From Gordonia otitidis NBRC 100426 (GTDB lineage: Bacteria > Actinomycetota > Actinomycetes > Mycobacteriales > Mycobacteriaceae), in the NCBI RefSeq assembly GCF_000248075.1, contig NZ_BAFB01000128.1, forward strand, positions 1-42,116: DNA of 42,116 nucleotides, read 5' to 3'. A program made the translations under genes and the position numbers. Within the stretch, counting starts at the first letter, position 1. Each line of letters starts with the position of its first letter. A model generated the notes under the pieces. That model did no database searches. It was not told the origin of the DNA and saw nothing but the letters and a program-made list of their open reading frames with translations. Of the stretch, positions 1 to 42,116 are shown one piece after another.

Positions 1-1047
1 AAAGGTGTTGCCTACAGCCATCGTTCGATCTACCTGCACTCCATGCAGGTCTGCATGACCGACGGCCCCGGACTCAGCCAGGGCGACCGCGCACTTGCCG
101 TCGTGCCGCAGTTCCACGCAATGTCATGGGGTCTGCCTTATGCGGCGTTCATGATCGGAGCGTCGCTCATCATGCCCGACCGCTTCCTGCAGCCCGAACC
201 GCTCGCCGCGCTCATCGCCGCCGAACAGCCGACCACCGCCGCAGCCGTCCCGACCATCTGGCTCGGCCTGCACCAGTACCTCACCCAGCACCCGCAGGAC
301 ATCTCCTCGCTTCGCGACGTCCTCATCGGCGGGTCGGCGGTGCCGCCGTCGTTGATGCACATCTTCGAGGACGAGCACAACGTCGAGGTACTCCACGCCT
401 GGGGCATGACCGAGACCTCACCGCTGGGCTCTGTCGCCCGACCGCCCGCCGGCAGCGAGAGGGATGAGCGGTGGCGCTACCGCTACACGCAGGGTCGATT
501 CCCAGTCTCCGTACAGGCACGCCTCGTCGGCGACAACGGCGAAACCCTCCCCCACGACGGAAAAACCGTCGGCGAACTCGAGGTCCGCGGCCCGTGGATC
601 ACCGGCGCCTACTACGGTGTTGACGCTCCGGACAAGTTCGACGACGGCTGGCTGCGCACCGGCGACGTCGGCTCGATCACGCCCGACGCCTACCTCACGC
701 TCACCGACCGCACGAAGGACATCATCAAGTCCGGCGGTGAGTGGATCTCCTCGGTCGACCTCGAGAACGCTGTCATGGGCCACCCCGACGTCCTCGAAGC
801 AGCGGTCATCGGCGTCCCCGATCCGAAGTGGGACGAGCGGCCCCTGGTCGCCGTGGTGCTGAGCGAGGGTTCCGACGCGACGCCCGAGTCGTTGCGAGAA
901 TTCCTGTCCGACAAGGTGGCCAAGTGGCAGCTCCCGGAGAACTGGACCATCATCCCCGAGGTCCCCAAGACCAGCGTCGGCAAGTTCGACAAGAAGCGCC
1001 TGCGGTCGACGTTCCACGACGGAGGGCTCGAGGTCACCCGGTTGTGA
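1..1047 (+). CDS. Acyl-CoA ligase (FadD-like), 5' end outside window
   Basis: This is an AMP-forming acyl-CoA synthetase that activates a carboxylic acid to its CoA thioester through an acyl-adenylate. The reading frame is open from base 1 and begins inside the P-loop motif (KGVAYSHRS), so the N-terminal third is missing from the window; 348 residues are visible. Downstream are the adenylate-binding AWGMTETSP motif, the hinge aspartate region GWLRTGDVG, the DRTKDIIKSGGEWISS motif of the mobile C-terminal domain and the terminal catalytic lysine in PKTSVGKFDKK. The stop is at 1045-1047. Chain-length specificity cannot be read from the sequence. It is a different gene from the ligase at 27709-29205. 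Confidence 0.93.
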   Translation, partial: KGVAYSHRSIYLHSMQVCMTDGPGLSQGDRALAVVPQFHAMSWGLPYAAFMIGASLIMPDRFLQPEPLAALIAAEQPTTAAAVPTIWLGLHQYLTQHPQDISSLRDVLIGGSAVPPSLMHIFEDEHNVEVLHAWGMTETSPLGSVARPPAGSERDERWRYRYTQGRFPVSVQARLVGDNGETLPHDGKTVGELEVRGPWITGAYYGVDAPDKFDDGWLRTGDVGSITPDAYLTLTDRTKDIIKSGGEWISSVDLENAVMGHPDVLEAAVIGVPDPKWDERPLVAVVLSEGSDATPESLREFLSDKVAKWQLPENWTIIPEVPKTSVGKFDKKRLRSTFHDGGLEVTRL

Positions 1048-1089
1048 AGACATTCGGGCAGCGCGAGTAATCCCAAACGCCGCCCAAAC

Positions 1090-1125
1090 TTGCAGATGCG
1101 GCTGGTGTACCACCCGCGTCTGCAA
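1090..1125. terminator. Hairpin after the acyl-CoA ligase
   Basis: TTGCAGATGCGG (1090-1101) pairs with CCGCGTCTGCAA (1114-1125) with one mismatch around a 12-nt loop. It lies 43 nt beyond the ligase stop and 45 nt before the next start. No T-run follows, so a terminator is likely but a regulatory hairpin for the HNH gene is possible. Confidence 0.5.
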
Positions 1126-1169
1126 ACTCGAGCCGCGTTCGGGACGGGGCGCAGTCCTACACTCACCCC

Positions 1170-2246
1170 ATGCCCTCCGACCCCCTGACGCTCGGCCAGC
1201 AGCTGGTTGCGGTGCTGGAGGGCGGTCGGCGCACGTCGACGTACAAGCTCGCGGTGATGGTCGCGCTCCTCGACCTCGCCGTCGAATCCGTTCCCGACGA
1301 CCCCGCGGCCGAAGTGCCCATTGACCTCGACGACCTGACCGACCGCGTGATGGCACTCTACTGGACCCAGCTGCGACCACTCAGCGAACGAGACCAGCTG
1401 GTGCTCCGACAATCGCGCGACGGCCGCGGCGTCATTTTCTCCGCACTCGAACAGCTCCGGGACGAATGCCGCTCCCTACGCGAAGTCCCCATCGAGACCG
1501 CGAAAATGGCTGCTCCACAGCACTACTCCGCGGCACACGACACCATCAAGAAGACTCTCGTCCGTTACCCGCTGCACCTGCTACAGCAAGTGGGCACCCA
1601 CACCCACGAGTGCTTCCTCTACGACGACTCGTGGATGGGAACCGACTCGACCCGCGTCATCGCCGACCACGGCAACCGACTCGTACTCTTCGGCGGCGTC
1701 TGCCACACACTCGCTCGGCTCGCACCACTGGTGAAGCCCGCGTTCCAACTCGCATGGGTCGACGACGTGCGGCACATGAACCGCGACGTCCTCGACGACG
1801 GCCCCGACATCGCCGACCACCTCTTCGGCACCGAACGCGTTTCGCTGATCAGACCCGCGGGCATCCTCGCCGACCAGTTCGGCAACGACTGCTTCTACTG
1901 CAACGCCCGCCTGCGCGCCGGACGTCACGTCGACCACGTCCTCCCGTGGTCGCGCACCGGCATCGACGGCCTGGCGAACCTCGTCCTGTCCTGCCAGCCG
2001 TGCAACACAAGCAAATCCGACGTCCTGCCCGCGCCCTTCTACGTAGTCCGGGTCCTCGATCGCGGCCGCGACGTCATCGACGCGCTGGCCGAGAGCATTC
2101 GCTGGCCCAGCCAGTACGACCGCGTCCGATCGGCATCACACGGCCTGTACTCGACCCAGCCCGACACCACACCGGTCTGGCTGGGCCGCAAGCACATCGA
2201 ACCGTTGAAACGCGTCGACTTCGACGAACACGATATCGATCTGTGA
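1170..2246 (+). CDS. HNH endonuclease domain protein
   Basis: A 358-aa cytoplasmic protein with an HNH nuclease fold near residues 238-285: a first Cys pair (CFYC), the catalytic VDHVLPWS segment, the central Asn region (DGLANLVLSC) and a second Cys pair (CQPCN) completing the zinc-stabilised beta-beta-alpha site. The N-terminal 230 residues are acidic and show no family I recognise; they may set target choice. Proteins of this layout are scattered in actinobacterial genomes, often in accessory or defence-type regions, but no methylase or partner is adjacent. The ATG at 1170 is the first start after the upstream hairpin. It is transcribed alone. Confidence 0.85.
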   Translation: MPSDPLTLGQQLVAVLEGGRRTSTYKLAVMVALLDLAVESVPDDPAAEVPIDLDDLTDRVMALYWTQLRPLSERDQLVLRQSRDGRGVIFSALEQLRDECRSLREVPIETAKMAAPQHYSAAHDTIKKTLVRYPLHLLQQVGTHTHECFLYDDSWMGTDSTRVIADHGNRLVLFGGVCHTLARLAPLVKPAFQLAWVDDVRHMNRDVLDDGPDIADHLFGTERVSLIRPAGILADQFGNDCFYCNARLRAGRHVDHVLPWSRTGIDGLANLVLSCQPCNTSKSDVLPAPFYVVRVLDRGRDVIDALAESIRWPSQYDRVRSASHGLYSTQPDTTPVWLGRKHIEPLKRVDFDEHDIDL

Positions 2247-2402
2247 GTTGCACGGCGCACCACGACGAGGCGCACGGTCGTATATGACCGATTTGCACGC
2301 TATTGCAACACATTTCGGCAGCAATGGACTCGTTCCCGCAGTCCGACGTCGCCCTGGCGGTTAGGTTGGCTCAAGACCGCAGTGCCGTCACGGGGAGGCG
2401 AG

Positions 2403-4043
2403 ATGACTCAAACCAATTCGGACTCACCAGAAGCAGCCAAACACACGCTGCGTCGCGACGTCGGGCTCATCGGACTTCTGTTCGCCAGCGTCGGATCGAT
2501 CATCGGCAGCGGCTGGTTGTTCGGCGCCATGAACGCCGCGCAAAAGGCCGGTCCCGCCGCGATCATCTCGTGGGCGTTGGGCGCCTTCATGATCCTGCTC
2601 ATCGCACTCACCTTTGCCGAACTCGGCACCATGTTCCCGGTGTCGGGTGGTGTGGTGCGCTTCCCGCACATCGTCTTCGGCTCGTTCGCGAGCTACACCG
2701 GTGGCTGGATCCTCTGGATCGCCTGCGGCACTGTCGCTCCGATCGAGGTCGAGGGCGCACTGCAGTACGCCACCAAATACGCGGCGTTCACAGAGAAGAG
2801 CACCGTCGACGGCAGTACGGTGCACACACTTACCGGACTGGGTTACATCGTCGCATTCGTGCTGCTGGCACTGTTCGTGGTCATCAACTACGTCGGCGTC
2901 CGATGGTTCGCCCGCATCAACAACGTGCTGGTGTGGTGGAAGCTCGCGATCATCCTTATCGTCATCATCGCCTTCCTGGCCACCCAGTTCCGCACCGACA
3001 ACTTCACCTCGCAGGGCTTCATGCCCAACCACTGGCAGGGCGTCTTCGAAGCCATCGCGACGTCGGGAATCGTGTTCTCCTTTCTCGGTTTTCGCCAGGG
3101 AATCGAACTCGCCGGAGAAACCTCGAACCCACGCAAGTACGTACCCATCGCCGTCATCGGCTCGGTGGTGCTCACCGGCGTCATCTATGTGGCCCTCCAG
3201 GTGGCGTTCATCGGTTCACTCAATCCCGCCGACTTCGCCAGGGGCTGGTCGGAGATGGGCTTCAAGAACGACTTCGGTCCACTGGCCGCCATCGCCACCG
3301 CTCTCGGACTGGCATGGCTGGCCACGTTGCTCTACATTGACGCGATCGTGTCGCCCGCCGACACCGGCCTGATCTACACCACTGTCACCGCGCGCGTCTC
3401 CTACGCCATGTCGCGCAACGGCAACGCGCCACGACCTCTGGCCAAGACAACGCACCGCGGCGTCCCACTCGTCAGTCTGCTGGTCGCGTTCGTGCTCGGA
3501 TTGATCGTGCTGCTACCGTTCCCGAGTTGGCAGCAGCTCGTCGGGTTCATCACGTCCGCGACGGTGCTGTCCTTCGCTGCGGGACCGGTGGTTGTTGCCG
3601 CGCTGCGTCGTGCCGCACCAGAACTCGACCGCCCCTTCCGTGTCCCGGGTGGCGACGTGATCCCGGTACTCGCGTTCGTCTCGTCGAATCTCATCGTGAT
3701 CTGGTCGACGTGGACGATCAACTTCAAGCTGTTCATCGCGGTCCTCATCGGCCTGGTGTTGCTCGCCGTCCTCGAGATGGTCTACGACCAGCCGGTGCTC
3801 GAGATGCGTTCGGGCTCTTGGATCATCATCTGGCTGGCCGGCCTCGCCCTGATCTCCTACCTCGCAGGCGATCTCGACGACTCAGCCATCCTCGGGTTCT
3901 GGCCTGCCAACATCGTGACTGTGGCGTTCAGCATCATCGTGTTTTACGTCGCCGTGCATTACCGGCTGCCGGAGAAGACCATGCGCGAACACATGGAGCA
4001 GGTGAAGTCCGACGCCGCGCTCGAAGACGAGGAACTCGGCTGA
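2403..4043 (+). CDS. APC-family amino acid permease
   Basis: A 546-aa integral membrane transporter of the amino acid-polyamine-organocation superfamily. The first helix carries the typical GSIIGSGWLFG unwound-helix motif that binds the substrate amino group. About 12 hydrophobic helices follow, and the ELAGETSNPRK segment and an FRVPGG motif near residue 415 are characteristic. ATG 2403 is preferred because GGGGAGG (2392-2398) lies 4 nt upstream; an in-frame GTG at 2382 has no such site. The substrate cannot be assigned. The gene stands alone between two HNH-type genes. The C-terminus ends in an acidic cytoplasmic tail. Confidence 0.92.
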   Translation: MTQTNSDSPEAAKHTLRRDVGLIGLLFASVGSIIGSGWLFGAMNAAQKAGPAAIISWALGAFMILLIALTFAELGTMFPVSGGVVRFPHIVFGSFASYTGGWILWIACGTVAPIEVEGALQYATKYAAFTEKSTVDGSTVHTLTGLGYIVAFVLLALFVVINYVGVRWFARINNVLVWWKLAIILIVIIAFLATQFRTDNFTSQGFMPNHWQGVFEAIATSGIVFSFLGFRQGIELAGETSNPRKYVPIAVIGSVVLTGVIYVALQVAFIGSLNPADFARGWSEMGFKNDFGPLAAIATALGLAWLATLLYIDAIVSPADTGLIYTTVTARVSYAMSRNGNAPRPLAKTTHRGVPLVSLLVAFVLGLIVLLPFPSWQQLVGFITSATVLSFAAGPVVVAALRRAAPELDRPFRVPGGDVIPVLAFVSSNLIVIWSTWTINFKLFIAVLIGLVLLAVLEMVYDQPVLEMRSGSWIIIWLAGLALISYLAGDLDDSAILGFWPANIVTVAFSIIVFYVAVHYRLPEKTMREHMEQVKSDAALEDEELG

Positions 4044-4232
4044 GTGCCCACAACCGGCGAGCACGCAGTCAGCAGGGGTCACCGCTGCGGCACGCGGAGG
4101 CCCCGAACCGAGCGGGATGTAGGGACCCCCGAACCCGGACAGTCCTCACGCTAGCCGCGCAGCATCTCCCTGATCCCGTCAAGAGATGCTGCGACGTCGA
4201 ATCGTTCGCGCGCACCGAACAAACTCCCTATG

Positions 4233-4258
4233 CCCCGCCACCTGGTGTGGTGGCGGGG
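4233..4258. terminator. Hairpin between convergent permease and DUF222 genes
   Basis: CCCCGCCACC (4233-4242) and GGTGGCGGGG (4249-4258) form a perfect 10-bp stem with a 6-nt loop. It lies between the convergent genes ending at 4043 (+) and 4302 (-), so it could stop transcription in both directions. Confidence 0.65.
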
Positions 4259-4301
4259 TTGGGCTTGGCGCGACGACTCGGTTGAGTTCCCGCGGCGCGT
4301 G

Positions 4302-6104
4302 TCAGGCTGCGTCGGGCAGAGATGGTGGGTCGGTCCCGCCCGGTGGGTCGACGCCGCTCGCGGGGCCCGGTGGATCCGGCAGACTCGGCGGCTTGGGCGG
4401 ATCGGGGGCGTCGGGGCCGGACGGGGGCCAACTGAAGTCGACTCGTGTGTCGCTGACGAGGACGAGCCCACTCGGCACTGCCGAGGTCAGCGAGGCCTCG
4501 ACCGAACTGCGCGCGGCACCGGTGTTACGTCTCGAGTCTCCGGCGCTGTCCGTACCCTCGCCGTCCGCCATGCGTGAAGGGCTCACCGAATGGGCGGAGT
4601 AGCCAACGTCGGTGCCACTGACATGACCTGTGGCAGATGGCGAACGGTGACCGAGGTAGTCGCGCAAGTCAGCGGCGACGTCGGCAGCTCGGTTGATGTG
4701 CTCAGGGTTGAGCGGCATACCCGGCGCGGAATTGAGTCGCCACGCGACGCGGCCGGTGTCTGGTCCTTCAGTGATGATGCGCGTGGTGTACTGGCCGGGC
4801 TTCGGCCCAACCCGGCGATTGTGGATGGCGCAAGCCGGCACCAACTGGTCGATATCCGTCAGTCCACCGTCGGCCCAATCTTTTGCCGCGTGATGCATCT
4901 GCACCCGGGAGGCTGGTTCCGTACATCCCGGACCCGAACACATGCTGCCTCCGTCGGAGGCGAACGACGCGAAGCGCTGTCCCACAGTGGCGATCCGTTT
5001 GGACCTACCCAGATACAGCGGAACCGTGGTGTGATCGGCGAAGACCGCCAGAAGAGGTTGGGCGCCACTGGAAGCGGCCATCTCGACCACATCGGCGATC
5101 GGCAGCAGCGACCCGGTCGCGGTCTGCGCCACCCCGGCGCCTGCTTCGAGCTCGGCCAATGTCGTTTTCACGATCACCTGGATCGGCAGTCCCCGGTGGG
5201 TGTTGCCAAGCATCCCCGACGCCAAGACGCGCTCCAACAGCGCTGAGAGCGCATCGTGGTTGCGCTGCCCACGCGAGCGTGTGTCACGTTCAGCTGCAGC
5301 CGCCACGTCTTCGGCATTGGCGGCCGTGGCCGGACCTGACGGCGAGGCGGGGTCGTCGGGATTGTTCATCCCGGGGGTGGCCCATGCCTCCAACACCACA
5401 TCGAGACGAGCCCGAGCCACCGGATCGAGATCGGCGGTCAGACGCGACATCAATTGTGCGTTTTGACGATTCACCCACAGTCGACGCCGTCGTTTGCGAT
5501 CCTTGTCGTCGGTGATCGAGCCGTCCGGGTCCAGGTGAGCCAACAATCGCATGCCCAGGTTGGTGATCTCGGCTGGCGTGAACTGTGTTGCGTAGTCGGC
5601 CATCTGCGCCTCGGCGGCAACCTTCGTCTCGTCGGGGATCTCGTGTGGGACGGCTTTCAGGATGTCCAGCACGGCCTGGGCATGCGCACCGGCAATCGTG
5701 CCCTCGACAACGTGCTCGGCCAAGCGGGGACAGGTAGGCGCCAGCCGTTCACCGCCGTATGAGGTGAATGTTCCTGTCGCCGTGATCAATCGATGACGTG
5801 CCGCCGGGTCTCCGATGTGCAGGTGGTGCGACAGATAGCCTCGTACATCGCGGTATCCGAGCTTGCGGGGTACATCTCGATCGGATGCCTCCACCACCAA
5901 CCGATCGGTAACCGCGCTCGACGTCCGCCTCGCCAACCGCTCAGCGTGAACTGCGGCCTCCGCCACGGCGGCATCCGACAATGTCGACACGTCGACCTGT
6001 GCCAACTCGTCGAGCACAACCGCCAACTGGCGCAGCTTCTCGGCGATGGCAGCATCCGGGGAACCTGGCAAGGCAGCGTCGAGGACGGCCGAAGTCAGCG
6101 ACAC
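4302..6104 (-). CDS. DUF222 / HNH endonuclease (13E12 repeat family)
   Basis: An actinobacterial 13E12-type protein. The N-terminal half is the helical DUF222 domain (begins SVSLTSAVLDAALPG, with the typical YRDVRGYLSHHL region). The C-terminal part has an HNH nuclease site: CSGPGCTEP, MHHAAKDWADGG, a central D-Q-L-V-P-A-C segment and HNRR. The last 100 residues are Pro/Gly/Asp-rich and low in complexity. Such genes are multicopy in mycobacteria and gordoniae and are linked to mobile repeats, but their role is not established. The start is uncertain: GTG 6104 (600 aa) fits the domain boundary and has GGGA upstream; the frame stays open to a GTG at 6251 without a ribosome site. Confidence 0.85.
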   Translation of the reverse strand: MSLTSAVLDAALPGSPDAAIAEKLRQLAVVLDELAQVDVSTLSDAAVAEAAVHAERLARRTSSAVTDRLVVEASDRDVPRKLGYRDVRGYLSHHLHIGDPAARHRLITATGTFTSYGGERLAPTCPRLAEHVVEGTIAGAHAQAVLDILKAVPHEIPDETKVAAEAQMADYATQFTPAEITNLGMRLLAHLDPDGSITDDKDRKRRRRLWVNRQNAQLMSRLTADLDPVARARLDVVLEAWATPGMNNPDDPASPSGPATAANAEDVAAAAERDTRSRGQRNHDALSALLERVLASGMLGNTHRGLPIQVIVKTTLAELEAGAGVAQTATGSLLPIADVVEMAASSGAQPLLAVFADHTTVPLYLGRSKRIATVGQRFASFASDGGSMCSGPGCTEPASRVQMHHAAKDWADGGLTDIDQLVPACAIHNRRVGPKPGQYTTRIITEGPDTGRVAWRLNSAPGMPLNPEHINRAADVAADLRDYLGHRSPSATGHVSGTDVGYSAHSVSPSRMADGEGTDSAGDSRRNTGAARSSVEASLTSAVPSGLVLVSDTRVDFSWPPSGPDAPDPPKPPSLPDPPGPASGVDPPGGTDPPSLPDAA

Positions 6105-6455
6105 TGATCCCAAACCGACACGCCCGCTTGGGACTTCGTCATCATTTCCTTGCACCTGACGCCACCCCCGCCCCCTAACCTGTGCCGTCGACAACTGTTG
6201 ATCGGTGAACAGTGCTGAGTAGAGAACAATGCTGAGTAGTTGAGCAAACACGCCGGTGATTGGCCGCCGGTTGATCGAATGTGTGTTCTATGATAGCGGG
6301 CTAATCCGACATCCTCAAGGATTTGTCGAACATGTTTTCGGCTCATCGTCTGAGTCCGTACCTCGCCCGCAATGTCGGACTCGCCTGGCACACTTACTCG
6401 ACGCACCATGCATCACAGACGCACTTCGCATCACCACAGTCGAGAGGGTTGACGC
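6105..6455. other. Intergenic region between divergent DUF222 and NERD-helicase genes
   Basis: About 350 nt between two divergent genes, or 204 nt if the DUF222 gene starts at 6251. It holds a 10-bp direct repeat, TGCTGAGTAG, at 6213-6222 and 6230-6239. No other gene or convincing promoter was recognised. Confidence 0.4.
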
Positions 6456-8111
6456 ATGCCGCAGACGATCCCGCAGGCACCTCGCTTCGCGTCAAACGCC
6501 GAAGAGGCGATCTGGCAACGGCTGAACGAGCAACTCTCCGACACCGACCTGCTCATCGCGAATCAACGAGTCACCGACCATGACAAAGACCACGAGATCG
6601 ACCTGGTGGTGGCGATCGAGGGCGCGGGAATCGCCTGTCTCGAGGTCAAGGGTGGCGAGGTGTGGCACGACGGCGAGTCTTGGTGGCAGACGCGTAGCGG
6701 CCGGCCACCGAAACGGATCGCGCCGGTCCGGCAGGCACTGGAGGGCTGTTATGCGCTACGCGATTTCGTCGAGGCTGATCCGCGGTGGACGCAGGGCCGC
6801 CGACGCTGGGACCATCTCGTCGTCTTTCCGCACTCGCAGGTCCCCGCCGATTTCGCGCTACCGGACTGCCCACGGTGGAAGATCATCGACCGCACCCAAC
6901 TCGACGAGGTGATGCCGCTGGTCCGACGGGTGCTGTTGCAGAAGACGTCCGATCTACCGTTCCTCGACAGCAGCGGTATCGAGCAGCTCATGGTGGCGCT
7001 CGGCGGTCGGGGCCTTCCTCAACGCGACGTGGTCGCACGCGCGATCGACAACGAGAACGTCGCCGATGCACTCACAGCAGATCAAGCGGTCATCCTGCGC
7101 GCCATCGACCAGTTGCCGCGCGTCGAGATCCGAGGCGGCGCCGGGAGCGGAAAGACCTTCCTCGCGCTGGAACAGGCGCGTCGCCTCACGCGAGCGGGGC
7201 AACGCGTCGCGTTGGTCTGTTACTCGCACGGTCTCGCGTCATACCTCGAACGCATCACGTCGGCGTGGAACCGCAAAGACCGACCGTCGTACGTCGGCGA
7301 GTTCCACGACCTCGGGATGCAATGGGGTGCCGCTGCCGGACCGGACGAGTCTGTGCGCAGCGAGGCTGCGTCGCAGTTCTGGGAACACGAACTGCCGCAA
7401 CAGATGCGCGATCTGGCCGACACGCTCCCACCCGGCAAGCGATTCGATTCGATCATCGTCGACGAGGCACAGGACTTCGCCGACGAGTGGTGGCCACCGC
7501 TCCTCGCAAGTCTGCGCGACCAGGAAACCAGCGGAATCTACGTGTTCAGCGACGAGGCGCAGCGGGTCTTCGACCGACAGGGCTCACCACCGGTCCCGCT
7601 CGTTCCCATCGTCCTAGATCACAACCTACGTAACACACGCCAGATCGCCAGATCATTCAGTTCGCTTGTGGGACAGCGCATGCTACTCAAGGGTGGTGAA
7701 GGGCCCGACGTTCGATTCGTTCCGTGCACCGCAGAAGAGTCACTCGAGGCAGCCGACGACCAGATCGACGCCCTCCTCGACGACGGCTGGCGTCCCGAGG
7801 ACATCGCCTTGCTCACCACCGGTAGCCGCCATCCGGAACAGATCGAACGGCAGGCTGAGGGCAACAAGTCGTACTGGGCCACGTTCTGGGACGACGACCA
7901 GGTCTTCTATGGCCACGTACTCGGCTTCAAAGGGCTGGAGCGTCGAGTAATCGTGCTCGCACTCAATGAATCACAGCCGAGAGACAGGTCGACGGAGCGC
8001 CTCTACGTGGGGCTGTCGCGAGCGCGGGACCAACTCGTAGTGTGCGGTGATCCAGAGTTCATACGCACCGTCGGAGGACCTGAAGTTGCGCGTCGACTCG
8101 GCGTCGACTGA
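6456..8111 (+). CDS. NERD nuclease-UvrD/Rep-type helicase fusion
   Basis: A 551-aa protein. Residues 8-130 are a NERD (nuclease-related) domain with the PD-(D/E)xK-like signature: a glutamate in NAEEAIW, the aspartate in DHEIDLVV and LEVKGG. The rest is a compact superfamily-1 helicase core: Walker A GGAGSGKTF at 226-234, Walker B IIVDEAQDF near 333-341, motif III-like FSDEAQRVF, motif IV LDHNLRNTRQI, motif V GFKGLERRV and motif VI YVGLSRARDQL near 517. This pairs DNA cleavage with ATP-driven translocation. NERD helicases occur in accessory and phage-defence contexts, which the nearby HNH and DUF222 genes would suit, but function here is inferred. The ATG at 6456 is the first plausible start. 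Confidence 0.9.
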   Translation: MPQTIPQAPRFASNAEEAIWQRLNEQLSDTDLLIANQRVTDHDKDHEIDLVVAIEGAGIACLEVKGGEVWHDGESWWQTRSGRPPKRIAPVRQALEGCYALRDFVEADPRWTQGRRRWDHLVVFPHSQVPADFALPDCPRWKIIDRTQLDEVMPLVRRVLLQKTSDLPFLDSSGIEQLMVALGGRGLPQRDVVARAIDNENVADALTADQAVILRAIDQLPRVEIRGGAGSGKTFLALEQARRLTRAGQRVALVCYSHGLASYLERITSAWNRKDRPSYVGEFHDLGMQWGAAAGPDESVRSEAASQFWEHELPQQMRDLADTLPPGKRFDSIIVDEAQDFADEWWPPLLASLRDQETSGIYVFSDEAQRVFDRQGSPPVPLVPIVLDHNLRNTRQIARSFSSLVGQRMLLKGGEGPDVRFVPCTAEESLEAADDQIDALLDDGWRPEDIALLTTGSRHPEQIERQAEGNKSYWATFWDDDQVFYGHVLGFKGLERRVIVLALNESQPRDRSTERLYVGLSRARDQLVVCGDPEFIRTVGGPEVARRLGVD

Positions 8112-8358
8112 CTACGCGGAATTGTCAGAACTTACGGATGAGGTGCAGCATTTCATCAGAGACAGGCCACCCTGCCGTGGTGCCAACACCTCGTGGCGAT
8201 CGCCGTCTCCGTTACGTGTTCTTCCTTCTCCTTCGCCGGTGTCCGCTCGGCGGCGCGTTGTGTGATCGAGTCAATCACGGCGACCTGATGCCCTGTAACC
8301 ACTGCCGAGGCGAGACCGATAGATCCCTGACAGCAACGCAGCTGACGATCGGAACAAC

Positions 8359-8778
8359 ATGCCACTGACTAATGATCAACTCAACGCCATCATCGACGGA
8401 ATCGTCGATCTGAATCCCCAGAAACGCACGCGACGATGGAGCAGTATCAGCCTCTGCGTCCTCGACGCCGTGTGGAGTATCGGAGCCCATTACGACAAAG
8501 TCGTTGCACCCCTCGTCATCGAGTTCGCTCGCTCTCAAGGTGTCACCAACGCAGTGGTTCCGGTCAATGAGGTTCCCACCGATGATCCACTGCCTGCTCC
8601 CACACTGGCGATGTTCGACGAGGACGCATTGTTGAATCTCACCAACATGCAGCGAACTTCGACTCGCGGAGGAGTGACCAAAGCCTACGCATCGATCGCT
8701 TTTGCGCGGGTTCTATCCGATAACGGCATAGAAACACTCTCGGATGCAATCATGTACTGGCGGACAAAGAGGAGTTGA
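8359..8778 (+). CDS. Hypothetical protein, N-terminal part of a split gene?
   Basis: A 139-aa acidic-neutral protein with no family I can name. It is mostly helical by composition (YDKVVAPLVIEFARS; AYASIAFARVLSDNG). Its stop overlaps the next start by 4 nt (8775-8778). The pair looks like one about 228-aa protein of a helix-hairpin-helix-like actinobacterial family broken by a -1 frameshift between about 8740 and 8778: the first part ends where a linker would lie, and the second begins with the expected V-P-G-x-G segment. Translational coupling of two real genes is the alternative. Confidence 0.6.
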   Translation: MPLTNDQLNAIIDGIVDLNPQKRTRRWSSISLCVLDAVWSIGAHYDKVVAPLVIEFARSQGVTNAVVPVNEVPTDDPLPAPTLAMFDEDALLNLTNMQRTSTRGGVTKAYASIAFARVLSDNGIETLSDAIMYWRTKRS

Positions 8779-9050
8779 CCACTATCGACACGGAACTCTC
8801 TTCCGTCCCCGGAGACGGGCAACATGGCATCCGTCGCGGATATTTCTGGATGCTTGTTGGTGACGATAACCGGATCAAGCCCGACCGGATGATTCTCAGC
8901 TGGTTTCGCCGACTTGGACTTCCGAGCGATCCCGGCTTGGCAGAGAGTTACATCCGGACTGCTGCGCCACTCGTCTCGGCGCGACTAAATCGATTTGTCA
9001 CGCCCTGGGAGATCGACCACGCGATCTGGAAGCACGCTCGATCCTCTTAG
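8775..9050 (+). CDS. Hypothetical protein, C-terminal part of the split gene?
   Basis: A 91-aa frame beginning at TTG 8775, inside the stop codon of the upstream gene. AGAGGAG (8768-8774) directly abuts the TTG, which is too close for a normal start and argues for a frameshift rather than a separate gene. Visible features are VPGDGQHGI, YFWMLVGDDNRIKPDRMI and a C-terminal WEIDHAIWKHAR. The GDD...KPDRM block resembles the second half of helix-hairpin-helix-fold hypothetical proteins, from memory. It ends 4 nt before the convergent gene at 9055. Confidence 0.55.
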   Translation: MTTIDTELSSVPGDGQHGIRRGYFWMLVGDDNRIKPDRMILSWFRRLGLPSDPGLAESYIRTAAPLVSARLNRFVTPWEIDHAIWKHARSS

Positions 9051-9054
9051 GCCG

Positions 9055-9540
9055 TCAGAGGTCGACCGACTTGTTGCTCGCGACGTCAGGCTGGTCGCCG
9101 GACACGATCGCCTTGGCGTACTTGAGTAGCGCAACGGGTTTCGGGCTGTCGAGAGTCCAGTACTCGGCGGAGTCTGCGTGCACCTTCAGCAGCGCGACGC
9201 CCGGGTCCTCCCGACCCTTCTCGAACCAGGCTTCTGCGTGAGGGTTCCACAGCTCGTCGATGAGCTTCTGATCGTGGGTGACCGACGCCGTTCCCGCGAT
9301 CGACAGGTAGCTGTCGTCGGCTTGGAGACTCACGTTGACGCGTGAGTCCTCAGCAACCTGGCCGGTCTTGGGCGATGGGTCGACGGTGAAGAAGTACAGA
9401 TCGCCGTCGAACTTCCTGTCCAGCACGGCGAGCGGCCGACTCAGCAGCCTGCCGTCGGACTCACTGGTGGTGACAAAGGCGACGTTGGCCTTGGAGATCA
9501 GCTCGCCGATGCGCTCGAATTCGGTGTTGTCAGCAGTCAT
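9055..9540 (-). CDS. Pyridoxamine-phosphate-oxidase-like FMN split-barrel protein
   Basis: A 161-aa general-stress-protein-26-type split barrel that likely binds FMN or a related flavin such as F420. Seen: the N-terminal helix followed by ANVAFVTTSESDGRLLSRPL, the strand DGDLYFFTVDPSPKT and the VNVSLQADDSYLSIAGTA core. The C-terminal segment AEYWTLDSPKPVALLKYAKA is typical of this subgroup. ATG 9540 is preferred because it matches the usual N-terminus; an in-frame GTG at 9549 is possible, and neither has a strong ribosome site. Substrate and redox role are unknown. It is monocistronic. Confidence 0.88.
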   Translation of the reverse strand: MTADNTEFERIGELISKANVAFVTTSESDGRLLSRPLAVLDRKFDGDLYFFTVDPSPKTGQVAEDSRVNVSLQADDSYLSIAGTASVTHDQKLIDELWNPHAEAWFEKGREDPGVALLKVHADSAEYWTLDSPKPVALLKYAKAIVSGDQPDVASNKSVDL

Positions 9541-9667
9541 GGTTTTCACGCTACGCGCAAGTGCTCACTCCGCCCACCGTCGTACAATCCCACCGCCGAC
9601 AGGCCGCCCGGCATGACCCACACCGCGTACCCTCCGCCATCCCGCCGTTCGCACCTACCCTGAAACC

Positions 9668-10639
9668 ATGCGTTTCGTCATCTACGGTGCGGGAGCAATC
9701 GGCGGAGTCATCGGTGCTCACCTGGCACTTTCCGGAGCCGACACAACACTGGTCGCGCGTGGTGAGCATCTGCGCGCGATGCGCGAACACGGACTCGTCC
9801 TCGACACCGCGGACGGGCGACAATCGGTTTCAACCGCCCTTGCGTCGAATGCTTCGGAGGTCGGCTGGGACGACGACACCGTCGTTCTTCTGGCCGTCAA
9901 ATCACAGCAAACCGCCGCCGCGATCGATGACCTCCGCGCGCACATGCCCGTCAAGACTCCAGTCGTCTCCGCGCAGAACGGCGTCGCCAACGAACGCGAA
10001 CTACCGCGCGTTTTCCCGCACGTGTACTCGCTGTGCGTGATGCTGCCCGCGCTCCACCTCGAACCGGGCGTCGTGGTGCAGGCGTCGTCGAATCGTCCCG
10101 GGATCCTCGACGTCGGTCGCTATCCGTCGGGTACAGACGAAGTGGCGCAGTCGATTTCGTCTGCGTTACGAACCGCGACGTTCCTGTCCGAGCCGCGCTC
10201 GGACATCATGGCGTGGAAGTACCGCAAGCTGATCATGAACCTGGTCAACGGCATCGACGCCAGCTTCCGCGACGACGGCCAGGCGTTCAGCGAACTCGTT
10301 CGGCGTGCACGGGCCGAAGGCGAGCAGGTCATCACGGCAGCAGGTATCGACATCGTTTCGGAGGCCACCGACAAGCAGCGCCGCGGCGACGCCATCGTGC
10401 GCCGCGACACGGGCGAGGACTCGCTGGGCAGTTCGACGTGGCAGAGCGTCGCGCGTGGTTCGGGCAGCGTCGAAACCGACTACCTGTCCGGCGAGATCGT
10501 GCTGCTCGGACGGTTGCACGGCGTCCCGACGCCGGTCAACGCCCTCGTCCAAAGCGAAACCAACCGGCTCGTGCGCGAGGGACTGCCTGCAGCGAGTTCG
10601 GATGCGCAGATCGCGCTTTCGGGCCTGGCGTCGAGGTAG
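9668..10639 (+). CDS. Ketopantoate reductase-family NADPH dehydrogenase
   Basis: A 323-aa soluble oxidoreductase of the ApbA/PanE family. The N-terminus has the Rossmann dinucleotide motif GAGAIGGVIGAHLALSG (residues 7-23) and an early VARGEHLRAM segment expected to bind the NADP phosphate. The C-terminal helical domain carries the substrate region (KYRKLIMNLVNGID, and ETDYLSGEIVLLGRLHG with PTPVNAL). Family members reduce 2-dehydropantoate to pantoate for CoA synthesis, but actinobacteria hold several paralogs and no pantothenate gene is near, so the substrate is not assigned. The 3' end overlaps the opposite-strand gene by 104 nt. Confidence 0.88.
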   Translation: MRFVIYGAGAIGGVIGAHLALSGADTTLVARGEHLRAMREHGLVLDTADGRQSVSTALASNASEVGWDDDTVVLLAVKSQQTAAAIDDLRAHMPVKTPVVSAQNGVANERELPRVFPHVYSLCVMLPALHLEPGVVVQASSNRPGILDVGRYPSGTDEVAQSISSALRTATFLSEPRSDIMAWKYRKLIMNLVNGIDASFRDDGQAFSELVRRARAEGEQVITAAGIDIVSEATDKQRRGDAIVRRDTGEDSLGSSTWQSVARGSGSVETDYLSGEIVLLGRLHGVPTPVNALVQSETNRLVREGLPAASSDAQIALSGLASR

Positions 10640-11141
10640 TCTCGCGCGCCGCAGCCGAGTCCCGGGGCGCATTGGAGTCCTCCGGTGGACTCGCGATCGG
10701 CCTGTCATCGACAGCCGACGGCGAAATGAGTGGTTCGGGTGCGCCCTTCTCGATCTCCTGCAGGATCTCCTCACACGTAGCGACCGCGATGCCGCACAGT
10801 TTCCGACCACGAGCGGTGAGTGCAGGATCGGTCGATCGGTCGCGCCACACCTGCAGCATGCGTCGCGCTGTCGCTGCGATCTCGCGCGGGTCGCTGTCAG
10901 GCGAGAGACCCAGGCGCAGCGCAGGGTCGGCTCCGTGTGAACCGAGCAACGAGACGAGTTCGTCGCGTACGGGTTTGGGAAGATCGTGGTCCTCACGCAA
11001 CTGCGGGAAGCGCTCCGTGCGAGTGCTCGGTCCGACTCCGCGATGCGCCGTCGGAACCGCGAACATCTCCGTGGGCGAGTTCGGATCTGCCTGTTCCCCG
11101 CTTTGGCAGGACTGCGGGATCGGTCCGGAAGGTGTTGCCAT
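10536..11141 (-). CDS. Hypothetical protein
   Basis: A 201-aa protein I do not recognise. The start is well supported: AAGGAG (complement of 11148-11153) lies 6 nt before ATG 11141; the ATG at 11147 directly abuts the ribosome site. Residues about 50-140 look folded and helical (DLPKPVRDELVSLLGSHG; LCGIAVATCEEILQEIEKG), while both ends are Pro/Ser/Ala-rich and probably disordered. The last 34 codons are antisense to the end of the ketopantoate-reductase-like gene. An earlier stop created by mutation could shorten it without loss of the folded part. Confidence 0.6.
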   Translation of the reverse strand: MATPSGPIPQSCQSGEQADPNSPTEMFAVPTAHRGVGPSTRTERFPQLREDHDLPKPVRDELVSLLGSHGADPALRLGLSPDSDPREIAATARRMLQVWRDRSTDPALTARGRKLCGIAVATCEEILQEIEKGAPEPLISPSAVDDRPIASPPEDSNAPRDSAAARETTSTPGPKARSAHPNSLQAVPRARAGWFRFGRGR

Positions 11142-11153
11142 GTGCATCTCCTT

Positions 11154-11515
11154 GCTCGTGCCGCTGGCACTACGTCTAGGGAAGGCAGCGACCCCGCCGC
11201 GACATTGTCGTCTACGACGGGGTCACATCGCGAGGGTGTGGTCTATCGACGAGGTGATCTTGTCTCGTTCACGTCGTCGACTCTGCCAGTCGACCCTTGC
11301 CACTCGATCAACACGACCTGAGAGCAGCCTTCGGATCGGCTACGCCACCCGCCTCCCGCCCCGTTGACATCCGCCGAGGCAGCTGTCGCTTCCGTGAGAA
11401 CAGGCATGAGCGCGCTGATCCGCCTCCGCAGTTACACCCAATCCTGCTGTGTCTCAACGTCCTCACTGCAGGAGATGATTCCGGTGTCGAGCGCGACGAG
11501 GTATTCAACGCAGAT
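11154..11515. other. Gene-free stretch
   Basis: About 360 nt between the hypothetical gene's ribosome site and the hairpin at 11516. Short frames here have no ribosome sites or recognisable motifs. It should hold the promoter of the hypothetical gene at 10536-11141, but no clear -10/-35 pair was found. Confidence 0.4.
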
Positions 11516-11567
11516 GGCGGCCCGCGCGCCCCGTGACGAGCTCACCGTCACGGAGGCGCGGGCCGCC
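11516..11567 (-). terminator. Long GC-rich hairpin after the DUF2853 gene
   Basis: A 12-bp outer stem (GGCGGCCCGCGC 11516-11527 with GCGCGGGCCGCC 11556-11567) encloses a second perfect 8-bp stem (CCGTGACG 11531-11538 with CGTCACGG 11546-11553) and a 7-nt loop. It starts 25 nt beyond the stop of the minus-strand gene at 11592. No U-tract follows, as is common in actinobacteria. Confidence 0.75.
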
Positions 11568-11591
11568 GAGAATCCGCTGATGCGGGTTGCT

Positions 11592-11909
11592 CTACTTGAA
11601 CACCCCGAGCTTGCCGAACTTGTCGGCCAGCTTGTAGTACACCGCCAGCCGGGGATTGGACTTGCCGTCCTTCATTTCCTCGAGAACATCCTTGATCGCG
11701 TTGTCGAGGTAGGCATCGTTCTCGGTCAGACCGAGCTTCTTCTTGAGGAAGTTCTCGCGAACCGTCTTGAGCTCCTCCGGATCGCTGGCCGAGACAAGCG
11801 CGGCGTCGGCGTTCGACAGGGCGAGGCGGTAGGTCGACGCCATCTTCTCGACCACGGCGGGGTCGGCGTCGGGTACGTACTTCTTGACGGTTTCCAGGGC
11901 ATCAGACAT
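11592..11909 (-). CDS. DUF2853 family protein
   Basis: A 105-aa small soluble helical protein matching DUF2853: it begins MSDALETVKKYVPDADPAVV, has a central VRENFLKKKLGL segment and ends in a Lys-rich YYKLADKFGKLGVFK. The family has no established function. ATG 11909 is chosen because GGAG lies 6 nt upstream; the frame stays open to 11960 without a better start. Transcription is probably monocistronic and ends at the hairpin 25 nt downstream. Confidence 0.88.
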   Translation of the reverse strand: MSDALETVKKYVPDADPAVVEKMASTYRLALSNADAALVSASDPEELKTVRENFLKKKLGLTENDAYLDNAIKDVLEEMKDGKSNPRLAVYYKLADKFGKLGVFK

Positions 11910-12060
11910 GGGACACTCCATTGGGTTGTCACTGGTACAGGCGTCACGGTACGCCCGCACAGACCATCAGGCCGGACGAATCGCGGGTTGTCGGGAATGT
12001 CCGTACGCGCATCGGCGGACCACTCCACCGAAGGGTGGGCGCGCCCACGGCAAGGCGCCT

Positions 12061-12177
12061 ACTGTAGATCCGTTCGTCTATCACTCCGAACCCGCCCACG
12101 GCGGTCACTTCGCACCCTTCGAGGTACCCGACAGCTACGCCTCGGAACTACGTGCGTTCTTCCGTCCGTTCCGCTGA
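12061..12177 (+). pseudogene. C-terminal remnant of an epoxide hydrolase-like protein
   Basis: The frame 12061-12177 reads TVDPFVYHSEPAHGGHFAPF followed by EVPDSYASELRAFFRPFR and a stop. This is the typical end of an alpha/beta-hydrolase epoxide hydrolase, with the catalytic His in GGHFAPFE and the final LRAFFR helix. Nothing upstream (DUF2853 gene on the other strand) supplies the rest of the enzyme, so only about 38 codons remain. I infer a deletion relic left when neighbouring genes were rearranged. Confidence 0.6.
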
Positions 12178-12200
12178 CCCGGACGGATAGCTCGAAACCC

Positions 12201-12220
12201 AACCAAGCATTCGCTTGGTT
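12201..12220. promoter_or_regulatory. 20-bp palindromic operator upstream of the DUF3556 gene
   Basis: AACCAAGC-ATTC-GCTTGGTT is a perfect 8-bp inverted repeat with a 4-nt centre, 44 nt before the start at 12265. The size and symmetry suit a TetR-family dimer. No TetR gene lies in the window, so the regulator would be encoded elsewhere. Confidence 0.65.
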
Positions 12221-12264
12221 TGTTACGGTCCAGGCTGCGGCAGCGATAGGCAGCGAGGGCGAAC

Positions 12265-14016
12265 ATGGGGTTCTTCAAGCAAACCAGTCCCGAAGTCGAC
12301 TTCCCGACGTGGAGTCAGGGAACGCGAGCCGAGAAGATCCGCCCCATGGCACGGCAGTGGGCCGAGGTCGGGTTCGGCACCCCTGTTGCTCTTCATCTCT
12401 TCTACGTGGTCAAGATCCTCGCGTACATCGCTGTCGGTTGGGCCATCGTCGCGGCGACGCCCGGCGTCGGCGGATTCTTCGACGTCGCGTCCTGGTACAA
12501 CGAGCCGGTCGTGTTCCAGAAGATCGTTCTGTACACGATGCTCTTCGAGGTCGTCGGGCTCGGTTGTGGCTTCGGACCGCTCAACAACAGGTTCTTCCCG
12601 CCGCTGGGATCGATCTTGTACTGGCTGCGCCCCAACACGATTCGTCAGCCACCGTGGCCTACTCGGGTACCACTGACCCGAGGCGACGTACGCGGACCCG
12701 TCGACATCGCGCTCTACGCCGCACTCCTCGTCATGCTCGTGGTGGGCCTCGCGAGTCCCGGCAGCAGACCGCTGCCCGACCTCGACACGGCAACCGGTGC
12801 GCTACCGGTATGGGAGGTCTGGACGATTCTCGCGCTCCTCGCCGTGGTCGGATTACGCGACAAGACAGTCTTTCTCGCCGCACGCGGTGAGGTGTACGGC
12901 GCGCTGTGTGTGACGTTCCTGTTCACAGGTGTCGACATGATCGTCGCGGCGAAGATCGTCTTCCTGGTGATCTGGCTCGGCGCGGCGACGTCGAAGCTGA
13001 ACAAGCACTTTCCGTTCGTGATCGCCACGATGATGTCGAACAACGCGGTGATTCGATCGCCGAAGATGAAACGTCTGTTCTTCGAGCGCTTTCCGGACGA
13101 TCTGCGGCCGGGCAGACCGTCGCGGTGGATAGCGCACTTCTCCACCGCGGTGGAGGGCCTCGTGCCGATCGTGTTGTTCTTCTCGCACGGCGGGTGGCTC
13201 ACCTGGGTCGCCGCGGCTGTCATGCTGATTTTCCACTTCGGAATCCTCAGTTCCATTCCAATGGGAGTTCCGTTGGAGTGGAACGTCTTCATGATGTTCG
13301 GGGTGCTCGCACTGTTCGTCGGGCATGCCGACCTCGGACTCACCGACCTCGAGCATCCATGGTGGGTTGCGCTGCTGTTCGTCGTGGTCGCCGGCACCGT
13401 GGTGATCGGGAATCTGTTTCCGCGCAAGGTGTCGTTCTTGCCAGGGATGCGCTATTACGCAGGCAACTGGGACACGGGCATCTGGTGTATGACGCCGTCG
13501 GCGTCGGAGAAGCTCGAGAAGAACGTGGTGGCCATCGCGGCACTACCGGCATCGCAACTGCAGCGCATCTACGGCACCCCGGAAGCCGCCCAGGTCGCGC
13601 TCTACATGGGATATGCGTTCCGCGCCTTCAACAGTCATGGCCGCGCCTTGTTCACCCTTGCCCATCGAGCGATGGCGGACCACGACGAATCCCAGTACAT
13701 GCTGACCGACGGTGAACGCATCTGCTCGACGGCGATGGGCTGGAACTTCGGCGACGGCCACCTCTCCAACGAACAACTCATCGCCTCACTTCAGGAACGA
13801 TGCGGGTTCGAGCCGGGTGAGGTACGGATCGTGCTCGTCGACGCCCAGCCCATACACACCCAGACTCAGCAATACCGGCTGATCGACGCCGCGACAGGCG
13901 AATTCGAGAGAGGTTACGTACGCGTCGCCGATCTGGTGACCCGACAGCCGTGGGACGACGAGGTCCCGGTCAGCGTGACCTGGACAGCAACATCCGCTGA
14001 CCGGCAATCGCAGTGA
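12265..14016 (+). CDS. DUF3556 transmembrane protein
   Basis: A 583-aa membrane protein of the actinobacterial DUF3556 family, recognised by the opening GFFKQTSPEVDFPTW and the conserved region around WIAHFSTAVEGLVPIVLFF. About nine or ten hydrophobic helices lie between residues 30 and 395. The last 180 residues are soluble and include GMRYYAGNWDTGIWCM and a D-G-E-R-I-C-S-T-A-M-G-W-N-F-G-D-G-H segment rich in potential ligands. The role is not known; the family is often near lipid-metabolism genes. The palindrome at 12201-12220 suggests repression. The 3' end overlaps the convergent lipase gene by 47 nt. Confidence 0.88.
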   Translation: MGFFKQTSPEVDFPTWSQGTRAEKIRPMARQWAEVGFGTPVALHLFYVVKILAYIAVGWAIVAATPGVGGFFDVASWYNEPVVFQKIVLYTMLFEVVGLGCGFGPLNNRFFPPLGSILYWLRPNTIRQPPWPTRVPLTRGDVRGPVDIALYAALLVMLVVGLASPGSRPLPDLDTATGALPVWEVWTILALLAVVGLRDKTVFLAARGEVYGALCVTFLFTGVDMIVAAKIVFLVIWLGAATSKLNKHFPFVIATMMSNNAVIRSPKMKRLFFERFPDDLRPGRPSRWIAHFSTAVEGLVPIVLFFSHGGWLTWVAAAVMLIFHFGILSSIPMGVPLEWNVFMMFGVLALFVGHADLGLTDLEHPWWVALLFVVVAGTVVIGNLFPRKVSFLPGMRYYAGNWDTGIWCMTPSASEKLEKNVVAIAALPASQLQRIYGTPEAAQVALYMGYAFRAFNSHGRALFTLAHRAMADHDESQYMLTDGERICSTAMGWNFGDGHLSNEQLIASLQERCGFEPGEVRIVLVDAQPIHTQTQQYRLIDAATGEFERGYVRVADLVTRQPWDDEVPVSVTWTATSADRQSQ

Positions 14017-15211
14017 TCGTCTTGTCCTCGCCCGGCCGGCCGTCGAGTCGATGTGTCAGCCAACTGATCGCCAGCGGCCCCGAGAGCGGCAGTAGCGAAT
14101 AGTGTTCCGTCACAAGGTCGCGTACGTAGGTGACCGGAACACCCAGGTCGCGGTACCGCTGTGCCTGGGCGTCGACGTCGTCGGCGTCGATCACCTCGTC
14201 GTGCACGGCCTGCATCACCAGTAGCGGCACGCTCGGCGGGTGGGTGCCGAGTTGCAGATCGTCCATCATCTCGACGATGCCGGGGTCGGCGAGTAGGTCG
14301 GCGAGCGGAATGTCGAAGTAGTCGTCGAGGTCGTGATTGCGGAAGCGCCGGATGGCAGCGAGCGTCGGCAGCCGGGTCGCATCGTCGAGGTTACGTGCAC
14401 CGAAGTCGGTGGCATGCTCGTCGATCATGCGATCGAGAGCGGGATAGACCCGACGCAAACCGGCAATCACGAGAATCGGTAGCCCGGCATGCAGACCGCC
14501 GTTGAGTCGCAGCAGCGTCGACGCCATGTCGCCGACCGGTGAGCCCAGCACGGCCCCGACGATGTTGAGTTCAGGTGCGTAGTCGGGTGCCACCTCGGCA
14601 GCCCACGACGTTGCCAGCCCGCCACCCGAATATCCCCACATGCCGATCGGACTCGTGGGGTCGAGCGCGAGGGGTTCGAAGGAGAGTGCGGCCCGAATCC
14701 CGTCCAGCGCACGGTAACCCGGCTCGCGGGGAGCGCCCCAGGCACCCTTTGCGCCCTCGTGGTCGGGAATGGAGACTGCCCAGCCCTTCGCAAGCGCGCG
14801 TCGGACCACCATGAACTCGAACGGAGCAACCGCACGCGAGGCGTCGGCGCCCTTCTGCAGGGCATAGGACGGAAAACACTGTGACGTCACCGCGTCGATC
14901 GCACACTGAAAGGACAGCACTGCGGGATTGGGATGCTTCGACCGATCGGGTACGACGACGGTCGTGACGGTCGCGTCGGGATTGCCGTCGAGATCGGTCG
15001 ACCGATACAGCAGTTGCCATGCCTGGTGATGGGACACCCAGAAGTTCTTGAGTTCGACCTGCCGGGAGCGGATGACCTCCCCCGGACCGTACGAACCCAA
15101 GTCGGACGGAGCGTCGTAGAAGCTGTCCTCGGTGGGCAGCAGTGGGCCACCCGCGACATCGGCGACCGGTGCTGCGGTTGTCGACGGCACTGTCAACATC
15201 TCCGCTGTCAT
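13970..15211 (-). CDS. Secretory lipase-family alpha/beta hydrolase
   Basis: A 413-aa serine hydrolase of the LIP (secretory lipase) family. The nucleophile elbow is GYSGGG with Ser195; an aspartate in AVHDEVI and a histidine in TEHYSLL complete the likely triad. The segment GKGWAVSIPDHEG-type (here AKGWAVSIPDHEGAKGAW) and the LDGIRAAL helix before the elbow are also typical. GAGGAG lies 6 nt before ATG 15211, which decides the start over the GTG/ATG options further upstream. The N-terminus is not a clear signal peptide, so export is uncertain. Expected activity is hydrolysis of esters or acylglycerols. Confidence 0.9.
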   Translation of the reverse strand: MTAEMLTVPSTTAAPVADVAGGPLLPTEDSFYDAPSDLGSYGPGEVIRSRQVELKNFWVSHHQAWQLLYRSTDLDGNPDATVTTVVVPDRSKHPNPAVLSFQCAIDAVTSQCFPSYALQKGADASRAVAPFEFMVVRRALAKGWAVSIPDHEGAKGAWGAPREPGYRALDGIRAALSFEPLALDPTSPIGMWGYSGGGLATSWAAEVAPDYAPELNIVGAVLGSPVGDMASTLLRLNGGLHAGLPILVIAGLRRVYPALDRMIDEHATDFGARNLDDATRLPTLAAIRRFRNHDLDDYFDIPLADLLADPGIVEMMDDLQLGTHPPSVPLLVMQAVHDEVIDADDVDAQAQRYRDLGVPVTYVRDLVTEHYSLLPLSGPLAISWLTHRLDGRPGEDKTITAIAGQRMLLSRSR

Positions 15212-15420
15212 GTCACTCTCCTCATTGCTACTTGTATTTGCCAACACTCACAGGCGGAGGCGCATTCCGTCCGAGACCGATCGGATGATCCAGATATCGC
15301 GTCATTACTACTACTGAACTGCGCAAACGTCGGATGTCATACCCCTCACATACCGTTCTCTTCGAACACACATTCGTACTACGGGCGCTCAGGCGGCCGA
15401 CAGGAGAGATGGGGAACAGC

Positions 15421-16620
15421 ATGTCCGACCTCAGCTTCGACGATCTCATCGAGGATGCCTGGCGCGAGTTCGCCAGCACGCTCGCGCTCCGGCTGCCCCG
15501 CCTCGAAACCGGGCAGTACATCGAGGTCACACGGCAGGACGGACAGCGTCATCGGGTACTGGTTGCCTTCACTGCGGCCGACTCCGGGAAGATCCGCTGC
15601 ACGCTCGACAGCGCGCTCCTCCGATCGTCAGATCGAGCCGAGTGGATCCGTACGCGCGGCCAGTTGGCCCAGCTCGGCTGGCGATTCCTACCTCGCAAGG
15701 ACAACCACATGGCGCAGGCGGGACACGGCGACATCCCTCGCCTGACTCAGCTTGCGGTCAGCACACTGCGGGAGGTCTTCGGTCACGCCCACCCCGTCTT
15801 CGTCATGATCAATGATCCGTTCCGACCAGCCGCACGCACCTCCTTCGGCGAGCTTCATGACCTGACCGCTGCACTCGACGCATTACCCGACTGTGTCGCC
15901 ACCGGATACGTCGTCGAAAGTGAAGCCGAGCTCCTCGCCATCACGCGTGACGTGGTGGCCACACTGTTGGGATCGCAGGTCGCGATCGTCGACGGATGCA
16001 TCGAACTACCCGCGCTCGACGTCGTGCCGTGGCGCATCTTCGCATCACCTCAGGGGCCGAGCCTGGTGTTCACGACGACCCTCTCGCACCGGCTGCTCGA
16101 CTCCGCGCTGCTGGGTCGGCTCGTGGTCGACCACTCGGCGCGCTGGCCAGACATCGCGCTCACCGTCGACCGTGACCACGTCTATGCGCAACGAGTCGTC
16201 GACGCCGCTGTGCTGCAACCGCAGAACATTGCATCGGCACTCTCGACGTGGCGGAGGTTTCTCGCCGACGCCGCGTGTCGACTGGTCGAGGTGTTGAACT
16301 CCGGTGGGCCGGGCGCACACAACTGCGGTTACAGCGCCGTGCCCGTGGGACTGCAGACGTTGTTCGATCTCGCTATGCGCGACAACCTCTCATCCTCCCG
16401 CATCGTTCATCTGGCCAACGGCAAGACCGACCGCCTTCGCGAGTACCTGCGGGTGTGCCGCGGCCTGGCCGCCGACGCAGCCGAGTCCGCGACGGCAGCA
16501 CGCGAACGTGGTGCCGATCTCGGTGAGATCCGGCTACACAGCGACGCAACCGAGTTCTACCGACACTTCTGCGCTTTGTTGGAGGAGGCGATAGACCGCG
16601 CAACCCCGAGAGGCGCGTGA
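15421..16620 (+). CDS. TY-Chap (YbjN/T3SS chaperone-like) domain protein
   Basis: A 399-aa soluble protein. Residues 5-120 (DLIEDAWREFASTLALRLP, then GQYIEVT, LGWRFLPRKDN and LREVFGHAHPVFVMIND) fit the actinobacterial TY-Chap domain, related to YbjN and type III chaperones and thought to bind peptides. A second similar unit may follow around residues 150-270. The C-terminal 120 residues are helical and unassigned. The start is uncertain: ATG 15421 or ATG 15409, since AGGAG is 14 or 2 nt away respectively. The acetyltransferase and adenine deaminase genes follow on the same strand with 27- and 25-nt gaps and may be co-transcribed. Confidence 0.65.
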   Translation: MSDLSFDDLIEDAWREFASTLALRLPRLETGQYIEVTRQDGQRHRVLVAFTAADSGKIRCTLDSALLRSSDRAEWIRTRGQLAQLGWRFLPRKDNHMAQAGHGDIPRLTQLAVSTLREVFGHAHPVFVMINDPFRPAARTSFGELHDLTAALDALPDCVATGYVVESEAELLAITRDVVATLLGSQVAIVDGCIELPALDVVPWRIFASPQGPSLVFTTTLSHRLLDSALLGRLVVDHSARWPDIALTVDRDHVYAQRVVDAAVLQPQNIASALSTWRRFLADAACRLVEVLNSGGPGAHNCGYSAVPVGLQTLFDLAMRDNLSSSRIVHLANGKTDRLREYLRVCRGLAADAAESATAARERGADLGEIRLHSDATEFYRHFCALLEEAIDRATPRGA

Positions 16621-16647
16621 CGACGTGCGCCACATATCGTCGAGGGC

Positions 16648-17367
16648 GTGGCGCGCATCCCCGATTCCGACCGACGAGTCGATCCGGACGCCGACAGCGC
16701 GGTTCTCGACAATCCCGCCCACTCGGCACTGCTCGGACCGCATGCGCGCTTCGCCGAGAGGTACGGCACTGCGCTCCGGTACCCGGTCGATGTGTCGCCG
16801 TGGGTCGCGCTCCCCGACGATCCGTCGACCGCCGACTGGGATGACGCCGCCGAGCTCGTCGGCCCGAACGGGACCATCACGCTCGCCACCGTGACCGTCG
16901 AGCCGCCCGAGGGCTGGATCAGCCGCATGCGCATGGCAGGCGTGCAGATGATCGGCGACACCGTGCGTGGACAGTCCGACGCCGAGGTCGTCGAGTTGGG
17001 TGCGACCGACGTCGACGACATGCTCGACCTCGTGCAAAGCACCCGCCCCGGGCCTTTTCGACGCCGCACCGTCGAATTGGGCACTTACCTCGGTATCCGC
17101 CGCGGCGGCACGCTGATCGCGATGGCGGGCGAACGGATGCATCCGCCGGGGTGGAGCGAGATCAGCGCGGTGTGCACCGATCCCGAGTTTCGCGGAGAGG
17201 GGCTGGCGAGCAGAGTGATGCTCGCGGTCGTCGAGGTGATCCGCCGTCGCGGCGACCTGCCGTTCCTGCATGCCGCCGCTGACAACACGTCGGCGATCCG
17301 GCTCTACGAGAACCTGGGATTCACGCACCGACGGGAGGCCGTGTTCCAGGCTGTGCAGCGGCCGTGA
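16648..17367 (+). CDS. GNAT-family N-acetyltransferase
   Basis: A 239-aa protein whose C-terminal half (residues 110-235) is a GNAT domain: the acetyl-CoA-binding loop appears as CTDPEFRGEGLASRVM (R-x-E-G-L-A), preceded by the strand GWSEISAV and followed by the typical FLHAAADNTSAIRLYENLGF motif. This subgroup (FR47-like) transfers acetyl groups to amines; the acceptor is unknown. The N-terminal half is a degenerate acyltransferase-like region. Translation starts at GTG 16648, 27 nt after the preceding stop, and the adenine deaminase starts 25 nt after this stop. Confidence 0.9.
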   Translation: MARIPDSDRRVDPDADSAVLDNPAHSALLGPHARFAERYGTALRYPVDVSPWVALPDDPSTADWDDAAELVGPNGTITLATVTVEPPEGWISRMRMAGVQMIGDTVRGQSDAEVVELGATDVDDMLDLVQSTRPGPFRRRTVELGTYLGIRRGGTLIAMAGERMHPPGWSEISAVCTDPEFRGEGLASRVMLAVVEVIRRRGDLPFLHAAADNTSAIRLYENLGFTHRREAVFQAVQRP

Positions 17368-17392
17368 TGACCCGCCGGGCAGGATGGACATC

Positions 17393-18364
17393 ATGGACGA
17401 TGCCGAGCTCTTGACACTGCCGAAGGCGGAACTGCACATCCACATCGAGGGCACGCTCGAACCCGAGATGGTGTTTGCTCTCGCCGCTCGGAACAATGTG
17501 GCGCTGCCCTACGCGTCTGTGGATCAGCTGCGCAGCGCACACGCCTTCGCCGACCTTCCACACTTCCTCGACCTGTACTACGCCTGCATGGCTGTGCTGC
17601 GTACCGAGGACGACTTCGCCGACCTCGCGGCGGCGTACCTGCGCAAGGCCGCGACGCAAGGAGTCACACACGCCGAGATCTTCTTCGATCCGCAGGCGCA
17701 CACGTCGCGCGGCGTCGACCTCGGCGTCGTCGTGCGGGGGCTGCGTCGTGGGCTCGACGCGGCATCATCGGAGACCGGCGTTCACGCCGACCTGATCGCC
17801 TGCTTCCTGCGTGACAAGCCGGTCGCCGATGCCATGACAACCCTCGATGCTCTGGAACCGTTCTTCGACAGCATCATCGGGATCGGACTCGATTCCGCCG
17901 AACTCGGCTTTCCCCCAGGCCAATTCGCACCCGTCTTCGACCGTGCCCGTGATGCTGGACTCCATGTCGTGGCGCACGCGGGCGAGGAGGGGCCTGCGCA
18001 GTACATCTGGGAGGCACTCGACGTCCTCGGGATCGAACGTGTCGATCACGGTGTCCGCGCTCTCGAAGATCGCGCACTGCTCACACGGCTGGCGGCCGAC
18101 CGTATCCCACTCACGACCTGTCCGCTCTCGAACGTGCGCCTGCGAGGCGTCGAAAAGCTCTCCGACCATCCGCTGCTCGATCTACTCGACGCCGGACTCG
18201 TCGTCACCATCAACTCCGACGATCCGGCCTACTTCGGCGGGTACGTCGGCGATGCGTTCGTCGAGGTGCGACGTGAGTTGGACTTGAGCGACGGTCACCT
18301 CCGCGCCATCGCACAGAATTCGTTCGACGCGTCGTTCACGGCACGCTCCAGCCACGAGCACTAG
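17393..18364 (+). CDS. Adenine deaminase (adenosine deaminase superfamily)
   Basis: A 323-aa zinc hydrolase that deaminates adenine to hypoxanthine in purine salvage. Metal and catalytic motifs are HIHIEG (His15, His17), the catalytic glutamate in HAGEEG near residue 195, DHGVRALED near 218 and NSDDPAYFGG near 273. I favour adenine over adenosine because HAGEEGP, YIWEALD and the FFDPQAHTSRG segment closely match bacterial and fungal adenine deaminases as I remember them. AGGA lies 8 nt before ATG 17393; ATG 17384 is an alternative. The strong hairpin at 18393-18437 ends the transcript. Confidence 0.88.
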   Translation: MDDAELLTLPKAELHIHIEGTLEPEMVFALAARNNVALPYASVDQLRSAHAFADLPHFLDLYYACMAVLRTEDDFADLAAAYLRKAATQGVTHAEIFFDPQAHTSRGVDLGVVVRGLRRGLDAASSETGVHADLIACFLRDKPVADAMTTLDALEPFFDSIIGIGLDSAELGFPPGQFAPVFDRARDAGLHVVAHAGEEGPAQYIWEALDVLGIERVDHGVRALEDRALLTRLAADRIPLTTCPLSNVRLRGVEKLSDHPLLDLLDAGLVVTINSDDPAYFGGYVGDAFVEVRRELDLSDGHLRAIAQNSFDASFTARSSHEH

Positions 18365-18392
18365 CCGGGACGACGGCACCAGTCGGACGGCG

Positions 18393-18437
18393 CCTGCGTG
18401 GACGGTTCGACCTCACCTGTCGAACCGTCCACGCAGG
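18393..18437. terminator. Perfect 19-bp hairpin between convergent genes
   Basis: CCTGCGTGGACGGTTCGAC (18393-18411) and its exact reverse complement (18419-18437) flank a 7-nt loop. It lies between the adenine deaminase stop (18364) and the stop of the convergent secreted-protein gene (18455), so it is probably a two-way terminator. Confidence 0.88.
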
Positions 18438-18454
18438 AAATGGCGGCGCCGAGA

Positions 18455-18892
18455 TCACTGCGCAATGCAGAGACTTCCGAGGTTCAGCCCGGGAACGACG
18501 AACACGTCGGCTGTCCGGGTCATCACGATGTTGCCGAAGAACGTCTGCGAAGCAGTGAGAGTGCGATTTCCGGTCTGGTTCGGCGTCCACCTGAACACGA
18601 CCTTCGAGTCGTTCGGTTGCGTCGGCAGTGTCCCTACCAGCTGGTTGCCGTCCTTCAGGGTTACCGGTCCCTTGAATGCACCGGGGATCAGCGGGACTGT
18701 CACGTTGTACTCGCAGGTTGTTGCGACCTTGCCGTCGATACCAGGTGTGACCACGGGATTCTGCACATTTGCGGACGCGGGTGCGGCCAACGCGATGGTC
18801 ACCGCGCCCGCACCGGCGGTCAGCGCCGCCACCACGGTGGCGCGGCGGGTGCGACGCCCGGGTACTGCTTTGCGGATTGTCTTGTCGGACAT
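18455..18892 (-). CDS. Small secreted protein, unknown function
   Basis: A 145-aa exported protein. GGAGG 4 nt upstream fixes ATG 18892. The signal peptide has a basic start (RKAVPGRRTRR), a hydrophobic alanine-rich core and a likely cleavage at ASA|NVQ near residue 42. The mature 100 residues are beta-rich with two cysteines (CEYNV; LCIAQ at the end) that could form a disulfide. Segments such as VTLKDGNQLVGTLP and RWTPNQTGNRTLTAS look like an immunoglobulin-like sandwich. No catalytic motif is visible. It may act at the cell envelope. It is transcribed alone and converges on the adenine deaminase gene. Confidence 0.82.
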   Translation of the reverse strand: MSDKTIRKAVPGRRTRRATVVAALTAGAGAVTIALAAPASANVQNPVVTPGIDGKVATTCEYNVTVPLIPGAFKGPVTLKDGNQLVGTLPTQPNDSKVVFRWTPNQTGNRTLTASQTFFGNIVMTRTADVFVVPGLNLGSLCIAQ

Positions 18893-19070
18893 GGTTCCTC
18901 CAGTGCTTCGATGTCGGGAGCAACGGGCTTGGAACCCGTCGACACCCAATCTCGCAAGCCCGCGAAGGAATCGAATCAGCGTGCCGGTACGTGAGTTCCC
19001 GGCACGGCACTACCTGTCCGCGCGATGACTACTCGATCCGGGGAATCACGGAGGCATGCTCCGGGCCAAC

Positions 19071-20237
19071 TCAACGGAAGATCTCCTGCAATCGTGCGAT
19101 CCCAGCGTCGTACAGTCCCTCAACGGCCGTGACCACCTCCGGGGTCGCCGACAGGGTCGCATTCCACACGAACAGCGCACCGTCGCCGTCGAGTTCGGGC
19201 CCGACGGTGATGGTCGACTCGTAGGCGTCGAGTGGGATCGGGCCATCGAGATAGCTGTAGGTGTAGGTACGCCGCGCGTCGTCGTGTTCGACGATCCGCT
19301 CGTGCGCTGGCGAACCGTCGTCGAAGATCGCGGTGCGGACCTCACCGTCGACCGACGACGAGTCGATGCCGGGGATCCATCGATGTACGCCGCCGGTATC
19401 ACCGACAACTGCCCACACCTCGTCGGGTGTTGCTGGCAGGACGACAGATCGCAGAATCTGTGTCGATGCGGTTGTCATATCGTCCTCCAGGAGTGTGTTT
19501 TCCAACTGCAGTAGCCGAGTTGCGTCGACCCCCACGGATGCCAGCCACTGACGAGTACCGTTGTGGCGCAGATCCATCCATGCAAGGAATCGCAGGACTG
19601 TGGCGGGGTCCATCTGCATCGCCTCAGGTGGGTACACGTCGACGGCGTCGCCGTAACTCGCCATCTCACGCAGGCGACCCATCATGGCCGGAATGTCTTC
19701 GCTGCGCTGCGCGTAGTTGCGGCAGATGTCGCGACGTAGAACGCCTATCGAGTCGAGCACCATCGCCACGGCAACACCGGTGCGATCCTTACCCATGGTG
19801 CAGTGCACCATGGCGGGCAAACCGTCCCGGTCGAGCAGTGCGTCGATGAGCGCTCTGAAGGCGTCACACGCACCGAGATAGCCGAGGTACGTAGCCACTA
19901 GTGGATCGGCACCGGGCATGGGCGCCACCGCCGACCCCTCTGCGACGGGCGCACGAATCGCGAACGGAATGTTGAGTATCGCGACTTCCGTCGCGGAGAA
20001 GCCACCGCTGCCCTCGGCCGCTGCCTCGTAGTCGAGACGCAGATCGACGATCTGGCGGAGTCCCGTTCGCTCGACGAAGTGCCGCGCATCTGCCGCAGCG
20101 ACGAATTGTGGTGTCGCACTGCGGTACAACGCGCCGTCGATTACTCGTCTTCCGTCGCTTGTGCGCAGACCGGCGATCGGGCGAAATCCGAGCAGGCCGG
20201 CGGGCCCCTCGAGGCTCGATCCCACTGGTTCCCTCAT
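19071..20237 (-). CDS. Tyrosine phosphatase-SRPBCC fusion protein
   Basis: A 388-aa two-domain protein, the last gene of the long leftward operon. Residues 10-240 are a PtpB-like tyrosine/dual-specificity phosphatase: FRPIAGLRT, LYRSATPQ and the CX5R loop HCTMGKDRTG with Cys146 and Arg152. Residues 254-388 are an SRPBCC (polyketide cyclase/START-like) lipid-binding domain beginning MTTASTQILRSVVLPATPDE. An internal GGAGG stands 5 nt before the codon for Met254, so the second domain could also be made alone. ATG 20237 overlaps the thiolase stop by 4 nt. In an operon with dikinase-type genes, a small-molecule phosphate ester is a possible substrate; this is inference. Confidence 0.85.
   Translation of the reverse strand: MREPVGSSLEGPAGLLGFRPIAGLRTSDGRRVIDGALYRSATPQFVAAADARHFVERTGLRQIVDLRLDYEAAAEGSGGFSATEVAILNIPFAIRAPVAEGSAVAPMPGADPLVATYLGYLGACDAFRALIDALLDRDGLPAMVHCTMGKDRTGVAVAMVLDSIGVLRRDICRNYAQRSEDIPAMMGRLREMASYGDAVDVYPPEAMQMDPATVLRFLAWMDLRHNGTRQWLASVGVDATRLLQLENTLLEDDMTTASTQILRSVVLPATPDEVWAVVGDTGGVHRWIPGIDSSSVDGEVRTAIFDDGSPAHERIVEHDDARRTYTYSYLDGPIPLDAYESTITVGPELDGDGALFVWNATLSATPEVVTAVEGLYDAGIARLQEIFR
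19484..19488 (-). promoter_or_regulatory. Internal ribosome binding site for the SRPBCC domain
   Basis: GGAGG (complement of 19484-19488) lies 5 nt before an in-frame ATG at 19478. A separate 135-aa SRPBCC protein (19071-19478) could be produced from it. This may also be the trace of two genes fused by loss of a stop codon. Confidence 0.55.
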
Positions 20238-21370
20238 GCCGACAGCACCGTCACCACGCAGGCGTTGCCGTCCATGCCTGCGGCACCGCCACCCATGGTC
20301 TCGACCATGCCGACCCGATGCTTCTCAACCTGCCGTGGACCTGCCTCACCGCGGAGCTGCCAAACGATCTCGGCGAGTTGCGCGGTCCCGGTGGCACCGA
20401 GCGGATGCCCTCGTGACAAGAGTCCGCCACTCGGATTAACCGGTTGCGCACCACTTCTCGCGGTGTGACCCGATACCGCCAGATCGCCGCCCTTCCCTTC
20501 GTCGGCAACCCCGAGAGCTTCCAACGTCGTGATCTCGCCGATCGTGAAGGCGTCGTGCACCTCGAACACGTCGATCTCGCCGATCAACCGGCCGGCGCCT
20601 GCAAGCGCCTGCTCGCCGGCACGGCGTACGCACGCGAAGCCCCACACCTCGTCGTTGCGCTGATCCCATGGCTTACCCGACACCATTGCCGACGACTCCA
20701 CGAGCACGTCACGCTGCGTCCGACGTCCGCTGCCGATCACCATCGCGCCGGCGCCGTCCGTCGTCGGACAACACTGCAGCATGGTGAGCGGATCAGCGAT
20801 GGGCCGCGACCGCAGCACCTGCTCAACGGTTGGCGGCTCACGACGCAGGTGGGCACGCGGGTTGTCGACACCATTCGTCTTGTTCTTCACCGCGACTGCG
20901 GCCAACTGTTCGAGCGTGAGTCCGTAGACGTCCATGTAGCGGGCCGCCGTCAACGCGTACAGCCCCGGCAGCGGCAGACCGGTCGCCCCCTCGGGATCGG
21001 TCGCCTCCGGCACGATCGCTCCGGTGAACAGGGTCGACATCTGATCGATTCCGATGACAAGGACACAGCCGAATCGACCTTCCCGAACCGCTACAACTGC
21101 CTCATGATAGGCACTTGTGCCGCTCGCACAGGCGTTCTCGATCGTCCACATCGGTATCGCACCGATGCCCAGTCCCCGTTGGATGCGGGTCGCCACTCCC
21201 GGCGGACCGAACACCGATCCGACGACGATCGCCTCGATGTCGTCGGGTGTGACACCGGCGTCGCGGATCGCCTCGCTGACGGCACGCCATCCGAGCGCCT
21301 CGACACGTTGGTCGGTGAATACTCCGAAGTCGGATGTTCCGACCCCCCATACTGCGACATCGCCTCTCAT
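20234..21370 (-). CDS. Thiolase (SCP-x / lipid-transfer type)
   Basis: A 378-aa thiolase-fold enzyme. The nucleophile is Cys81 in ENACASGTS; the second and third active-site motifs are intact as HDAFTIGE and GHPLGATG, with a terminal MGGGAAGMDGNAC segment. With Cys and both His present, CoA-dependent cleavage or condensation is feasible, unlike aldolase-type relatives that have lost residues. Such thiolases work with the DUF35 OB-fold protein encoded immediately upstream (ATGA overlap at 21367-21370). In this operon it could cleave a beta-ketoacyl-CoA made by the carboxylase and ligase. The phosphatase-fusion gene overlaps its stop by 4 nt. Confidence 0.92.
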   Translation of the reverse strand: MRGDVAVWGVGTSDFGVFTDQRVEALGWRAVSEAIRDAGVTPDDIEAIVVGSVFGPPGVATRIQRGLGIGAIPMWTIENACASGTSAYHEAVVAVREGRFGCVLVIGIDQMSTLFTGAIVPEATDPEGATGLPLPGLYALTAARYMDVYGLTLEQLAAVAVKNKTNGVDNPRAHLRREPPTVEQVLRSRPIADPLTMLQCCPTTDGAGAMVIGSGRRTQRDVLVESSAMVSGKPWDQRNDEVWGFACVRRAGEQALAGAGRLIGEIDVFEVHDAFTIGEITTLEALGVADEGKGGDLAVSGHTARSGAQPVNPSGGLLSRGHPLGATGTAQLAEIVWQLRGEAGPRQVEKHRVGMVETMGGGAAGMDGNACVVTVLSA

Positions 21371-21831
21371 CGCGAAACTCTTTCTGTCACTGCTGTGGTG
21401 GCGTTGTGCGCGACGAGGTCGCCCGCCTCGTCACTGTCGAAGACGACGCGATCTCCAGCGTGCGGTGCTGGCTCTGCGGCGACGTGCACCAGTACGCGGG
21501 GCCCGTTGTCGACGTCGACGTATGCCAAGGCGAAGGGCGGGCGCCATCGGCCGACAGGCATCCGCACCGTCGTGGCTGCCCAGACGGAGCCCGACGGGGA
21601 GAACCCGGCGGGCTCGATCTGGCCGAAACACACCGGGCACCAGGGCACATCAGTCTGCGACAGCGCGTGAGCACATCGTGTGCACCGCGCACCCCGGAGG
21701 AAACCGTCGACGACCCGGGGTCGGGAGTCTGCAACCGACAGGCCACCCGCCTGTGCCCCGGGTCGCCTCTTGTTGGGACGGTCGGTCAGTTCGGACTTCT
21801 TCACATCGCTGCGTTTCTCGTCTGTCGGCAT
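21367..21831 (-). CDS. DUF35 Zn-ribbon/OB-fold protein, thiolase partner
   Basis: A 154-aa protein with a rubredoxin-like zinc ribbon (CTRCAHALSQTDVPWCPVC, two CxxC pairs near residues 49-68) followed by an OB-fold (GSVWAATTVRMPVG to DRVVFDSDE). DUF35 proteins form complexes with thiolase-fold enzymes and are thought to bind acyl-CoA. The first 40 residues are charged and probably flexible. GAGGAG lies 9 nt before ATG 21831. It starts 13 nt after the carboxyltransferase stop, and its stop overlaps the thiolase start by 4 nt, so a complex with the thiolase is likely. Confidence 0.9.
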   Translation of the reverse strand: MPTDEKRSDVKKSELTDRPNKRRPGAQAGGLSVADSRPRVVDGFLRGARCTRCAHALSQTDVPWCPVCFGQIEPAGFSPSGSVWAATTVRMPVGRWRPPFALAYVDVDNGPRVLVHVAAEPAPHAGDRVVFDSDEAGDLVAHNATTAVTERVSR

Positions 21832-21844
21832 CTCCCTGGTCTCC

Positions 21845-23344
21845 TCAGTGGTCTCCGTGAAGCGTCAGCTCGAACCCGCCGGATTCGATGTGCAGATACG
21901 CGCCGACCGATGTGGCGATGAGCTTCTTGATATTCGCGACCTCCCTGCTGCTCAGCCCGTAATCGACGGTGCGCTGCGGCGTTGCGCGCATCACGTCGAT
22001 GTCGTGCTCGGGCACGAGAAGTCGGAGTATCAGCTCGTCGTCGGAGATGTCCTTGCCGAACTTTTTCCGCAGTTCGGACAGCTCCGGTTGGGGCGGTTCC
22101 CAATCGCGGTAGGTCTTCGCCTTCGGGGAGTCCATGATCTTGTCCAGAACATTCTCATCGATCGGCGCCACCGAGTCGCCGTAGAAGCCGTTGGCGTAGA
22201 GCAATACCTCGTCGGGGACCACCGAATAACGGTTTCCGGTCACCACGTTCAGCACCGCCTGAGTGCCGACGAGCTGCGAGAACGGGGTGGCCATGACCGG
22301 ATATCCGAGTTCCTTGCGGATCGTGGACATTTCGTCGAGCACCTCCTCGAACCGGTCCTCCATTCCGCGGTCGCGCAGCTGTGCTTTGAAGGTGCCGGCC
22401 ATGCCCCCCGGAAGTTGGTGACGGTACTGGTAGAGCGAGAACTCGACGGGTGCCCCCACCGGCAGGTCGTCGAGACCCGCGACGTTGACCAGATGCTTCT
22501 CGACCGGTTCCAACCGTGAGTCGTCGATATCGACATCGAATCCTGCGTAACGCAGGTTGGCGACAGTGTTCTCCGTCGAGGGCAATGACACCCCTGCCGC
22601 CAGCGGTCTGCTCGCGCTGTGTACCCGGTCGGCACCGGCCAGTACCGCTTCGAGGTAGTTCATCGGTGACAGGGCGTTGTTCGAATGAAAGTGCGCCTCG
22701 ACGGGGAGATCGCCGGCCTCCGCCTTGATCGCCGCAATGAGGGTGCGAGTGCGCTCAGGCGTCAACAGGCCTGCTGCGTCCTCGAGTTCGATGCCATCGG
22801 CTCCGAGTGCGACGAGTTCACGCGTGCGTGCAGCGTAGTACTCGTCGGTGTGGTACGGGCTATCGGCGTAGAGGATGCACGGAAGTGCCTGGGCACCATT
22901 GGATTGCGCCACCTTGACCAAGCGGCCGATCTTGTCGGTGTTGAACAGACCGTCGTAGATCCAAAAGCTGCCGATGCCGTGCGCGCAGAGTCGCTCAACC
23001 CAGAGATCCATCACGCTGTCAGCGGTCAGGCCGAAGGTGACGATGCCGTTGCTTCGAGTACCTGCGCGCACCGTGGTGTGCGGCATGGCCTTCGACAGCG
23101 AGATCAACTGATCCCAGGGGTCCTCCTTGCAGTGCCGCACCAGGACCTCGAAGATCGAACTCCCCACCAGGTCGATCGTGCGAAACCCGGTGCGATCGAG
23201 TTCGGCGGCGATCGGCAGGCCGATCGACTTGGTCATGCGCATCCCCCACCAGCTCTGCGGCCCGTCGCGCAGTGTCTGGTCGACGATGTCGATCGTTCGC
23301 TTGCCGCCGACGGAACGGTCGGCAGAGTCGAGGTAACTACTCAT
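21845..23344 (-). CDS. Divergent biotin-dependent carboxyltransferase (pyruvate carboxylase/5S type)
   Basis: A 499-aa DRE-TIM-type carboxyltransferase expected to move carboxyl from carboxybiotin to an enolisable acceptor. Metal ligands align with transcarboxylase 5S: Asp27 (TLRDGPQS), His218 and His220 (AHFHSN). The normally carbamylated lysine is replaced: the IKDMAG motif reads LEDAAG (Glu188). By eye, the Arg of the FRIFD motif that contacts pyruvate carboxylate is Trp128 (FWIYD), and the catalytic Thr/Ser of PGGxxTN is Gly (PGGMAGTF). Arg26 and Gln30 are kept. These changes suggest a substrate other than pyruvate. It overlaps the biotin carboxylase gene by 4 nt and clearly forms one enzyme with it and the carrier protein. 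Confidence 0.88.
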   Translation of the reverse strand: MSSYLDSADRSVGGKRTIDIVDQTLRDGPQSWWGMRMTKSIGLPIAAELDRTGFRTIDLVGSSIFEVLVRHCKEDPWDQLISLSKAMPHTTVRAGTRSNGIVTFGLTADSVMDLWVERLCAHGIGSFWIYDGLFNTDKIGRLVKVAQSNGAQALPCILYADSPYHTDEYYAARTRELVALGADGIELEDAAGLLTPERTRTLIAAIKAEAGDLPVEAHFHSNNALSPMNYLEAVLAGADRVHSASRPLAAGVSLPSTENTVANLRYAGFDVDIDDSRLEPVEKHLVNVAGLDDLPVGAPVEFSLYQYRHQLPGGMAGTFKAQLRDRGMEDRFEEVLDEMSTIRKELGYPVMATPFSQLVGTQAVLNVVTGNRYSVVPDEVLLYANGFYGDSVAPIDENVLDKIMDSPKAKTYRDWEPPQPELSELRKKFGKDISDDELILRLLVPEHDIDVMRATPQRTVDYGLSSREVANIKKLIATSVGAYLHIESGGFELTLHGDH

Positions 23345-24780
23345 CTCGTCTCCTCACGAGTGGCGCGGAACTCGTCGGCACCCGTCTGGTCTATCCAGCG
23401 GGTCGTCATCAGTCCGTCGCGGAAAATACTGGCGTTCAACAGGAATCGACTGAAGTCGACGGTGGTGGTGACCCCGTCAACGTGCAACTCCGCAAGTGCG
23501 GCGTCGAGTCGGCTGAGTGCTGTATCGCGGGTGGGTCCGTAGGCGATCACCTTGGCGATCATCGAGTCGTAGTACGGGCTGATGACCGTGCCCGCACGGC
23601 AGTGGGAGTCGACGCGGATACCGATCCCCGACGGTGGCGCCCACGTCCGGACCGTGCCGGGCATCGGGATGAAGCCGCGCTCGGGTGACTCGGCCATCAC
23701 CCGTGCCTCCACTGCGTGTCCTGCGACACGAACGTCGTCCTGCCCGAAGGACAGCGGTAGTCCGGCAGCCACCCGTATTTGCTCGGCGACGAGGTCGATT
23801 CCCGACACCAGTTCACTCACGGGGTGCTCCACCTGGATGCGCGCGTTGAACTCGAGGAACGCGAACACATCGGTGTCGGTGTCGTAGACGAACTCGACGG
23901 TACCCGCACTGTCGAGGTCGATCGCCTGCGCGAATCGTACTGCGGCGGCGTGAATCTCGGCACGCGTTCTAGCCGGAAGCGCCGGCGCCGGAGACTCCTC
24001 GATCACCTTCTGATGACGCCGCTGCGCGCTGCAGTCCCGCTCGCCGACATGCACCACCGATCCGTGTTTGTCACCGATGACCTGTACCTCGATGTGACGC
24101 GCACGCCCGATGAACCGTTCTACGTAGATCCGCCCGTCACCGAACGCGGCGGTAGCCTCCGCGATCGCGATGGGCAGTCGGCGACGTAGTTCGAAGTCGT
24201 CTGCGACCACCGACATGCCACGTCCACCGCCACCGGCAACAGCCTTGATCAGGACGGGGTAGCCGATGGTCGCAGCGGCCGCGATTGCCTCGTCCGGACT
24301 CGCGGTGATGTCGGAACCGGATAAGACCGGAACGCCTGCTTCCCTCGCGATCTCGCGTGCCTGGGCCTTGTCGCCGGTCCCCGCAACGATGGCGGGGCGG
24401 GGCCCGATGAAGACGAGTCCCTCCTCGACGCAGCGTCGTGCGAAATCAGGATTCTCCGAGAGGAAACCGTATCCGGGATGGATGGCGTCACAGCCGGTCC
24501 CGAGAGCCGCCGCGAGTACGGCATCGGCGTTCAGATAACTCGCCGACGCCGCGGCGGGTCCGATGCAGATTGCGCGATCGGCCATTTCCGGAGCCATCGT
24601 GTCGCGATCGGCCTCCGAGGTCACCACGACGCTCTCGATCCCCAGCGCACGGCACGCACGCACGACCCGCACGGCTATCTCGCCACGATTGGCGACGAGC
24701 ACACGCCGAATCAGTGCACCGACCGGCGTTCGGGCCTGCGCGGTGACACGACGATCTTGCAGCGCCTGTGGACTACTCAT
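23341..24780 (-). CDS. Biotin carboxylase subunit
   Basis: A 479-aa ATP-grasp enzyme that carboxylates biotin using bicarbonate and ATP. Seen in order: the N-terminal RRVLVANRGEIAVRVVRACR fold, HPGYGFLSENPDFAR, the glycine-rich ATP loop KAVAGGGGRGM, the VERFIGRARHIEVQVIGDKHG segment, ERDCSAQRRHQKVIEE, and the catalytic EFNARIQVEHPVSE motif (usually EMNTRLQVEHPVTE). The C-terminal domain is complete. ATG 24780 is chosen; it overlaps the carrier-protein stop by 8 nt, and the frame upstream of it is antisense-type sequence inside the carrier gene. It acts with the neighbouring carrier and carboxyltransferase. Confidence 0.94.
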   Translation of the reverse strand: MSSPQALQDRRVTAQARTPVGALIRRVLVANRGEIAVRVVRACRALGIESVVVTSEADRDTMAPEMADRAICIGPAAASASYLNADAVLAAALGTGCDAIHPGYGFLSENPDFARRCVEEGLVFIGPRPAIVAGTGDKAQAREIAREAGVPVLSGSDITASPDEAIAAAATIGYPVLIKAVAGGGGRGMSVVADDFELRRRLPIAIAEATAAFGDGRIYVERFIGRARHIEVQVIGDKHGSVVHVGERDCSAQRRHQKVIEESPAPALPARTRAEIHAAAVRFAQAIDLDSAGTVEFVYDTDTDVFAFLEFNARIQVEHPVSELVSGIDLVAEQIRVAAGLPLSFGQDDVRVAGHAVEARVMAESPERGFIPMPGTVRTWAPPSGIGIRVDSHCRAGTVISPYYDSMIAKVIAYGPTRDTALSRLDAALAELHVDGVTTTVDFSRFLLNASIFRDGLMTTRWIDQTGADEFRATREETR

Positions 24781-25372
24781 GGGGCCGGATGAGGAAGAGC
24801 GTCTGACCGAACTCCACCATGTCGGCGTTGGCGGCACGGATGGCCACCACCTCGCCGGAGACATCGGTCACGACCGGATTCATCAGTTTCATCACCTCGA
24901 CGATGCCGAGCTGATCACCCGCTGACACCGTGTCACCCACGGCGACGAACGGCGGCGACCCAGGATCGGGAGCGACCCAGAACGCACCGACCGTCGGCGA
25001 GGTCACGCTGATCAGCCCGGTCTCGTCGAGTTCGACCTCGCCGGTCGAGTTCGGCACTCTCGGACCCGGTGTGACGGGTGTGGGTGCGGTCGGAGCTGCA
25101 ACGGCACGCGCGGTGGTGGTGAACGGTGCCGCCGTGGGAGCGACCTGCGACGGCACCGGGGCTGGTGGGGCTGCGGCATCGCGCGGTTGCGTGCCGGCGG
25201 ATTCCGGAGGTGGGCCGTCCTTGCCGACGGCGATCGTGACATCGCCGACGTCGAGGCGCATTCCCGCCCATCCCGACGCAGCGAAGGTGCGCAGGATCTC
25301 GTTGATGTCATCGGGCCCGAGTCGCGGTGTTCCCGAAATCGACTGTTCGGCTGTTGCGGCCTGCTCACTCAT
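24773..25372 (-). CDS. Biotin carboxyl carrier protein
   Basis: A 199-aa carrier. The C-terminal 80 residues are a biotinyl domain with the modification site EVMKLMNP (Lys162, 37 residues from the end; the usual motif is EAMKM or EAMKLMN). An Ala/Pro/Thr-rich swinging linker (residues 55-110) precedes it, and the N-terminus (DINEILRTFAASGWAGMRLD) resembles AccB-type docking segments. It carries carboxybiotin between the carboxylase and carboxyltransferase encoded just downstream. The start overlaps the dikinase-like gene's stop by 4 nt (25369-25372), tying carboxylation to the phosphotransfer enzyme. Confidence 0.93.
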   Translation of the reverse strand: MSEQAATAEQSISGTPRLGPDDINEILRTFAASGWAGMRLDVGDVTIAVGKDGPPPESAGTQPRDAAAPPAPVPSQVAPTAAPFTTTARAVAAPTAPTPVTPGPRVPNSTGEVELDETGLISVTSPTVGAFWVAPDPGSPPFVAVGDTVSAGDQLGIVEVMKLMNPVVTDVSGEVVAIRAANADMVEFGQTLFLIRPHE

Positions 25373-27111
25373 CGGTCAGCCTTTCGGTGTGCCACCGCGG
25401 CGAGAAGTACCGGCAGCGGTGTGGTCGTCACGATCACCTCGACACCAGCGTCGAGTGCTGCGGATACCCCGGCGTCGGTCTCGAAGTACGCGCCCGTCAC
25501 GACGCGGCAGTTCTCGGGAATCTCTACGGTCTCCCCGCCGGACGCGGCGATCGCGGCGTCCGCGTCGAACACCTCGACACCCTGCGCGGTTTCGGACACC
25601 GCCCGGAGCGGGGCGATCGCGGCGGCCCAGCGTGCCAGTGCTGCGAGATCGGCGTCGTCGTCGACTCGTGTCGCCCTTCCGCCGATCTCACCGTCGAATA
25701 TGCGGGCGCCGGTGGCGTCGACCGTAACGATGCGGCCGGCGAGTGCTGGCGCGGTTCCCGCACCGCAACCCACGACGCAGGGCGTATCGAGCGCCCTACT
25801 GACCACCGCCGCATGCGATGTGGCACCACCGTGCTCGGTGACAACCGCCGAGGCGGCGATCATGCCGTGTACGTCCTCCGGACTCGTCGATTCACGCACG
25901 AGAATCGATCCCGGATTCCGTTGTGCCTCATCCGCAGTGAGTACGACTCGTCCCACGGCGTATCCCGGACTCGCCGAGACCCCAGTGGCCAGTGGTTGCG
26001 TGTCACCCACCGCATCGGCATCGATACTCGGCCTCAGCAGGTGTCGGACCTGATCGGCGGTGACACGCGAGCAGGCTGTTGCCTCCTCAATGGCGTTCTC
26101 GCCGACCAGCGCCGCTGCGATACGGACCGCGGCCCTCGCGGTGCGCTTGGCCGGCCTCGACTGCAGCAGGTAGAGCTCGCCGTGCTGCACGGTGAACTCG
26201 ATGTCCTGCGCGTCGGCGCCCTCGCGGTCAAGTAGATCTGCTGCGGCGATGAGCTCGTCGTGCAGGTACGCGCGATTGCTCGCCAGCCACGCCAATGGCT
26301 GCGGCGTGACGCGCCCGGAGACGACGTCTTCGCCCTGCCCGCGGGGTAGGTACTCGCCGTATGGGTCCTTGGCACCCGTGAGCGGATTGCGAGTGAACAG
26401 CACACCGGTACCAGAATTTTCGTCGAGGTTGCCGAACACCATCGCCTGTACCGTCACGGCGGTGCCGATATCGTCGGGTATGCCGTAGTGCGCCCGGTAG
26501 GCCTTCGCCCGACGTGATTGGCTGGAATCGAACACCGCAGCAACGGCTTTGCGCAGCGCGGTCATCGGATCGGTTGGAATCGTGTCGCCGGTCTCGTCGG
26601 CGATGGCGGCCGTTACGGCTGCGGTGTCCGGCAAATCCTCGAGATCCTCGACGCATCCCGACACGAGCTTTCCGTAGAGGGCGACGAACCGGCGGTGCAC
26701 GTCGGCTGCGAAGTCGGCGTGCGAGGTCTCCGCGGCAAGCGCGCTCTCGGTGTCCGGGTTGATGCCGAGATTGAGGATCGTGTCCATCATCCCCGGCATC
26801 GACACCGCAGCACCCGAGCGCACCGACACCAGCAGCGGATGCTCACCGCGGCCGAAGGTACGTCCGGTGCGATCCTCGAGATAGGAGACCCCCTCTACGA
26901 TCTCGGCGAAGAGTTCGTCAGACAGTCGCTTGCCCGAGGCGAAGTAGTCGGCGCACGACGTCGTGGTCACGACGAAGGCCGGCGGTACGCGCAGGCCGAG
27001 TGCACTCATGCGCCACAGGCTCCAGGCCTTACCACCTACCAGTTCTCGCGCCGGTTCGTCGTCGAGCTCGGTGATGCGGAGCACCGACGGATTGGTCACC
27101 TGTGCAGTCAT
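25369..27111 (-). CDS. Pyruvate-phosphate-dikinase-like ATP-grasp/swivel protein without PEP barrel
   Basis: A 580-aa protein. Residues 1-330 are the PPDK ATP-binding domain: Lys28 (GGKAWSL), Arg98 (SVRSGA), Glu305, Gln317 and Arg319 keep the spacing of PPDK Lys22, Arg92, Glu323, Gln335 and Arg337 as I recall it. Residues 375-480 are the swivel domain with phosphohistidine His433 in GGATSHAA. The C-terminal PEP/pyruvate barrel (about 350 aa of a usual 870-900) is absent, replaced by about 90 unassigned residues. Short forms exist in mycobacteria (PpdK). It probably phosphorylates its own His with ATP and passes phosphate to a separate acceptor subunit. ATG 27111 overlaps the upstream stop by 4 nt. 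Confidence 0.88.
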   Translation of the reverse strand: MTAQVTNPSVLRITELDDEPARELVGGKAWSLWRMSALGLRVPPAFVVTTTSCADYFASGKRLSDELFAEIVEGVSYLEDRTGRTFGRGEHPLLVSVRSGAAVSMPGMMDTILNLGINPDTESALAAETSHADFAADVHRRFVALYGKLVSGCVEDLEDLPDTAAVTAAIADETGDTIPTDPMTALRKAVAAVFDSSQSRRAKAYRAHYGIPDDIGTAVTVQAMVFGNLDENSGTGVLFTRNPLTGAKDPYGEYLPRGQGEDVVSGRVTPQPLAWLASNRAYLHDELIAAADLLDREGADAQDIEFTVQHGELYLLQSRPAKRTARAAVRIAAALVGENAIEEATACSRVTADQVRHLLRPSIDADAVGDTQPLATGVSASPGYAVGRVVLTADEAQRNPGSILVRESTSPEDVHGMIAASAVVTEHGGATSHAAVVSRALDTPCVVGCGAGTAPALAGRIVTVDATGARIFDGEIGGRATRVDDDADLAALARWAAAIAPLRAVSETAQGVEVFDADAAIAASGGETVEIPENCRVVTGAYFETDAGVSAALDAGVEVIVTTTPLPVLLAAVAHRKADR

Positions 27112-27716
27112 TCCTCCCGCTCCTGCCCCATCATGCGCAGCAGGTGCTCGTGCATCTGGTACCAGACCGTGTGATAAGAATCGAGCCGCACGTTGCTGAC
27201 ATAGTCCCGGTCGCCACGGTCGACACGTTGCAGCGCGACGTCGAGCCTCGAGACGAACCGCTTCGTGATCGGATCCGAGCCTGCGAACGGTGCCAGGACC
27301 GATTCCGCGCGTTCGTGCAGACGCGCGAGCCTGTCGATGACCTTGTCGTCGTAGTCGGCATCGGAATGATCGTTCGGCTGTTGCACCCCATCGACGGTGA
27401 CGGTCTGCCACGACGTCATGAGTGAGAGCATCTGCTTGTTGACGCCCTTCTCGAAGTCCGCAAGGGCAGCAGCGAGTTCGGCGTCGTTGCGCTGCTCGGC
27501 GAATGCCTCGGAATACACCGAGTCGAGGTGTTCCCGGCCTGCGGGAGTGATCATGTATGAGCCTCGTGCGGCCATCACCTGGGCGTCGGCGACCGCGGCC
27601 TCCAGGTTCTGCGACACCGTCACGTCATCCTGCTCGATGATGTCGACGAGCTGTTCGGCGCTCGCGAGTTGCTTCAGCGTGAGGCCGTGCAGGGTCAGAT
27701 CTTTCGGGTCAAGCAT
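27108..27716 (-). CDS. Small helical protein between ligase and dikinase genes
   Basis: A 202-aa protein of no family I can name. GGAGG stands 6 nt before ATG 27716. The first 75 residues (LHGLTLKQLASAEQLVDII to MITPAGREHLDSV) look like a winged-helix fold in which ITPAGRE is the wing; the rest is a long helical bundle (LADFEKGVNKQMLSLMTSW; DKVIDRLARLHERAESVL). No DNA-binding role need follow: its overlap with both the ligase (8 nt) and dikinase (4 nt) genes suggests a subunit of the dikinase complex, as small third subunits accompany phenylphosphate synthase. This is inference. Confidence 0.75.
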   Translation of the reverse strand: MLDPKDLTLHGLTLKQLASAEQLVDIIEQDDVTVSQNLEAAVADAQVMAARGSYMITPAGREHLDSVYSEAFAEQRNDAELAAALADFEKGVNKQMLSLMTSWQTVTVDGVQQPNDHSDADYDDKVIDRLARLHERAESVLAPFAGSDPITKRFVSRLDVALQRVDRGDRDYVSNVRLDSYHTVWYQMHEHLLRMMGQEREE

Positions 27717-29205
27717 TTTCAACCTCCTTGTGATGCGCCATCGCCTCGCGGACGGTGCGTCGCAACGACTTCCCGACCGAACTCTTCGGCAGTTCGTCCC
27801 AGAACTCGATGTGGCGGGGTCGTTTGAATCCGGCCAGTTGCGTGCTGCAGTGGTCGACGATCTCCTGCTCGGTCACGTCTTCGCGAACCACGACCGCGGC
27901 GCTGACTCGCTGGCCCCACCGCTCGTCGTCGACCCCGACGACCGCGGCCTCGCGCACCGCGGGGTGGGTGAGCAGTACGTCCTCGACCTCCCGGGGATAG
28001 ACGTTGAACCCGCCGCTGATGATGACGTCATGACGTCGGTCGAGCAGGTACAGATATCCGTCGTCGTCGAGTTGTCCGATGTCGCCGGTGCGTAGCCACC
28101 CGTCCGCGCCGACCGTCTCCGCGGTCGCCTCGGGCCGCTGCCAGTAGCCACTCATGGTGTGCGGACCTCTGGTACACACCTCGCCCGCGGCCCCTGCCGG
28201 GAGCGAGTTTCCCTGCGCGTCACGGATATCGACCTCGACGAACGTGTAGGCCTTCCCGGCCGACGCGAGACGCTCCGGCGTGTGCTCGTGCGGCTGCAGG
28301 CACGTGATCGCCAGTGGCGCCTCGGCCTGTCCGTAGAGCTGAGCGAACACCGGTCCGAGCTTGTCGATCCCACGTCTGAGGAGCGCCGGAGCGATCGGCG
28401 CGCCCCCGTAGCAGAGGCGGGTCAATCCCAGTCGATCCCGGTCGATCACCGCGTCCTCGATCAGCATCGCGATCATGGTGGGCACCATGAATGTCGACGT
28501 CGCGCCGTACTCGACTGCCGCGTCGACGAATCCCTGCGGCGTGAACCTGTCGAGGATGACGCTGCTGCCGCCCTTGACCAGGTGGGGCAGGAAGAATGCA
28601 CCACTACCGTGCGTGATCGGCGCAGCGTGCAGCATCACCGAGTCGGGCCCAAGGTTGGGGAGCAGGTCGACGAGGAAGTTCGCCACCTCGGCGAGTTCGC
28701 TTCGCGTCGTGAGAATCACGGCCTTGGGCTTGCCGGTAGTACCGCCCGTGTAGGCCAGTCGCAGCGGCGCCTCCGGATCGCGGACCACGCGGCACGGCCC
28801 GTCGGGCGCCGACGCGATCATAGTGTCGAGTTCGTCTGTCCCGATGACGATGTCAGTTCGCTCGGGGACCCGCCCGTCGGTGATCAGCGCACGCGAGCCA
28901 GAGTCGACGATCTTGTAGGCCAGTTCGACGTCGGTCTCTCGGGCATTGAGTGGCACCCGCACCAGTCCGGCCTTGGCCAGCGCGTAGTACGTCACGACAC
29001 CGTCGATTCCGTTGGGCACCAACACCGCGACGTGATCGCCCGGCGCCAGTCCTCGTGCGAGCAGCGCGGTACCGAGACGATCGGTGACCGTGTCGAACTC
29101 GGCGAAGCTGATATTTCGTCGACCCTGGATCAGTGCCGGTGCGTCACCGAAGGTGCGCGCAGCCCTGCTGATGAGATCGGCGAGTTGCATGTGCTGTCCG
29201 CTCAC
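27709..29205 (-). CDS. Acyl-CoA synthetase of the carboxylation operon
   Basis: A 498-aa complete AMP-forming ligase. Motifs: P-loop AYTGGTTGKPKA, YGQAEAP (adenylate site), GWLRTGDIG, the hinge region DRRHDVIISGGFNVYP and the catalytic lysine in PKSSVGKSLR. It would convert the acid released by the carboxylase into a CoA thioester for the thiolase downstream. The GTG at 29205 overlaps the preceding stop as GTGA, with GAGGG 7 nt upstream; ATG 29190 is the alternative. The acid substrate cannot be named; the family includes medium-chain, aromatic and 3-keto-acid ligases. Confidence 0.92.
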   Translation of the reverse strand: MSGQHMQLADLISRAARTFGDAPALIQGRRNISFAEFDTVTDRLGTALLARGLAPGDHVAVLVPNGIDGVVTYYALAKAGLVRVPLNARETDVELAYKIVDSGSRALITDGRVPERTDIVIGTDELDTMIASAPDGPCRVVRDPEAPLRLAYTGGTTGKPKAVILTTRSELAEVANFLVDLLPNLGPDSVMLHAAPITHGSGAFFLPHLVKGGSSVILDRFTPQGFVDAAVEYGATSTFMVPTMIAMLIEDAVIDRDRLGLTRLCYGGAPIAPALLRRGIDKLGPVFAQLYGQAEAPLAITCLQPHEHTPERLASAGKAYTFVEVDIRDAQGNSLPAGAAGEVCTRGPHTMSGYWQRPEATAETVGADGWLRTGDIGQLDDDGYLYLLDRRHDVIISGGFNVYPREVEDVLLTHPAVREAAVVGVDDERWGQRVSAAVVVREDVTEQEIVDHCSTQLAGFKRPRHIEFWDELPKSSVGKSLRRTVREAMAHHKEVENA

Positions 29206-30713
29206 TGCGCACCCTCGGTCGACGCGTGCGGACGTCCGACGCGGTACAACTCGTCGGCGAGGGGGGAACCGTGGTTCCACTTGACCCACTCCTCGTCGAG
29301 ATAGCGGAACTTCTCGTCGTGCACCACGGGACTGAACCCTCGTGCACGACGGTTGTATTCATCGATGTCGATACGTCCGGCGCTGGTGGTCCAGAGTGCA
29401 CTCTTCGCGTCGAGTGTCGACCCGCCGCGCAATTCGCCACCGACGGTCGGCGCGAAATCGTCGTCGACGAGCACCGAGTAGGGGATGCCGCTCATCATGT
29501 TCTGGTTGAGATTGGAGTAGCGCGCCATCGAGTACCGGTTGGTCTTCTGCTGGGGGAACCCGATGAGTCCCACCATCTCGGCGAGATAGTCACGGGCGTA
29601 CTCGTCGTTCATCAGCGGCTTGAACCGCTGCACGCGTTCGTCAATGTCGAACCAATCGCTCTGCCGGTACGTGCCTGCCAGATGGGCGAAATCCTTGCCG
29701 ACAGACGAATACACCAGTGCGCCCGCGTCGATCATCTGCTCACGACTCCACGTGGCCATCCGCTTCCACAGGTCGGCGGTCGCCTCGGTGAGGATGTCGC
29801 GGTAGTGCTCCATCGTCTCCGCGAGGACCTCGGCGTTCTCCATGCCCACCGGGACGTAGCCGTCGGTCAACGGATCGGAGGTGTACATACCGACGGCGGC
29901 GATGTTCGCTGCGTCGTAACTCGGCTCCGCCTCGAACGATGCCCAGTCGTCCACCAGACGGAAGTTCGTGTCGGAGAATACGATCGGGATGGTGAGGTTG
30001 TTGTGCGGCAACGTGACCGCGATTCCGTCGAGCCACGGGTAGTCGCCCTCGGTAAGGTCGAAGAAGTCGCGGACGAGCAGTTGCCGATTGTCGCCGAAGT
30101 TGTACGGCCCGCTGTTGTGGATTCCGATCCGGCACTCACAGTGCGCGAGGAAGGCGTACTGCGACAGTGTGGCAAGCAGTTTCACCGTCGCCGTGTGCAG
30201 ACGGTCGCCGCTGCTCACTCCGTGCAGCTGGTCGTTGAATCCGTCGAGGGTGCGCTCGGGCAGGAACTGCGAACGATCACCGAACTCTTTGTTGCTGACA
30301 TGACCGTCGTTGCGGTGGTAGGAGAGGTTGAACCGCCTGCTGAAGTCCAGGACGTCGAGGACATCGTCGGCGGCGTCCTGCGGCCGGATCAGGCCCCACG
30401 ACATCAACATCTCCCGACCGAGCAGGTAGAACGCGGGCATCCCCCACGCGGCGTTGACGGTGTTGACCTTGAAGCTGGCCTCTCGGACCCGATCGCCGAG
30501 TTCCTCTGCCGGAATAACCGATTCGATCTCACGCAGCTGGGTGGGGAGGCGGTAGAAGCTGTTCAGATAGCTCAACAGCATGTAGGGGTTCATCGGGAAG
30601 AGCTTCGACTCCTGGACCGTGCGGGTGATACACAGCCAGTAGGTGGTGTCGCTCAGATTGCGGAGGAAGCTGTTCGATTCCAACAGATCGGTGTAGCGGA
30701 TCTCTCGTGACAT
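29202..30713 (-). CDS. Unknown protein, family member A (partner of swivel proteins)
   Basis: A 503-aa soluble protein I do not recognise. It shares landmarks with two other proteins in this window (32901-34100 and the C-terminal part of 34097-35824): a LFPMNPYMLLS segment, LGREMLMSWG, a LDFSRRFNLSYHRNDG stretch, NSGPYNFGD and WLDGIAVTLPHNN. All three are adjacent or fused to phosphohistidine swivel domains, so I infer that it binds the molecule that receives the phosphate. This copy has an extra 100 C-terminal residues ending in EEWVKWNHGSPLADELYR. It starts 14 nt after the swivel gene and overlaps the ligase gene by 4 nt. No signal peptide or membrane helix is seen. Confidence 0.85.
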   Translation of the reverse strand: MSREIRYTDLLESNSFLRNLSDTTYWLCITRTVQESKLFPMNPYMLLSYLNSFYRLPTQLREIESVIPAEELGDRVREASFKVNTVNAAWGMPAFYLLGREMLMSWGLIRPQDAADDVLDVLDFSRRFNLSYHRNDGHVSNKEFGDRSQFLPERTLDGFNDQLHGVSSGDRLHTATVKLLATLSQYAFLAHCECRIGIHNSGPYNFGDNRQLLVRDFFDLTEGDYPWLDGIAVTLPHNNLTIPIVFSDTNFRLVDDWASFEAEPSYDAANIAAVGMYTSDPLTDGYVPVGMENAEVLAETMEHYRDILTEATADLWKRMATWSREQMIDAGALVYSSVGKDFAHLAGTYRQSDWFDIDERVQRFKPLMNDEYARDYLAEMVGLIGFPQQKTNRYSMARYSNLNQNMMSGIPYSVLVDDDFAPTVGGELRGGSTLDAKSALWTTSAGRIDIDEYNRRARGFSPVVHDEKFRYLDEEWVKWNHGSPLADELYRVGRPHASTEGAQ

Positions 30714-30727
30714 GTCGGCAGGTCTTT

Positions 30728-31432
30728 CTACTTGTCGAGTTTCCAGATGCGGGCGTGGCCGGTGTCTCCGGTCTCGTATGCGTCGGCGGCGGGCGGAGCC
30801 ACGGACGTCTCGATCTCAACGCGGTCACCGTCGGAGAGACCGTCGATTCGGCAGTTCATCAGCGTCGGCACCCCGTACTCGCGGGCGAGGATGCCCAGGT
30901 GCGAGCGCACCGTTCCGCCCAGACAGATGACACCGTGGAAGCCCTCGAGGATGGGCGCGGTGAGTGTGCCGCCCGAATCGTCGATGACGGCGATAATGTT
31001 CTCCGGCACGCCGCTGGCCAGCAGCTCCATGACCTGCTCGATCCGCGAGATGCGCGCGACGATGCCCACCGTGTTGCTAGTCGTGGTCTGCACGTTGTCG
31101 CCACGCCCCGATAGCGACTGATCACTGCTGCCCTCGTCGGCGACGAAACCCTTGTCGCCGCCCTCGGGACGCCGATACTTCTCCGGTTCGGAGTCCAAGG
31201 ACGCCGTCGCGGAGAACTCGAAGCGATACCCGCTGTCGAGCGCGTCCTGCTCGATGGCGCGCGCATCGTCGAGCGTGAACAGGTCAGCGGAGAAGACGTC
31301 GCGCTTCCAGTCGAAGTCCGCATTGGATGTACGGGTTCCGGTGAGTTCCCGGATTGCACCGTTGTAGCGCTTGGGCAGTGGGAGGGTCTCTGACGTTCCC
31401 CACTTGGGGGCTATCGTTGACGAGTCGGACAT
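30728..31432 (-). CDS. Stand-alone PEP-utiliser swivel (phosphohistidine) protein A
   Basis: A 234-aa protein, first gene of the leftward operon; GGAG lies 7 nt before ATG 31432. Residues 125-215 are a PEP-utilising-enzyme mobile domain: a strand IIAVIDDSGGTLTAPIL, then GVICLGGTVRSHLGILAREYG with candidate phosphohistidine His178, and VPTLMNC. The Thr that normally sits two residues before the His (TSH) is Arg here (RSH). There is no ATP-grasp or PEP-binding domain, so it must be charged by another protein, most likely the dikinase-like protein at 25369-27111. The N-terminal 120 residues are polar and unassigned. The shared 18-bp element lies 129 nt upstream. Confidence 0.85.
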   Translation of the reverse strand: MSDSSTIAPKWGTSETLPLPKRYNGAIRELTGTRTSNADFDWKRDVFSADLFTLDDARAIEQDALDSGYRFEFSATASLDSEPEKYRRPEGGDKGFVADEGSSDQSLSGRGDNVQTTTSNTVGIVARISRIEQVMELLASGVPENIIAVIDDSGGTLTAPILEGFHGVICLGGTVRSHLGILAREYGVPTLMNCRIDGLSDGDRVEIETSVAPPAADAYETGDTGHARIWKLDK

Positions 31433-31523
31433 GGTGGGACTCCTTGGTCTGAGAAGCATCGCGCCCAACAGTCGTGCCGCCATATGCCCTGGTCAGAGGG
31501 CCGTATCTGGTGCACGAGCCGGG

Positions 31524-31561
31524 TGTGATGTAAACCTATTGACGCTGCTTCATGTGATGTA
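31524..31561. repeat. Direct repeat TGTGATGTA in the regulator intergenic region
   Basis: TGTGATGTA occurs at 31524-31532 and 31553-31561, 29 nt apart start to start, between the divergent swivel and LuxR genes. The second copy adjoins the 18-bp element. A similar TGATGTGA lies at 32462-32469 next to the other copy of the element. They may be extra regulator contacts. Confidence 0.45.
31533..31538 (-). promoter_or_regulatory. Candidate -10 hexamer for the leftward operon
   Basis: TAGGTT on the minus strand, 22 nt downstream of the 18-bp element and 95 nt before the start codon at 31432. The rightward copy of the element has TATTCT 23 nt downstream, so the geometry is similar. No good -35 is present, as expected for an activated promoter. 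Confidence 0.4.
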
Positions 31562-31578
31562 GTCCACATTGGGGGACA
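31561..31578 (-). promoter_or_regulatory. 18-bp shared element upstream of the leftward operon
   Basis: On the minus strand it reads TGTCCCCCAATGTGGACT, differing at one position from the copy at 32438-32455. GTCC and GGAC form a partial dyad eight bases apart. It lies upstream of the leftward operon and also 36 nt before the LuxR start, so the LuxR protein may control both itself and the operon. Confidence 0.7.
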
Positions 31579-31613
31579 CTTTCGCGAGCAGCTCGGCACG
31601 AGGAGTCACCGTC

Positions 31614-32396
31614 ATGGCAATCACCACTTCCACCTGGACCCCGCCTGCGATCCTGGACGTCGAGGACTACCGCAAGGCGTTCGAGATCATCTCGGGTTGC
31701 CACGACGCCTCGACACTCGCCCAGTTCCGCGAGGGCCTCGTCGAGGCGCTGTGTCGGCATCTCGATGTCTCCAACGTGTCGTTCTTCTCGGGGTCGACCT
31801 TTCACCTCGTGTTCGAGGACACGACACCGCTGACGTCGGGCATGACCGCGAAGATGTTGCCCGAGTATCAGGAGCGCTGGGCGTCACATGACGTCTTCGG
31901 GTCTCCGCCCGCCGTGCGACAACTGTTGACCTCCTCGGTCGCGTCACTCGCCGAGCTCGAGAACCAGCACCGTCTGCCGTCGTCGTCGGAGGCATACGTC
32001 CGGCACTTCCTGCACGAGCGCTGGCATGTCGGATCTGCTGCGGGAATGCGTCTTCCGCTCGCGGGTGGACGCATCGCGCTCATCGGACTGTTCGGCAAGA
32101 ACGCGGCCGACCTCGGACCGCACGAGATCGGTGTACTGCGTCTCGTCGGTCAGCAACTCGCACCGGTGACTAAGCGGCTACCCATCGAGCCGGCACTGCA
32201 GGCCGTCCGTAACCTCACGGGACGTCAACGCGAAGTGGTGAAGCTCGTCGCCGACGGTCAGAGCAACGCGCAGATCGCCGACATTCTGTGTATCGCAGAG
32301 GATTCGGTGAAGAAGTACGTCACCCGAATCCTCCACCAGACCGGCTGTCAGTCACGACTGGAGCTGGCGCTCATCGCACGGGACGCCACTCTCTGA
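31614..32396 (+). CDS. LuxR-family transcriptional regulator of the locus
   Basis: A 260-aa regulator. Residues 20-185 are a GAF-like sensory region (LVEALCRHLDVSNVSFFSG; MRLPLAGGRIALIGLFGK) with no recognisable ligand motif. Residues 195-257 are a LuxR/GerE helix-turn-helix: LTGRQREVVKLVADGQSNAQ, then IADILCIAEDSVKKYVTRIL. AGGAG is 8 nt before ATG 31614. There is no phospho-receiver domain, so it probably senses a small molecule such as the pathway substrate. It lies between the two divergent gene sets, and the 18-bp elements near 31570 and 32446 are its likely binding sites. Confidence 0.9.
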   Translation: MAITTSTWTPPAILDVEDYRKAFEIISGCHDASTLAQFREGLVEALCRHLDVSNVSFFSGSTFHLVFEDTTPLTSGMTAKMLPEYQERWASHDVFGSPPAVRQLLTSSVASLAELENQHRLPSSSEAYVRHFLHERWHVGSAAGMRLPLAGGRIALIGLFGKNAADLGPHEIGVLRLVGQQLAPVTKRLPIEPALQAVRNLTGRQREVVKLVADGQSNAQIADILCIAEDSVKKYVTRILHQTGCQSRLELALIARDATL

Positions 32397-32437
32397 ACGA
32401 GGTGCATCCCCAGGATTCGACGTTGCTCGCCTAATTC

Positions 32438-32455
32438 TGTCCCCCAAAGTGGACT
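32438..32455 (+). promoter_or_regulatory. 18-bp shared element upstream of the rightward operon
   Basis: TGTCCCCCAAAGTGGACT, identical at 17 of 18 positions to the element at 31561-31578 read in the direction of its operon. It ends 68 nt before the start at 32524. It stands immediately upstream of where a -35 would be if TATTCT (32479-32484) is the -10, the usual place for an activator. Confidence 0.7.
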
Positions 32456-32478
32456 GCCGGTTGATGTGATCTGGTTCA

Positions 32479-32484
32479 TATTCT
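32479..32484 (+). promoter_or_regulatory. Candidate -10 hexamer for the rightward operon
   Basis: TATTCT begins 23 nt after the 18-bp element and lies 39 nt before the start codon. TTGATG at 32461 is only 12 nt upstream and cannot serve as a normal -35. Confidence 0.4.
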
Positions 32485-32523
32485 GCGAAGACCCAATGCT
32501 CGCAGAAAGGGCAAGGACACATC

Positions 32524-32904
32524 ATGTCACCATCGCTCGACCACGCTGGTACCGGCGTCAATCTCTTTGCTACAGCCAATCTTTCGGGTACCGCCCGTTG
32601 GTTCGAAGACACCTCGGACGTCCTCGACATCGACGACGACGACCTCGAGGACACGATCGCCTTCGTCCACAAGGGGGGCATGACCTTCTTGTCCCCCATC
32701 CTCCCCGACCTCAAAGGCATCGTCTGCACCGCGGGAAGCCGTGAGTCACACCTCGCCATCCTCTCGCGCGAATCCGCGGTTCCGTGTGTCCTCGCAGCGC
32801 AATTGGCGGCGGACGTTCCCTCCGGCGCACAGGTGACGCTCGGACTCACCGACGCCGAGACCGCCACGATCGACATCGTCGAGTCACCGGCGGTGATCGC
32901 GTGA
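32524..32904 (+). CDS. Stand-alone swivel (phosphohistidine) protein B
   Basis: A 126-aa protein consisting almost only of the PEP-utiliser mobile domain: a VLDIDDDDLEDTIAFVHKGG segment, FLSPILPDLKGIVC and GSRESHLAILSRESAVPC with candidate phosphohistidine His76. The position of the His and the FLSPIL motif match the first 120 residues of the fused protein at 34097-35824 exactly, so this gene plus the next one is a split version of that protein. AGAAAGGG lies upstream of ATG 32524. Its TGA overlaps the next start (GTGA at 32901-32904). It needs an external kinase, probably the ATP-grasp protein of the leftward operon. Confidence 0.85.
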   Translation: MSPSLDHAGTGVNLFATANLSGTARWFEDTSDVLDIDDDDLEDTIAFVHKGGMTFLSPILPDLKGIVCTAGSRESHLAILSRESAVPCVLAAQLAADVPSGAQVTLGLTDAETATIDIVESPAVIA

Positions 32905-34100
32905 GCTCTCCGACCGTCGCCCACAGCCAGCGCCTGCTGACTGATCCGGACTATGAGCCGACGCTCGAGGAATGAAACGAGCTCATCCGCGAAGGCGGCC
33001 GCGCATACAAATCCGAGCTCTCCAGGCGGACCGTCTTCGAGTCCGAACTGTTCGGCATGAACACCTACATCATCATGTCGATGATGGAGGACTACCTGCG
33101 GGTTCCCGAACGTATCCGGGTGATCACCGACAAGATGTCGCCAGAAGAGTTGGTGGCCAACAGCGTTCCCATCGGAACCAAGCGCAGCTTCATCAACCTC
33201 GCTGCCATGCCACTGCACTACCTGACGGGACGTGAGCTCTACGTCGACCTCGGCGAGAACACCCTCTCCGACGGACTCGACGAACAACTCGACGTCCTCC
33301 GATTCTGGCGTCGGGCGACCATCGCCATGCGCACCGACGGCGTGCTGTACAACATGGACGCCACACCGCCCAACAGTTCACACGTCGTCGATCGCGACAT
33401 CCTCGAGTCGATCGTCTCCCAGCTCGAACCCAACGACGCAGAGACCACCACCGCCCTGCGGAAGTTCGCCGCGCGCCTGACCGCGTACGCCTTCCTGGAG
33501 AACTGCGATGCGCGTACCGCGGTCTGTGACACCGGCCCGTACGACCTCGGTGACGGCACGTTTCTCGCCTTGCGCGAACTGTGCTGCGACGGTGTCGGCG
33601 ACTTCGAGTGGCTCGACGGCATCCGAGATACGTTGCCCCATCACAACTTCGTCCTTGCCTACCGCCTGCCATCGACGGTGGCGATGGACAACAACGTGTG
33701 GGGCACGGCATGGTTCACCCCGAGCGACTACCTGTCGGACGTGATCGCCGCCCGTGTGTTCACCACCGACGACACCGGTGAACTCCACGCGCTGAGCCGC
33801 GACGACGTCGTCGACATGACAGCGCACATCCGCAAGGCGCATCGCGCGCTGTATGCCCGCCTGGCTGAGACCGACCCAGAACTGCGCAATCTGTACGCCA
33901 CGGAGATGTACAGCTGGAAGCTCAAGGCGTGGGCGCGGATTGCGGGATGCTACGACGACATCGATTGGTCGATCAGTCCGTCGATCCTCGCGTCGTACGA
34001 GCGATTCAGTGATCCCGACACAGCTCTCGCGCTCATCGGCGGGATCTTCGTGCCCGCGGATCGGGACAGTTGCTTCCGCCCAATCGGAGGTGCCCGGTGA
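32901..34100 (+). pseudogene. Unknown protein, family member B, interrupted by in-frame TGA
   Basis: The frame from GTG 32901 is open to the stop at 34100 except for a TGA at 32973-32975 (codon 25). Sequence on both sides is in the same frame and conserved: E-E-stop-NELIREGG aligns with DWWNYIRTVG of the fused paralog, so the TGA stands where a Trp (TGG) is expected. The rest carries the family landmarks LFGMNTYIIMS, LTGRELYVDLG, LRFWRR, DTGPYDLGD, WLDGIRDTLPHHN and ATEMYSWKLKAWARIAG. Reinitiation at ATG 33057 would give a 347-aa protein lacking about 50 residues. A point mutation, sequencing error or stop readthrough are the options. Confidence 0.75.
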
Positions 34101-35824
34101 CCACCACCGTTCCCGTCCGCAGAGTGGGGTTCAGTTCGTACGAATTCGCGCCGATACACGGCGTCATCCGCCGCTTCCGTACCCCGCAGGACGTGTTGGA
34201 CTCCTTCGACCTCGATCTAGATGGCGTCATCGCTCTCGTCGATTCCGGCGGCACCACGTTCTTGTCCCCGATCCTCGGCCGACTGCGCGGCATAGTGTGC
34301 ACCTCTGGTACTACCCGTTCGCATCTGGCGATCGTGTCCCGCGAGTACGAGGTCCCGTGCCTGCTATCCGTCGACCTCGGCTCCTGGATCCCTGAGAATG
34401 GTGAAGAGGTCACCATGACTTCGGATGCGTTAGGAAAGGGAGCGCTGGTCAAAGAGAACACCATCGGTGTCGACGACCCGGGTGCGCAGCATGCAATCAG
34501 AGAACCCAACGACGACTCTGTGACCCATACGCCAATCGAGCTCGAGGGACCACGTGACGTGAGGACGTCAGGTTCGGCGGTGACCGACTGGTGGAACTAC
34601 ATCAGGACGGTCGGAGACGATATCGCGCGCAAACCGTTTCCGTCATCCGTCGGTCCGGACACAGTCGCCCGCTTGTGTGCGCAACCACTCACCGACGAAG
34701 GGCTCAACGACCTGATTCTCCACATGGGTCGATCGTTCAAGCCCGAGATGACGCGGCGCTCAGGCTTCACGTCTGAGTTGTTTCCGATGATGCCGTACAT
34801 CGCCATGTCGACCATCGAGGACTTCCACACGTACCCGCCTCGCGTGCGTGCCATCGAAGCGGAGCGTCGAGCAGAGGACATCGGCGCCGAACTTCGTCGC
34901 CGGCCGGGGTTGATCAGTCCATTGTGGATCTGGATGGTTGGCTACCATTACCTTTGCGGTCGCGAGCAACTCATCACGCTCGGTCGGTTGCGCCCTGATG
35001 AGGACATCGACGATATTCGCACTGTGATCGACTTCTGGCGACGTCTTTCGCTCGGATACCGGGGTGACGGGACACTCGACTACAAGGACGCGGGATTCAC
35101 AAATCGCTACCTTCCAGCCCCCGAAGTAGACGCTCTACGAGCTGAGCTACGACCACTCTTCGATGCGGGGAGTCGAGATCTTAAGCAACTCAACGCGACG
35201 CTGTCCGCATACGGGTTCATGTACTTCACCGATTCCCGAGTAGGAATCTGTGACAATGGGCCATACGCAGATGGGCCCGACCACGCGATTCTGATTCGCG
35301 ACTTCCTGTCTCTGGATTCCGGACAGTTCTCCTATCCGTGGGCCCGAGACTGCGATCTGCGACTCAGCGGCGTGACCATGGCGCTGAGGTTTCCACGAAG
35401 AGCGTTCGGCTATTTCGAGATCAACGACTGGGGAACGACTTTCACCGAGCCTGATCAATTGCTCGGTGCCGTCACCGACGCAGCTGTCATCGGGTGGCGC
35501 GCAGACGGAAGCAGCGTCGTCCTCGAGTCCGCAGCATGGGGTGATCTCGAGAAAGAGATCACACAACACCACCTACGGCTCTATCAGGATTTCACCGGTA
35601 TGGACCGGCAGGATCGGATCTTCTCCGCCACCAGGATGTACAGCTGGGGGTTGCGCCCTTTCGCAAAACAGGTTGGCATCGATGACGAGATCGACTGGTC
35701 CATCTCCGAACGGACGATGTCGCTTTATCCAGATCCACTTGATGACGACGACCAGGCCGGAGCCCTCTTTGGTGGCTCCGTGATCGCTCACTCAAGACCG
35801 AGCGCATTCACTGCCCTGCACTGA
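34097..35824 (+). CDS. Swivel domain fused to unknown domain, family member C
   Basis: A 575-aa protein. Residues 25-115 are a mobile phosphohistidine domain (DGVIALVDSGGTTFLSPIL, GTTRSHLAIVSREYEVPC, His76). A 45-residue acidic linker follows. Residues 165-560 are the unknown family domain: DWWNYIRTVG, LFPMMPYIAMS, LCGREQLITLG, IDFWRRLSLGYRGDG, CDNGPYADGPD and ATRMYSWGLRPFAKQVG, ending with DEIDWSIS. GGAGG 6 nt upstream supports GTG 34097, which overlaps the previous stop. Its layout resembles the His-bearing large subunit of phenylphosphate synthase, which is phosphorylated and then phosphorylates phenol; that comparison is from memory. It may hold the acceptor substrate. Confidence 0.85.
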   Translation: MTTTVPVRRVGFSSYEFAPIHGVIRRFRTPQDVLDSFDLDLDGVIALVDSGGTTFLSPILGRLRGIVCTSGTTRSHLAIVSREYEVPCLLSVDLGSWIPENGEEVTMTSDALGKGALVKENTIGVDDPGAQHAIREPNDDSVTHTPIELEGPRDVRTSGSAVTDWWNYIRTVGDDIARKPFPSSVGPDTVARLCAQPLTDEGLNDLILHMGRSFKPEMTRRSGFTSELFPMMPYIAMSTIEDFHTYPPRVRAIEAERRAEDIGAELRRRPGLISPLWIWMVGYHYLCGREQLITLGRLRPDEDIDDIRTVIDFWRRLSLGYRGDGTLDYKDAGFTNRYLPAPEVDALRAELRPLFDAGSRDLKQLNATLSAYGFMYFTDSRVGICDNGPYADGPDHAILIRDFLSLDSGQFSYPWARDCDLRLSGVTMALRFPRRAFGYFEINDWGTTFTEPDQLLGAVTDAAVIGWRADGSSVVLESAAWGDLEKEITQHHLRLYQDFTGMDRQDRIFSATRMYSWGLRPFAKQVGIDDEIDWSISERTMSLYPDPLDDDDQAGALFGGSVIAHSRPSAFTALH

Positions 35825-35886
35825 ACACATTCCACGAATCGAAGCGCACACCAATATGAACTCCCGTGTGCTCGGAAAGGTATCTC

Positions 35887-37036
35887 ATGAAGCAAGACAT
35901 GCAGCTCGTTACCCCCTCGGACGAGTTTCTGATCCACCAGACCGCCGAAACATTCGCTACAGTATCGCAAGCCGACTACTCGTGGACCGAGAAAGTCTGG
36001 CTCTCGATGTTCGCACGTGACGGCTCGCTGCAGATCGACTTCGGTCTGGGAAAATACATCAACCGCAACGTGTTCGATGGCTTCGCCGGGATCTCGCGGG
36101 GTGTCGAGCAAATCACCGTCCGCGCAAGTCGCGAGTACGACGATGATCCCGAACGTCTGGGCGTAGGACCAATTGATTATGAGATCATCGAGCCGATGCG
36201 GGCTCTACGGTGCACCCTCCGCGAAAACGACGTGCAACCCCTGAGTTTTGACGTCGTGTTCACTCCGATCATGGCGCCCTTTCTCGAGCGTAAAGATGCT
36301 CAGCGCGGCAGCGACGGTTTCCGCGTAGCGTCTGACCTTCGCCGTTTCCACCAGCTCGGAACAGTGTCGGGCTGGGTCGAAGTCGACGGCAAACGTACCG
36401 ACATCACCGACGAGACATGGCTCGGTTACCGCGACCGGTCGTGGGGCGTACGAATGGATGTAGGCTCCCCCGCGCCTGATGTGAAAGCCCCTGACCGCAT
36501 GAACCAGAACTTCATCCTGACCTGGAGCCCCATGTACTTCGAACCGGCAGACGGAAGCGATCCGTACGAGATCCACCACTATCTGCAATGGGTCGACGGA
36601 GAGGTGCACTACTTCTCGGGCTTCCTCAACCACGCAGACGGAAGTCAGCAATCGTTGTATGGCATCGCAGACGATCTGAAGTACGACGTTCAGACCAGGC
36701 GACTCCTCGGCGGGACCATCACTTTCGATGCAGGTTGGGGGGGATCGACGGGTGATCGAGATCGAGCCGGTGTCAGACACCGGATTCCATCTTGGCACCG
36801 CGAACTACTTCGGATTCAAGGGCGATAGACACGGTCAGTGGCACGGCAACGACTACACCTCCGGTGAACGCTACGAGGACATGACCGAGCGGGACACGCT
36901 TCTCGAGGTGCATCAGCTGCGCGATTGCGTGATCCGCTGCTCAGAGGGCGACGCGACTGGCTACGGAATCTTCGAGTCCATCGTCATCGGCGGCCACCCG
37001 CGCTATGGACTCAGCGGCGACGATTCATTCCTCTGA
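35887..37036 (+). pseudogene. CrtC/AttH-like lipocalin-fold protein, frameshifted at a G7 run
   Basis: ATG 35887 follows GGAAAGG. The first frame reads to GTITFDAGW and then leaves homology at seven consecutive G (36737-36743); removing one G joins it to the second frame, continuing DRRVIEIEPVSDTGFHLG to the stop at 37036, for about 382 aa. The protein resembles hydroxyneurosporene-synthase/AttH-type and DUF7064/7065 proteins, with the signature GYRDRSWGVR near residue 185 and a HHYLQWVDGEVHYFSGF strand pair. Such proteins hydrate or bind hydrophobic molecules. It is the last gene of the rightward set. Without the frame repair, it makes a truncated 313-aa product. Confidence 0.75.
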
Positions 37037-37169
37037 CGCCGTCAGATCCATCGAGCACAGCCCGCTGGAAGCTACTACTACTTCGGGGGGCTGCCGACCG
37101 ACACTCAGCGGTGCACCTTCTCAGCGTCGACATCACAGGCATCGTTGACTCTGCTGCTTGACGAACTGC

Positions 37170-37973
37170 TCATCCGCCGCAACCTTGAGGAAAGCACGTT
37201 GCTGTAGCTTTGCGCGCGAACTCCGTGATCGCGCGCACCACGGACGCCGGTTCGGACAGCTGCGGTGCGTGGTCGCTGCCGAGGGTGATGACTTCCGCGC
37301 CGGGAACGAGTTGCTGCATTCGCCGTTGTGCGGCCACTGGGACCGAACGGTCGTCGGTGGCCTCGACATAGAGTCTCGGGATTCGTCCGAATCGCTCCGC
37401 GGTCCAGTGCGGGGCGATGAGGCGTCCCGATTCCCGTTGCGGACACAGAGATCTCGACGCCGCGATGGCGTCGGCCGGGTCCGCCTTCTGGAAGAACACG
37501 CTGGCCGCGGCCTCCGGCGGTACGGACGTCGTCTCACCGTCGTCGCTGACCGTGAGGAATGCGGCGATACCGACGGGTGGGCGCAGCCCCGCCGCGTCGC
37601 ACAGGTCGCCGAAGTTCCAGTCGGAGGGCAGCATCATTCCGGCGATGTAGGCGACACCGCAGACCCGTTCGCTGATGCGCTCGGCCACCTGGGTTGCAAC
37701 GACTCCCCCTCCCGAATGACCGACGAGCAGCAGTGGTCCGTCCACGTCGTCGATCTGACGCAGCACCTCGTCGACGACGTCGCCGAGGCTTGCGGGTCTG
37801 TCCAACGTAGGACCGACGCCGGGCAGCCGTACCGGGAGAGGCCGCATTCCGGCCAGGTCCAACGGTTCGAGAAGTCGATCCCACACCCAGGTGCCCGCCC
37901 ACGCGCCGTGGATCAGAACGATGGTGGGCGAGCCCCCGTCGTCGGGCGTGGGCACTGCAGCGGGCTCGGTCAT
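37170..37973 (-). CDS. Alpha/beta hydrolase
   Basis: A 267-aa soluble hydrolase. Oxyanion region LIHGAWAGTWVWD near residue 20, nucleophile elbow GHSGGG, acid residue in EATDDRSVP and catalytic His in GSDHAPQLSEP. This is the esterase/hydroxynitrile-lyase-like group seen in actinobacterial catabolic clusters. ATG 37973 overlaps the oxygenase stop (37970) by 4 nt, so the two are co-transcribed and translationally coupled. Substrate unknown. It converges on the CrtC-like gene with a 133-nt gap that shows no clear terminator. Confidence 0.9.
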   Translation of the reverse strand: MTEPAAVPTPDDGGSPTIVLIHGAWAGTWVWDRLLEPLDLAGMRPLPVRLPGVGPTLDRPASLGDVVDEVLRQIDDVDGPLLLVGHSGGGVVATQVAERISERVCGVAYIAGMMLPSDWNFGDLCDAAGLRPPVGIAAFLTVSDDGETTSVPPEAAASVFFQKADPADAIAASRSLCPQRESGRLIAPHWTAERFGRIPRLYVEATDDRSVPVAAQRRMQQLVPGAEVITLGSDHAPQLSEPASVVRAITEFARKATATCFPQGCGG

Positions 37974-39034
37974 CTCGCCGCTTCCGCTGCGGAACGAACG
38001 CGCGCTGCTTCGCGGACGGCGCTCGTGTTGGCCTTGCCCTGTCGGGAGCCTGCGAGCTTCGCGGCTATGTGCTCGCGGACTGTGATCGGCTCGTATGCCA
38101 GACCATTGTCGGATTCGAGATGGCTGGGCAGCGTCTCGATCGTGGCGTCGATGTTTCCGTCGTGGAAGAAGGCGACAGATCGGCGGCGTTGGATCGTCCC
38201 GTTGACGATCGGCGGCTTCACGCGGTGCAGCGTCGACATCCAGCGATCGTTGGTGAGCCGGGCGGTCAGGTCGCCGAGATTGATCAGCAGCGCACCGTCG
38301 ATGGGCGAGACGTCGTGCCACACGCCATCGCGACCGAGCACCTGTAGGCCTGCGACTTGATCCGCCCACAGAACCGTGACCAGCCCGAAGTCGGTGTGCT
38401 CACCCATTCCGGTCAGATCGCCGTCGAGGGTCACCGTGCCCTCGGGCAGCGCGTAGTTGTTCATGCGCAGCACGTCGACCGAATGGTCGGTCAGATACTC
38501 GAAGAAGTCCGACGGCAGCGACAAGGCGTCGGCAAAAACGCTGGTCAGCACCCGCGCGACCCGCGCAGCGTGCGCGTAGTACTCCTCGACCTTGGGCCGG
38601 AAGCCGTCGAGATCAGGCCAGACGTTGATCCCGTAGTCGTCCTCGGAGAGGTCGAGTCCGGCAAAAGACCGCGCCTCCGTGCCGACGTTGAATGCCTCGA
38701 AGAAGTCGTTCATCCGGCTGGCCGCCTCGATACCCAAGCTGAGGCTCAGAGACTCGCTCTTGGGCGGCGAGTAGCCTCGGTTCCCCTGTGCCACATAGGT
38801 TTTCTTCTCCTCGAGCGACTGACCGAAGAAGTCGTCGACCGCCTCGCCCAAGCCGCGCCAGACGTCGTCGGGGACCGCATGGCCGAGGACCTGCACGAAT
38901 CCCACCGTGGAGCACGCGCGATCCATCTCGTCTGCGACCCGGGCACGGTCTTCGGCCGTGCCGTTGCCGGTGTACGGGCTGATGTCGATGACTGGCACCT
39001 CGAACGCGGTGCTGTCGGCTTGTGTGGTTGACAT
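37970..39034 (-). CDS. 2-oxoglutarate/Fe(II)-dependent oxygenase (isopenicillin N synthase family)
   Basis: A 354-aa non-haem iron oxygenase. The N-terminal DIOX_N region begins VPVIDISPYTG and includes GFVQVLGHAVPDD. The iron triad is His and Asp in GEHTDFGLVTVL and the distal His in STLHRVKPP; the cosubstrate-binding Arg is in RRRSVAFFHDGN. It would hydroxylate or desaturate a small molecule using O2 and 2-oxoglutarate. ATG 39034 is preceded by GAGGA 11 nt upstream. It is divergent from the XRE-cupin regulator across an AT-rich spacer, which suggests control by it, and is coupled to the hydrolase downstream. Confidence 0.91.
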   Translation of the reverse strand: MSTTQADSTAFEVPVIDISPYTGNGTAEDRARVADEMDRACSTVGFVQVLGHAVPDDVWRGLGEAVDDFFGQSLEEKKTYVAQGNRGYSPPKSESLSLSLGIEAASRMNDFFEAFNVGTEARSFAGLDLSEDDYGINVWPDLDGFRPKVEEYYAHAARVARVLTSVFADALSLPSDFFEYLTDHSVDVLRMNNYALPEGTVTLDGDLTGMGEHTDFGLVTVLWADQVAGLQVLGRDGVWHDVSPIDGALLINLGDLTARLTNDRWMSTLHRVKPPIVNGTIQRRRSVAFFHDGNIDATIETLPSHLESDNGLAYEPITVREHIAAKLAGSRQGKANTSAVREAARVRSAAEAAR

Positions 39035-39130
39035 GGTGAAACGGTTCCTCGTGATGTTGTGAGAGATCGCCTCTAGGCGTGGTGAAGCCGCCGAGGCGAT
39101 GGCATACTGCAAGGCGCGAGCTGCACTACA

Positions 39131-39147
39131 TATAATCCTGATTAATC
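39131..39147. promoter_or_regulatory. AT-rich divergent promoter/operator
   Basis: TATAAT (39131-39136) is followed by TAATC-CT-GATTA (39133-39144) and the 8-bp palindrome GATTAATC (39140-39147), in a stretch that is by far the most AT-rich of the window. It lies between the divergent oxygenase (start 39034) and XRE-cupin (start 39294) genes and is a likely promoter with overlapping operator. Confidence 0.55.
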
Positions 39148-39293
39148 TTTTATTAGCTGTGTCGATAGTGTTGCGGCACGGTTTCGATCTGTTACGCCTG
39201 CGTTAACCGCGCCCATTGCGCCGGTCACTCTGACGGATCCTCGCGCCCAGACACAGCGCCGAGACGCTGTGGCAGGCCTGCTACCTTGCAGAC

Positions 39294-39854
39294 GTGGACG
39301 ACGACCAGGCCCAGATCGCCCGCGCGCTCGGCGCAGCAATCAGAGAGACGCGAAAGGGCCTGGGACTGACGATGTCCGAGGTGGCCAGGTCGACCGAACT
39401 GTCACAGCCCTTCCTCAGTCAGATCGAGAACGGCAACACGACGCCGAGTGTCATCAACCTCCACAAGATCGCCCAGACCTTGGGAACGACCGCGCACGCC
39501 CTGCTCGAACAGAGCAACAGGCTGCCAACCGTGGTGTCGCGTGCCGGGGAGACCAACGGGTACAGCCTCGGGACGGATGCACGTGTCCGATTCTGTATCA
39601 CCGGCAGACGGCTCCTCGACTGCAACGAAGTAACTGCGGGACCGCGCTCCGAATCCGAGGCGGCCACCTCGCACGCAGGAGAGGAGTTCGTCTACGTCAT
39701 CTCGGGTGAACTCCGCATGAGCATCGAGGGACGCGACTACCTTCTGCATCCCGGTGACACCATCCACTACGCCGCCACGGCAACACACCGCTGGCACAAC
39801 GACTCCGACGCCGAGACGGTCTTCTTGTTCGTGAGCACGCCGCCCAGCTTCTAG
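39294..39854 (+). CDS. XRE-family regulator with cupin domain
   Basis: A 186-aa repressor or activator. Residues 8-65 are a Cro/XRE helix-turn-helix (LGLTMSEVARSTELSQPFLS, QIENGNTTPSVINLHKIAQ). Residues 105-183 are a cupin beta barrel with metal- or ligand-binding residues in HAGEEFVYVISGE, HPGDTIHYAA and HRWHND. Such regulators bind a small effector in the cupin and control an adjacent gene. The start is GTG 39294. It is divergent from the oxygenase-hydrolase operon, whose promoter region contains palindromes, so that operon is the likely target. Confidence 0.9.
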   Translation: MDDDQAQIARALGAAIRETRKGLGLTMSEVARSTELSQPFLSQIENGNTTPSVINLHKIAQTLGTTAHALLEQSNRLPTVVSRAGETNGYSLGTDARVRFCITGRRLLDCNEVTAGPRSESEAATSHAGEEFVYVISGELRMSIEGRDYLLHPGDTIHYAATATHRWHNDSDAETVFLFVSTPPSF

Positions 39855-39909
39855 CGGTTTGCCGGGACGCGGTGTTCCGGTCTCGGATCGGGGGCGAATA
39901 ACGGCAGAC

Positions 39910-41034
39910 CTACGCGCGGTGCACCTCGCTGCACGGTGACGACCCCGCTCGAGCATCTTCCTCGATCTCCTCGAAAGCAGCTGTGGTCGACACGAGTTCA
40001 CTAGGAGTCGCCCCATGCATGATCACACCGTCGACGCCGAGGTCGAACTGACGACGTACGAGTTCGGCGCAGCGTGTGGGCGAGCCGGTGGCAGCGCAGT
40101 CCAGCCATTCCGCAGGCAGCACTTCGCGAAGTCGCTCGAGCGTCTCCTGATCGCCAACGGCGTCGGCCCAGCCGTCGAGACCTGACACCACATTCGAGGA
40201 TCGGAAACGTTCCAGCAGCGCAGGATCCCAGTTGTTGGTCTTCACGAGGAGGTCTCCGTACACCTGTAGATAGGTCGCGAGCCTTCCGACGGTCTTTTTG
40301 ATGAACGTCTGGTCGTCCACCTCGTCGGTGACCGTCGCGTAGCACGACCAGATCGTGACCGAGCGTGGGTCGCGACCCGCCTGCTCAGCTGCGGTCCGGA
40401 CGGTGTCCACCGCACGCACAACGGTGTCGTCGGCGAAGAAGGTGTGGAGAACCACCACGTCGTATGCGCGTCCGGCCATCGCCAGGGTGGCGGGGCCGAA
40501 TGCTGTTGTCGCCAGCGGGATGTCCTCATGGAATCCGGGATCGAGCTTGAGCGCTGGGAAGTTGCCCAACCTGCCCTCGTAGTCGAGCACGGTTTCACCG
40601 TGCCAGAGCCGACGCATGAGGTGCGCGAACTCTTCCAGTTCGGCGGTGGTCGTCTGTGGCAGGCCCATGGCAGCGATCTGTGGGCGCAGACCCCTGCCTA
40701 CACCCAGGGTGAACCGCCCGCCGGTGAGGCGGTGCATGGTGGTCGCGAAGGCCGCGGTGATCGCTGGATGACGGGTGTTGATGTTCGTCGCAGCGGTCGT
40801 GATGCCTATCGTGTCGGTGACTGCTCCCGCAGCTCCCGACAGTGCACACGCCTCTTTGACATTGAGCCGCTCAGAGATGAACGCCTGGCCGAGGCCTATC
40901 TCCTCCGCGAGCGCCAGCTCGTCGAGCATCTGTCGAGGGCTCTCGACGTGTCCACCGAGCGCATAGAATCCCAGTCTGTCGGTTCCGATTCGCGGATCCC
41001 GCGGCGTGTGAAGCCCGACAACAGTCTCAGACAT
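39910..41034 (-). CDS. LLM-class (F420/FMN-type) oxidoreductase
   Basis: A 374-aa bacterial-luciferase-like TIM-barrel enzyme. It has the strand LGFYALGGHVESPRQMLDEL, the segment GLGQAFISERLNVKEA, IGITTAATNINTRHP, the cofactor region GGRFTLGVGRGLRP and a C-terminal LGVDGVIMHGATP. The subgroup is typical of mycolic-acid actinobacteria that use F420, so F420 is more likely than FMN. ATG 41034 has a weak GGTGG ribosome site. It is separated by 228 nt from the PEP-utiliser gene upstream on the same strand, with a terminator between, so it has its own promoter. Substrate unknown. Confidence 0.88.
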   Translation of the reverse strand: MSETVVGLHTPRDPRIGTDRLGFYALGGHVESPRQMLDELALAEEIGLGQAFISERLNVKEACALSGAAGAVTDTIGITTAATNINTRHPAITAAFATTMHRLTGGRFTLGVGRGLRPQIAAMGLPQTTTAELEEFAHLMRRLWHGETVLDYEGRLGNFPALKLDPGFHEDIPLATTAFGPATLAMAGRAYDVVVLHTFFADDTVVRAVDTVRTAAEQAGRDPRSVTIWSCYATVTDEVDDQTFIKKTVGRLATYLQVYGDLLVKTNNWDPALLERFRSSNVVSGLDGWADAVGDQETLERLREVLPAEWLDCAATGSPTRCAELVRRQFDLGVDGVIMHGATPSELVSTTAAFEEIEEDARAGSSPCSEVHRA

Positions 41035-41209
41035 GAGCCACCTTGCTCTGCGCGGTAGGCCCGTCAGAACTGATTGTGGAAGCATGCATGAGGGCTCCTC
41101 GTGGGTGTGCGAGACGATGGGCGCTGGCACGCGTACTGCGCGGACCCGATCTGTGAGTGGAACCTGATGTATTTCAAAGGTTTACGGCACGTGGAGTCTG
41201 CGCCCTGGA

Positions 41210-41253
41210 TTCGCTCGGGCCCGGGCCATCGCAGGCTTCCGGGCCCGAGCGAA
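41210..41253 (-). terminator. Perfect 15-bp hairpin after the PEP-utilising gene
   Basis: TTCGCTCGGGCCCGG (41210-41224) and CCGGGCCCGAGCGAA (41239-41253) form a perfect stem with a 14-nt loop. It begins 9 nt beyond the minus-strand stop at 41263 and separates that gene from the LLM oxidoreductase gene. Confidence 0.85.
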
Positions 41254-41262
41254 GACTGTGCG

Positions 41263-42116
41263 CTACAGGATGGTGACGGTTCCTGCAGTGCCGTTCACCT
41301 CGACGGTCGCACCATCGGCGATGCGCTTCGTCGCGTCTGTGGCCGATACGACGCACGGGATACCCAGCTCACGACTCACGATGGCTGCGTGTGAGAAGGG
41401 TGCACCGACGTCGACGATCACGGCTGACGCCGCGACGAACAGCGGGGTCCAGGAGGGATCGGTGATCGGAGCAACCAGGATGTCTCCCGGCTCGAGAGCG
41501 GACGGGTCGTCGGGGCTGGTGATCACGCGCACGCGGCCGGTCGCCGTTCCGCCGCATGCGGGCACGCCCGAGATGACGTCGCCTTGCGACGCTACCTGTG
41601 CCGTCCGATCGGCGCGCAGAGCCCACTCCGTGACGGGCGGAGGCGTGCCATCGACGACGAATGGCGGTGTGCGGTCGAACAAGTCGAGGTAGCTTCGCTC
41701 GCGGTCGGCAACCGTGTCCGTGTAGTTCTCCGGGTTGTTCAGGAAGTCGTCGAGCTCGCTGTCGAACAGCATGTAGATCTGCCGCGGCGACGCTAGGGCA
41801 CCCTTCTCCGCATATCGCCTGCCGAGTTCGTTGGCGCACAGCCGGAGTTCGTGCATCAGCATCGCGGCCGTGGTGCGTCCGCGTTCACGACCGCGCATCC
41901 ACAGCGCCGACGCATTGAGCACCGCCTCGAACTGGGCGGAAGCCTCGGCGTCGGCCGCCAACATCTCCCTGATTGCCTGCGCCGATGCATCACGCTGCGA
42001 TGATCGCTCCGCCGACTTGCTGGCCGGCGCTTCGCTCTCGGCGACATCGCGCATGCGGTCGATCGTGGCCAGCGCGAGGTCGGGATCGACGCCCCAGGTG
42101 ATCGCCCGGATCTCCC
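41263..42116 (-). CDS. PEP-utilising phosphotransferase, C-terminal part (5' end outside window)
   Basis: The frame is open to the right edge (first codons read EIRAITWGVDPDLALATID), so the N-terminus is missing; 283 residues are visible. The last 110 residues are a canonical mobile domain: VPACGGTATGRVRVI, GDILVAPITDPSWTPLF and GAPFSHAAIVSRELGIPCVV with the phosphohistidine. The preceding helical region (MLMHELRLCANELGRRYAEK) resembles the central part of rifampicin-phosphotransferase/PEP-synthase-like proteins. The order ATP-grasp, central domain, swivel is expected for the whole protein but only the last two are seen. It is a fifth swivel domain in this window. Confidence 0.88.
   Translation of the reverse strand, partial: EIRAITWGVDPDLALATIDRMRDVAESEAPASKSAERSSQRDASAQAIREMLAADAEASAQFEAVLNASALWMRGRERGRTTAAMLMHELRLCANELGRRYAEKGALASPRQIYMLFDSELDDFLNNPENYTDTVADRERSYLDLFDRTPPFVVDGTPPPVTEWALRADRTAQVASQGDVISGVPACGGTATGRVRVITSPDDPSALEPGDILVAPITDPSWTPLFVAASAVIVDVGAPFSHAAIVSRELGIPCVVSATDATKRIADGATVEVNGTAGTVTIL

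What the first reader, a model, noticed from the sequence alone, without database searches (positions are those of the whole stretch)
19071..37036. Dikinase-plus-biotin carboxylase locus: a possible undescribed phosphorylation-dependent carboxylation pathway
Seen: one operon encodes a PPDK-like ATP-grasp/swivel protein, free swivel proteins, biotin carboxylase, carrier, carboxyltransferase, acyl-CoA ligase, thiolase with DUF35 partner and a phosphatase. Known: phenylphosphate synthase and the CreHI cresol system phosphorylate phenols with split PEP-synthase-like subunits; ATP-dependent ketone carboxylases pass through an enol phosphate. Inference: a ketone is converted to an enol phosphate (or a hydroxyl is phosphorylated), carboxylated by biotin, activated with CoA and thiolysed, for example methyl ketone to 3-keto acid to acyl-CoA plus acetyl-CoA. 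I know of no described pathway that combines split dikinase and biotin carboxylation.
Basis: partly seen in the sequence, partly recalled or inferred. Interest (0 to 1): 0.93.

Follow-up and report, generated by a model that had tools for sequence, protein, structure and literature searches.

The report
Kinase-primed biotin ketone-carboxylation gene cluster
This cluster encodes a biotin carboxylase next to the parts of an ATP-powered phosphate-transfer machine, and together they are predicted to tag a hydroxy-ketone with phosphate, add CO2 to it and cut it into CoA units; the strategy is already published for lignin ketones, but this kinase looks like a separate, widespread type that the papers searched do not describe.

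Summary
A minus-strand operon (31432-19071) encodes swivel, no-Pfam subunit BD503, CoA ligase, 202-aa protein P204, PPDK-like ATP-grasp/swivel AG, biotin carrier, biotin carboxylase, carboxyltransferase, DUF35, thiolase and a tyrosine-phosphatase/SRPBCC fusion; a divergent plus-strand unit holds a second swivel/BD set with two broken genes. The linkage is conserved: 39 of 42 long loci drawn by BD503 alone, from Actinomycetota and alpha-, beta- and gammaproteobacteria, also hold swivel, AG, biotin carboxylase and carboxyltransferase. But 'no described pathway' is wrong: the Hpe pathway (PMC9618137, 2022) joins split dikinase HpeHI to biotin carboxylase HpeCBA. What differs is the kinase: AG is PPDK-lineage (361 bits to PPDK, 29 to HpeI); BD503 shows no similarity to an HpeH-like protein and its confident model matches no PDB fold; two histidine swivels are conserved; P204 and BD occur fused. 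The carboxyltransferase has Glu (relatives Glu or Tyr) where pyruvate-carboxylase-type enzymes have Lys. I favour phosphorylation of a hydroxyl, then carboxylation, dephosphorylation, CoA ligation and thiolysis over an enol phosphate; the substrate is unknown. New variant of a known kind; interest 0.62.

The parts
30728..31432 (-). SW251: stand-alone His-swivel (PEP-utilizers) protein, 234 aa; catalytic His178 candidate
   Evidence: Pfam PF00391; His178 in 82 of 82 aligned rows
29202..30713 (-). BD503: putative substrate-binding subunit, no Pfam, no PDB fold match
27709..29205 (-). AMP-forming acyl-CoA ligase (GTG start likely)
   Evidence: PF00501 240 bits
27108..27716 (-). P204: 202-aa kinase-associated protein, winged-helix-like N-terminus plus helices
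   Evidence: no Pfam; fused to BD503-type proteins elsewhere; model
25369..27111 (-). AG: PPDK-lineage ATP-grasp + His swivel, 580 aa from the likely start, no PEP-binding domain found
   Evidence: (NF004531 680 bits, cut-off 456); His433 in 63 of 64 rows
24773..25372 (-). Biotin carboxyl carrier protein, motif EVMKLM, Lys162
23341..24780 (-). Biotin carboxylase
21845..23344 (-). Carboxyltransferase, PYC_OADA/5S type, Glu188 at the position of the pyruvate-carboxylase Lys
21367..21831 (-). DUF35 / OB-fold thiolase partner
   Evidence: PF01796
20234..21370 (-). Thiolase with ACASG and GHPLGA motifs
19071..20237 (-). Tyrosine-phosphatase-like (HCTMGKDRT) fused to SRPBCC domain
   Evidence: PF13350 and PF10604; motif
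31614..32396 (+). LuxR-type regulator between the two units
   Evidence: PF00196
32524..32904 (+). SW126: second stand-alone swivel
   Evidence: PF00391; 73% to the R. oxybenzonivorans protein
32901..34100 (+). Second BD protein, interrupted by an in-frame stop near its N-terminus
34097..35824 (+). Swivel + BD fusion
   Evidence: PF00391; BD part 32% to BD503
35887..37036 (+). DUF7065-like protein (weak match, under Pfam's cut-off), split by a frameshift near 36.72 kb

Best explanation
The locus encodes a split dikinase, a three-subunit biotin carboxylase, a CoA ligase, a thiolase pair and a phosphatase, which are predicted to work as one catabolic route that likely phosphorylates a hydroxyl of a hydroxy-ketone so that the phosphorylated ketone would be carboxylated, dephosphorylated, bound to CoA and cleaved. 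Shown: the genes, their order, its conservation across phyla, catalytic motifs, and fusions that tie kinase parts together. Inferred: AG would take phosphate from ATP onto its own swivel His433 and pass it (directly, or through SW251 His178) to a substrate held by BD503, with P204 as scaffold; BC/BCCP/CT would then carboxylate the alpha carbon of the ketone with one more ATP; the tyrosine-phosphatase-like protein would remove the phosphate; the ligase would make the beta-ketoacyl-CoA; thiolase/DUF35 would release acetyl-CoA (or a longer acyl-CoA) and a shortened acyl-CoA. The order of the last three steps and the substrate are untested.
For: Domain content. Linkage SW+AG+BC+CT in 39 of 42 long loci, from Actinomycetota and three proteobacterial classes. 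Fusions: BD503+P204 in P0088 and P0098 (P204 part 41% and 45% identical to the window's); swivel+BD+P204 in one 793-aa protein of R. opacus B4. P204 next to AG in 16 of 23 loci drawn by P204 alone. Swivel His conserved, 82 of 82 and 63 of 64 rows; biotinyl Lys, PTP CX5R and thiolase Cys/His motifs present. A phosphatase, PTP (15) or SurE (12), two loci with both, in 25 of 42 long loci. Carboxylase homologous to that of an Hpe-type cluster: BC 52%, CT 37%, BCCP 33%. Precedent: HpeCBA carboxylated the phospho-ketones, not the free ones, and HpeD then dephosphorylates (PMC9618137).
Against: 17 of 42 long loci show no PTP domain, SurE or HAD gene (one query each for SurE and HAD, two for PTP) within the stretch held. 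BD503 is not detectably related to an HpeH-like protein, so a phenolic or even hydroxylated substrate is not supported by homology. Related CTs occur without a kinase found nearby (L107; L105, L109; L132, L133, L138), so the carboxylase type alone does not need phosphorylation. No activity is measured for any protein of this kind that I could find.
Confidence: 0.56

Rival explanations
1. Enol-phosphate route: the dikinase would phosphorylate the enol of a plain ketone, as PPDK does with pyruvate, and the carboxyltransferase would carboxylate that enol phosphate.
For: AG is PPDK-lineage, and PPDK makes an enol phosphate (recalled chemistry). In CTs of these loci the Lys position is Glu or Tyr, with Asn for the second His in 27 of 64 rows, which could fit a substrate that needs no metal-assisted enolisation. 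17 of 42 long loci show no phosphatase.
Against: Phosphatase genes in 25 of 42 long loci would have no role; biotin carboxylation would be redundant with an enol phosphate; AG lacks the PEP/pyruvate domain; the window CT keeps Asp/His/His plus Glu, a possible metal site.
Confidence: 0.18
2. The kinase set is regulatory: AG would act like VadK of M. tuberculosis, an autophosphorylating His kinase that modulates partner enzymes, here the carboxylase or ligase.
For: AG exceeds the cut-off of NF004531, a 534-position PPDK-named family that covers nearly all of AG; VadK is reported to autophosphorylate and to interact with methylcitrate-cycle enzymes (PMC12636432, part 1 of 9 and passages); P204 has a winged-helix-like part.
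Against: A dedicated second swivel and a conserved 500-aa BD subunit fit transfer to a small molecule better; the fusions seen join swivel, BD and P204, not carboxylase parts.
Confidence: 0.1
3. Kinase and carboxylase act on different substrates or at different times, for example phosphorylation only traps or detoxifies an alcohol taken up by diffusion, and the carboxylase is an ordinary 2-oxoacid or acyl-CoA carboxylase in the same catabolic cluster.
For: In R. opacus B4 the swivel/BD/P204/PTP set occurs without a carboxylase in the 25-kb stretch held; carboxylase sets of this kind occur without a kinase. Trapping is one reason offered for phosphorylation in Hpe (PMC9618137).
Against: Overlapping genes in the window and 39 of 42 linkage across phyla; the genome has a separate pyruvate-carboxylase-like gene (L102).
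Confidence: 0.12

Closest known systems
Hpe pathway, Rhodococcus rhodochrous GD02 (HpeHI, HpeCBA, HpeD, HpeE, HpeF; PMC9618137, PMC12167813, parts 1-4 of 6 of each read)
   Same: Split dikinase + three-subunit biotin carboxylase + phosphatase + AMP-forming CoA ligase + a beta-ketoacyl-CoA cleaving enzyme in one cluster.
   Different: Kinase lineage (PPDK-type AG with own swivel, not HpeI), BD503 without detectable similarity to an HpeH-like protein, extra P204 and second swivel, PTP instead of HAD phosphatase, thiolase/DUF35 instead of a CouO-type hydrolase; CT Lys replaced relative to an Hpe-type cluster (L142; HpeB itself not seen).
VadK / Rv1127c (truncated PPDK; PMC12636432, part 1 of 9 and passages)
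   Same: ATP-grasp + His swivel without pyruvate/PEP domain; VadK has an operonic partner Rv1126c that improves its solubility, as AG has P204. That Rv1126c is a P204 relative was not tested.
   Different: AG sits in a catabolic operon with a putative substrate-binding subunit and a second swivel.
CreHI, phenylphosphate synthase PpsAB, rifampin phosphotransferase (as described in PMC12167813)
   Same: Dikinases in which a His swivel carries phosphate from an ATP-grasp domain to a small molecule.
   Different: The ATP-grasp part is of PPDK lineage here and the putative substrate part matches none of them that could be tested.
Pyruvate carboxylase subunit B / oxaloacetate decarboxylase alpha / transcarboxylase 5S
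   Same: Family of the carboxyltransferase.
   Different: Lys to Glu or Tyr change; clustered with CoA ligase and thiolase.

Membership tests
Hpe pathway | HpeI-type ATP-grasp kinase subunit | tested here: not met
   AG: 361 bits to PPDK 1kbl, 29 bits to HpeI 9goj (9GOJ named as HpeI); an Hpe-type control subunit scores 262 bits to 9goj
Hpe pathway | HpeH-type binding + C-terminal swivel subunit | tested here: not met
   hhalign of A2 with the HpeH-like protein of L142: probability 0.3%; HpeH is reported to resemble RPH (PMC12167813), and the BD503 model gave no confident PDB match, RPH not among the 49 listed
Hpe pathway | Homologous three-subunit biotin carboxylase | tested here: met
   BC 52%, CT 37%, BCCP 33% to the Hpe-type cluster L142; GD02 sequences themselves not available
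Hpe pathway | HAD (NagD-like) phosphatase | tested here: not met
   PTP in the window; one HAD query (from L104) hits 0 of 42 long loci
Hpe pathway | AMP-forming CoA ligase | tested here: met
   PF00501
Hpe pathway | CouO-type beta-ketoacyl-CoA hydrolase | tested here: inconclusive
   the minus-strand genes include none by Pfam, a thiolase/DUF35 pair stands instead; no CouO query was run on the genome
Hpe pathway | Acts on 4-hydroxyacetophenone or acetovanillone | not testable with these tools
   needs assay
VadK-type truncated PPDK | ATP-grasp and His swivel, no PEP/pyruvate domain | tested here: met
   PPDK_N and PEP-utilizers only; NF004531 679.9 bits over cut-off 456; matches to full-length PPDK chains end at residue 464 or earlier. 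That NF004531 is the Rv1127c family is recalled.
VadK-type truncated PPDK | Regulates methylcitrate-cycle enzymes | not testable with these tools
   needs assay
[quoted passage not shown]
   only PPDK_N and PEP-utilizers in AG
Pyruvate carboxylase-type carboxyltransferase | Lys (carbamylated metal ligand, recalled) in the K-D-x-x-G motif | tested here: not met
   Glu188; of 64 CT rows, 29 Glu, 29 Tyr, 5 Lys, 1 gap
Rifampin-phosphotransferase-type dikinase | RIF-binding-type substrate domain | tested here: not met

The most novel reading that the evidence does not exclude
A separate, widespread branch of small-molecule dikinases: a PPDK-derived ATP-grasp/swivel engine, a second His-swivel, a winged-helix scaffold (P204) and an interchangeable substrate subunit of new fold relay phosphate from His to His onto a metabolite, and prime it for a biotin carboxylase whose metal site has been rebuilt. 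It would be an independent invention of Hpe-style kinase-primed carboxylation, apparently more common than Hpe itself, and would give the VadK family a metabolic setting.
Probability: 0.45. Interest if true: 0.78.

Novelty: new variant of a known kind. Interest (0 to 1): 0.62.

Why it matters
It would show that phosphorylation-primed carboxylation of ketones is not a rarity of a few lignin degraders but a common strategy with at least two unrelated kinases. It gives a large family of uncharacterised proteins (BD503: 996 hits; those of the 120 listed that bear a name are 'hypothetical' or 'uncharacterized') a testable role, offers a possible two-histidine phosphorelay to small molecules that can be assayed directly, and suggests a catabolic setting for the truncated-PPDK (VadK) family.

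Tried and rejected
Ordinary pyruvate or acyl-CoA carboxylase: rejected as first choice, since the genome has another pyruvate-carboxylase-like gene (L102), the CT lacks the usual Lys and linkage to the kinase is kept across phyla.

Orthologue of Hpe: rejected.

A first guess that BD503 and SW251 would be the halves of a split HpeH, and that the 717-723 aa relatives (four of the 120 listed) are BD503+swivel fusions: rejected; the two that I aligned are BD503+P204 and BD503 is unlike the HpeH-like protein.

Linking the Glu/Tyr change strictly to phosphorylation: not held up. L107, L132, L133 and L138 have Glu with no kinase part found in the stretch held, and L136/L137 carry a Gly-type CT beside or near a kinase set.

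Substrate from neighbours: SDR (18 of 42 long loci), acetoacetate-decarboxylase-like (7 of 42), biotin synthase (1 of 42; 3 of 80), acyl-CoA dehydrogenase and zinc alcohol dehydrogenase genes occur but do not fix it. R. oxybenzonivorans is, by its name and recall, an oxybenzone degrader, suggestive only; its own paper was not found in the library.

Counts corrected or dropped: '2nd BD 42 of 42' is a cross-hit of the query to BD503 itself and is not used. The phosphatase count (27 of 42) took in two loci (L010, L016) that match only the SRPBCC half of the query; the recount with the PTP domain alone gives 25 of 42. For that the best explanation went from 0.58 to 0.56 and the enol-phosphate rival from 0.17 to 0.18. 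Ligase and thiolase counts take any relative in the stretch, paralogues included.

Paper searches that showed no description of this locus (listings and abstract starts seen). The MarK paper (PMC12624787) is not held; the Acv paper was not read. I first took the Tm-1-like gene of L104/L106 as Acv-type; PMC13101465 (passages) says that the Acv operon is homologous to Hpe, so L104/L106 may instead be MarK-like (untested).
Full report
WHAT IS THERE. The stretch 19071-37036 holds two divergent gene sets. The minus-strand set runs SW251, BD503, CoA ligase, P204, AG, BCCP, BC, CT, DUF35, thiolase, tyrosine-phosphatase/SRPBCC fusion; 8 of the 10 junctions overlap by 4-8 bases (starts and stops). Two members have no Pfam family: BD503 and P204. 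AG likely begins at 27111, behind a ribosome-site-like GGAG stretch and overlapping the end of P204, not at 27411 as the longest ORF suggests. The plus-strand set is a LuxR regulator, a second swivel, a second BD protein, a swivel+BD fusion and a DUF7065-like protein.

IS THE LINKAGE REAL. A scan of GTDB representative genomes with a BD503 alignment gave 150 loci, of which the best 80 were kept. In the 42 with at least 20 kb of sequence, SW is present in 42, P204 in 40, AG in 40, an AMP ligase in 40, BCCP in 40, BC in 39, CT in 40 and some thiolase in 40; SW+AG+BC+CT together in 39. The three exceptions are L046 (BC not found), L048 and L073. Hosts among the 80 include Gordonia, Nocardia, Rhodococcus, Pseudonocardia, Amycolatopsis, Acidithrix, Rhodospirillales and sphingomonads, a Sterolibacteriaceae and a Rhodocyclaceae, and several gammaproteobacteria (record titles). 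Within the window's own genus it is rare: of 25 genomes of that genus searched, only the window's own has a full-length match; 5 of the other 24 have partial matches at 23-33% identity. Of 298 genomes of the order (the window's own included), 18 have a CT match at E <= 1e-60; two others than the window's (G159, G280) carry the locus with 82-83% identical CT, and G047 and G211 carry a more distant form with two CTs each.

THE CARBOXYLASE. BCCP has the biotinyl motif EVMKLM. The CT is of the PycB/OadA/5S type. Where pyruvate carboxylase has a Lys (carbamylated metal ligand, recalled), the rows give 29 Glu, 29 Tyr, 5 Lys and 1 gap of 64, one best CT per locus. The 5 Lys rows are the genome's own pyruvate carboxylase and four comparison clusters (L104, L105, L106, L109). 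The second His of the motif is Asn in 27. An Hpe-type cluster also keeps Lys (L142). The change is not confined to kinase-linked CTs: L107, L132, L133 and L138 carry Glu with no kinase found in the stretch held, and L136/L137 carry a Gly-type CT.

COMPARISON WITH HPE. Its identity as Hpe-type rests on this architecture. Against it the window scores BC 52%, CT 37%, BCCP 33%, while BD503 shows nothing (hhalign probability 0.3%). So the carboxylase is shared by descent, and the substrate part of the kinase is not detectably so.

PRIOR ART. The Hpe pathway (PMC9618137, parts 1-4 of 6 read) and HpeHI (PMC12167813, parts 1-4 of 6 read) describe phosphorylation of 4-hydroxyacetophenone and acetovanillone, carboxylation of the phosphorylated ketone only, and dephosphorylation. 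PMC9618137 also notes that the XccBCA genes of A. aromaticum cluster with hpeHI homologues, and that diverse bacteria have other combinations of hpe homologues (its supplement was not seen). PMC13101465 (passages only) adds the Acv and MarK variants and says that kinase and carboxylase genes cluster in 52 of 836 cases. None of my searches listed a paper on the present locus; subscription papers are mostly not held.

MECHANISM. By analogy with Hpe I favour: phosphorylation of a hydroxyl; alpha-carboxylation of the ketone; dephosphorylation; CoA ligation; thiolysis. The phosphatase supports this over an enol phosphate: PTP domain in 15 and SurE in 12 of 42 long loci, either in 25, none found in 17. 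The counter-argument is that AG is PPDK-like and the CT metal site is changed; hence 0.18 for the enol-phosphate rival. The substrate is unknown; phenolic ketones are only the analogy.

VERDICT. Real, conserved, conceptually anticipated by Hpe, but with a kinase that fails the Hpe membership tests and that I could not find described. New variant of a known kind; interest 0.62.

Noticed in passing
window 32901-34100 (+) and 35887-37036 (+): The second BD gene has an in-frame TGA at about 32973 and the DUF7065-like gene is split by a frameshift near 36.72 kb, while the R. oxybenzonivorans relatives read through; either decay of the plus-strand set in this strain or assembly errors.
   Followed up: partly
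window 41266-42116 (-): C-terminal part of another dikinase of the RPH/PEP-synthase type with swivel (5fbs 95 bits), cut by the window's end; the only PPDK_N matches found in the genome are AG and the one on contig C136.
   Followed up: partly
G000 contig C136 (L152): A second AG relative (46%) shares a contig with a P204 homologue, a CoA ligase, and by eye an SDR and a cytochrome P450: perhaps another substrate kinase set.
   Followed up: partly
L099 (R. opacus B4 pROB02) 11320-13701: One 793-aa protein joins swivel, BD and P204 parts, next to a tyrosine phosphatase and near a DUF7065-like protein, with AG nearby but no carboxylase in the stretch.
   Followed up: partly
L108 (Methylibium petroleiphilum PM1 plasmid) 8701-11590: BD-like, swivel and P204-like proteins stand a few kb from a B12-binding/AMP-binding/MeaB/mutase set.
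   Followed up: no
L105, L109, L139: CT-BCCP-BC sets of the same carboxylase kind without a kinase found, in L105 near an acetoacetate decarboxylase gene, in L109 beside 3-oxoacid CoA-transferase and thiolase genes: possible kinase-free biotin ketone carboxylases.
   Followed up: no
L132-L134 (G159), L135-L137 (G211, G047): Genomes with two or three different CTs within about 10-70 kb, as if CTs were exchangeable specificity parts.
   Followed up: no
L104 and L106 (plasmids of Sphingomonas bisphenolicum AO1 and Pseudomonas putida YC-AE1): Tm-1-like ATP-binding protein + BCCP-BC-CT + HAD phosphatase: maybe a MarK-like single-component kinase version.
   Followed up: no
window 19071-20237 (-) versus L097, L100: Phosphatase and SRPBCC protein are one fused gene in the window but two adjacent genes in two Rhodococcus plasmids.
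   Followed up: yes
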